Origin: Allodiplogaster sudhausi
Taxonomy: Eukaryota > Nematoda > Chromadorea > Rhabditida > Diplogasteridae
Reading direction: 5' to 3'
DNA length: 64,000 nucleotides
Assembly: GCA_945643635.1 (NCBI GenBank)
Contig: CALZFC010000203.1
Coordinates: 1 to 64,000 of the forward strand
This document shows positions 1 through 64,000 of this stretch, one piece after another (position 1 is the stretch's first letter; each line of letters begins with the position of its first letter). The notes under the pieces were generated by a model, which was not told where the DNA came from, ran no database searches, and was given only the letters and a program-made list of their open reading frames with translations. Position numbers and translations under genes: made by a program.

Positions 1-210
1 CCCGACATGCGACGATGAAACCCGATGATACCCGATATTCGACGATGAAACCCTATGAAAACCGATGTAATCCGATGCAACCCGATGTTAGCGTTGAAAC
101 CCGATGAAACCGATGAAACCCGATGTTCGAAGATGAAAACCGATGTAATCCGATGATACCCGATGTTAGCCGATGAAACCCGATGAAACCCGATGTTAGC
201 CGATGTAACC
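1..210 (+). repeat. 3' end of a long A+ arm (partial HOR)
   Basis: Head-to-tail 10-bp A+ monomers (cccgatgaaa and variants) run up to the inversion junction at 211. This is the distal end of an HOR that starts outside the window. It carries the variant gatgcaacccg near 81, otherwise seen only near 55.47 kb, where most copies read gatgctacccg. Confidence 0.93.
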
Positions 211-3200
211 CGTTCGGCGAACATCGGCTATCATCAGGTTTCATCGGCTTTCATCGGCTAACAACGGGTTTCATCGGTTCGTCATCGGTTAAACATCCAG
301 TTTCATCTGCGAGCATCGGGGATTCATCGGTTTCATCGGCTAAACAACGGGTTTCATCGGATTTCATCGGGTTTCATCGTCGAATATCGGTATCACCGGG
401 TGTCATCGTCGCATGTCGGGTATCATCGAGTTTCATCGGCGAACATCGGGTATCATCGGGTTCATCGGCCTAACATCGGGTTTCATCAGTTGTCATCGGT
501 AAACATCCAGTTTCATCGGCGAACATCGGGTATCATCGGGTTTCATCGGCTAACTTCGGGTTTCATCGGGTTTCATCGGCTAACATCGGGTATCATCGGA
601 TTACATCGGTTTTCATCTTCGAACATCGGGTTTCATCGGGTTTCATCGTTCATAATCGGGTATCATCGGGTTTCATCGGCTAACAACGGGTTTCATCGGG
701 TTATATGGTTGAACATCAGGTTTTATCGGGGAACATCGGGTTTCATCGGGTTTCATCGGGATTCATCGGGTTTCATCAGCTAACATCGGGTGCCATCGGA
801 TTACATCGGTTTTCATGGGCGAACATCGGGTTTCATCGGGTTTCATCGTCGAATATCGGGCATCGTCGGGTTCATAGTCTAATATCGGGTATCATCGGGT
901 TTCATCAGGTTTCATCGGCTAACAACGGGTTTCATCGTGTTTTATGGGGGAACATCGGGTTTTATCGGGTTTGCTACCCGATGTTAGCCGATGAAACGAT
1001 GAAACCCGATGTTAGCCGATGATACCGATATTCGACGATGAAACCCGACGATACCCGATAATGGACGATGAAACCCGATGAAACCCGATAATGGACGATG
1101 AAACCCGATGAAACCGTGTTATAAGATGAAAACCGATGTTCATCGGCTAACTTCGGGTTTCATCGGCTTTCATCGGCTAACATCGGGTATCATCGGATTT
1201 GACCAGTTTTTTACTAGAATTTAACCCGATTTTTTTTCCAGAAATTGACCAGCTTTTGACAAGAATTTGACCAAAATTTGACCAGAATTTGACCAAAATT
1301 TGACCAGAATTTGACCAGTTTTTTACTAGAATTTAACCAGAATTTTTCCAGAAATTGACCAGCTTTTGACAAGAATTTGACCAAAAGTTGACCAGAATTT
1401 GACCAAAAATGACCAGAATTTGACCAGTTTTGACCAGAATTTGACAAGATTTTGACCAGACCGATAATGGACGATGAAACCCGATGAAACCCGATAATGG
1501 ACGATGAAACCCGATGAAACCCGATGTTGGAAGATGAAACCCGATGTTCATCGGCTAACTTCGGGTTTCATCGGGTTTCATCGGCTAACATCGGGTATCA
1601 TCGGATTTGACCAGTTTTTTACTAGAATTTAACCCGATTTTTTTCCAGAAATTGACCAGCTTTTGACAAGAATTTGACCAAAATTTTACCAGAATTTGAC
1701 CAAAAAATTTGACCAGAATTTTACCAGTTTTTTACTAGAATTTAACCAGATTTTTTCCAGAAATTGACCAGATTTTGACAAGAATTTGACCAAAAGTTGA
1801 CCAGAATTTGACCAGTTTTTTACCAGAATTTTACCAGATTTTTTCCAGAATTTGACCAGCTTTTGACCAGAATTTGAACAGAATTTGACCAAAATTTGAC
1901 CAGAATTTTGACCAAAAGTTGACCAGAATTTTACCAGAATTTGACCAAAATTTGACCAGAATTTTACAAAAATTTCACCAGAATTTGACCAGTTTTTTTA
2001 CCAGAATTAACCAGATTTTCTTCAGAATTTTTCAGAACCCGATGTTAGCCGATGAAACCCGATGAAACCGATGTTAGCCGATGAAACCCGATGATACCGA
2101 TATTCGACGATGAAACCCGACGATACCCGATAATGGACGATGAAACCCGATGTTCGAAGATGAAAACGATGTAATCCGATGATACCCGATGTTCGCCGAT
2201 GAAACAAGATGATACTCGACATGCGACGATGAAACCCGATGATACCAGATATTCGACGATGAAACCCGACGAAAACCGATGTAATCCGATGCTACCCGAT
2301 GTTAGCCGATGAAACCCGATGTTAGCCGATGAAACCCCGATGAAACCCGATGTTAGCCGATGAAAAAAGATGATACCGATATTCGACGATGAAACCTGAT
2401 GATACCCGACATGCGACGATGATGAAACCCGATGAAACCCGAGGCTCGAAGATGAAAACCGATGTAATCCGATGATACCCGATGTTAGCCGATGAAACCC
2501 GATGAAACCCGATGTGCGCCGATGAAACCCGGTGATACCCGATGTTCGCCGATGAAACCCGATGATAACCGACATGCGACGATGAAAACCCGATGATACC
2601 CGATATTCGACGATGAAACCCGATGAAAACCGATGTAATCCGATGCTACCCGATGTTAGCCGATGAAACCCGATGTTAGCCGATGAAACCCGATGAAACC
2701 CGATGTTAGCCGATGAAAAAGATGATACCCGATATTCGACGATGAAACCTGATGATACCCGACATGCGACGATGAAACCCGATGAAACCCGATGCTCGAA
2801 GATGAAAACCGATGTAATCCGATGATACCCGATGTTAGCCGATGAAACCCGATGAAACCCGATGTGCGCCGATGAAACCCGGTGATACCCGATGTTCGCC
2901 GATGAAACCCGATGATAACCGACATGCGACGATGAAACCCGATGATACCCGATATTCGACGATGAAACCCGATGAAAACCGATGTAATCCGATGCTACCC
3001 GATGTTAGCCGATGAAACCCGATGTACACCGATGAAACCCGATGTGTGCCGATGAAACCCGATGATACCCGATGTTCGCCGATGAAACCCGACGATACCC
3101 GATAATGGACGATGAAACCGATGTTCGAAGATGAAAACCAATGTAATCCGATGATACCCGATGTTCGCCGATAAAACCCGATGATACCCGATATTCGACG

Positions 3201-3636
3201 ATGAAATCCGACGATACCCGATTATGGACGATGAAACCCGATGAAACCCGATGTTCGAAGATGAAAACCGATGTAATCCGATGATACCCGATGTTAGCCG
3301 ATGAAACCCGATGAAACCCGATGTGCGCCGATGAAACCCGATGAAACCCGATGTAGCCGATGTAACCCGATGAAACCCGATGTTAGCCGATGAAACCCGA
3401 TGGTACCCGCTGTTCGCCGATGAAACCCGATGATACCCGACATGCGACGATGAAACCCGATGATACCGATATTCGACGATGAAACCCTATGAAAACCGAT
3501 GTAATCCGATGCTACCCGATGTTAGCCGTTGAAACCCGATGAAACCCGATGTTCGAAGATGAAAACCGATGTAATCCGATGATAACCGATGTTAGCCGAT
3601 GAAACCCGATGAAACCTGATGTTAGCCGATGTAACC
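211..3636. repeat. HOR copy 1, complete canonical unit
   Basis: Layout: A- arm 211-973, A+ connector 974-1140, short A- 1141-1197, B1 1198-1460, A+ cassette 1461-1548, short A- 1549-1605, B2 1606-2037, A+ arm 2038-3636. The A- to A+ switch reads tttgctacccg and lacks the usual 10-bp unit taatccgatg, a state shared only with copy 18. A private base change (atcgag near 427) is also shared with copy 18. The A+ arm has both nested 349-type subrepeats (markers gaggctcg at 2441 and gatgctcg at 2791). Confidence 0.93.
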
Positions 3637-6598
3637 CGTTCGGCGAACATCGGCTATCATCAGGTTTCATCGGCTTTCATCGGCTAACAACGGGTTTCAT
3701 CGGTTGTCATCGGTAAACATCCAGTTTCATCTGCGAGCATCGGGATTCATCGGGTTTCATCGGCTAACAACGGGTTTCATCGGATTTCATCGGGTTTCAT
3801 CGTCGAATATCGGGTATCACCGGGTGTCATCGTCGCATGTCGGGTATCATCGGGTTCATCGGCGAACATCGGGTATCATCGGGTTTCATCGGCTAACATC
3901 GGGTTTCATCAGTTGTCATCGGTAAACATCCAGTTTCATCGGCGAACATCGGGTATCATCGGGTTTCATCGGCTAACTTCGGGTTTCATCGGGTTTCATC
4001 GGCTAACATCGGGTATCATCGGATTACATCGGTTTTCATCTTCGAACATCGGGTTTCATCGGGTTTCATCGTTCATAATCGGGTATCATCGGGTTTCATC
4101 GGCTAACAACGGGTTTCATCGGGTTATATGGTTGAACATCAGGTTTTATCGTAGAACATCGGGTTTCATCGGGTTTCATCGGGATTCATCGGGTTTCATC
4201 AGCTAACATCGGGTGCCATCGGATTACATCGGTTTTCATGGGCGAACCTCGGGTTTCATCGGGTTTCATCGTCGAATATCGGGCATCGTCGGGTTTCATA
4301 GTCTAATATCGGGTATCATCGGGTTTCATCAGGTTTCATCGGCTAACAACGGGTTTCATCGTGTTTTATGGGGGAACATCGGGTTTATCGGGTTTGTAAT
4401 CCGATGCTACCCGATGTTAGCCGATGAAGCCCGATGAAACCCGATGTTAGCCGATGATACCGATATTCGACGATGAAACCCGACGATACCCGATAATGGA
4501 CGATGAAACCCGATGAAACCCGATAATGGACGATGAAACCCGATGAAACCCGATGTTATAAGATGAAAACCCGATGTTCATCGGCTAACTTCGGGTTTCA
4601 TCGGCTTTCATCGGCTAACATCGGGTATCATCGGATTTGACCAGTTTTTACTAGAATTTAACCCGATTTTTTTCCAGAAATTGACCAGCTTTTGACAAGA
4701 ATTTGACCAAAATTTTACCAGAATTTGACCAAAATTTGACCAGAATTTTACCAGTTTTTTACTAGAATTTAACCAGATTTTTTTCCAGAAATTGACCAGA
4801 TTTTGACAAGAATTTGACCAAAAGTTGACCAGAATTTGACCAGTTTTTTACCAGAATTTTACAGATTTTTTCCAGAATTTGACCAGCTTTTGACCAGAAT
4901 TGAAACAGAATTTGACCAAAATTTGACCAGAATTTGACCAAAAGTTGACCAGAATTTTACCAGAATTTGACCAAAATTTGACCAGAATTTTACAAAAATT
5001 TCACCAGAATTTGACCAGTTTTTTTACCAGAATTTAACCAGATTTTCTTCAGAATTTTTCAGAACCCGATGTTAGCCGATGAAACCCGATGAAACCCGAT
5101 GTTAGCCGATGAAACCCGATGATACCCGATATTCGACGATGAAACCCGACGATACCCGATAATGGACGATGAAACCCGATGTTCGAAGATGAAAACCGAT
5201 GTAATCCGATGATACCGATGTTCGCCGATGAAACAAGATGATACTCGACATGCGACGATGAACCCGATGATACCAGATATTCGACGATGAAACCCGACGA
5301 AAACCGATGTAATCCGATGCTACCCGATGTTAGCCGATGAAACCCGATGTTAGCCGATGAAACCCGATGAAAACCGATGTTAGCCGATGAAAAAGATGAT
5401 ACCCGATATTCGACGATGAAACCTGATGATACCCGACATGCGACGATGAAACCCGATGAAACCCGAGGCTCGAAGATGAAAACCGATGTAATCCGATGAT
5501 ACCCGATGTTAGCCGATGAAACCGATGAAACCCGATGTGCGCCGATGAAACCCGGTGATACCCGATGTTCGCCGATGAAACCCGATGATAACCGACATGC
5601 GACGATGAAACCCGATGATACCCGATATTCGACGATGAAACCCGATGAAAACCGATGTAATCCGATGCTACCCGATGTTAGCCGATGAAACCCGATGTTA
5701 GCCGATGAAACCCGATGAAACCCGATGTTAGCCGATGAAAAAGATGATACCCGATATTCGACGATGAAACCTGATGATACCCGACATGCGACGATGAAAC
5801 CCGATGAAACCCGATGCTCGAAGATGAAAACCGATGTAATCCGATGATACCGATGTTAGCCGATGAAACCCGATGAAACCCGATGTGCGCCGATGAAACC
5901 CGGTGATACCCGATGTTCGCCGATGAAACCCGATGATAACCGACATGCGACGATGAAAACCCGATGATACCCGATATTCGACGATGAAACCCGATGAAAA
6001 CCGATGTAATCCGATGCTACCCGATGTTAGCCGATGAAACCCGATGTACACCGATGAAAACCGATGTGTGCCGATGAAACCCGATGATACCCGATGTTCG
6101 CCGATGAAACCCGACGATACCCGATAATGGACGATGAAACCCGATGTTCGAAGATGAAAACCAATGTAATCCGATGATACCCGATGTTCGCCGATATAAA
6201 ACCGATGATACCCGATATTCGACGATGAAATCCGACGATACCCGATTATGGACGATGAAACCCGATGAAACCCGATGTTCGAAGATGAAAACCGATGTAA
6301 TCCGATGATACCCGATGTTAGCCGATGAAACCCGATGAAACCCGATGTGCGCCGATGAAACCGATGAAACCCGATGTTAGCCGATGTAACCCGATGAAAC
6401 CCGATGTTAGCCGATGAAACCCGATGGTACCCGCTGTTCGCCGATGAAACCCGATGATACCGACCGACCATGATACCCACGATGAAACCCGATGATACCC
6501 GATATCGACGATGAAACCCTATGAAAACCGATGTAATCCGATGATACCCGATGTTAGCCGATGAAACCCGATGAAAACCGATGTTAGCCGATGTAACC
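3637..6598. repeat. HOR copy 2, lacking B1 and the A+ cassette
   Basis: Layout: A- arm 3637-4396, A+ connector 4397-4578, short A- 4579-4635, a single B block 4636-5064, A+ arm 5065-6598. The short A- piece is of the type that normally precedes B1 (ggctttcatcgg), but the B block that follows has the sequence of B2 (early aattttaccag monomers). B1, the A+ cassette and the second short A- were therefore removed, most simply by recombination between the two identical A-/B boundaries. Confidence 0.92.
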
Positions 6599-9500
6599 CG
6601 TTCGGCGAACATCGGCTATCATCAGGTTTCATCGGCTTTCATCGGCTAACAACGGGTTTCATCGGTTGTCATCGGTAAACATCCAGTTTCATCTGCGAGC
6701 ATCGGGATTCATCGGGTTTCATCGGCTAACAACGGGTTTCATCGGATTTCATCGGGTTTCATCGTCGAATATCGGGTATCACCGGGTGTCATCGTCGCAT
6801 GTCGGGTATCATCGGGTTTCATCGGCGAACATCGGGTATCATCGGGTTTCATCGGCTAACATCGGGTTTCATCAGTTGTCATCGGTAAACATCCAGTTTC
6901 ATCGGCGAACATCGGGTATCATCGGGTTTCATCGGCTAACTTCGGGTTTCATCGGGTTTCATCGGCTAACATCGGGTATCATCGGATTACATCGGTTTTC
7001 ATCTTCGAACATCGGGTTTCATCGGGTTTCATCGTTCATAATCGGGTATCATCGGGTTTCATCGGCTAACAACGGGTTTCATCGGGTTATATGGTTGAAC
7101 ATCAGGTTTTATCGTAGAACATCGGGTTTCATCGGGTTTCATCGGGATTCATCGGGTTTCATCAGCTAACATCGGGTGCCATCGGATTACATCGGTTTTC
7201 ATGGCGCGAACCTCGGGTTTCATCGGGTTTCATCGTCGAATATCGGGCATCGTCGGGTTTCATAGTCTAATATCGGGTATCATCGGGTTTCATCAGGTTT
7301 CATCGGCTAACAACGGGTTTCATCGTGTTTTATGGGGGAACATCGGGTTTTATCGGGTTTGTAATCCGATGCTACCCGATGTTAGCCGATGAAGCCCGAT
7401 GAAACCCGATGTTAGCCGATGATACCCGATATTCGACGATGAAACCCGACGATACCCGATAATGGACGATGAAACCCGATGAAACCCGATAATGGACGAT
7501 GAAACCCGATGAAACCCGATGTTATAAGATGAAAACCCGATGTTCATCGGCTAACTTCGGGTTTCATCGGCTTTCATCGGCTAACATCGGGTATCATCGG
7601 ATTTGACCAGTTTTTTACTAGAATTTAACCCGATTTTTTTTCCAGAAATTGACCAGCTTTTGACAAGAATTTGACCAAAATTTGACCAGAATTTGACCAA
7701 AATTTGACCAGATTTGACCAGTTTTTTACTAGAATTTAACCAGAATTTTTTCCAGAAATTGACCAGCTTTTGACAAGAATTTGACCAAAAGTTGACCAGA
7801 ATTTGACCAAAAATTGACCAGAATTTGACCAGTTTTTGACCAGAATTTGACAAGATTTTGACCAGACCCGATAATGGACGATGAAACCCGATGAAACCCG
7901 ATAATGGACGATGAAAACGATGAAACCCGATGTTATAAGATGAAAACCCGATGTTCATCGGCTAACTTCGGGTTTCATCGGCTTTCATCGGCTAACATCG
8001 GGTATCATCGGATTTGACCAGTTTTTTACTAGAATTTAACCCGATTTTTTTCCAGAAATTGACCAGCTTTTGACAAGAATTTGACCAAAATTTTACCAGA
8101 ATTGACCAAAATTTGACCAGAATTTTACCAGTTTTTTACTAGAATTAACCAGATTTTTTTCCAGAAATGACCAGATTTTGACAAGAATTTGACCAAAAGT
8201 TGACCAGAATTTGACCAGTTTTTACCAGAATTTTACCAGATTTTTCCAGAATTTGACCAGCTTTTGACCAGAATTTGAACAGAATTTGACCAAAATTTGA
8301 CCAGAATTTGACCAAAAGTTGACCAGAATTTTACCAGAATTTGACCAAAATTTGACCAGAATTTTACAAAAATTTCACCAGAATTTGACCAGTTTTTTTA
8401 CCAGAATTTAACCAGATTTTCTTCAGAATTTTTCAGAACCCGATGTTAGCCGATGAAAACCGATGAAACCCGATGTTAGCCGATGAAACCCGATGATACC
8501 CGATATTCGACGATGAAACCCGACGATACCCGATAATGGACGATGAAACCCGATGTTCGAAGATGAAAACCGATGTAATCCGATGATACCGATGTTCGCC
8601 GATGAAACAAGATGATACTCGACATGCGACGATGAAACCCGATGATACCAGATATTCGACGATGAAACCCGACGAAAACCGATGTAATCCGATGCTACCC
8701 GATGTTAGCCGATGAAACCCGATGTTAGCCGATGAAACCCGATGAAACCCGATGTTAGCCGATGAAAAAGATGATACCCGATATTCGACGATGAAACCTG
8801 ATGATACCCGACATGCGACGATGAAACCCGATGAAACCCGAGGCTCGAAGATGAAAACCGATGTAATCCGATGATACCCGATGTTAGCCGATGAAACCCG
8901 ATGAAACCCGATGTGCGCCGATGAAAACCGGGTGATACCGATGTTCGCCGATGAAACCCGATGATAACCGACATGCGACGATGAAACCCGATGATACCCG
9001 ATATTCGACGATGAAACCCGATGAAAACCGATGTAATCCGATGCTACCCGATGTTAGCCGATGAAACCGATGTTAGCCGATGAAACCCGATGAAACCCGA
9101 TGTTAGCCGATGAAAAAGATGATACCCGATATTCGACGATGAAAACCTGATGATACCCGACATGCGACGATGAAACCCGATGAAACCCGATGCTCGAAGA
9201 TGAAAACCGATGTAATCCGATGATACCCGATGTTAGCCGATGAAACCCGATGTGCGCCGATGAAACCCGGTGATACCCGATGTTCGCCGATGAAACCCGA
9301 TGATAACCGACATGCGACGATGAAACCGATGATACCCGATATTCGACGATGAAACCCGATGAAAACCGATGTAATCCGATGCTACCGATGTTAGCCGATG
9401 AAACCCGATGTACACCGATGAAACCCGATGTGTGCCGATGAAACCCGATGATACCCGATGTTCGCCGATGAAACCCGACGATACCCGATAATGGACGATG

Positions 9501-10026
9501 AAACCCGATGTTCGAAGATGAAAAACCAATGTAATCCGATGATACCCGATGTTCGCCGATAAAACCCGATGATACCCGATATTCGACGATGAAATCCGAC
9601 GATACCCGATTATGGACGATGAAACCCGATGAAACCCGATGTTCGAAGATGAAAACCGATGTAATCCGATGATACCCGATGTTAGCCGATGAAACCCGAT
9701 GAAACCCGATGTGCGCCGATGAAACCCGATGAAACCCGATGTTAGCCGATGTAACCCGATGAAACCCGATGTTAGCCGATGAAACCCGATGGTACCCGCT
9801 GTTCGCCGATGAAACCCGATGATACCCGACATGCGACGATGAAACCCGATGATACCCGATATTCGACGATGAAACCCTATGAAAACCGATGTAATCCGAT
9901 GCTACCCGATGTTAGCCGTTGAAACCCGATGAAACCCGATGTTCGAAGATGAAAACCGATGTAATCCGATGATACCCGATGTTAGCCGATGAAACCCGAT
10001 GAAACCCGATGTCAGCCGATGTAACC
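6599..10026. repeat. HOR copy 3, complete unit
   Basis: Layout: A- arm 6599-7361, A+ connector 7362-7544, short A- 7545-7601, B1 7602-7866, A+ cassette 7867-7955, short A- 7956-8012, B2 8013-8438, A+ arm 8439-10026. The cassette ends with gttataag and is followed by ggctttcatcgg. These are connector-type states rather than the usual gttggaag and gggtttcatcgg, so the cassette looks converted from the connector. The A+ arm has both nested subrepeats. Confidence 0.92.
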
Positions 10027-13000
10027 CGTTCGGCGAACATCGGCTTTCATCGGCTAACAACGGGTTCATCGGTTGTCATCGGTAAACATCCAGTTTCATC
10101 TGCGAGCATCGGGATTCATCGGGTTTCATCGGCTAACAACGGGTTTCATCGGATTTCATCGGGTTTCATCGTCGAATATCGGGTATCACCGGGTGTCATC
10201 GTCGCATGTCGGGTATCATCGGGTTTCATCGGCGAACATCGGGTATCATCGGGTTTCATCGGCTAACATCGGGTTCATCAGTTGTCATCGGTAAACATCC
10301 AGTTTCATCGGCGAACATCGGGTATCATCGGGTTTCATCGGCTAACTTCGGGTTTCATCGGGTTTCATCGGCTAACATCGGGTATCATCGGATTACATCG
10401 GTTTTCATCTTCGAACATCGGGTTTCATCGGGTTTCATCGTTCATAATCGGGTATCATCGGGTTTCATCGGCTAACAACGGGTTTCATCGGGTTATATGG
10501 TTGAACATCAGGTTTTATCGTGAACATCGGGTTTCATCGGGTTTCATCGGGATTCATCGGGTTTCATCAGCTAACATCGGGTGCCATCGGATTACATCGG
10601 TTTTCATGGGCGAACCTCGGGTTTCATCGGGTTTCATCGTCGAATATCGGGCATCGTCGGGTTTCATAGTCTAATATCGGGTATCATCGGGTTTCATCAG
10701 GTTTCATCGGCTAACAACGGGTTTCATCGTGTTTTATGGGGAACATCGGGTTTTATCGGGTTTGTAATCCGATGCTACCCGATGTTAGCCGATGAAGCCC
10801 GATGAAACCCGATGTTAGCCGATGATACCCGATATTCGACGATGAAACCCGACGATACCCGATAATGGACGATGAAACCCGATGAAACCCGATAATGGAC
10901 GATGAAACCCGATGAAACCCGATGTTATAAGATGAAAACCCGATGTTCATCGGCTAACTTCGGGTTTCATCGGCTTTCATCGGCTAACATCGGGTATCAT
11001 CGGATTTGACCAGTTTTTTACTAGAATTTAACCCGATTTTTTTTCCAGAAATTGACCAGCTTTTGACAAGAATTTGACCAAAATTTGACCAGAATTTGAC
11101 CAAAATTTGACCAGAATTTGACCAGTTTTTTACTAGAATTTAACCAGAATTTTTTCCAGAAATTGACCAGCTTTTGACAAGAATTTGACCAAAAGTTGAC
11201 CAGAATTTGACCAAAAATTGACCAGAATTTGACCAGTTTTTGACCAGAATTTGACAAGATTTTGACCAGACCCGATAATGGACGATGAAACCCGATGAAA
11301 CCCGATAATGGACGATGAAACCCGATGAAACCCGATGTTGGAAGATGAAAACCCGATGTTCATCGGCTAACTTCGGGTTTCATCGGGTTTCATCGGCTAA
11401 CATCGGGTATCATCGGATTTGACCAGTTTTTTACTAGAATTTAACCTGATTTTTTTCCAGAAATTGACCAGCTTTTGACAAGAATTTGACCAAAATTTTA
11501 CCAGAATTTGACCAAATTTGACCAGAATTTTACCAGTTTTTTACTAGAATTTAACCTGATTTTTTTCCAGAAATTGACCAGATTTTGACAAGAATTTGAC
11601 AAAAGTTGACCAGAATTTGACCAGTTTTTTACCAGAATTTAACCAGATTTTTTCCAGAATTTGACCAGCTTTTGACCAGAATTTGAACAGAATTTGACCA
11701 AAATTTGACCAGAATTTGACCAAAATTTGACCAGAATTTTACCAGAATTTGACCAAAATTTGACCAGAATTTTACAAAAATTTCACCAGAATTTGACCAG
11801 TTTTTTACCAGAATTTAACCAGATTTTCTTCAGAATTTTTCAGAACCCGATGTTAGCCGATGAAACCCATGAAACCCGATGTTAGCCGATGAAACCCGAT
11901 GATACCCGATATTCGACGATGAAACCCGACGATACCCGATAATGGACGATGAAACCCGATGTTCGAAGATGAAAACCGATGTAATCCGATGATACCCGAT
12001 GTTCGCCGATGAAACAAGATGATACCCGACATGCGACGATGAAACCCGATGATACCAGATATTCGACGATGAAACCCGACGAAAACCGATGTAATCCGAT
12101 GCTACCCGATGTTAGCCGATGAAACCCGATGTTAGCCGATGAAACCCGATGAAACCCGATGTTAGCCGATGAAAAAGATGATACCCGATATTCGACGATG
12201 AAACCTGATGATACCCGACATGCGACGATGAAACCCGATGAAACCCGATGCTCGAAGATGAAAACCGATGTAATCCGATGATACCCGATGTTAGCCGATG
12301 AAACCCGATGAAACCCGATGTGCGCCGATGAAACCCGGTGATACCCGATGTTCGCCGATGAAACCCGATGATAACCGACATGCGACGATGAAACCCGATG
12401 ATATCCGATATTCGACGATGAAACCCGATGAAAACCGATGTAATCCGATGCTACCCGATGTTAGCCGATGAAACCCGATGTACACCGATGAAACCCGATG
12501 TGTGCCGATGAAACCCGATGATACCCGATGTTCGCCGATGAAACCCGACGATACCCGATAATGGACGATGAAACCCGATGTTCGAAGATGAAAACCAATG
12601 TAATCCGATGATACCCGATGTTCGCCGATAAAACCCGATGATACCCGATATTCGACGATGAAATCCGACGATACCCGATTATGGACGATGAAACCCGATG
12701 AAACCCGATGTTCGAAGATGAAAACCGATGTAATCCGATGATACCCGATGTTAGCCGATGAAACCCGATGAAACCCGATGTGCGCCGATGAAACCCGATG
12801 AAACCCGATGTTAGCCGATGTAACCGATGAAACCCGATGTTAGCCGATGAAACCCGATGGTACCCGCTGTTCGCCGATGAAACCCGATGATACCCGACAT
12901 GCGACGATGAAACCCGATGATACCCGATATTCGACGATGAAACCCTATGAAAACCGATGTAATCCGATGCTACCCGATGTTAGCCGTTGAAACCCGATGA

Positions 13001-13104
13001 AACCCGATGAAACCCGATGTTCGAAGATGAAAACCGATGTAATCCGATGATACCCGATGTTAGCCGATGAAACCCGATGAAACCCGATGTTAGCCGATGT
13101 AACC
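10027..13104. repeat. HOR copy 4, A+ arm with one nested subrepeat
   Basis: Layout: A- arm 10027-10764, A+ connector 10765-10947, short A- 10948-11004, B1 11005-11270, A+ cassette 11271-11360, short A- 11361-11417, B2 11418-11845, A+ arm 11846-13104. A 20-bp deletion just after the inversion junction (gcgaacatcggctttc) is shared with copies 6, 7 and 8. The A+ arm retains only the gatgctcg subrepeat and carries gatatccg near 12411, shared with copies 7, 8 and 9. Confidence 0.92.
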
Positions 13105-16100
13105 CGTTCGGCGAACATCGGCTATCATCAGGTTTCATCGGCTTTCATCGGCTAACAACGGGTTTCATCGGTTGTCATCGGTAAACATCCAGTTTCATCT
13201 GCGAGCATCGGGATTCATCGGGTTTCATCGGCTAACAACGGGTTTCATCGGATTTCATCGGGTTTCATCGTCGAATATCGGGTATCACCGGGTGTCATCG
13301 TCGCATGTCGGGTATCATCGGGTTTCATCGGCGAACATCGGGTATTATCGGGTTTCATCGGCTAACATCGGGTTTCATCAGTTGTCATCGGTAAACATCC
13401 AGTTTCATCGGCGAACATCGGGTATCATCGGGTTTCATCGGTAACTTCGGGTTTCATCGGGTTTCATCGGCTAACATCGGGTATCATCGGATTACATCGG
13501 TTTTCATCTTCGAACATCGGGTTTCATCGGGTTTCATCGTTCATAATCGGGTATCATCGGGTTTCATCGGCTAACAACGGGTTTCATCGGGTTATATGGT
13601 TGAACATCAGGTTTTATCGTAGAACATCGGGTTTCATCGGGTTTCATCGGGATTCATCGGGTTTCATCAGCTAACATCGGGTGCCATCGGATTACATCGG
13701 TTTTCATGGGCGAACCTCGGGTTTCATCGGGTTTCATCGTCGAATATCGGGCATCGTCGGGTTTCATAGTCTAATATCGGGTATCATCGGGTTTCATCAG
13801 GTTTCATCGGCTAACAACGGGTTTCATCGTGTTTTATGGGGGAACATCGGGTTTTATCGGGTTTGTAATCCGATGCTACCCGATGTTAGCCGATGAAGCC
13901 CGATGAAACCCGATGTTAGCCGATGATACCCGATATTCGACGATGAAACCCGACGATACCCGATAATGGACGATGAAACCCGATGAAACCCGATAATGGA
14001 CGATGAAACCCGATGAAACCCGATGTTATAAGATGAAAACCCGATGTTCATCGGCTAACTTCGGGTTACATCGGCTTTCATCGGCTAACATCGGGTATCA
14101 TCGGATTTGACCAGTTTTTTACTAGAATTTAACCCGATTTTTTTTCCAGAAATTGACCAGCTTTTGACAAGAATTTGACCAAAATTTGACCAGAATTTGA
14201 CCAAAATTTGACCAGAATTTGACCAGTTTTTGACCAGAATTTGACAAGATTTTGACCAGACCCGATAATATACGATGAAACCCGATGAAACCCGATAATG
14301 GACGATGAAACCCGATGAAACCCGATGTTGGAAGATGAAAACCCGATGTTCATCGGCTAACTTCGGGTTTCATCGGGTTTCATCGGCTAACATCGGGTAT
14401 CATCGGATTTGACCAGTTTTTTACTAGAATTTAACCCGATTTTTTTCCAGAAATTGACCAGCTTTTGACAAGAATTTGACCAAAATTTTACCAGAATTTG
14501 ACCAAAATTTGACCAGAATTTTACCAGTTTTTTACTAGAATTTAACCAGATTTTTTTCCAGAAATTGACCAGATTTTGACAAGAATTTGACCAAAAGTTG
14601 ACCAGAATTTGACCAGTTTTTTACCAGAATTTTACCAGATTTTTTCCAGAATTTGACCAGCTTTTGACCAGAATTTGAACAGAATTTGACCAAAATTTGA
14701 CCAGAATTTGACCAAAAGTTGACCAGAATTTTACCAGAATTTGACCAAAATTTGACCAGAATTTTACAAAAATTTCACCAGAATTTGACCAGTTTTTTTA
14801 CCAGAATTTAACCAGATTTTCTTCAGAATTTTTCAGAACCCGATGTTAGCCGATGAAACCCGATGAAACCCGATGTTAGCCGATGAAACCCGATGATACC
14901 CGATATTCGACGATGAAACCCGACGATACCCGATAATGGACGATGAAACCCGATGTTCGAAGATGAAAACCGATGTAATCCGATGATACCCGATGTTCGC
15001 CGATGAAACAAGATGATACTCGACATGCGACGATGAAACCCGATGATACCAGATATTCGACGATGAAACCCGACGAAAACCGATGTAATCCGATGCTACC
15101 CGATGTTAGCCGATGAAACCCGATGTTAGCCGATGAAACCCGATGAAACCCGATGTTAGCCGATGAAAAAGATGATACCCGATATTCGACGATGAAACCT
15201 GATGATACCCGACATGCGACGATGAAACCCGATGAAACCCGAGGCTCGAAGATGAAAACCGATGTAATCCGATGATACCCGATGTTAGCCGATGAAACCC
15301 GATGAAACCCGATGTGCGCCGATGAAACCCGGTGATACCCGATGTTCGCCGATGAAACCCGATGATAACCGACATGCGACGATGAAACCCGATGATACCC
15401 GATATTCGACGATGAAACCCGATGAAAACCGATGTAATCCGATGCTACCCGATGTTAGCCGATGAAACCCGATGTTAGCCGATGAAACCCGATGAAACCC
15501 GATGTTAGCCGATGAAAAAGATGATACCCGATATTCGACGATGAAACCTGATGATACCCGACATGCGACGATGAAACCCGATGAAACCCGATGCTCGAAG
15601 ATGAAAACCGATGTAATCCGATGATACCCGATGTTAGCCGATGAAACCCGATGAAACCCGATGTGCGCCGATGAAACCCGGTGATACCCGATGTTCGCCG
15701 ATGAAACCCGATGATAACCGACATGCGACGATGAAACCCGATGATACCCGATATTCGACGATGAAACCCGATGAAAACCGATGTAATCCGATGCTACCCG
15801 ATGTTAGCCGATGAAACCCGATGTACACCGATGAAACCCGATGTGTGCCGATGAAACCCGATGATACCCGATGTTCGCCGATGAAACCCGACGATACCCG
15901 ATAATGGACGATGAAACCCGATGTTCGAAGATGAAAACCAATGTAATCCGATGATACCCGATGTTCGCCGATAAAACCCGATGATACCCGATATTCGACG
16001 ATGAAATCCGACGATACCCGATTATGGACGATGAAACCCGATGAAACCCGATGTTCGAAGATGAAAACCGATGTAATCCGATGATACCCGATGTTAGCCG

Positions 16101-16438
16101 ATGAAACCCGATGAAACCCGATGTGCGCCGATGAAACCCGATGAAACCCGATGTTAGCCGATGTAACCCGATGAAACCCGATGTTAGCCGATGAAACCCG
16201 ATGGTACCCGCTGTTCGCCGATGAAACCCGATGATACCCGACATGCGACGATGAAACCCGATGATACCCGATATTCGACGATGAAACCCTATGAAAACCG
16301 ATGTAATCCGATGCTACCCGATGTTAGCCGTTGAAACCCGATGAAACCCGATGTTCGAAGATGAAAACCGATGTAATCCGATGATACCCGATGTTAGCCG
16401 ATGAAACCCGATGAAACCCGATGTTAGCCGATGTAACC
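13105..16438. repeat. HOR copy 5, shortened B1
   Basis: Layout: A- arm 13105-13865, A+ connector 13866-14048, short A- 14049-14105, B1 14106-14260, A+ cassette 14261-14350, short A- 14351-14407, B2 14408-14838, A+ arm 14839-16438. B1 is about 110 bp shorter than usual because the segment around its second tactagaattt is missing. The cassette reads cccgataatatacg instead of cccgataatggacg. Both states are shared with copy 6. Confidence 0.93.
15106..15803 (+). repeat. Nested tandem pair of 349-bp subrepeats in an A+ arm
   Basis: Two consecutive blocks repeat with an offset of exactly 349 bp, for example gaggctcgaag at 15241 and gatgctcgaag at 15590. The length equals 34 monomers of 10 bp plus one 9-bp monomer (aagatgata after gccgatgaaa). 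The g/t difference in ga[g/t]gctcg labels first and second copy. The pair is also present in copies 1, 2, 3, 6, 9, 18 and 19. Copies 4, 7, 8 and 17 keep only the t form; copies 10 and 13-16 keep only the g form. Confidence 0.9.
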
Positions 16439-19400
16439 CGTTCGGCGAACATCGGCTTTCATCGGCTAACAACGGGTTTCATCGGTTGTCATCGGTAAAC
16501 ATCCAGTTTCATCTGCGAGCATCGGGATTCATCGGGTTTCATCGGCTAACAACGGGTTTCATCGGATTTCATCGGGTTTCATCGTCGAATATCGGGTATC
16601 ACCGGGTGTCATCGTCGCATGTCGGTATCATCGGGTTTCATCGGCGAACATCGGGTATTATCGGGTTTCATCGGCTAACATCGGGTTTCATCAGTTGTCA
16701 TCGGTAAACATCCAGTTTCATCGGCGAACATCGGGTATCATCGGGTTTCATCGGTTAACTTCGGGTTTCATCGGGTTTCATCGGCTAACATCGGGTATCA
16801 TCGGATTACATCGGTTTTCATCTTCGAACATCGGGTTTCATCGGGTTTCATCGTTCATAATCGGGTATCATCGGGTTTCATCGGCTAACAACGGGTTTCA
16901 TCGGGTTATATGGTTGAACATCAGGTTTTATCGTAGAACATCGGGTTTCATCGGGTTTCATCGGGATTCATCGGGTTTCATCAGCTAACATCGGGTGCCA
17001 TCGGATTACATCGGTTTTCATGGGCGAACCTCGGGTTTCATCGGGTTTCATCGTCGAATATCGGGCATCGTCGGGTTTCATAGTCTAATATCGGGTATCA
17101 TCGGGTTTCATCAGGTTTCATCGGCTAACAACGGGTTTCATCGTGTTTTATGGGGGAACATCGGGTTTTATCGGGTTTGTAATCCGATGCTACCCGATGT
17201 TAGCCGATGAAGCCCGATGAAACCCGATGTTAGCCGATGATACCCGATATTCGACGATGAAACCCGACGATACCCGATAATGGACGATGAAACCCGATGA
17301 AACCCGATAATGGACGATGAAACCCGATGAAACCCGATGTTATAAGATGAAAACCCGATGTTCATCGGCTAACTTCGGGTTACATCGGCTTTCATCGGCT
17401 AACATCGGGTATCATCGGATTTGACCAGTTTTTTACTAGAATTTAACCCGATTTTTTTTCAGAAATTGACCAGCTTTTGACAAGAATTTGACCAAAATTT
17501 GACCAGAATTTGACCAAAATTTGACCAGAATTTGACCAGTTTTTGACCAGAATTTGACAAGATTTTGACCAGACCCGATAATATACGATGAAACCCGATG
17601 AAACCCGATAATGGACGATGAAACCGATGAAACCCGATGTTGGAAGATGAAAACCCGATGTTCATCGGCTAACTTCGGGTTTCATCGGGTTTCATCGGCT
17701 AACATCGGGTATCATCGGATTTGACCAGTTTTTTACTAGAATTTAAACCGATTTTTTTCCAGAAATTGACCAGCTTTTGACAAGAATTTGACCAAAATTT
17801 TACCAGAATTTGACCAAAATTTGACCAGAATTTTACCAGTTTTTTACTAGAATTTAACCAGATTTTTTTCCAGAAATTGACCAGATTTTGACAAGAATTT
17901 GACCAAAAGTTGACCAGAATTTGACCAGTTTTTTACCAGAATTTTACCAGATTTTTTCCAGAATTTGACCAGCTTTTGACCAGAATTTGAACAGAATTTG
18001 ACCAAAATTTGACCAGAATTTGACCAAAAGTTGACCAGAATTTTACCAGAATTTGACCAAAATTTGACCAGAATTTTACAAAAATTTCACCAGAATTTGA
18101 CCAGTTTTTTTACCAGAATTTAACCAGATTTTCTTCAGAATTTTTCAGAACCCGATGTTAGCCGATGAAACCCGATGAAACCCGATGTTAGCCGATGAAA
18201 CCCGATGATACCCGATATTCGACGATGAAACCCGACGATACCCGATAATGGACGATGAAACCCGATGTTCGAAGATGAAAACCGATGTAATCCGATGATA
18301 CCCGATGTTCGCCGATGAAACAAGATGATACTCGACATGCGACGATGAAACCCGATGATACCAGATATTCGACGATGAAACCCGACGAAAACCGATGTAA
18401 TCCGATGCTACCCGATGTTAGCCGATGAAACCCGATGTTAGCCGATGAAACCCGATGAAACCCGATGTTAGCCGATGAAAAAGATGATACCCGATATTCG
18501 ACGATGAAACCTGATGATACCCGACATGCGACGATGAAACCCGATGAAACCCGAGGCTCGAAGATGAAAACCGATGTAATCCGATGATACCCGATGTTAG
18601 CCGATGAAACCCGATGAAACCCGATGTGCGCCGATGAAACCCGGTGATACCCGATGTTCGCCGATGAAACCCGATGATAACCGACATGCGACGATGAAAC
18701 CCGATGATACCCGATATTCGACGATGAAACCCGATGAAAACCGATGTAATCCGATGCTACCCGATGTTAGCCGATGAAACCCGATGTTAGCCGATGAAAC
18801 CCGATGAAACCCGATGTTAGCCGATGAAAAAGATGATACCCGATATTCGACGATGAAACCTGATGATACCCGACATGCGACGATGAAACCCGATGAAACC
18901 CGATGCTCGAAGATGAAAACCGATGTAATCCGATGATACCCGATGTTAGCCGATGAAACCCGATGAAACCCGATGTGCGCCGATGAAACCCGGTGATACC
19001 CGATGTTCGCCGATGAAACCCGATGATAACCGACATGCGACGATGAAACCCGATGATACCCGATATTCGACGATGAAACCCGATGAAAACCGATGTAATC
19101 CGATGCTACCCGATGTTAGCCGATGAAACCCGATGTACACCGATGAAACCCGATGTGTGCCGATGAAACCCGATGATACCCGATGTTCGCCGATGAAACC
19201 CGACGATACCCGATAATGGACGATGAAACCCGATGTTCGAAGATGAAAACCAATGTAATCCGATGATACCCGATGTTCGCCGATAAAACCCGATGATACC
19301 CGATATTCGACGATGAAATCCGACGATACCCGATTATGGACGATGAAACCCGATGAAACCCGATGTTCGAAGATGAAAACCGATGTAATCCGATGATACC

Positions 19401-19750
19401 CGATGTTAGCCGATGAAACCCGATGAAACCCGATGTGCGCCGATGAAACCCGATGAAACCCGATGTTAGCCGATGTAACCCGATGAAACCCGATGTTAGC
19501 CGATGAAACCCGATGGTACCCGCTGTTCGCCGATGAAACCCGATGATACCCGACATGCGACGATGAAACCCGATGATACCCGATATTCGACGATGAAACC
19601 CTATGAAAACCGATGTAATCCGATGCTACCCGATGTTAGCCGTTGAAACCCGATGAAACCCGATGTTCGAAGATGAAAACCGATGTAATCCGATGATACC
19701 CGATGTTAGCCGATGAAACCCGATGAAACCCGATGTTAGCCGATGTAACC
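16439..19750. repeat. HOR copy 6, sister of copy 5
   Basis: Layout: A- arm 16439-17179, A+ connector 17180-17362, short A- 17363-17419, B1 17420-17573, A+ cassette 17574-17662, short A- 17663-17719, B2 17720-18150, A+ arm 18151-19750. It matches copy 5 over long stretches, including the B1 deletion and the ataatatacg variant. It differs by the 20-bp deletion after the junction, which accounts for most of the 22-bp length difference. Confidence 0.93.
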
Positions 19751-20161
19751 CGTTCGGCGAACATCGGCTTTCATCGGCTAACAACGGGTTTCATCGGTTG
19801 TCATCGGTAAACATCCAGTTTCATCTGCGAGCATCGGGATTCATCGGGTTTCATCGGCTAACAACGGGTTTCATCGGATTTCATCGGGTTTCATCGTCGA
19901 ATATCGGGTATCACCGGGTGTCATCGTCGCATGTCGGGTATCATCGGGTTTCATCGGCGAACATCGGGTATCATCGGGTTTCATCGGCTAACATCGGGTT
20001 TCATCAGTTGTCATCGGTAAACATCCAGTTTCATCGGCGAACATCGGGTATCATCGGGTTTCATCGGCTAACTTCGGGTTTCATCGGGTTTCATCGGCTA
20101 ACATCGGGTATCATCGGATTACATCGGTTTTCATCTTCGAACATCGGGTTTCATCGGGTTT
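19645..20161. repeat. Inverted repeat with 100-bp arms across the A+/A- junction
   Basis: The arm at 19645-19744 (A+) is the reverse complement of 20062-20161 (A-) over 100 bp with one mismatch (cgatgtt against the complement of aacttcg). The spacer is 317 bp and contains the junction cgttcggcg. Both arms hold the same ordered variants: gttcgaag, accgatgtaa, tccgatgata, gttagccg. Corresponding arms are visible at most other junctions. Confidence 0.9.
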
Positions 20162-20657
20162 CATCGTTCATAATCGGGTATCATCGGGTTTCATCGGCTA
20201 ACAACGGGTTTCATCGGGTTATATGGTTGAACATCAGGTTTTATCGTAGAACATCGGGTTTCATCGGGTTTCATCGGGATTCATCGGGTTTCATCAGCTA
20301 ACATCGGGTGCCATCGGATTACATCGGTTTTCATGGGCGAACCTCGGGTTTCATCGGGTTTCATCGTCGAATATCGGGCATCGTCGGGTTTCATAGTCTA
20401 ATATCGGGTATCATCGGGTTTCATCAGGTTTCATCGGCTAACAACGGGTTTCATCGTGTTTTATGGGGGAACATCGGGTTTTATCGGGTTTGTAATCCGA
20501 TGCTACCCGATGTTAGCCGATGAAGCCCGATGAAACCCGATGTTAGCCGATGATACCCGATATTCGACGATGAAACCCGACGATACCCGATAATGGACGA
20601 TGAAACCCGATGAAACCCGATAATGGACGATGAAACCGATGAAACCCGATGTTATAA

Positions 20658-20698
20658 GATGAAAACCCGATGTTCATCGGCTAACTTCGGGTTTCATC
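20658..20698. repeat. Small hairpin at the A+ connector/short A- switch
   Basis: The arms gatgaaaacccga (20658-20670) and tcgggtttcatc (20687-20698) pair over 12 bp with one bulged a, leaving a 16-nt loop. The same sequence recurs at the connector/short A- and cassette/short A- switches of most HOR copies, immediately upstream of each B block. Confidence 0.8.
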
Positions 20699-21087
20699 GG
20701 CTTTCATCGGCTAACATCGGGTATCATCGGATTTGACCAGTTTTTTACTAGAATTTAACCCGATTTTTTTTCCAGAAATTGACCAGCTTTTGACAAGAAT
20801 TTGACCAAAATTTGACCAGAATTTGACCAAAATTTGACCAGAATTTGACCAGTTTTTTACTAGAATTTAACCAGAATTTTTTCCAGAAATTGACCAGCTT
20901 TTGACAAGAATTTGACCAAAAGTTGACCAGAATTTGACCAAAAATTGACCAGAATTTGACCAGTTTTTGACCAGAATTTGACAAGATTTTGACCAGACCC
21001 GATAATGGACGATGAAACCCGATGAAACCCGATAATGGACGATGAAACCCGATGAAACCCGATGTTGGAAGATGAAAACCCGATGTT

Positions 21088-21883
21088 CATCGGCTAACTT
21101 CGGGTGCCATCGGATTACATCGGTTTTCATGGGCGAACCTCGGGTTTCATCGGGTTTCATCGTCGAATATCGGGCATCGTCGGGTTTCATAGTCTAATAT
21201 CGGGTATCATCGGGTTTCATCAGGTTTCATCGGCTAACAACGGGTTTCATCGTGTTTTATGGGGAACATCGGGTTTATCGGGTTTGTAATCCGATGCTAC
21301 CCGATGTTAGCCGATGAAGCCGATGAAACCCGATGTTAGCCGATGATACCCGATATTCGACGATGAACCGACGATACCCGATAATGGACGATGAAACCCG
21401 ATGAAACCCGATAATGGACGATGAAACCCGATGAAACCCGATGTTATAAGATGAAAACCCGATGTTCATCGGCTAACTTCGGGTTCATCGGCTTTCATCG
21501 GCTAACATCGGGTATCATCGGATTTGACCAGTTTTTTACTAGAATTTAACCCGATTTTTTTTCCAGAAATTGACCAGCTTTTGACAAGAATTTGACCAAA
21601 ATTTGACCAGAATTTGACCAAAATTTGACCAGAATTTGACCAGTTTTTACTAGAATTTAACCAGAATTTTTTCCAGAAATTGACCAGCTTTTGACAAGAA
21701 TTTGACCAAAAGTTGACCAGAATTTGACCAAAAATTGACCAGAATTTGACCAGTTTTTGACCAGAATTTGACAAGATTTTGACCAGACCCGATAATGGAC
21801 GATGAAACCGATGAAACCCGATAATGGACGATGAAACCCGATGAAACCCGATGTTGGAAGATGAAAACCCGATGTTCATCGGC
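21088..21883. repeat. 796-bp partial HOR duplication in copy 7
   Basis: A short A- piece (catcggctaacttcggg) runs directly into gtgccatcggattac, which normally lies inside the tail of the A- arm. The marker tgccatcgg at 20309 recurs at 21105, an offset of 796 bp. The duplicated stretch spans the A- tail, connector, B1 and cassette. Confidence 0.9.
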
Positions 21884-23608
21884 TAACTTCGGGTTTCATC
21901 GGGTTTCATCGGCTAACATCGGGTATCATCGGATTTGACCAGTTTTTTACTAGAATTTAACCCGATTTTTTCCAGAAATTGACCAGCTTTTGACAAGAAT
22001 TTGACCAAAATTTTACCAGAATTTGACCAAAATTTGACCAGAATTTTACCAGTTTTTTACTAGAATTTAACCTGATTTTTTCCAGAAATTGACCAGATTT
22101 TGACAAGAATTTGACCAAAGTTGACCAGAATTGACCAGTTTTTTACCAGATTTAACCAGATTTTTTTCCAGAATTTGACCAGCTTTTGACCAGAATTTGA
22201 ACAGAATTTGACCAAAATTTGACCAGAATTTGACCAAAATTTGACCAGAATTTTACCAGAATTGACCAAAATTTGACCAGAATTTTACAAAAATTTCACC
22301 AGAATTTGACCATTTTTTTACCAGAATTTAACCAGATTTTCTTCAGAATTTTTCAGAACCCGATGTTAGCCGATGAAACCCATGAAACCCGATGTTAGCC
22401 GATGAAACCCGATGATACCCGATATTCGACGATGAAACCCGACGATACCCGATAATGGACGATGAAACCCGATGTTCGAAGATGAAAACCGATGTAATCC
22501 GATGATACCCGATGTTCGCCGATGAAACAAGATGATACCCGACATGCGACGATGAAACCCGATGATACCAGATATTCGACGATGAAACCCGACGAAAACC
22601 GATGTAATCCGATGCTACCCGATGTTAGCCGATGAAACCCGATGTTAGCCGATGAAACCCGATGAAACCCGATGTTAGCCGATGAAAAAGATGATACCCG
22701 ATATTCGACGATGAAACCTGATGATACCCGACATGCGACGATGAAACCCGATGAAACCCGATGCTCGAAGATGAAAACCGATGTAATCCGATGATACCCG
22801 ATGTTAGCCGATGAAACCCGATGAAACCCGATGTGCGCCGATGAAACCCGGTGATACCCGATGTTCGCCGATGAAACCCGATGATAACCGACATGCGACG
22901 ATGAAACCCGATGATATCCGATATTCGACGATGAAACCCGATGAAAACCGATGTAATCCGATGCTACCCGATGTTAGCCGATGAAACCCGATGTACACCG
23001 ATGAAACCCGATGTGTGCCGATGAAACCCGATGATACCCGATGTTCGCCGATGAAACCCGACGATACCCGATAATGGACGATGAAACCCGATGTTCGAAG
23101 ATGAAAACCAATGTAATCCGATGATACCCGATGTTCGCCGATAAAACCCGATGATACCCGATATTCGACGATGAAATCCGACGATACCCGATTATGGACG
23201 ATGAAACCCGATGAAACCCGATGTTCGAAGATGAAAACCGATGTAATCCGATGATACCCGATGTTAGCCGATGAAACCCGATGAAACCCGATGTGCGCCG
23301 ATGAAACCCGATGAAACCCGATGTTAGCCGATGTAACCCGATGAAACCCGATGTTAGCCGATGAAACCCGATGGTACCCGCTGTTCGCCGATGAAACCCG
23401 ATGATACCCGACATGCGACGATGAAACCCGATGATACCCGATATTCGACGATGAAACCCTATGAAAACCGATGTAATCCGATGCTACCCGATGTTAGCCG
23501 TTGAAACCCGATGAAACCCGATGTTCGAAGATGAAAACCGATGTAATCCGATGATACCCGATGTTAGCCGATGAAACCCGATGAAACCCGATGTTAGCCG
23601 ATGTAACC

Positions 23609-26600
23609 CGTTCGGCGAACATCGGCTTTCATCGGCTAACAACGGGTTTCATCGGTTGTCATCGGTAAACATCCAGTTTCATCTGCGAGCATCGGGATTC
23701 ATCGGGTTTCATCGGCTAACAACGGGTTTCATCGGATTTCATCGGGTTTCATCGTCGAATATCGGGTATCACCGGGTGTCATCGTCGCATGTCGGGTATC
23801 ATCGGGTTTCATCGGCGAACATCGGGTATCATCGGGTTTCATCGGCTAACATCGGGTTTCATCAGTTGTCATCGGTAAACATCCAGTTTCATCGGCGAAC
23901 ATCGGGTATCATCGGGTTTCATCGGCTAACTTCGGGTTTCATCGGGTTTCATCGGCTAACATCGGGTATCATCGGATTACATCGGTTTTCATCTTCGAAC
24001 ATCGGGTTTCATCGGGTTTCATCGTTCATAATCGGGTATCATCGGGTTTCATCGGCTAACAACGGGTTTCATCGGGTTATATGGTTGAACATCAGGTTTT
24101 ATCGTAGAACATCGGGTTCATCGGGTTTCATCGGGATTCATCGGGTTTCATCAGCTAACATCGGGTGCCATCGGATTACATCGGTTTTCATGGGCGAACC
24201 TCGGGTTTCATCGGGTTTCATCGTCGAATATCGGGCATCGTCGGGTTTCATAGTCTAATATCGGGTATCATCGGGTTTCATCAGGTTTCATCGGCTAACA
24301 ACGGGTTTCATCGTGTTTTATGGGGGAACATCGGGTTTTATCGGGTTTGTAATCCGATGCTACCCGATGTTAGCCGATGAAGCCCGATGAAACCCGATGT
24401 TAGCCGATGATACCCGATATTCGACGATGAAACCCGACGATACCCGATAATGGACGATGAAACCCGATGAAACCCGATAATGGACGATGAAACCCGATGA
24501 AACCCGATGTTATAAGATGAAAACCCGATGTTCATCGGCTAACTTCGGGTTTCATCGGCTTTCATCGGCTAACATCGGGTATCATCGGATTTGACCAGTT
24601 TTTTACTAGAATTTAACCCGATTTTTTTTCCAGAAATTGACCAGCTTTTGACAAGAATTTGACCAAAATTTGACCAGAATTTGACCAAAATTTGACCAGA
24701 ATTTGACCAGTTTTTTACTAGAATTTAACCAGAATTTTTTCCAGAAATTGACCAGCTTTTGACAAGAATTTGACCAAAAGTTGACCAGAATTGACCAAAA
24801 ATTGACCAGAATTTGACCAGTTTTTGACCAGAATTTGACAAGATTTTGACCAGACCCGATAATGGACGATGAAACCCGATGAAACCCGATAATGGACGAT
24901 GAAAACCGATGAAACCCGATGTTGGAAGATGAAAACCCGATGTTCATCGGCTAACTTCGGGTGCCATCGGATTACATCGGTTTCATGGGCGAACGTCGGG
25001 TTTCATCGGGTTTCATCGTCGAATATCGGGCATCGTCGGGTTTCATAGTCTAATATCGGGTATCATCGGGTTTCATCAGGTTTCATCGGCTAACAACGGT
25101 TTCATCGTGTTTTATGGGGAACATCGGGTTTTATCGGGTTTGTAATCCGATGCTACCCGATGTTAGCCGATGAAGCCCGATGAAACCCGATGTTAGCCGA
25201 TGATACCCGATATTCGACGATGAAACCCGACGATACCCGATAATGGACGATGAAACCCGATGAAACCCGATAATGGACGATGAAACCCGATGAAACCCGA
25301 TGTTATAAGATGAAAACCCGATGTTCATCGGCTAACTTCGGGTTTCATCGGCTTTCATCGGCTAACATCGGGTATCATCGGATTTGACCAGTTTTTTACT
25401 AGAATTTAACCCGATTTTTTTTCCAGAAATTGACCAGCTTTTGACAAGAATTTGACCAAAATTTGACCAGAATTTGACCAAAATTTGACCAGAATTTGAC
25501 CAGTTTTTTACTAGAATTTAACCAGAATTTTTTCCAGAAATTGACCAGCTTTGACAAGAATTTGACCAAAAGTTGACCAGAATTTGACCAAAAATTGACC
25601 AGAATTTGACCAGTTTTTGACCAGAATTTGACAAGATTTTGACCAGACCCGATAATGGACGATGAAACCCGATGAAACCCGATAATGGACGATGAAACCC
25701 GATGAAACCCGATGTTGGAAGATGAAAACCCGATGTTCATCGGCTACTTCGGGTTTCATCGGGTTTCATCGGCTAACATCGGGTATCATCGGATTTGACC
25801 AGTTTTTTACTAGAATTTAACCCGATTTTTTCCAGAAATTGACCAGCTTTTGACAAGAATTTGACCAAAATTTTACCAGAATTTGACCAAAATTTGACCA
25901 GAATTTTACCAGTTTTTACTAGAATTTAACCTGATTTTTTTCCAGAAATTGACCAGATTTTGACAAGAATTTGACCAAAAGTTGACCAGAATTTGACCAG
26001 TTTTTTACCAGAATTTAACCAGATTTTTTTCCAGAATTTGACCAGCTTTTGACCAGAATTTGAACAGAATTTGACCAAAATTTGACCAGAATTTGACCAA
26101 AATTTGACCAGAATTTTACCAGAATTTGACCAAAATTGACCAGAATTTTACAAAAATTTCACCAGAATTTGACCAGTTTTTTTACCAGAATTTAACCAGA
26201 TTTTCTTCAGAATTTTTCAGAACCCGATGTTAGCCGATGAAACCCATGAAACCCGATGTTAGCCGATGAAACCCGATGATACCCGATATTCGACGATGAA
26301 ACCCGACGATACCCGATAATGGACGATGAAACCCGATGTTCGAAGATGAAAACCGATGTAATCCGATGATACCCGATGTTCGCCGATGAAACAAGATGAT
26401 ACCCGACATGCGACGATGAAACCCGATGATACCAGATATTCGACGATGAAACCCGACGAAAACCGATGTAATCCGATGCTACCCGATGTTAGCCGATGAA
26501 ACCCGATGTTAGCCGATGAAACCCGATGAAACCCGATGTTAGCCGATGAAAAAGATGATACCCGATATTCGACGATGAAACCTGATGATACCCGACATGC

Positions 26601-27478
26601 GACGATGAAACCCGATGAAACCCGATGCTCGAAGATGAAAACCGATGTAATCCGATGATACCCGATGTTAGCCGATGAAACCCGATGAAACCCGATGTGC
26701 GCCGATGAAACCCGGTGATACCCGATGTTCGCCGATGAAACCCGATGATAACCGACATGCGACGATGAAACCCGATGATATCCGATATTCGACGATGAAA
26801 CCCGATGAAAACCGATGTAATCCGATGCTACCCGATGTTAGCCGATGAAACCCGATGTACACCGATGAAACCCGATGTGTGCCGATGAAACCGATGATAC
26901 CCGATGTTCGCCGATGAAACCCGACGATACCCGATAATGGACGATGAAACCCGATGTTCGAAGATGAAAACCAATGTAATCCGATGATACCCGATGTTCG
27001 CCGATAAAACCCGATGATACCCGATATTCGACGATGAAATCCGACGATACCCGATTATGGACGATGAAACCCGATGAAACCCGATGTTCGAAGATGAAAA
27101 CCGATGTAATCCGATGATACCCGATGTTAGCCGATGAAACCCGATGAACCCGATGTGCGCCGATGAAACCCGATGAAACCCGATGTTAGCCGATGTAACC
27201 CGATGAAACCCGATGTTAGCCGATGAAACCGATGGTACCCGCTGTTCGCCGATGAAACCGATGATACCCGACATGCGACGATGAAACCCGATGATACCCG
27301 ATATTCGACGATGAAACCCTATGAAAACCGATGTAATCCGATGCTACCCGATGTTAGCCGTTGAAACCCGATGAAACCCGATGAAACCCGATGTTCGAAG
27401 ATGAAAACCGATGTAATCCGATGATACCCGATGTTAGCCGATGAAACCCGATGAAACCCGATGTTAGCCGATGTAACC
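23609..27478. repeat. HOR copy 8 with the same 796-bp partial duplication
   Basis: Layout: A- arm 23609-24349, connector 24350-24532, short A- 24533-24589, B1 24590-24853, cassette 24854-24944. Then extra A- tail 24945-25142, connector 25143-25325, short A- 25326-25382, B1 25383-25647, cassette 25648-25737, short A- 25738-25793. B2 is 25794-26222 and the A+ arm 26223-27478. The breakpoint is the same as in copy 7, so the two copies descend from one rearranged unit. Confidence 0.92.
24945..25740. repeat. 796-bp partial HOR duplication in copy 8
   Basis: Same fusion (cttcgggtgccatcgg) and same offset as in copy 7, with tgccatcgg at 24166 and 24962. The identical breakpoint makes independent origin unlikely. 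Confidence 0.9.
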
Positions 27479-30400
27479 CATTCGGCGAACATCGGCTATC
27501 ATCGGGATTCATCGGGTTTCATCGGCTAACAACGGGTTTCATCGGATTTCATCGGGTTTCATCGTCGAATATCGGGTATCACCGGGTGTCATCGTCGCAT
27601 GTCGGGTATCATCGGGTTTCATCGGCGAACATCGGGTATCATCGGGTTTCATCGGCTAACATCGGGTTTCATCAGTTGTCATCGGTAAACATCCAGTTTC
27701 ATCGGCGAACATCGGGTATCATCGGGTTTCATCGGCTAACTTCGGGTTTCATCGGGTTTCATCGGCTAACATCGGGTATCATCGGATTACATCGGTTTTC
27801 ATCTTCGAACATCGGGTTTCATCGGGTTTCATCGTTCATAATCGGGTATCATCGGGTTTCATCGGCTAACAACGGGTTTCATCGGGTTATATGGTTGAAC
27901 ATCAGGTTTTATCGGGGAACATCGGGTTTCATCGGGTTTCATCGGGATTCATCGGGTTTCATCAGCTAACATCGGGTGCCATCGGATTACATCGGTTTCA
28001 TGGGCGAACATCGGGTTTCATCGGGTTTCATCGTCGAATATCGGGCATCGTCGGGTTTCATCGTCTAATATCGGGTATCATCGGATTTCATCAGGTTTCA
28101 TCGGCTAACAACGGGTTTCATCGTGTTTTATGGGGGAACATCGGGTTTTATCGGGTTTGTAATCCGATGCTACCCGATGTTAGCCGATGAAGCCCGATGA
28201 AACCCGATGTTAGCCGATGATACCCGATATTCGACGATGAAACCCGACGATACCCGATAATGGACGATGAAACCCGATGAAACCCGATAATGGACGATGA
28301 AACCCGATGAAACCCGATGTTATAAGATGAAAACCCGATGTTCATCGGCTAACTTCGGGTTACATCGGCTTTCATCGGCTAACATCGGGTATCATCGGAT
28401 TTGACCAGTTTTTTACTAGAATTTAACCCGATTTTTTTCCAGAAATTGACCAGCTTTTGACAAGAATTTGACCAAAATTTGACCAGAATTTGACCAAAAT
28501 TTGACCAGAATTTGTAACCAGTTTTTTACTAGAATTTAACCAGAATTTTTTCCAGAAATTGACCAGCTTTTGACAAGAATTTGACCAAAAGTTGACCAGA
28601 ATTTGACCAAAAATTGACCAGAATTTGACCAGTTTTTGACCAGAATTTGACAAGATTTTGACCAGACCGATAATGGACGATGAAACCCGATGAAACCGAT
28701 AATGGACGATGAAACCCGATGAAACCCGATGTTGGAAGATGAAAACCCGATGTTCATCGGCTAACTTCGGGTTTCATCGGGTTTCATCGGCTAACATCGG
28801 GTATCATCGGATTTGACCAGTTTTTTACTAGAATTTAACCCGATTTTTTTCCAGAAATTGACCAGCTTTTGACAAGAATTTGACCAAAATTTTACCAGAA
28901 TTTGACCAAAATTTGACCAGAATTTTACCAGTTTTTTACTAGAATTTAACCTGATTTTTTCCAGAAATTGACCAGATTTTGACAAGAATTTGACCAAAAG
29001 TTGACCAGAATTTGACCAGTTTTTTACCAGAATTTAACCAGATTTTTTCCAGAATTTGACCAGCTTTTGACCAGAATTTGAACAGAATTTGACCAAAATT
29101 TGACCAGAATTTGACCAAAATTTGACCAGAATTTTACCAGAATTTGACCAAAATTTGACCAGAATTTTACAAAAATTTCACCAGAATTTGACCAGTTTTT
29201 TTACCAGAATTTAACCAGATTTTCTTCAGAATTTTTCAGAACCCGATGTTAGCCGATGAAACCCGATGAAACCCGATGTTAGCCGATGAAACCCGATGAT
29301 ACCCGATATTCGACGATGAAACCCGACGATACCCGATAATGGACGATGAAACCCGATGTTCGAAGATGAAAACCGATGTAATCCGATGATACCCGATGTT
29401 CGCCGATGAAACAAGATGATACCCGACATGCGACGATGAAACCGATGATACCAGATATTCGACGATGAAACCCGACGAAAACCGATGTAATCCGATGCTA
29501 CCCGATGTTAGCCGATGAAACCCGATGTTAGCCGATGAAACCCGATGAAACCCGATGTTAGCCGATGAAAAAGATGATACCCGATATTCGACGATGAAAC
29601 CTGATGATACCCGACATGCGACGATGAAACCCGATGAAACCCGAGGCTCGAAGATGAAAACCGATGTAATCCGATGATACCCGATGTTAGCCGATGAAAC
29701 CCGATGAAACCCGATGTGCGCCGATGAAACCGGTGATACCCGATGTTCGCCGATGAAACCCGATGATAACCGACATGCGACGATGAAACCCGATGATACC
29801 CGATATTCGACGATGAAACCCGATGAAAACCGATGTAATCCGATGCTACCCGATGTTAGCCGATGAAACCCGATGTTAGCCGATGAAACCGATGAAACCC
29901 GATGTTAGCCGATGAAAAAGATGATACCCGATATTCGACGATGAAACCTGATGATACCCGACATGCGACGATGAAACCCGATGAAACCCGATGCTCGAAG
30001 ATGAAAACCGATGTAATCCGATGATACCCCATGTTAGCCGATGAAACCCGATGAAACCCGATGTGCGCCGATGAAACCCGGTGATACCCGATGTTCGCCG
30101 ATGAAACCCGATGATAACCGACATGCGACGATGAAACCCGATGATATCCGATATTCGACGATGAAACCCGATGAAAACCGATGTAATCCGATGCTACCCG
30201 ATGTTAGCCGATGAAACCCGATGTACACCGATGAAACCCGATGTGTGCCGATGAAACCCGATGATACCCGATGTTCGCCGATGAAACCCGACGATACCCG
30301 ATAATGGACGATGAAACCCGATGTTCGAAGATGAAAACCAATGTAATCCGATGATACCCGATGTTCGCCGATAAAACCCGATGATACCCGATATTCGACG

Positions 30401-30837
30401 ATGAAATCCGACGATACCCGATTATGGACGATGAAACCCGATGAAACCCGATGTTCGAAGATGAAAACCGATGTAATCCGATGATACCCGATGTTAGCCG
30501 ATGAAACCCGATGAAACCCGATGTGCGCCGATGAAACCCGATGAAACCCGATGTTAGCCGATGTAACCCGATGAAACCCGATGTTAGCCGATGAAACCCG
30601 ATGGTACCCGCTGTTCGCCGATGAAACCCGATGATACCCGACATGCGACGATGAAACCCGATGATACCCGATATTCGACGATGAAACCCTATGAAACCGA
30701 TGTAATCCGATGCTACCCGATGTTAGCCGTTGAAACCCGATGAAATCCGATGTTCGAAGATGAAAACCGATGTAATCCGATGATACCCGATGTTAGCCGA
30801 TGAAACCCGATGAAACCCGATGTTAGCCGATGTAACC
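27479..30837. repeat. HOR copy 9, A- arm with a proximal deletion
   Basis: Layout: A- arm 27479-28159, connector 28160-28342, short A- 28343-28399, B1 28400-28666, cassette 28667-28754, short A- 28755-28811, B2 28812-29241, A+ arm 29242-30837. The junction reads cattcggcg instead of cgttcggcg. The A- arm is about 80 bp short because ggctatcatc passes directly into gggattcatc, skipping the taaacatccag-bearing monomers. The A+ arm has both nested subrepeats. Confidence 0.92.
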
Positions 30838-33795
30838 CGTTCGGCGAACATCGGCTATCATCAGGTTTCATCGGCTTTCATCGGCTAACAACGGGTTTCA
30901 TCGGTTGTCATCGGTAAACATCCAGTTTCATCTGCGAGCATCGGGATTCATCGGGTTTCATCGGCTAACAACGGGTTTCATCGGATTTCATCGGGTTTCA
31001 TCGTCGAATATCGGGTATCACCGGGTGTCATCGTCGCATGTCGGGTATCATCGGGTTTCATCGGCGAACATCGGGTATCATCGGGTTTCATCGGCTAACA
31101 TCGGGTTTCATCAGTTGTCATCGGTAAACATCCAGTTTCATCGGCGAACATCGGGTATCATCGGGTTTCATCGGCTAACTTCGGGTTTCATCGGGTTTCA
31201 TCGGCTAACATCGGGTATCATCGGATTACATCGGTTTTCATCTTCGAACATCGGGTTTCATCGGGTTTCATCGTTCATAATCGGGTATCATCGGGTTTCA
31301 TCGGCTAACAACGGGTTTCATGGTATCATCGGGTTTCATCGGCTAACATCGGGTTTCATCAGTTGTCATCGGTAAACATCCAGTTTCATCGGCGAACATC
31401 GGGTATCATCGGGTTTCATCGGCTAACTTCGGGTTCATCGGGTTTCATCGGCTAACATCGGGTATCATCGGATTACATCGGTTTTCATCTTCGAACATCG
31501 GGTTTCATCGGGTTTCATCGTTCATAATCGGGTATCATCGGGTTTCATCGGCTAACAACGGGTTTCATCGGGTTATATGGTTGAACATCAGGTTTTATCG
31601 GGGAACATCGGGTTTCATCGGGTTTCATCGGGATTCATCGGGTTTCATCAGCTAACATCGGGTGCCATCGGATTACATCGGTTTTCATGGGCGAACATCG
31701 GGTTTCATCGGGTTTCATCGTCGAATATCGGGCATCGTCGGGTTTCATAGTCTAATATCGGGTATCATCGGATTTCATCAGGTTTCATCGGCTAACAACG
31801 GGTTTCATCGTGTTTTATGGGGAACATCGGGTTTTATCGGGTTTGTAATCCGATGCTACCCGATGTTAGCCGATGAAGCCCGATGAAACCCGATGTTAGC
31901 CGATGATACCCGATATTCGACGATGAAACCCGACGATACCCGATAATGGACGATGAAACCCGATGAAACCCGATAATGGACGATGAAACCCGATGAAACC
32001 CGATGTTATAAGATGAAAACCGATGTTCATCGGCTAACTTCGGGTTTCATCGGCTTTCATCGGCTAACATCGGGTATCATCGGATTTGACCAGTTTTTTA
32101 CTAGAATTTAACCCGATTTTTTTTCCAGAAATTGACCAGCTTTTGACAAGAATTTGACCAAAATTTGACCAGAATTTGACCAAAATTTGACCAGAATTTG
32201 ACCAGTTTTTTACTAGAATTTAACCAGAATTTTTCCAGAAATTGACCAGCTTTTGACAAGAATTTGACCAAAAGTTGACCAGAATTTGACCAAAAATTGA
32301 CCAGAATTTGACCAGTTTTTGACCAGAATTTGACAAGATTTTGACCAGACCCGATAATGGACGATGAAACCCGATGAAACCCGATAATGGACGATGAAAC
32401 CCGATGAAACCCGATGTTGGAAGATGAAAACCCGATGTTCATCGGCTAACTTCGGGTTTCATCGGGTTTCATCGGCTAACATCGGGTATCATCGGATTTG
32501 ACCAGTTTTTTACTAGAATTTAACCAGATTTTTTTCCAGCAATTGACCAGATTTTGACAAGAATTTGACCAAAAGTTGACCAGAATTTGACCAGTTTTTT
32601 ACCAGAATTTAACCCGATTTTTTCCAGAATTTGACCATCTTTTGACCAGAATTTGAACAGAATTTGACAAAAATTTGACCAGAATTTGACCAAAATTTGA
32701 CCAGAATTTTACCAGAATTTGACCAAAATTTGACCAGAATTTTACAAAATTTCACCAGAATTTGACCATTTTTTTTACCAGAATTTAACCAGATTTTCTT
32801 CAGAATTTTTCAGAACCCGATGTTAGCCGATGAAACCCGATGAAACCCGATGTTAGCCGATGAAACCCGATGATACCGGATATTCGACGATGAAACCCGA
32901 CGATACCCGATAATGGACGATGAAACCCGATGTTCGAAGATGAAAACCGATGTAATCCGATGATACCCGATGTTCGCCGATGAAACAAGATGATACCCGA
33001 CATGCGACGATGAAACCCGATGATACCAGATATTCGACGATGAAACCCGACGAAAACCGATGTAATCCGATGCTACCCGATGTTAGCCGATGAAACCCGA
33101 TGTTAGCCGATGAAACCCGATGAAACCCGATGTTAGCCGATGAAAAAGATGATACCCGATATTCGACGATGAAACCTGATGATACCCGACATGCGACGAT
33201 GAAACCCGATGAAACCCGAGGCTCGAAGATGAAAACCGATGTAATCCGATGATACCCGATGTTAGCCGATGAAACCCGATGAAACCCGATGTGCGCCGAT
33301 GAAACCCGGTGATACCCGATGTTCGCCGATGAAACCGATGATAACCGACATGCGACGATGAAACCCGATGATACCCGATATTCGACGATGAAACCCGATG
33401 AAAACCGATGTAATCCGATGCTACCCGATGTTAGCCGATGAAACCCGATGTACACCGATGAAACCCGATGTGTGCCGATGAAACCCGATGATACCCGATG
33501 TTCGCCGATGAAACCCGACGATACCCGATAATGGACGATGAAACCCGATGTTCGAAGATGAAAACCAATGTAATCCGATGATACCCGATGTTCGCCGATA
33601 AAACCCGATGATACCCGATATTCGACGATGAAATCCGACGATACCCGATTATGGACGATGAAACCCGATGAAACCCGATGTTCGAAGATGAAAACCGATG
33701 TAATCCGATGATACCCGATGTTAGCCGATGAAACCCGATGAAACCCGATGTGCGCCGATGAAACCCGATGAAACCCGATGTTAGCCGATGTAACC
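30838..33795. repeat. HOR copy 10, duplicated A- arm, short B2
   Basis: Layout: A- arm 30838-31845 (expanded), connector 31846-32027, short A- 32028-32083, B1 32084-32349, cassette 32350-32439, short A- 32440-32496, B2 32497-32815, A+ arm 32816-33795 (980 bp). First of a run (copies 10-16) with B2 shortened to about 320 bp and carrying gaccatcttttgacc where others have gaccagcttttgacc. The A+ arm lacks the last ~280 bp found in copy 16. Confidence 0.92.
31076..31567 (-). repeat. 248-bp tandem duplication in an A- arm
   Basis: The marker cagttgtcatcgg occurs at 31112 and again at 31360, an offset of 248 bp. The second copy starts at the breakpoint gggtttcatggtatcatc near 31320, where monomer phase is broken. 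The same breakpoint is found near 36376, 38713, 41211, 44172, 47131 and 62903. Copy 15 gives the same offset (43965 and 44213). Confidence 0.9.
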
Positions 33796-35891
33796 GGTTC
33801 GGCGAACATCGGCTATCATCAGGTTTCATCGGCTTTCATCGGCTAACAACGGGTTTCATCGGTTGTCATCGGTAAACATCCAGTTTCATCTGCGAGCATC
33901 GGGATTCATCGGGTTTCATCGGCTAACAACGGGTTTCATCGGATTTCATCGGGTTTCATCGTCGAATATCGGGTATCACCGGGTGTCATCGTCGCATGTC
34001 GGGTATCATCGGGTTTCATCGGCGAACATCGGGTATCATCGGGTTTCATCGGCTAACATCGGGTTTCATCAGTTGTCATCGGTAAACATCCAGTTTCATC
34101 GGCGAACATCGGGTATCATCGGGTTTCATCGGCTAACTTCGGGTTTCATCGGGTTTCATCGGCTAACATCGGGTATCATCGGATTACATCGGTTTTCATC
34201 TTCGAACATCGGGTTTCATCGGGTTTCATCGTTCATAATCGGGTATCATCGGGTTTCATCGGCTAACAACGGGTTTCATCGGGTTATATGGTTGAACATC
34301 AGGTTTTATCGGGGAACATCGGGTTTCATCGGGTTTCATCGGGATTCATCGGGTTTCATCAGCTAACATCGGGTGCCATCGGATTACATCGGTTTTCATG
34401 GGCGAACATCGGGTTTCATCGGGTTTCATCGTCGAATATCGGGCATCGTCGGGTTTCATAGTCTAATATCGGGTATCATCGGGTTTCATCAGGTTTCATC
34501 GGCTAACAACGGGTTTCATCGTGTTTTATGGGGGAACATCGGGTTTTATCGGGTTTGTAATCCGATGCTACTCGATGTTAGCCGATGAAGCCCGATGAAA
34601 CCCGATGTTAGCCGATGATACCCGATATTCGACGATGAAACCCGACGATACCCGATAATGGACGATGAAACCCGATGAAACCCGATAATGGACGATGAAA
34701 CCCGATGAAACCCGATGTTATAAGATGAAAACCCGATGTTCATCGGCTAACTTCGGGTTTCATCGGCTTTCATCGGCTAACATCGGGTATCATCGGATTT
34801 GACCAGTTTTTTACTAGAATTTAACCCGATTTTTTTTCCAGAAATTGACCAGCTTTTGACAAGAATTTGACCAAAATTTGACCAGAATTTGACCAAAATT
34901 TGACCAGAATTTGACCAGTTTTTTACTAGAATTTAACCAGAATTTTTTCCAGAAATTGACCAGCTTTTGACAAGAATTTGACCAAAAGTTGACCAGAATT
35001 TGACCAAAAATTGACCAGAATTTGACCAGTTTTTGACCAGAATTTGACAAGATTTTGACCAGACCCGATAATGGACGATGAAACCCGATGAAACCCGATA
35101 ATGGACGATGAAACCCGATGAAACCCGATGTTGGAAGATGAAAACCCGATGTTCATCGGCTAACTTCGGGTTTCATCGGGTTTCATCGGCTAACATCGGG
35201 TATCATCGGATTTGACCAGTTTTTTACTAGAATTTAACCAGATTTTTTTCCAGAAATTGACCAGATTTTGACAAGAATTTGACCAAAAGTTGACCAGAAT
35301 TTGACCAGTTTTTTACCAGAATTTAACCAGATTTTTTCCAGAATTTGACCATCTTTTGACCAGAATTTGAACAGAATTTGACAAAAATTTGACCAGAATT
35401 TGACCAAAATTTGACCAGAATTTGACCAGAATTTGACCAAAATTTGACCAGAATTTTACAAAATTTCACCAGAATTTGACCAGTTTTTTTACCAGAATTT
35501 AACCAGATTTTCTTCAGAATTTTTCAGAACCCGATGTTAGCCGATGAAACCCGATGAAACCCGATGTTAGCCGATGAAACCCGATGATACCCGATATTCG
35601 ACGATGAAACCCGACGATACCCGATAATGGACGATGAAACCCGATGTTCGAAGATGAAAACCAATGTAATCCGATGATACCCGATGTTCGCCGATAAAAC
35701 CCGATGATACCCGATATTCGACGATGAAATCCGACGATACCCGATTATGGACGATGAAACCCGATGAAACCCGATGTTCGAAGATGAAAACCGATGTAAT
35801 CCGATGATACCCGATGTTAGCCGATGAAACCCGATGAAACCCGATGTGCGCCGATGAAACCCGATGAAACCCGATGTTAGCCGATGTAACC
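33796..35891. repeat. HOR copy 11, shortest complete unit (2,096 bp)
   Basis: Layout: A- arm 33796-34557, connector 34558-34740, short A- 34741-34797, B1 34798-35063, cassette 35064-35153, short A- 35154-35210, B2 35211-35529, A+ arm 35530-35891 (362 bp). The junction has a base change (taaccggttcggcg). The A- arm lacks the 248-bp duplication present in the neighbouring copies, and the A+ arm has lost both nested subrepeats. Confidence 0.92.
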
Positions 35892-38235
35892 CGTTCGGCG
35901 AACATCGGCTATCATCAGGTTTCATCGGCTTTCATCGGCTAACAACGGGTTTCATCGGTTGTCATCGGTAAACATCCAGTTTCATCTGCGAGCATCGGGA
36001 TTCAACGGGTTTCATCGGCTAACAACGGGTTTCATCGGATTTCATCGGGTTTCATCGTCGAATATCGGGTATCACCGGGTGTCATCGTCGCATGTCGGGT
36101 ATCATCGGGTTTCATCGGCGAACATCGGGTATCATCGGGTTTCATCGGCTAACATCGGGTTTCATCAGTTGTCATCGGTAAACATCCAGTTTCATCGGCG
36201 AACATCGGGTATCATCGGGTTTCATCGGCTAACTTCGGGTTTCATCGGGTTTCATCGGCTAACATCGGGTATCATCGGATTACATCGGTTTTCATCTTCG
36301 AACATCGGGTTTCATCGGGTTTCATCGTTCATAATCGGGTATCATCGGGTTTCATCGGCTAACAACGGGTTTCATGGTATCATCGGGTTTCATCGGCTAA
36401 CATCGGGTTTCATCAGTTGTCATCGGTAAACATCCAGTTTCATCGGCGAACATCGGGTATCATCGGGTTTCATCGGCTAACTTCGGGTTTCATCGGGTTT
36501 CATCGGCTAACATCGGGTATCATCGGATTACATCGGTTTTCATCTTCGAACATCGGGTTTCATCGGGTTTCATCGTTCATAATCGGGTATCATCGGGTTT
36601 CATCGGCTAACAACGGGTTTCATCGGGTTATATGGTTGAACATCAGGTTTTATCGGGGAACATCGGGTTTCATCGGGTTTCATCGGGATTCATCGGGTTT
36701 CATCAGCTAACATCGGGTGCCATCGGATTACATCGGTTTTCATGGGCGAACATCGGGTTTCATCGGGTTTCATCGTCGAATATCGGGCATCGTCGGGTTT
36801 CATAGTCTAATATCGGGTATCATCGGGTTTCATCAGGTTCCATCGGCTAACAACGGGTTTCATCGTGTTTTATGGGGGAACATCGGGTTTTATCGGGTTT
36901 GTAATCCGATGCTACCCGATGTTAGCCGATGAAGCCCGATGAAACCCGATGTTAGCCGATGATACCCGATATTCGACGATGAAACCCGACGATACCCGAT
37001 AATGGACGATGAAACCCGATGAAACCCGATAATGGACGATGAAACCCGATGAAACCCGATGTTATAAGATGAAAACCCGATGTTCATCGGCTAACTTCGG
37101 GTTTCATCGGCTTTCATCGGCTAACATCGGGTATCATCGGATTTGACCAGTTTTTTACTAGAATTTAACCCGATTTTTTTTCCAGAAATTGACCAGCTTT
37201 TGACAAGAATTTGACCAAAATTTGACCAGAATTTGACCAAAATTTGACCAGAATTTGACCAGTTTTTTACTAGAATTTAACCAGAATTTTTTCCAGAAAT
37301 TGACCAGCTTTTGACAAGAATTTGACCAAAAGTTGACCAGAATTTGACCAAAAATTGACCAGAATTTGACCAGTTTTTGACCAGAATTTGACAAGATTTT
37401 GACCAGACCCGATAATGGACGATGAAACCCGATGAAACCCGATAATGGACGATGAAACCCGATGAAACCCGATGTTGGAAGATGAAAACCCGATGTTCAT
37501 CGGCTAACTTCGGGTTCATCGGGTTTCATCGGCTAACATCGGGTATCATCGGATTTGACCAGTTTTTTACTAGAATTTAACCAGATTTTTTTCCAGAAAT
37601 TGACCAGATTTTGACAAGAATTTGACCAAAAGTTGACCAGAATTTGACCAGTTTTTTACCAGAATTTAACCAGATTTTTTCCAGAATTTGACCATCTTTT
37701 GACCAGAATTTGAACAGAATTTGACAAAAATTTGACCAGAATTTGACCAAAATTTGACCAGAATTTTACCAGAATTTGACCCAAATTTGACCAGAATTTT
37801 ACAAAAATTTCACCAGAATTTGACCAGTTTTTTTACCAGAATTTAACCAGATTTTCTTCAGAATTTTTCAGAACCCGATGTTAGCCGATGAAACCCGATG
37901 AAACCCGATGTTAGCCGATGAAACCCGATGATACCCGATATTCGACGATGAAACCCGACGATACCCGATAATGGACGATGAAACCCGATGTTCGAAGATG
38001 AAAACCAATGTAATCCGATGATACCCGATGTTCGCCGATAAAACCCGATGATACCCGATATTCGGCGATGAAATCCGACGATACCCGATTATGGACGATG
38101 AAACCCGATGAAACCCGATGTTCGCAGATGAAAACCGATGTAATCCGATGATACCCGATGTTAGCCGATGAAACCCGATGAAACCCGATGTGCGCCGATG
38201 AAACCCGATGAAACCCGATGTTAGCCGATGTAACC
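35892..38235. repeat. HOR copy 12, expanded A- arm, minimal A+ arm
   Basis: Layout: A- arm 35892-36901, connector 36902-37084, short A- 37085-37141, B1 37142-37407, cassette 37408-37497, short A- 37498-37553, B2 37554-37873, A+ arm 37874-38235 (362 bp). The variant caggttccatcgg near 36836 is shared with copies 13 and 14 only. Confidence 0.92.
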
Positions 38236-40729
38236 CGTTCGGCGAACATCGGCTATCATCAGGTTTCATCGGCTTTCATCGGCTAACAACGGGTTCATCG
38301 GTTGTCATCGGTAAACATCCAGTTTCATCTGCGAGCATCGGGATTCATCGGGTTTCATCGGCTAACAACGGGTTTCATCGGATTTCATCGGGTTTCATCG
38401 TCGAATATCGGGTATCACCGGTGTCATCGTCGCATGTCGGGTATCATCGGGTTTCATCGGCGAACATCGGGTATCATCGGGTTTCATCGGCTAACATCGG
38501 GTTTCATCAGTTGTCATCGGTAAACATCCAGTTTCATCGGCGAACATCGGTATCATCGGGTTTCATCGGCTAACTTCGGGTTTCATCGGGTTTCATCGGC
38601 TACATCGGGTATCATCGGATTACATCGGTTTTCATCTTCGAACATCGGGTTTCATCGGGTTTCATCGTTCATAATCGGGTATCATCGGGTTTCATCGGCT
38701 AACAACGGGTTTCATGGTATCATCGGGTTTCATCGGCTAACATCGGGTTCATCAGTTGTCATCGGTAAACATCCAGTTTCATCGGCGAACATCGGGTATC
38801 ATCGGGTTTCATCGGCTAACTTCGGGTTTCATCGGGTTTCATCGGCTAACATCGGTATCATCGGATTACATCGGTTTTCATCTTCGAACATCGGGTTTCA
38901 TCGGGTTTCATCGTTCATAATCGGGTATCATCGGGTTTCATCGGCTAACAACGGGTTTCATCGGGTTATATGGTTGAACATCAGGTTTTATCGGGAACAT
39001 CGGGTTTCATCGGGTTTCATCGGATTCATCGGGTTTCATCAGCTAACATCGGGTGCCATCGGATTACATCGGTTTTCATGGGCGAACATCGGGTTTCATC
39101 GGGTTTCATCGTCGAATATCGGGCATCGTCGGGTTTCATAGTCTAATATCGGGTATCATCGGGTTTCATCAGGTTCCATCGGCTAACAACGGGTTTCATC
39201 GTGTTTTATGGGGGAACATCGGGTTTTATCGGGTTTGTAATCCGATGCTACCCGATGTTAGCCGATGAAGCCCGATGAAACCCGATGTTAGCCGATGATA
39301 CCCGATATTCGACGATGAAACCCGACGATACCCGATAATGGACGATGAAACCCGATGAAACCCGATAATGGACGATGAAACCCGATGAAACCCGATGTTA
39401 TAAGATGAAAACCCGATGTTCATCGGCTAACTTCGGGTTTCATCGGCTTTCATCGGCTAACATCGGGTATCATCGGATTTGACCAGTTTTTTACTAGAAT
39501 TTAACCCGATTTTTTTTCCAGAAATTGACCAGCTTTTGACAAGAATTTGACCAAAATTTGACCAGAATTTGACCAAAATTTGACCAGAATTTGACCAGTT
39601 TTTTACTAGAATTTAACCAGAATTTTTTCCAGAAATTGACCAGCTTTTGACAAGAATTTGACCAAAAGTTGACCAGAATTTGACCAAAATTGACCAGAAT
39701 TTGACCAGTTTTTGACCAGAATTTGACAAGATTTTGACCAGACCCGATAATGGACGATGAAACCCGATGAAACCCGATAATGGACGATGAAACCCGATGA
39801 AACCCGATGTTGGAAGATGAAAACCCGATGTTCATCGGCTAACTTCGGGTTTCATCGGGTTTCATCGGCTAACATCGGGTATCATCGGATTTGACCAGTT
39901 TTTTACTAGAATTTAACCAGATTTTTTTCCAGAAATTGACCAGATTTTGACAAGAATTTGACCAAAAGTTGACCAGAATTTGACCAGTTTTTTACCAGAA
40001 TTTAACCAGATTTTTTCCAGAATTTGACCATCTTTTGACCAGAATTTGAACAGAATTTGACAAAAATTTGACCAGAATTTGACCAAAATTTGACCAGAAT
40101 TTTACCAGAATTTGACCAAAATTTGACCAGAATTTTACAAAAATTTCACCAGAATTTGACCAGTTTTTTTACCAGAATTTAACCAGATTTTCTTCAGAAT
40201 TTTTCAGAACCCGATGTTAGCCGATGAAACCCGATGAAACCCGATGTTAGCCGATGAAACCCGATGATACCCGATATTCGACGATGAAACCCGACGATAC
40301 CCGATAATGGACGATGAAACCCGATGTTCGAAGATGAAAACCGATGTAATCCGATGATACCCGATGATCGCCGATGAAACAAGATGATACCCGACATGCG
40401 ACGATGAAACCCGATGATACCAGATATTCGACGATGAAACCCGACGAAACCGATGTAATCCGATGCTACCCGATGTTAGCCGATGAAACCCGATGTTAGC
40501 CGATGAAACCCGATGAAACCCGATGTTAGCCGATGAAAAAGATGATATCCGATATTCGACGATGAAACCTGATGATACCCGACATGCGACGATGAAACCC
40601 GATGAAACCCGAGGCTCGAAGATGAAAACCGATGTAATCCGATGATACCCGATGTTAGCCGATGAAACCCGATGAAACCCGATGTGCGCCGATGAAACCC
40701 GATGAAACCCGATGTTAGCCGATGTAACC
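38236..40729. repeat. HOR copy 13, expanded A- arm, 520-bp A+ arm
   Basis: Layout: A- arm 38236-39237, connector 39238-39420, short A- 39421-39477, B1 39478-39742, cassette 39743-39832, short A- 39833-39889, B2 39890-40209, A+ arm 40210-40729. It shares gatgatcgccgatg near 40368 and the ggttccatcgg variant with copy 14. The A+ arm keeps the gaggctcg subrepeat but little beyond it. Confidence 0.92.
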
Positions 40730-43691
40730 CGTTCGGCGAACATCGGCTATCATCAGGTTTCATCGGCTTTCATCGGCTAACAACGGGTTTCATCGGTTGT
40801 CATCGGTAAACATCCAGTTTCATCTGCGAGCATCGGGATTCATCGGGTTTCATCGGCTAACAACGGGTTTCATCGGATTTCATCGGGTTTCATCGTCGAA
40901 TATCGGGTATCACCGGGTGTCATCGTCGCATGTCGGGTATCATCGGGTTTCATCGGCGAACATCGGGTATCATCGGGTTTCATCGGCTAACATCGGGTTT
41001 CATCAGTTGTCATCGGTAAACATCCAGTTTCATCGGCGAACATCGGGTATCATCGGGTTTCATCGGCTAACTTCGGGTTTCATCGGGTTTCATCGGCTAA
41101 CATCGGGTATCATCGGATTACATCGGTTTTCATCTTCGAACATCGGGTTTCATCGGGTTTCATCGTTCATAATCGGGTATCATCGGGTTTCATCGGCTAA
41201 CAACGGGTTTCATGGTATCATCGGGTTTCATCGGCTAACATCGGGTTTCATCAGTTGTCATCGGTAAACATCCAGTTTCATCGGCGAACATCGGTATCAT
41301 CGGGTTTCATCGGCTAACTTCGGGTTTCATCGGGTTTCATCGGCTAACATCGGGTATCATCGGATTACATCGGTTTTCATCTTCGAACATCGGGTTTCAT
41401 CGGTTTCATCGTTCATAATCGGGTATCATCGGGTTTCATCGGCTAACAACGGGTTTCATCGGGTTATATGGTTGAACATCAGGTTTTATCGGGGAACATC
41501 GGGTTTCATCGGGTTTCATCGGGATTCATCGGGTTTCATCAGCTAACATCGGGTGCCATCGGATTACATCGGTTTTCATGGGCGAACATCGGGTTTCATC
41601 GGGTTTCATCGTCGAATATCGGGCATCGTCGGGTTTCATAGTCTAATATCGGGTATCATCGGGTTTCATCAGGTTCCATCGGCTAACAACGGGTTTCATC
41701 GTGTTTTATGGGGAACATCGGGTTTTATCGGGTTTGTAATCCGATGCTACCCGATGTTAGCCGATGAAGCCCGATGAAACCCGATGTTAGCCGATGATAC
41801 CCGATATTCGACGATGAAACCCGACGATACCCGATAATGGACGATGAAACCCGATGAAACCCGATAATGGACGATGAAACCCGATGAAACCCGATGTTAT
41901 AAGATGAAAACCCGATGTTCATCGGCTAACTTCGGGTTTCATCGGCTTTCATCGGCTAACATCGGGTATCATCGGATTTGACCAGTTTTTTACTAGAATT
42001 TAACCCGATTTTTTTTTCCAGAAATTGACCAGCTTTTGACAAGAATTTGACCAAAATTTGACCAGAATTTGACCAAAATTTGACCAGAATTTGACCAGTT
42101 TTTTACTAGAATTTAACCAGAATTTTTTCCAGAAATTGACCAGCTTTTGACAAGAATTTGACCAAAAGTTGACCAGAATTTGACCAAAATTGACCAGAAT
42201 TTGACCAGTTTTTGACCAGAATTTGACAAGATTTTGACCAGACCCGATAATGGACGATGAAACCCGATGAAACCCGATAATGGACGATGAAACCCGATGA
42301 AACCCGATGTTGGAAGATGAAAACCCGATGTTCATCGGCTAACTTCGGGTTTCATCGGGTTTCATCGGCTAACATCGGGTATCATCGGATTTGACCAGTT
42401 TTTTACTAGAATTTAACCAGATTTTTTTCCAGAAATTGACCAGATTTTGACAAGAATTTGACCAAAAGTTGACCAGAATTTGACCAGTTTTTTACCAGAA
42501 TTTAACCAGATTTTTTCCAGAATTTGACCATCTTTTGACCAGAATTTGAACAGAATTTGACAAAAAATTTGACCAGAATTTGACCAAAATTTGACCAGAA
42601 TTTTACCAGAATTTGACCAAAATTTGACCAGAATTTTACAAAATTTTCACCAGAATTTGACCAGTTTTTTTACCAGAATTTAACCAGATTTTCTTCAGAA
42701 TTTTTCAGAACCCGATGTTAGCCGATGAAACCCGATGAAACCCGATGTTAGCCGATGAAACCCGATGATACCCGATATTCGACGATGAAACCCGACGATA
42801 CCCGATAATGGACGATGAAACCCGATGTTCGAAGATGAAAACCGATGTAATCCGATGATACCCGATGATCGCCGATGAAACAAGATGATACCCGACATGC
42901 GACGATGAAACCCGATGATACCAGATATTCGACGATGAAACCCGACGAAAACCGATGTAATCCGATGCTACCCGATGTTAGCCGATGAAACCCGATGTTA
43001 GCCGATGAAACCCGATGAAACCGATGTTAGCCGATGAAAAAGATGATATCCGATATTCGACGATGAAACCTGATGATACCCGACATGCGACGATGAAACC
43101 CGATGAAACCCGAGGCTCGAAGATGAAAACCGATGTAATCCGATGATACCCGATGTTAGCCGATGAAACCCGATGAAACCCGATGTGCGCCGATGAAACC
43201 CGGTGATAACCGATGTTCGCCGATGAAACCGATGATAACCGACATGCGACGATGAAACCCGATGATACCCGATATTCGACGATGAAACCCGATGAAAACC
43301 GATGTAATCCGATGCTACCCGATGTTAGCCGATGAAACCCGATGTACACCGATGAAACCCGATGTGTGCCGATGAAACCGATGATGATACCCGATGTTCG
43401 CCGATGAAACCCGACGATACCCGATAATGGACGATGAAACCCGATGTTCGAAGATGAAAACCAATGTAATCCGATGATACCCGATGTTCGCCGATAAAAC
43501 CCGATGATACCCGATATTCGACGATGAAATCCGACGATACCCGATTATGGACGATGAAACCCGATGAAACCCGATGTTCGAAGATGAAAACCGATGTAAT
43601 CCGATGATACCCGATGTTAGCCGATGAAACCCGATGAAACCCGATGTGCGCCGATGAAACCCGATGAAACCCGATGTTAGCCGATGTAACC
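40730..43691. repeat. HOR copy 14, sister of copy 13
   Basis: Layout: A- arm 40730-41736, connector 41737-41919, short A- 41920-41976, B1 41977-42242, cassette 42243-42332, short A- 42333-42389, B2 42390-42710, A+ arm 42711-43691. It shares gatgatcgccg and ggttccatcgg with copy 13 but has a 981-bp A+ arm like copies 10 and 15. Confidence 0.92.
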
Positions 43692-46650
43692 CGTTCGGCG
43701 AACATCGGCTATCATCAGGTTTCATCGGCTTTCATCGGCTAACAACGGGTTTCATCGGTTGTCATCGGTAAACATCCAGTTTCATCTGCGAGCATCGGGA
43801 TTCATCGGGTTTCATCGGCTAACAACGGGTTTCATCGGATTTCATCGGGTTTCATCGTCGAATATCGGTATCACCGGGTGTCATCGTCGCATGTCGGGTA
43901 TCATCGGGTTTCATCGGCGAACATCGGGTATCATCGGGTTTCATCGGCTAACATCGGGTTTCATCAGTTGTCATCGGTAAACATCCAGTTTCATCGGCGA
44001 ACATCGGGTATCATCGGGTTTCATCGGCTAACTTCGGGTTTCATCGGGTTTCATCGGCTAACATCGGGTATCATCGGATTACATCGGTTTTCATCTTCGA
44101 ACATCGGGTTTCATCGGGTTTCATCGTTCATAATCGGGTATCATCGGGTTTCATCGGCTAACAACGGGTTTCATGGTATCATCGGGTTTCATCGGCTAAC
44201 ATCGGGTTTCATCAGTTGTCATCGGTAAACATCCAGTTTCATCGGCGAACATCGGGTATCATCGGGTTTCATCGGCTAACTTCGGGTTTCATCGGGTTTC
44301 ATCGGCTAACATCGGGTATCATCGGATTACATCGGTTTTCATCTTCGAACATCGGGTTTCATCGGGTTTCATCGTTCATAATCGGGTATCATCGGGTTTC
44401 ATCGGCTAACAACGGGTTTCATCGGGTTATATGGTTGAACATCAGGTTTTATCGGGGAACATCGGGTTTCATCGGGTTTCATCGGATTCATCGGGTTTCA
44501 TCAGCTAACATCGGGTGCCATCGGATTACATCGGTTTTCATGGGCGAACATCGGGTTTCATCGGGTTTCATCGTCGAATATCGGGCATCGTCGGGTTTCA
44601 TAGTCTAATATCGGGTATCATCGGGTTTCATCAGGTTTCATCGGCTAACAACGGGTTTCATCGTGTTTTATGGGGAACATCGGGTTTTATCGGGTTTGTA
44701 ATCCGATGCTACCCGATGTTAGCCGATGAAGCCCGATGAAACCCGATGTTAGCCGATGATACCCGATATTCGACGATGAAACCCGACGATACCCGATAAT
44801 GGACGATGAAACCCGATGAAACCCGATAATGGACGATGAAACCCGATGAAACCCGATGTTATAAGATGAAAACCCGATGTTCATCGGCTAACTTCGGGTT
44901 TCATCGGCTTTCATCGGCTAACATCGGGTATCATCGGATTTGACCAGTTTTTTACTAGAATTTAACCCGATTTTTTTTCCAGAAATTGACCAGCTTTTGA
45001 CAAGAATTTGACCAAAATTTGACCAGAATTTGACCAAAATTTGACCAGAATTTGACCAGTTTTTTACTAGAATTTAACCAGAATTTTTTCCAGAAATTGA
45101 CCAGCTTTTGACAAGAATTTGACCAAAAGTTGACCAGAATTTGACCAAAAATTGACCAGAATTTGACCAGTTTTTGACCAGAATTTGACAAGATTTTGAC
45201 CAGACCCGATAATGGACGATGAAACCCGATGAAACCCGATAATGGACGATGAAACCCGATGAAACCCGATGTTGGAAGATGAAAACCCGATGTTCATCGG
45301 CTAACTTCGGGTTTCATCGGGTTTCATCGGCTAACATCGGGTATCATCGGATTTGACCAGTTTTTTACTAGAATTTAACCAGATTTTTTTCCAGAAATTG
45401 ACCAGATTTTGACAAGAATTGACCAAAAGTTGACCAGAATTTGACCAGTTTTTTACCAGAATTTAACCAGATTTTTTCCAGAATTTGACCATCTTTTGAC
45501 CAGAATTTGAACAGAATTTGACACAAATTTGACCAGAATTTGACCAAAATTTGACCAGAATTTTACCAGAATTTGACCAAAATTTGACCAGAATTTTACA
45601 AAAATTTCACCAGAATTTGACCAGTTTTTTTACCAGAATTTAACCAGATTTTCTTCAGAATTTTTCAGAACCCGATGTTAGCCGATGAAACCCGATGAAA
45701 CCCGATGTTAGCCGATGAAACCCGATGATACCCGATATTCGACGATGAAACCCGACGATACCCGATAATGGACGATGAAACCCGATGTTCGAAGATGAAA
45801 ACCGATGTAATCCGATGATACCCGATGTTCGCCGATGAAACAAGATGATACCCGACATGCGACGATGAAACCCGATGATACCAGATATTCGACGATGAAA
45901 CCCGACGAAAACCGATGTAATCCGATGCTACCCGATGTTAGCCGATGAAACCCGATGTTAGCCGATGAAACCCGATGAAACCCGATGTTAGCCGATGAAA
46001 AAGATGATACCCGATATTCGACGATGAAACCTGATGATACCCGACATGCGACGATGAAACCCGATGAAACCCGAGGCTCGAAGATGAAAACCGATGTAAT
46101 CCGATGATACCCGATGTTAGCCGATGAAACCCGATGAAACCCGATGTGCGCCGATGAAACCCGGTGATACCCGATGTTCGCCGATGAAACCGATGATAAC
46201 CGACATGCGACGATGAAACCCGATGATACCCGATATTCGACGATGAAACCCGATGAAAACCGATGTAATCCGATGCTACCCGATGTTAGCCGATGAAACC
46301 CGATGAACACCGATGAAACCCGATGTGTGCCGATGAAACCCGATGATACCCGATGTTCGCCGATGAAACCCGACGATACCCGATAATGGACGATGAAACC
46401 CGATGTTCGAAGATGAAAACCAATGTAATCCGATGATACCCGATGTTCGCCGATAAAACCCGATGATACCCGATATTCGACGATGAAATCCGACGATACC
46501 CGATTATGGACGATGAAACCCGATGAAACCCGATGTTCGAAGATGAAAACCGATGTAATCCGATGATACCCGATGTTAGCCGATGAAACCCGATGAAACC
46601 CGATGTGCGCCGATGAAACCCGATGAAACCCGATGTTAGCCGATGTAACC
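43692..46650. repeat. HOR copy 15, expanded A- arm, 980-bp A+ arm
   Basis: Layout: A- arm 43692-44698, connector 44699-44881, short A- 44882-44938, B1 44939-45203, cassette 45204-45294, short A- 45295-45351, B2 45352-45670, A+ arm 45671-46650. Architecture is that of copy 10, nearly equal in length (2,959 against 2,958 bp). Confidence 0.92.
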
Positions 46651-49600
46651 CGTTCGGCGAACATCGGCTATCATCAGGTTTCATCGGCTTTCATCGGCTA
46701 ACAACGGGTTTCATCGGTTGTCATCGGTAAACATCCAGTTTCATCTGCGAGCATCGGGATTCATCGGGTTTCATCGGCTAACAACGGGTTTCATCGGATT
46801 TCATCGGGTTTCATCGTCGAATATCGGGTATCACCGGGTGTCATCGTCGCATGTCGGGTATCATCGGGTTTCATCGGCGAACATCGGGTATCATCGGGTT
46901 TCATCGGCTAACATCGGGTTTCATCAGTTGTCATCGGTAAACATCCAGTTTCATCGGCGAACATCGGGTATCATCGGGTTTCATCGGCTAACTTCGGGTT
47001 TCATCGGGTTTCATCGGCTAACATCGGTATCATCGGATTACATCGGTTTTCATCTTCGAACATCGGGTTTCATCGGGTTTCATCGTTCATAATCGGGTAT
47101 CATCGGGTTTCATCGGCTAACAACGGGTTTCATGGTATCATCGGGTTTCATCGGCTAACATCGGGTTTCATCAGTTGTCATCGGTAAACATCCAGTTTCA
47201 TCGGCGAACATCGGGTATCATCGGGTTTCATCGGCTAACTTCGGGTTTCATCGGGTTTCATCGGCTAACATCGGGTATCATCGGATTACATCGGTTTTCA
47301 TCTTCGAACATCGGGTTTCATCGGGTTTCATCGTTCATAATCGGGTATCATCGGGTTTCATCGGCTAACAACGGGTTTCATCGGGTTATATGGTTGAACA
47401 TCAGGTTTTATCGGGGAACATCGGGTTTCATCGGGTTTCATCGGGATTCATCGGGTTTCATCAGCTAACATCGGGTGCCATCGGATTACATCGGTTTTCA
47501 TGGGCGAACATCGGGTTTCATCGGGTTTCATCGTCGAATATCGGGCATCGTCGGGTTTCATAGTCTAATATCGGGTATCATCGGGTTTCATCAGGTTTCA
47601 TCGGCTAACAACGGGTTTCATCGTGTTTTATGGGGGAACATCGGGTTTTATCGGGTTTGTAATCCGATGCTACCCGATGTTAGCCGATGAAGCCCGATGA
47701 AACCCGATGTTAGCCGATGATACCCGATATTCGACGATGAAACCCGACGATACCCGATAATGGACGATGAAACCCGATGAAACCCGATAATGGACGATGA
47801 AACCCGATGAAACCCGATGTTATAAGATGAAAACCCGATGTTCATCGGCTAACTTCGGGTTTCATCGGCTTTCATCGGCTAACATCGGGTATCATCGGAT
47901 TTGACCAGTTTTTTACTAGAATTTAACCCGATTTTTTTTCCAGAAATTGACCAGCTTTTGACAAGAATTTGACCAAAATTTGACCAGAATTTGACCAAAA
48001 TTTGACCAGAATTTGACCAGTTTTTTTACTAGAATTTAACCAGAATTTTTTCCAGAAATTGACCAGCTTTTGACAAGAATTTGACCAAAAGTTGACCAGA
48101 ATTTGACCAAAAATTGACCAGAATTTGACCAGTTTTTGACCAGAATTTGACAAGATTTTGACCAGACCCGATAATGGACGATGAAACCCGATGAAACCCG
48201 ATAATGGACGATGAAACCCGATGAAACCCGATGTTGGAAGATGAAAACCCGATGTTCATCGGCTAACTTCGGGTTTCATCGGGTTTCATCGGCTAACATC
48301 GGGTATCATCGGATTTGACCAGTTTTTTACTAGAATTTAACCAGATTTTTTTCCAGAAATTGACCAGATTTTGACAAGAATTTGACCAAAAGTTGACCAG
48401 AATTTGACCAGTTTTTTACCAGAATTTAACCAGATTTTTTCCAGAATTTGACCATCTTTTGACCAGAATTTGAACAGAATTTGACAAAAATTTGACCAGA
48501 ATTTGACCAAAATTTGACCAGAATTTTACCAGAATTTGACCAAAATTTGACCAGAATTTTACAAAAATTTCACCAGAATTTGACCAGTTTTTTTACCAGA
48601 ATTTAACCAGATTTTCTTCAGAATTTTTCAGAACCCGATGTTAGCCGATGAAACCCGATGAAACCCGATGTTAGCCGATGAAACCCGATGATACCCGATA
48701 TTCGACGATGAAACCCGACGATACCCGATAATGGACGATGAAACCCGATGTTCGAAGATGAAAACCGATGTAATCCGATGATACCCGATGTTCGCCGATG
48801 AAACAAGATGATACCCGACATGCGACGATGAAACCCGATGATACCAGATATTCGACGATGAAACCCGACGAAAACCGATGTAATCCGATGCTACCCGATG
48901 TTAGCCGATGAAACCCGATGTTAACCGATGAAACCCGATGAAACCCGATGTTAGCCGATGAAAAAGATGATACCCGATATTCGACGATGAAACCTGATGA
49001 TACCCGACATGCGACGATGAAACCCGATGAAACCCGAGGCTCGAAGATGAAAACCGATGTAATCCGATGATACCCGATGTTAGCCGATGAAACCCGATGA
49101 AACCCGATGTGCGCCGATGAAACCCGGTGATACCCGATGTTCGCCGATGAAACCGATGATAACCGACATGCGACGATGAAACCCGATGATACCCGATATT
49201 CGACGATGAAACCCGATGAAAACCGATGTAATCCGATGCTACCCGATGTTAGCCGATGAAACCCGATGTACACCGATGAAACCCGATGTGTGCCGATGAA
49301 ACCCGATGATACCCGATGTTCGCCGATGAAACCCGACGATACCCGATAATGGACGATGAAACCCGATGTTCGAAGATGAAAACCAATGTAATCCGATGAT
49401 ACCCGATGTTCGCCGATAAAACCCGATGATACCCGATATTCGACGATGAAATCCGACGATACCCGATTATGGACGATGAAACCCGATGAAACCCGATGTT
49501 CGAAGATGAAAACCGATGTAATCCGATGATACCCGATGTTAGCCGATGAAACCCGATGAAACCCGATGTGCGCCGATGAAACCCGATGAAACCCGATGTT

Positions 49601-49893
49601 AGCCGATGTAACCCGATGAAACCCGATGTTAGCCGATGAAACCCGATGGTACCCGCTGTTCGCCGATGAAACCCGATGATACCCGACATGCGACGATGAA
49701 ACCCGATGATACCCGATATTCGACGATGAAACCCTATGAAAACCGATGTAATCCGATGCTACCCGATGTTAGCCGTTGAAACCCGATGAAACCCGATGAA
49801 ACCCGATGTTCGAAGATGAAAACCGATGTAATCCGATGATACCCGATGTTAGCCGATGAAACCCGATGAAACCCGATGTTAGCCGATGTAACC
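46651..49893. repeat. HOR copy 16, expanded A- arm, 1,260-bp A+ arm
   Basis: Layout: A- arm 46651-47659, connector 47660-47842, short A- 47843-47899, B1 47900-48166, cassette 48167-48256, short A- 48257-48313, B2 48314-48633, A+ arm 48634-49893. The A+ arm has one nested subrepeat (gaggctcg) and keeps the terminal ~280 bp with the ggtacccgctg monomer that copies 10-15 lack. Confidence 0.92.
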
Positions 49894-50385
49894 CGTTCGG
49901 CGAACATCGGCTATCATCAGGTTTCATCGGCTTTCATCGGCTAACAACGGGTTTCATCGGTTATCATCGGTAAACATCCAGTTTCATCTGCGAGCATCGG
50001 GATTCATCGGGTTTCATCGGCTAACAACGGGTTTCATCGGATTTCATCGGGTTTCATCGTCGAATATCGGGTATCACCGGGTGTCATCGTCGCATGTCGG
50101 GTATCATCGGGTTTCATCGGCGAACATCGGGTATCATCGGGTTTCATCGGCTAACATCGGGTTTCATCAGTTGTCATCGGTAAACATCCAGTTTCATCGG
50201 CGAACATCGGGTATCATCGGGTTTCATCGGCTAACTTCGGGTTTCATCGGGTTTCATCGGCTAACATCGGGTATCATCGGATTACATCGGTTTTCATCTT
50301 CGAACATCGGGTTTCATCGGGTTTCATCGTTCATAATCGGGTATCATCGGGTTTCATCGCTAACAACGGGTTTCATCGGGTTATA

Positions 50386-50789
50386 CAAGATTTTGACCAG
50401 AATTTTACCAAAATGTGACCAGAATTTGACCAGTTTTTGGCAAGAATTTAACCAGATTTTTTTCCAGAATTTGACCAAAAATTTGACCAGAATTTTACCA
50501 GTTTTTGACCAGAATTTGACAAGATTTTGACCAGAATTTTACAAAAATTTCACCAGAATTTGACCAGTTTTTTACCAGAATTTAACCAGATTTTTTCCAG
50601 AATTTAACCAGCTTTTGACCAGAATTTGAACAGAATTTGACCAAAATTTGACCAGAATTTGACCAAAATTTGACCAGAATTTTACCAGAATTTGACCAAA
50701 ATTTGACCATAATTTTACAAAAATTTCACCAGAATTTGACCATTTTTTTTACCAGAATTTAACCAGATTTTTTTCAGAATTTTTCAGAA
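50386..50789 (+). repeat. B+ module fused to a truncated A- arm
   Basis: The A- arm of copy 17 stops at gggttata, where others continue tggttgaacatc, and passes into caagattttgacc. This B+ block closely matches 53,950-54,350; the marker cagtttttggcaag is at 50431 and 53995, an offset of 3,564 bp. It ends with ttttttcagaatttttcag before A+, a variant of the usual ttttcttcag boundary. Confidence 0.85.
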
Positions 50790-51429
50790 CCCGATGTTAG
50801 CCGATGAAACCCGATGAAACCCGATGTTAGCCGATGAAACCCGATGATACCCGATATTCGACGATGAAACCCGACGATACCCGATAATGGACGATGAAAC
50901 CCAATGTTCGAAGATGAAAACCGATGTAATCCGATGATACCCGATGTTAGCCGATGAAACCCGATGAAACCCGATGTGCGCCGATGAACCCGATGAAACC
51001 CGATGTTAGCCGATGTAACCCGATGAAACCCGATGTTAGCCGATGAAACCCGATGGTACCCGCTGTTCGCCGATGAACCCGATGAAAGATTTTTTTTAGA
51101 ATTTGACCAGCTTTTGACCAGAATTTGACCAAAATTTGACCAGAATTTGACCAAAATTTTACCAGAATTTGACCAAAAGTTGACCAGAATTTGACCAAAA
51201 ATTGACCAGAATTTGACCAGTTTTTGACCAGAATTTGACAAGATTTTGACCAGAATTTTACCAAAATGTGACCAGAATTTGACCAGTTTTTTACTAGAAT
51301 TTAACCAGATTTTTTTCCAGAAATTGACCAGCTTTTGACCAGAATTTGACCAAAATTTGACCAGAATTTGACCAAAATTTGACCAGAATTTGACAAAAAA
51401 TTGACCAGAATTTGACCAGAATTTGATCA

Positions 51430-51705
51430 AAATCTTGTAAAATTAATTTCTGGTAAAAATCTTCTCAAATTCTGGTCAAATTTTGGTCAAATTCTGGTCA
51501 AATTTTGTCAAATTCTGGTCAAATTTTGGTCAAATTCTGGTCAAAAGCTGGTCAAATTCTTGTGAAATTTTTGTAAAATTCTGGTCAAAATCTTGTCAAA
51601 GTCTGGTCAAAAACTGGTCAAATTCTGTTCAAATTTTGGTAAAATTCTGGTCAAAGTCTTGTCAAATTCTGGTCAAAAACTGGTAAAATTCTGGTCAAAA
51701 CTGAC
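51430..51705 (-). repeat. Inverted B array (B-), first copy
   Basis: The 11-bp monomers run as ctggtcaaatt on the + strand. The switch from B+ occurs in atttgatcaaaatcttgtaa at 51421, and the array returns to B+ after ggtcaaaactgacc. It duplicates 53,341-53,619 with an offset of 1,920 bp and only a few differences. Confidence 0.88.
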
Positions 51706-52291
51706 CTTTTTTTTTACCAGAATTTAACCAGATTTTTTTTCAGAATTTTCAGAACCAGATGTTAGCCGATGAAACCCGATGAAACCCGATGTTAGCCGAT
51801 GAAACCCGATGATACCCGATATTCGACGATGAAACCCGACGATACCCGATAATGGACGATGAAACCCGATGAAACCCGATAATGGACGATGAAACCGATG
51901 AAAACCCGATGTTGGAAGATGAAAACCCGATGTTCATCGGCTAACTTCGGGTTTCATCGGGTTTCATCGGCTAACATCGGGTATCATCGGATTTGACCAG
52001 TTTTTTACTAGAATTTAAACCAGATTTTTTTCCAGAAATTGACCAGCTTTTGACAAGAATTTGACCAAAAGTTGACCAGAATTTGACCAAAATTGACCAG
52101 AATTTGACCGTTTTTTGACCAGAATTTGACAAGATTTTGACCAGACCCGATAATGGACGATGAAACCCGATGAAACCCGATAATGGACGATGAAACCCGA
52201 TGAAACATGATGTTGGAAGATGAAAACCCGATGTTCATCGGCTAACTTCGGGTTTCATCGGGTTTCATCGGCTAACATCGGTATCATCGGA

Positions 52292-53340
52292 TTTGACCAG
52301 TTTTTGACCAAAATTGACCAGAATTTGACCAGTTTTTTGACCAGAATTTGACAAGATTTTGACCAGAATTTTACCAAAATTTCACCAGAATTTGACCAGT
52401 TTTTACCAGAATTTGACCAAAATGTGACCAGAATTTGACCACAATTTGACCAGAATTTGACAAGATTTTGACCACAATTTTACAAAAATTTCACCAAATT
52501 TGGCCAGTTTTTTTTTACCAGAATTTAACCAGATTTTTTTTCAGAATTTGACCAGCTTTTGACCACAATTTGACCAAAATTTGACCACAATTTGACCAAA
52601 ATTTGACCAGAATTTGACAAAATTTTGATCAGAATGTAACCAAATTTGACAAGAATTTGACCAGTTTTTGACCAGAATTTGACAAGATTTTGACCAAATT
52701 TTACAAAAATTTCACCAGATTTTGACCAGTTTTTTTAATAGAATGTGACCTGATTTTTTCTAGAATTTGACCAGCTTTTGACCAGAATTTGACCAAAATT
52801 TGACCAGAATTTGACCAAAATTTTACCAGAATTTGACCAGTTTTGACCAGAATTTGACCAAAGTTTGACCAGAATTTTACCAGTTTTTGACCAGAATTTG
52901 ACAAGATTTTGACCAGAATTTAAAAAATGTGACCAAAATTTGACCAGAATTAGACAAAAAATTTACCAGAATTTGACCAGTTTTTGACCAGAATTTAATC
53001 AGATGTTTTCCAGAATTTGACCAAAATTTTACCAGAATTTGACAAGATTTTGAACAGAATTTGACAAGATTTTGACCAGAATTTTACCAAAATCAGACCA
53101 GAATTTGACAAGATTTTGACAAGATTGACCAGAATTTTACAAAAGTTTCACCAGAATTTGACCAGCTTTTAACCAGAATTGACCAAAATTTGACCAGAAT
53201 TTGTCCAAAATTTTAAAAGAATTTGACAAGCTTTTGACCAGAATTTGACCAAAATTTGACCAGAATTTGACCAAAATATTACCAGAATTTGACCAGTTTT
53301 GACCAGAATTTGACCAAAGTTTGACCAGAATTTGACCAGA
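52292..53340 (+). repeat. Heterogeneous B+ array
   Basis: About 1 kb of 11-bp B monomers with many private variants (aatgtgacc, gaccacaattt, aatcagacc, ttggccag, aatagaatgtgacc). It lacks the ordered landmark variants that make B1 and B2 recognisable in every other HOR. This is the least homogenised B sequence in the window. Confidence 0.85.
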
Positions 53341-53770
53341 ATTTGATCAAAATCTTGTAAAATTAATTTCTGGTCAAAATCTTCTCAAATTCTGGTCAAA
53401 TTTTGGTCAAATTCTGGTCAAATTTTGGTCCAATTCTGGTCAAATTTTGGTCAAATTCTGGTCAAAAGCTGGTCAAATTTTGTGAAATTTTTGTAAAATT
53501 CTGGTCAAAATCTTGTCAAAGTCTGGTCAAAAACTGGTCAAATTCTGTTCAAATTTTGGTAAAATTCTGGTCAAAGTCTTGTCAAATTCTGGTCAAAAAC
53601 TGGTAAAATTCTGGTCAAACTTTGGTCAAATTCTGGTCAAAACTGGTCAAATTCGGTAAAATTTTGTTCAAATTCTGGTCAAATTTTGGTCAAATTCTGG
53701 TCAAAAGCTGGTCAAATTCTATAAAAAATCTGGTCAAATTCTGGTAAAAAACTGGTCAATTCTGGTAAAA
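53341..53770 (-). repeat. Inverted B array (B-), second and longer copy
   Basis: It begins with the same switch sequence as at 51421. It continues past the duplicated 279 bp with further ctggtcaaatt monomers and the variants attctataaaaaatctgg and ggtaaaaaactgg, ending in a t run at 53772-53780. Read on the opposite strand, its last ~80 bp resemble the B+ sequence that starts after the island. Confidence 0.88.
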
Positions 53771-53850
53771 ATTTTTTTTTCAAAGGTTTAACATTTCGAA
53801 ATCAAGGGCTCTTGATGACTACTATATTTGCTTAATTTTAAGCAAAATTT
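53771..53850. other. Unique non-repeat island between inverted B arrays
   Basis: About 80 bp with no A or B monomer, the only such stretch I found. It holds a t run (53772-53780) and ttcgaa. It also has a hairpin at 53801-53816 with arms atcaag/cttgat around ggct, and a second at 53827-53846 with arms tttgcttaa/ttaagcaaa around tt. No reading frame of note and no family resemblance that I recognise. It lies between B- on the left and B+ on the right. Confidence 0.85.
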
Positions 53851-55608
53851 GAATTTCACCAGATTTGACCAGTTTTTTACTAACAGATTTTTTCCAGAAA
53901 TTGACCAGCTTTTGACCAGAATTTTGACAAGATTTTGACCAGAATTTGACAAGATTTTGACCAGAATTTTACCAAAATTTTACCAGAATTTGACCAGTTT
54001 TTGGCAAGAATTTAACCAGATTTTTTTCCAGAATTTGACCAAAAATTTGACCAGAATTTTACCAGTTTTTGACCAGAATTTGACAAGATTTTGACCAGAA
54101 TTTTACAAAAATTTCACCAGAATTTGACCAGTTTTTTTACCAGAATTTAACGATTTTTTCCAGAATTTAACCAGCTTTTGACCAGAATTTGAACAGAATT
54201 TGACCAAAATTTGACCAGAATTTGACCAAAATTTGACCAGAATTTTACCAGAATTTGACCAAATTTGACCAGAATTTTACAAAAATTTCACCAGATTTGA
54301 CCAGTTTTTTTACCAGAATTTAACCAGATTTTTTTCAGAATTTTTCAGAACCCGATGTTAGCCGATGAAACCCGATGAAACCCGATGTTAGCCGATGAAA
54401 CCCGATGATACCCGATATCGACGATGAAACCCGACGATACCCGATAATGGACGATGAAACCCGATGTTCGAAGATGAAAACCGATGTAATCCGATGATAC
54501 CCGATGTTCGCCGATGAAACCCGATGATACCCGACATGCGACGATGAAACCCGATGATACCAGATATTCGACGATGAAACCCGATGAAAACCGATGTAAT
54601 CCGATGCTACCCGATGTTAGCCGATGAAACCCGATGTTAGCCGATGAAACCCGATGAAACCCGATGTTAGCCGATGAAAAACGATGATACCCGATATTCG
54701 ACGATGAAACCTGATGATACCCGACATGCGACGATGAAACCCGATGAAACCCGATGCTCGAAGATGAAAACCGATGTAATCCGATGATACCCGATGTTAG
54801 CCGATGAAACCCGATGGAACCCGATGTGCGCCGATGAAACCCGGTGATACCCGATGTTCGCCGATGAAACCCGATGATACCCGACATGCGACGATGAAAC
54901 CCGATGATACCCGATATTCGACGATGAAACCCGATGAAACCGATGTAATCCGATGCTACCCGATGTTAGCCGATGAAACCCGATGTACACCGATGAAACC
55001 CGATGTGTGCCGATGAAACCCGATGATACCCGATTTCGCCGATGAAACCCGACGATACCCGATAATGGACGATGAACCCGATGTTCGAAGATGAAAACCA
55101 ATGTAATCCGATGATACCCGATGTTCGCCGATAAAACCCGATGATACCCGATATTCGACGATGAAATCCGACGATACCCGATTATGGACGATGAAACCCG
55201 ATGAAACCCGATGTTCGAAGATGAAAACCGATGTAATCCGATGATACCCGATGTTAGCCGATGAAACCCGATGAAACCCGATGTGCGCCGATGAAACCCG
55301 ATGAACCCCGATGTTAGCCGATGTAACCCGATGAAACCCGATGTTAGCCGATGAAACCCGATGGTACCCGCTGTTCGAGGATGAAACCCGATGATACCCG
55401 ACATGCGACGATGAAACCCGATGATACCCGATATTCGACGATGAAACCCTATGAAAACCGATGTAATCCGATGCAACCCGATGTTAGCCGTTGAAACCCG
55501 ATGAAACCCGATGAAACCCGATGTTCGAAGATGAAAACCGATGTAATCCGATGATACCCGATGTTAGCCGATGAAACCCGATGAAACCCGATGTTAGCCG
55601 ATGTAACC

Positions 55609-58600
55609 CGTTCGGCGAACATCGGCTATCATCAGGTTTCATCGGCTTTCATCGGCTAACAACGGGTTTCATCGGTGTCATCGGTAAACATCCAGTTTCA
55701 TCTGCGAGCATCGGGATTCATCGGGTTTCATCGGCTAACAACGGGTTTCATCGGATTTCATCGGGTTTCATCGTCGAATATCGGGTATCACCGGGTGTCA
55801 TCGTCGCATGTCGGGTATCATCGAGTTTCATCGGCGAACATCGGGTATCATCGGTTTCATCGGCTAACATCGGGTTTCATCAGTTGTCATCGGTAAACAT
55901 CCAGTTTCATCGGCGAACATCGGGTATCATCGGGTTTCATCGGCTAACTTCGGGTTTCATCGGGTTTCATCGGCTAACATCGGGTATCATCGGATTACAT
56001 CGGTTTTCATCTTCGAACATCGGGTTTCATCGTTCATAATCGGGTATCATCGGGTTTCATCGGCTAACAACGGGTTTCATCGGGTTATATGGTTGAACAT
56101 CAGGTTTTTATCGGGGAACATCGGGTTTCATCGGGTTTCATCGGGATTCATCGGTTTCATCAGCTAACATCGGGTGCCATCGGATTACATCGGTTTTCAT
56201 GGGCGAACATCGGGTTTCATCGGGTTTCATCGTCGAATATCGGGCATCGTCGGGTTTCATAGTCTAATATCGGGTATCATCGGGTTTCATCAGGTTTCAT
56301 CGGCTAACAACGGGTTTCATCGTGTTTTATGGGGGAACATCGGGTTTTATCGGTTTGCTACCCGATGTTAGCCGATGAAGCCCGATGAAACCCGGTTAGC
56401 CGATGATACCCGATATTCGCCGATGAAACCCGACGATACCCGATAATGGACGATGAAACCCGATGAAACCCGATATGGACGATGAAACCCGATGAAACCC
56501 GATGTTATAAGATGAAAACCCGATGTTCATCGGCTAACTTCGGGTTTCATCGGCTTTGATCGGCTAACATCGGGTATCATCGGATTTGACCAGTTTTTTA
56601 CTAGAATTTAACCCGATTTTTTTTCCAGAAATTGACCAGCTTTTGACAAGATTTGACCAAAATTTTGACCAGAATTTGACCAAAATTTGACCAGAATTTG
56701 ACCAGTTTTTTACTAGAATTTAACCAGAATTTTTTCCAGAAATTGACCAGCTTTTGACAAGAATTTGACCAAAAGTTGACCAGAATTTGACCAAAAATTG
56801 ACCAGAATTTGACCAGTTTTTGACCAGAATTTGACAAGATTTTGACCAGACCCGATAATGGACGATGAAAGCCGATGAAACCCGATAATGGACGATGAAA
56901 CCCCGATGAAACCCCGATGTTGGAAGATGAAACCCGATGTTCATCGGCTAACTTCGGGTTTCATCGGGTTTCATCGGCTAACATCGGGTATCATCGGATT
57001 TTGACCAGTTTTTTACTAGAATTTAACACCGATTTTTTTCCAGAAATTGACCAGCTTTTGACAAGAATTTGACCAAAATTTTACCAGAATTTGACCAAAT
57101 TTGACCAGAATTTTACCAGTTTTTTACTAGAATTTAACCAGATTTTTTTCCAGAAATTGACCAGATTTTGACAAGAATTAGACCAAAAGTTGACCAGAAT
57201 TTGACCAGTTTTTTACCAGAATTTAACCAGATTTTTTCCAGAATTTGACCAACTTTTGACCAGAATTTGAACAGAATTTGACCAAAATTTTGACCAGAAT
57301 TTGACCAAAATTTGACCAGAATTTTACCAGAATTTGACCAAATTTGACCAGAATTTTACAAAAATTTCACCAGAATTTGACCAGTTTTTTTACCAGAATT
57401 TAACCAGATTTTCTTCAGAATTTTTCAGACCCGATGTTAGCCGATGAACCCGATGAAACCCGATGTTAGCCGATGAAACCCGATGATACCCGATATTCGA
57501 GACGATGAAACCCGAACGATACCCGATAATGGACGATGAAACCCGATGTTCCGAAGATGAAAACCGATGTAATCCGATGATACCCGATGTTCGCCGATGA
57601 AACAAGATGATACTCGACATGCGACGATGAACCCGATGATACCAGATATTCGACGATGAAACCCGACGAAAACCGATGTAATCCGATGCTACCCGATGTT
57701 AGCCGATGAAACCCTATGTTAGCCGATGAAACCCGATGAACCCGATGTTAGCCGATGAAAAAGATGATACCCGATATTCGAGATGAAACCTGATGATCCC
57801 GACATGCGACGATGAAACCCGATGAAACCCGAGGCTCGAAGATGAAAACCGATGTAATCCGATGATACCCGATGTTAGCCGATGAAACCCGATGAAACCC
57901 GATGTGCGCCGATGAAACCCGGTGATACCCGATTTCGCCGATGAAACCCGATGATAACCGACATGCGACGATGAACCCGATGATACCCGATATTCGACGA
58001 TGAAACCCGATGAAAACCGATGTAATCCGATGCTACCCGATGTTAGCCGATGAAACCCGATGTTAGCCGATGAAACCCGATGAAACCCGATGTTAGCCGA
58101 TGAAAAGATGATACCCGATATTCGAACGATGAAACCTGATGATACCCGACATGCGACGATGAACCCGATGAACCCGATGCTCGAAGATGAAAACCGATGT
58201 AATCCGATGATACCCGATGTTAGCCGATGAAACCCGATGAAACCCGATGTGCGCCGATGAAACCCGGTGATACCCGATGTTCGCCGATGAACCCGATGAT
58301 AACCGACATGCGACGATGAAACCCGATGATACCCGATATTCGACGATGAAACCCGATGAAACCGATGTAATCCGATGCTACCCGATGTTAGCCGATGAAA
58401 CCGATGTACACCGATGAACACCGATGAACCCGATGTGTGCCGATGAACCCCGATGATACCCGATGTTCGCCGATGAACCCGACGATACCCATAATGGACG
58501 ATGAAACCCGATGTTCGAAGATGAAAACCAATGTAATCCGATGATACCCGATGTTCGCCGATAAAACCCGATGATACCCGATATTCGACGATGAAAATCC

Positions 58601-59035
58601 GACGATACCCGATTATGGACGATGAAACCCGATGAAACCCGATGTTTGAAGATGTAAACCGATGTAATCCGATGATACCCGATGTTAGCCGATGAAACCC
58701 GATGAAACCCGATGTGCGCCGATGAACCCGATAAACCCGATGTTAGCCGATGTAACCCGATGAAACCCGATGTTATCCGATGAAAACCCGATGGTACCCG
58801 CTGTTCGCCGATGAAACCCGATGATACCGACATGCGACGATGAAACCCGATGATACCCGATATTCGACGATGAAACCCTATGAAAACCGATGTAATCCGA
58901 TGCTACCCGATGTTAGCCGTTGAAACCCGATGAAACCCGATGAACCCGATGTTCGAAGATGAAAACCGATGTAATCCGATGATACCCGATGTTAGCGATG
59001 AAACCCGATGAAACCCGATGTTAGCCGATGTAACC
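55609..59035. repeat. HOR copy 18, canonical, close to copy 1
   Basis: Layout: A- arm 55609-56357, connector 56358-56527, short A- 56528-56584, B1 56585-56850, cassette 56851-56941, short A- 56942-56998, B2 56999-57429, A+ arm 57430-59035. It shares the missing 10-bp unit at the A- to A+ switch (tttgctacccg) and the tatcatcgag variant near 55816 with copy 1. Single-base indels in a and c runs are frequent after about 56.3 kb. Confidence 0.91.
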
Positions 59036-62000
59036 CGTTCGGGGCGACATCGGCTATCATCAGGTTTCATCGGCTTTCATCGGCTAACAACGGGTTTCAT
59101 CGGTTGTCATCGGTAAACATCCAGTTTCATCTGCGAGCATCGGGATTCATCGGGTTTCATCGGCTAACAACGGGTTTCATCGGATTTCATCGGGTTTCAT
59201 CGTCGAATATCGGGTATCATCGGGTGTCATCGTCGCATGTCGGTATCATCGGGTTTCATCGGCGAACATCGGGTATCATCGGGTTTCATCGGCTAACATC
59301 GGGTTTCATCAGTTTGTCATCGGTAAACATCCAGTTTCATCGGCGAACATCGGGTATCATCGGGTTTCATCGGCTAACTTCGGGTTTCATCGGTTTCATC
59401 GGCTAACATCGGGTATCATCGGATTACATCGGTTTTCATCTTCGAACATCGGGTTTCATCGGTTTCATCGTTCATAATCGGGTATCATCGGGTTTCATCG
59501 GCTAACAACGGGTTTCATCGGGTTATATGGTTGAACATCAGGTTTTTCGGGAACATCGGGTTTTAATCGGGTTTCATCGGGATTCATCGGGTTTCATCAG
59601 CTAACATCGGGTGCCATCGATTACATCGGTGTTTCATGGGCGAACATCGGGTTTCATCGGGTTTCATCGTCGAATATCGGGCATCGTCGGGTTTCATAGT
59701 CTAATATCGGGTATCATCGGGTTTCATCAGGTTTCATCGGCTAACACGGGGTTTCATCGTGTTTTATGGGGAAACATCGGGTTTTATCGGTTTGTAATCC
59801 GATGCTACCCGATGTTAGCCGATGAAGCCCGATGAAACCCGATGTTAGCCGATGATACCCGATATTCGACGATGAAACCCGACGATACCCGATAATGGAC
59901 GATGAAACCCGATGAAACCCGATAATGACGATGAAACCGATGAAACCCGATGTTATAAGATGAAAACCCGATGTTCATCGGCTAACTTCGGGTTTCATCG
60001 GCTTTCATCGGCTAACATCGGGTATCATCGGATTTGACCAGTTTTTTACTAGAATTTAACCCGATTTTTTTTCCAGAAATTGACCAGCTTTTGACAAGAA
60101 TTTGACCAAAATTTGACCAGAATTTGACCAAAATTTGACCAGAATTTGACCAGTTTTTTACTAGAATTTAACCAGAATTTTTTTCCAGAAATTGACCAGC
60201 TTTTGACAAGAATTTGACCAAAAGTTGACCAGAATTTGACCAAAAATTGACCAGAATTTGACCAGTTTTTGACCAGAATTTGACAAGATTTTGACCAGAC
60301 CCGATAATGACGATGAAACCCGATGAAACCCGATAATGGACGATGAAACCCCGATGAAACCCGATGTTGGAAGATGAAAACCCGATGTTCATCGGCTAAC
60401 TTCGGGTGTCATCGGGTTTCATCGGCTAACATCGGTATCATCGGATTTGACCAGTTTTTTACTAGAATTTAACCCGATTTTTTTTCCAGAAATTGACCAG
60501 CTTTTGACAAGAATTGACCAAAATTTTACCAGAATTTGACCAAAATTTGACCAGAATTTTACAGTTTTTTTACTAGAATTTTACCAGATTTTTTTCCAGA
60601 AATTGACCAGATTTTGACAAGAATTTGACCAAAAGTTGACCAGAATTTGACCAGTTTTTTACCAGAATTTAACCAGATTTTTTCCAGAATTTGACCAGCT
60701 TTTGACCAGAATTTGAACAGAATTTGACCAAAATTTGACCAGAATTTGACCAAAATTTGACCAGAATTTTACCAGAATTTGACCAAAATTTGGACCAGAA
60801 TTTTACAAAAATTTCACCAGAATTTGACCAGTTTTTTTACCAGAATTTAACCAGATTTTCTTCAGAATTTTTCAGAACCCGATGTTAGCCGATGAACACC
60901 GATGAAACCCGATGTTAGCCGAGAAACCCGATGATACCCCGATATTCGACGATGAAACCCGACGATACCCCGATAATGGACGATGAAACCCCGATGTTCG
61001 AAGATGAAACCGATGTAATCCGATGATACCCGATGTTCGCCGATGAAACAAGATGATACCCGACATGCGACGATGAAACCCGATGATACCAGATATTCGA
61101 CGATGAAACCCGAACGAAAACCGATGTAATCCGATGCTACCCGATGTTAGCCGATGAAACCCGATGTTAGCCGATGAAACCCGATGAAACCCGATGTTAG
61201 CCGATGAAAAAGATGATACCCGATATTCGACGATGAAACCTGATGATACCCGACATGCGACGATGAAACCCGATGAACCCGAGGCTCGAAGATGAAAACC
61301 GATGTAATCCGATGATACCCGATGTTAGCCGATGAACCCGATGAAACCGATGTGCGCCGATGAACCCGGTGATACCCATGTTCGCCGATGAAACCCGATG
61401 ATAACCGCACATGCGACGATGAAACCCGATGATACCCGATATTCGACGATGAAACCCGATGAAACCGATGTAATCCGATGCTACCCGATGTTAGCCGATG
61501 AAACCCGATGTTAGCCGATGAAACCCGATGAAACCCGATGTTAGCCGATGAAAAAGATGATACCCGATATTCGACGATGAAACCTGATGATACCCGACAT
61601 GCGACGATGAAACCCGATGAAACCCGATGCTCGAAGATGAAAACCGATGTAATCCGATGATACCCGATTTAGCCGATGAAACCCGATGAAACCCGATGTG
61701 CGCCGATGAAACCCCGTGATACCCGATGTTCGCCGATGAAACCCGATGATAACCGACATGCGACGATGAAACCCGATGATACCCGATATTCGACGATGAA
61801 ACCCGATGAAAACCGATGTAATCCGATGCTACCCGATGTTAGCCGATGAAACCCGATGTACACACCGATGAAACCCGATGTGTGCCGATGAAACCCGTGA
61901 TACCCGATGTTCGCCGATGAAACCCGACGATACCCGATAATGGACGATGAAACCCGATGTTCGAAGATGAAAACCAATGTAATCCGATGATACCCGATGT

Positions 62001-62483
62001 TCGCCGATAAAACCCGATGATACCCGATATTCGACGATGAAATCCGACAATACCCGATTATGGACGATGAAACCCGATGAAACCCGATGTTCGAAGATGA
62101 AAACCGATGTAATCCGATGATACCCGATGTTAGCCGATGAAACCCGATGAAACCCGATGTGCGCCGATGAAACCCGATGAAACCCGATGTTAGCCGATGT
62201 AACCCGATGAAACCCGATGTTAGCCGATGAAACCCGATGGTACCCGCTGTTCGCCGATGAAACCCGATGATACCCGACATGCGACGATGAAACCCGATGA
62301 TACCCGATATTCGGACGATGAACCCTATGAAAAACCGATGTAATCCGATGCTACCCATGTTTAGCCGTTGAAACCCGATGAAACCCGATGAACCCGATGT
62401 TCGAAGATGAAAACCGATGTAATCCGATGATACCCGATGTTAGCCGATGAAACCGATGAAACCCGATGTTAGCCGATGTAACC
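59036..62483. repeat. HOR copy 19, canonical, indel-rich
   Basis: Layout: A- arm 59036-59794, connector 59795-59975, short A- 59976-60032, B1 60033-60299, cassette 60300-60389, short A- 60390-60445, B2 60446-60877, A+ arm 60878-62483. The junction reads cgttcggggcgac, a local change unlike the other copies. Both nested subrepeats are present (gaggctcg near 61280, gatgctcg near 61626). Confidence 0.91.
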
Positions 62484-64000
62484 CGTTCGGCGAACATCGG
62501 CTATCATCAGGTTTCATCGCTTTCATCGGCTAACAACGGGTTTCATCGGTTGTCATCGGTAAACATCCAGTTTCATCTGCGAGCATCGGGATTCATCGGG
62601 TTTCATCGGCTAACAACGGGTTTCATCGGATTTCATCGGGTTTCATCGTCGAATATCGGGTATCACCGGGTGTCATCGTCGCATGTCGGGTATCATCGGG
62701 TTTCATCGGCGAACATCGGGTATCATCGGGTTTCATCGGCTAACATCGGGTTTCATCAGTTGTCATCGGTAAACATCCAGTTCATCGGCGAACATCGGGT
62801 ATCATCGGATTACATCGGTTTTCATCTTCGAACATCGGGTTTCATCGGGTTTCATCGTTCATAATCGGGTATCATCGGGTTTCATCGGCTAACATCGGGT
62901 TTCATGGTATCATCGGGTTTCATCGGCTAACATCGGGTTTCATCAGTTGTCATCGGTAAACATCCAGTTTCATCGGCGAACATCGGGTATCATCGGGTTT
63001 CATCGGCTAACTTCGGGTTTCATCGGGTTTCATCGGCTAACATCGGGTATCATCGGATTACATCGGTTTTCATCTTCGAACATCGCGTTTCATCGGGTTT
63101 CATCGTTCATAATCGGTATCATCGGGTTTCATCGGCTAACACAACGGGTTTTCATCGGGTTATATGGTTGAACATCAGGTTTTATCGGGAACATCGGGTT
63201 TTCATCGGGTTTCATCGGGATTCATCGGGTTTCATCAGCTAACATCGGGTGCCATCGGATTACATCGGTTTTCATGGGCGAACATCGGGTTTCATCGGGT
63301 TTCATCGTCGAATATCGGGCATCGTCGGGTTTCATAGTCTAATATCGGGTATCATCGGGTTTCATCAGGTTTCATCGGCTAACAACGGGTTTCATCGTGT
63401 TTTATATGGGGAACATCGGGTTTTATCGGGTTTGTAATCCGATGCTACCCGATGTTAGCCGATGAAGCCCGATGAAACCCGATGTTAGCCGTGATACCCG
63501 ATATTCGACGATGAAACCCGACGATACCCGATAATGGACGATGAAACCCGATGAAACCCGATAATGGACGATGGAAACCCGATGAAACCCGATGTTATAA
63601 GATGAACCCGATGTTCATCGGCTAACTTCGGGTTTCATCGGCTTTCATCGGCTAACATCGGTATCATCGGATTTGACCAGTTTTTTACTAGAAATTTAAC
63701 CCGATTTTTTTTCCAGAAATTGACCAGCTTTTGACAAGAATTTGACCAAAAATTTGACCAGAATTTGACCAAAATTTTGACCAGAATTTGACCAGTTTTT
63801 TACTAGAATTTAACCAGAATTTTTTCCAGAAATTGACCAGCTTTGACAAGAATTTGACCAAAAGTTGACCAGAATTTGACCAAAAATTGACCAGAATTTG
63901 ACCAGTTTTTGACCAGAAATTTGACAAGATTTTGACCAGACCGATAATGGACGATGAAACCCGATGAACCCGATAATGGCGATGAAACCCGATGAAACCC
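62484..64000. repeat. HOR copy 20, partial (runs off the window)
   Basis: Layout: A- arm 62484-63434, connector 63435-63615, short A- 63616-63671, B1 63672-63940, start of the A+ cassette 63941-64000. The A- arm carries the ttcatggtatc duplication breakpoint near 62903 that typifies copies 10 and 12-16, plus a deletion near 62800 that removes about six monomers from the first copy. Confidence 0.9.

What the first reader, a model, noticed from the sequence alone, without database searches (positions are those of the whole stretch)
211..64000. Compound higher-order satellite built from a 10-bp and an 11-bp minisatellite
Twenty inversion junctions delimit HOR units of 2.1-5.7 kb in which two unrelated-looking short repeats keep a conserved modular order, including inverted pieces. 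Most described satellite HORs are built from one monomer family in one orientation. I do not recognise this family. The order of individual monomer variants is preserved between copies, so homogenisation acts at the HOR level rather than on monomers.
Basis: partly seen in the sequence, partly recalled or inferred. Interest (0 to 1): 0.8.

Follow-up and report, generated by a model that had tools for sequence, protein, structure and literature searches.

The report
Compound nematode satellite with inverted arms
The window is one long block of repeated, apparently non-coding DNA, probably from a roundworm, in which two unrelated short repeats are locked into a unit of roughly 3 kilobases with built-in mirror-image arms that has been copied again and again; it is real and unusually elaborate, but it is a variant of a known kind of repeat.

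Summary
The window, and the 70,419-bp contig around it, is one satellite array of a 10-bp family (A, both orientations) and an unrelated 11-bp family (B). They sit in a fixed order: A+ arm, A- arm, A+184, A-56, B+267, A+90, A-56, B+320 to 430. Twenty of 21 units are on average 99.3% identical by substitutions; A decamers inside one unit average 77%. The exact 26-bp A+/A- junction occurs 42 times in the 352-Mb genome, all in four of 382 contigs; in one of these the array abuts an abundant 170-bp satellite. In the unit tested, A+ and A- arms are an old inverted duplication (76.5%, monomer order conserved), so units carry a large imperfect palindrome. The only mitochondrial COX1 found is nearest to rhabditid nematodes. 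Best reading: a young, locally amplified, non-coding satellite, built stepwise and homogenised at the level of whole units. Precedents exist: Meloidogyne higher-order repeats of unrelated satellites, Tribolium macro-dyads, human higher-order repeats of a 5-bp repeat. Novel are the sequences (within the searches made) and two minisatellites plus inverted arms inside the unit. Location, elimination and function were not tested.

The parts
1..64000 (.). A/B compound satellite array; the whole window, continuing to the contig end at 70,419
1..208 (+). end of the A+ arm of a unit cut by the contig start
209..3634 (+). higher-order unit 1 (3,426 bp)
3635..6596 (+). unit 2; lacks one A-56/B+267/A+90 module (gaps of 409 and 412 bp to its neighbours)
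6597..10024 (+). unit 3
10025..13102 (+). unit 4; A+ arm shorter (gaps of 339 and 349 bp to its neighbours)
13103..16436 (+). unit 5, used as the reference unit; first B block shorter by 111 bp
13103..13860 (-). long A- arm of unit 5
13861..14044 (+). A+184 module
14045..14100 (-). A-56 module
14101..14256 (+). first B+ module (156 bp here, usually about 267)
14257..14346 (+). A+90 module
14347..14402 (-). second A-56 module
14403..14834 (+). second B+ module (432 bp)
14835..16436 (+). long A+ arm of unit 5, with internal copies at an offset of about 340 bp
13096..13121 (+). one of 17 exact copies in the window of the 26-bp A+/A- inversion junction
16437..19748 (+). unit 6; against unit 5 one substitution, four small gaps and one 20-bp gap
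19749..23606 (+). unit 7; a middle module block is duplicated
23607..27480 (+). unit 8; same duplication as unit 7
27481..30835 (+). unit 9
30836..33804 (+). unit 10; first of seven neighbouring units with the short (about 320-bp) second B block
33805..35889 (+). unit 11; shortest unit (2,085 bp)
35890..38233 (+). unit 12
38234..40727 (+). unit 13
40728..43689 (+). unit 14
43690..46648 (+). unit 15
46649..49891 (+). unit 16
49892..55606 (.). unit 17; rearranged and B-rich, with two inverted B blocks
51423..51699 (-). inverted B block; 99.3% alike to the one at 53343
53343..53771 (-). inverted B block; its reverse complement is 94.1% alike to the B+ block before it
53772..53842 (.). 71-bp stretch assigned to neither A nor B
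55607..59033 (+). unit 18
59034..62481 (+). unit 19
62482..64000 (+). unit 20, continuing to 66,128 outside the window

Best explanation
This is a non-coding, young, locally amplified compound satellite of a probable rhabditid nematode, most likely in heterochromatin. Proposed history: A grew by stepwise amplification (10 bp, 30 bp, about 340 bp, 1.6-kb arm) and B likewise (11, 22, 111 bp). An A arm was duplicated in inverted orientation next to itself. A and B pieces were joined, and the composite unit of about 3.4 kb was then spread and kept uniform by unequal exchange or a similar process acting on whole units. It needs no sequence-specific function. Shown: the hierarchy, the unit-level homogeneity, the inverted arms (in the unit tested) and the confinement of the junction to four contigs. 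Inferred: order of events, exchange mechanism, heterochromatic location, absence of function.
For: Units 99.3% alike on average against 77% (A) and 85% (B) between monomers inside the reference unit. Several large length differences between neighbouring units correspond to modules or sub-blocks: 111 bp in B, 339 to 349 bp in the A+ arm, about 410 bp for a middle module, plus 10, 20 and 60 bp. In the A+ arm of unit 5 the best lag is 30, with an internal copy at offset 339 (86% by blastn); 340-bp subunits 1 and 2 are 91.8% and the B 111-bp block 94.9% alike by substitutions. A+ arm against reversed A- arm of unit 5: 76.5% over 847 columns, score 897 against a maximum of 624 in 30 decamer-order shuffles. 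Seven neighbouring units of 21 share the 320-bp B block (chance 1.3e-4 for one contiguous run, chosen after looking). 42 exact junctions, all in C196, C203, C379 and C380, five of the six spacings in C380 being 3,439 to 3,443 bp. Direct abutment to a 170-bp satellite in C196, of which 1,038 exact 43-mers exist. A short B array of about 273 bp, without A, lies in C131. No Rfam match at gathering score, no tRNA.
Against: Similarity does not clearly fall with distance between units (Mantel r 0.11, p 0.0975, 20 units), although immediate neighbours average highest (99.62%). Only 16 of 76 gaps of two or more bases in the 15 core neighbour pairs are exact multiples of 10 or 11, and several long gaps (for example 71, 89, 107, 186, 199, 247, 304, 461 bp) were not matched to a module. 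The edge piece at the 170-bp satellite is as homogeneous as the interior (median 99.34% against 99.28% for an interior control piece), so the edge decay expected of long-standing unequal exchange is not seen. A retained junction could also mean a structural role.
Confidence: 0.8

Rival explanations
1. The inverted arms matter: each unit can extrude a hairpin or cruciform of up to about 1.5 kb, and selection for that shape keeps the junction and arms (the macro-dyad idea proposed for Tribolium).
For: 801 nt around one junction fold at -394 kcal/mol as single-stranded DNA against a mean of -130 for 20 shuffles. 800 nt around the same junction fold at -396 against a mean of -278, best -301, when only the A- decamer order is shuffled (20 shuffles). 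The A+184/A-56 region folds at -61 against -25 for 200 shuffles. Exact junction 42 times.
Against: Any inverted duplication folds, and copying whole units keeps junctions alike with no selection. The arms tested have drifted to 76.5%, with gaps of 10 to 20 bp. One junction was folded; compensatory changes were not tested; no experimental evidence here.
Confidence: 0.1
2. The block is germline-limited DNA removed from somatic cells by programmed DNA elimination, which in several nematodes removes satellite-rich regions. (This could be true together with the best explanation.)
For: Best named COX1 matches include rhabditids: Litoditis 92%, Caenorhabditis briggsae 89%. Elimination of satellite-rich DNA is reported in ascaridids, Mesorhabditis and three early-diverging Caenorhabditis species (passages, PMC13370393).
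Against: No test of elimination was possible: no germline/soma coverage, no telomere-addition sites. The same passages say satellites are only a small part of eliminated DNA in Oscheius tipulae.
Confidence: 0.1
3. Assembly artefact: module order and inversions produced by collapsing or mis-joining reads.
For: The contig end is poorly polished: 213 one-base homopolymer gaps per 10,151 aligned bases in three tail pairs against 191 per 42,499 in the 15 core pairs. The contigs of the array whose lengths I saw are short: 70, 97 and 29 kb.
Against: Exact junctions in four contigs and 3.44-kb spacing in C380; the first 6 kb of C379 align over their length to C203 at 97.4%. Unit count and the exact structure of unit 17 remain unproven.
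Confidence: 0.03
4. The array codes for a repetitive protein.
For: 22 frames of 150 aa or more, the longest 318 aa and seen twice (32853-33809 and 45708-46664); some others also recur in several units.
Against: A 10-bp repeat without stops gives such frames mechanically, and near-identical units repeat them; frame lengths vary from unit to unit. One frame was searched: only 2 proteins at E below 0.001 (30% identity over 60% and 41% over 39% of the query). Selection on the frames was not tested.
Confidence: 0.01

Closest known systems
Complex higher-order repeats of Meloidogyne chitwoodi and M. fallax (PMC3694981; 12 of 20 passages read, part of the abstract among them)
   Same: Nematode; unit made of different satellites, some apparently unrelated (32% identity); long and short unit variants; units more alike than neighbouring monomers.
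   Different: Monomers there are much longer (a 170-bp ladder for the 1a variant), not 10/11 bp; no inverted arms in the passages seen (the word 'inverted' occurs 0 times); units 84-99% alike.
Macro-dyad satellites of Tribolium madens, T. freemani and T. castaneum (PMC13081366; 12 of 22 passages read, part of the abstract among them)
   Same: Two intermingled satellites (unrelated to each other in T. freemani and T. castaneum), inverted subarrays, conserved inversion sites, large potential hairpins.
   Different: In T. madens both satellites derive from a ~110-bp element and make up 38% of the genome; the array-level inversions lie between subarrays of several kb to tens of kb. Here the inversion lies inside each ~3.4-kb unit, the monomers are 10 and 11 bp, and about 150 kb was located.
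Human GAATG (5-bp) arrays with 3.36- and 3.6-kb higher-order repeats, and GsatII/hsatII arrays with inversions (PMC2588610; 12 of 13 passages read)
   Same: A very short repeat organised in units of about 3.4 kb; inversions in some arrays.
   Different: Nearly all arrays in the table seen are listed under one repeat family; inversions change the orientation of stretches of the array and are not reported as a fixed part of each unit in the passages seen.
Satellites in eliminated DNA of early-diverging Caenorhabditis (PMC13370393; 12 of 17 passages read)
   Same: Rhabditine nematode satellites in large blocks.
   Different: The examples given have 150- and 160-bp units; elimination was not tested here.

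Membership tests
Satellite DNA with higher-order repeats | Long head-to-tail array of multi-monomer units | tested here: met
   21 complete units in C203; array fills the contig
Satellite DNA with higher-order repeats | Units far more alike than monomers inside a unit | tested here: met
   about 99.3% (20 of 21 units) against 77% and 85% in one unit
Compound higher-order repeat of unrelated satellites (Meloidogyne type) | Component families without detectable similarity | tested here: met
   A against B no better than shuffles
Compound higher-order repeat of unrelated satellites (Meloidogyne type) | Sequence homology to the Meloidogyne families or their CENP-B-like box | not tested
   their sequences were not fetched
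Macro-dyad satellite (Tribolium type) | Adjacent inverted subarrays with conserved inversion site | tested here: met
   17 of 20 exact junctions in the window, 42 in the genome; arms homologous in the unit tested
Macro-dyad satellite (Tribolium type) | Inversion between subarrays of several kb to tens of kb | tested here: not met
   arms here are about 0.36 to 1.6 kb (A+) and 0.49 to 1.0 kb (A-) and recur inside each unit
(Peri)centromeric satellite | Location at primary constriction or CENP-A binding | not testable with these tools
   no karyotype or ChIP; chromosomes of related nematodes are holocentric (recalled)
Programmed-elimination DNA | Loss from somatic cells | not testable with these tools
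   no read data

The most novel reading that the evidence does not exclude
A nematode macro-dyad satellite: palindromic higher-order units, evolved independently of those of Tribolium, whose hairpin-forming inversion junction is kept because the shape has a role in chromatin, or marks a germline-limited block destined for elimination.
Probability: 0.12. Interest if true: 0.65.

Novelty: new variant of a known kind. Interest (0 to 1): 0.4.

Why it matters
The Tribolium authors state that macro-dyad satellite arrays were documented only in that genus (passage). An inversion built into the units of an unrelated two-minisatellite family, in a probable nematode, gives an independent case for asking whether such symmetry is a by-product of amplification or has a use. 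The nested hierarchy (10, 30, about 340, 1,600 and 3,440 bp; 11, 22, 111 bp) together with a short B array elsewhere in the genome is also a good record of how a compound satellite may be assembled from minisatellites.

Tried and rejected
Origin from the neighbouring 170-bp satellite or the 141- and 336-bp satellites: no alignment of A or B beat shuffles clearly (at best 10 of 100 shuffles reach the score). Edge decay: blastn gave at best 92.8% identity at the C196 edge, but counting substitutions only gives a median of 99.34%, so it was dropped. C131 B array as direct seed: its monomer order beats all 50 shuffles for 3 of 7 B blocks only, so it counts as family evidence, not proof of ancestry. 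Relatives elsewhere: no exact hit for A in viral or genome contigs, none for one A/B piece in plasmids by blastn; for B no viral hit and one exact 26-mer in a cyanobacterial MAG, a tract of a few copies that I take as chance. Literature by sequence string: A 14-mer in 2 grass-carp diet papers, seen in the search listing only (I take them to be primers), B 18-mer and 170-bp 20-mer in none. One term search combining satellite DNA, 10-bp, 11-bp, higher-order repeat and inverted gave 0 papers. Other term searches gave listings, from which I read passages of four papers. A species name and a nuclear or telomere marker were not reached: RF01960 and TTAGGC repeats did not complete. One search was a script that failed; one search did the job.
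Full report
Where the window lies. The window is bases 1 to 64,000 of contig C203 in a genome of 351,805,358 bases and 382 contigs. The contig is 70,419 bp long and is satellite from end to end. COX1 gave three matches, all in contig C228: two long ones whose only stops are TGA (8 and 7), and one short one with mixed stops. A second frame before COX1 on the same strand looks like ND4 to my eye (not searched). The best named COX1 matches are a Rhabditida cluster (89%), Litoditis (92%), Caenorhabditis briggsae (89%) and Angiostrongylus (88 to 89%) (120 of 7,997 shown). I therefore treat the source as a rhabditid nematode. A nuclear marker was not obtained, so a stray mitochondrial contig is not excluded.

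What is there. Two families fill the window: A, a decamer of the type CCGATGAAAC in both orientations, and B, an 11-mer of the type ATTTGACCAGA, nearly all in one orientation (706 of 15,314 B positions inverted). One shuffled window gives no assignment. A and B are unrelated by a shuffle test on pieces of unit 5. The unit, read from the main inversion, is A- arm (0.49 to 1.0 kb, mostly above 0.7), A+184, A-56, B+267, A+90, A-56, B+320 to 430, A+ arm (0.36 to 1.6 kb). Twenty such inversions start in the window and 22 in the contig. Variants exist: unit 2 lacks a middle module, units 7 and 8 have one twice, unit 17 is rearranged.

Homogeneity. Of 21 complete units, 20 differ pairwise by a mean of 0.67% substitutions, range 0.03 to 2.43%. 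The remaining one, 49,892 to 55,606, is rearranged and B-rich, holds two inverted B blocks 99.3% alike and a 71-bp stretch of neither family, and aligns at 91.9 to 97.1%. Inside unit 5 A decamers of the A+ arm average 77% and B monomers 85% identity. Several long gaps between neighbouring units fit modules or sub-blocks (111, 339 to 349, about 410 bp), others I did not assign; only 16 of 76 gaps of two or more bases in core pairs are exact multiples of 10 or 11. Most gaps are one-base homopolymer gaps, 191 of 283 gap events in the 15 core neighbour pairs and 213 of 293 in three tail pairs, which points to residual sequencing error, worse near the contig end. Similarity falls only weakly with distance (Mantel p 0.0975), but one subtype (320-bp B block) occupies seven neighbouring units (chosen after inspection).

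Hierarchy. In the A+ arm of unit 5 the best lag is 30 bp, with an internal copy at an offset of 339 bp (86% by blastn; 91.8% by substitutions for subunits 1 and 2). B shows 11- and 22-bp lags and a 111-bp block. The A+ arm and the reversed A- arm of unit 5 align over 847 columns at 76.5%, score 897 against at most 624 in 30 shuffles of decamer order. The A- arm is therefore best read as an old inverted duplicate, not a random inverted stretch of the same decamer; I tested one unit, which the near-identity of the others makes representative. Sequence around one junction folds far better than shuffles, also when only decamer order is shuffled (the script loads DNA parameters if present, and its value agrees). 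Folding potential is a consequence of the inversion and does not show that a hairpin forms.

Genome context. The exact 26-bp junction occurs 42 times: C196 10, C203 18, C379 7, C380 7, and nowhere else. An A 35-mer occurs 125 times; the 100 places listed lie in C196, C203 and C379, and 25 were not listed. A rarer A 25-mer occurs 14 times, only in the four contigs. A B 31-mer occurs 96 times, in the four contigs and three times in C131. In C131, a 773-kb contig, it belongs to a B array of about 273 bp; in the 1 kb read there, no A and no further B lie beside it. In C196 the array, in reverse orientation, meets a 170-bp satellite at about base 68,326 in mid-monomer. Exact 43-mers of that satellite run from 47,308 to 68,231 in C196, also fill the listed part of C205, and number 1,038 in the genome (the first 100 places listed). 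The far end of C196 (bases 1 to 800) looks non-repetitive by eye and matches neither satellite. Bases 801 to 60,000 and 70,001 to 96,476 of C196, 6,001 to 28,453 of C379 and all of C380 were not read; there I rely on the pattern hits. By these coordinates the array is at least about 150 kb. The edge against the 170-bp satellite is as homogeneous as the interior, so the amplification is young or the border is recent.

Mechanism. Shown: nested periodicities, unit-level homogeneity, some module-sized length variants, inverted homologous arms, confinement of the junction to four contigs. Inferred: that A and B began as separate minisatellites, that an A arm was duplicated in inverted orientation, that A and B pieces were joined, and that the composite unit was then amplified and homogenised by unequal exchange or a related process. 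No function is needed. Long open frames exist (22 of 150 aa or more), some recurring between units, but a stop-free decamer gives such frames mechanically; the one frame searched found 2 weak relatives.

Comparison. Higher-order repeats made of different, partly unrelated satellites are published for Meloidogyne (passages). Macro-dyad arrays with conserved inversion sites are published for Tribolium, whose authors write that they were documented only in that genus (passages). Units of 3.36 and 3.6 kb built from a 5-bp repeat, and inversions in other satellites, are published for human (passages). Elimination of satellite-rich DNA is published for several nematodes (passages). The present array combines such traits: two minisatellites, fixed order, inversion inside the unit. 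I found no report of these sequences in the string searches named, in viral or prokaryote contigs (one chance-like tract) or, for one A/B piece, in plasmids. No eukaryote repeat database or eukaryote genome collection was available, so 'new family' rests on those searches only.

Verdict. Novelty is moderate: a new variant of a known kind, with a structural or germline-elimination role as the open and testable extra.

Noticed in passing
L022:1-8325 (C196:60001-68325): A 170-bp satellite abuts the A/B array in mid-monomer; 1,038 exact 43-mers in the genome, a diverged relative in C2 (L003) and a weaker match to a 336-bp satellite at the start of C100 (L007).
   Followed up: partly
L028:404-676 (C131): Short array of the 11-bp B family without A in a 773-kb contig.
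   Followed up: partly
L002, L008, L009, L010, L012, L014: Among the 20 contig starts sampled, six carry further satellites besides those of L003, L007 and L013 (10-bp CCAGAGGAGC, 33-bp, 141/281-bp, 31-bp, about 384-bp, 51/9-bp), so several satellite blocks exist in this genome.
   Followed up: no
L005, L006, L016, L018, L019, L021: Many GA/CT dinucleotide tracts at contig starts that are not satellite arrays.
   Followed up: no
L011:7512-8963: Helitron-like N-terminal domain protein (Pfam PF14214, E 5.9e-41) in contig C202.
   Followed up: partly
L029 (C228): Mitochondrial-looking contig of 48,965 bp with two long COX1 matches about 20 kb apart, perhaps a circular genome assembled more than once around.
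   Followed up: no
window 53772-53842: 71-bp stretch of neither repeat inside the rearranged unit 17; origin unknown.
   Followed up: no
L027:1310-1355: A few-copy tract matching the B monomer in a Limnothrix MAG, taken as chance.
   Followed up: partly
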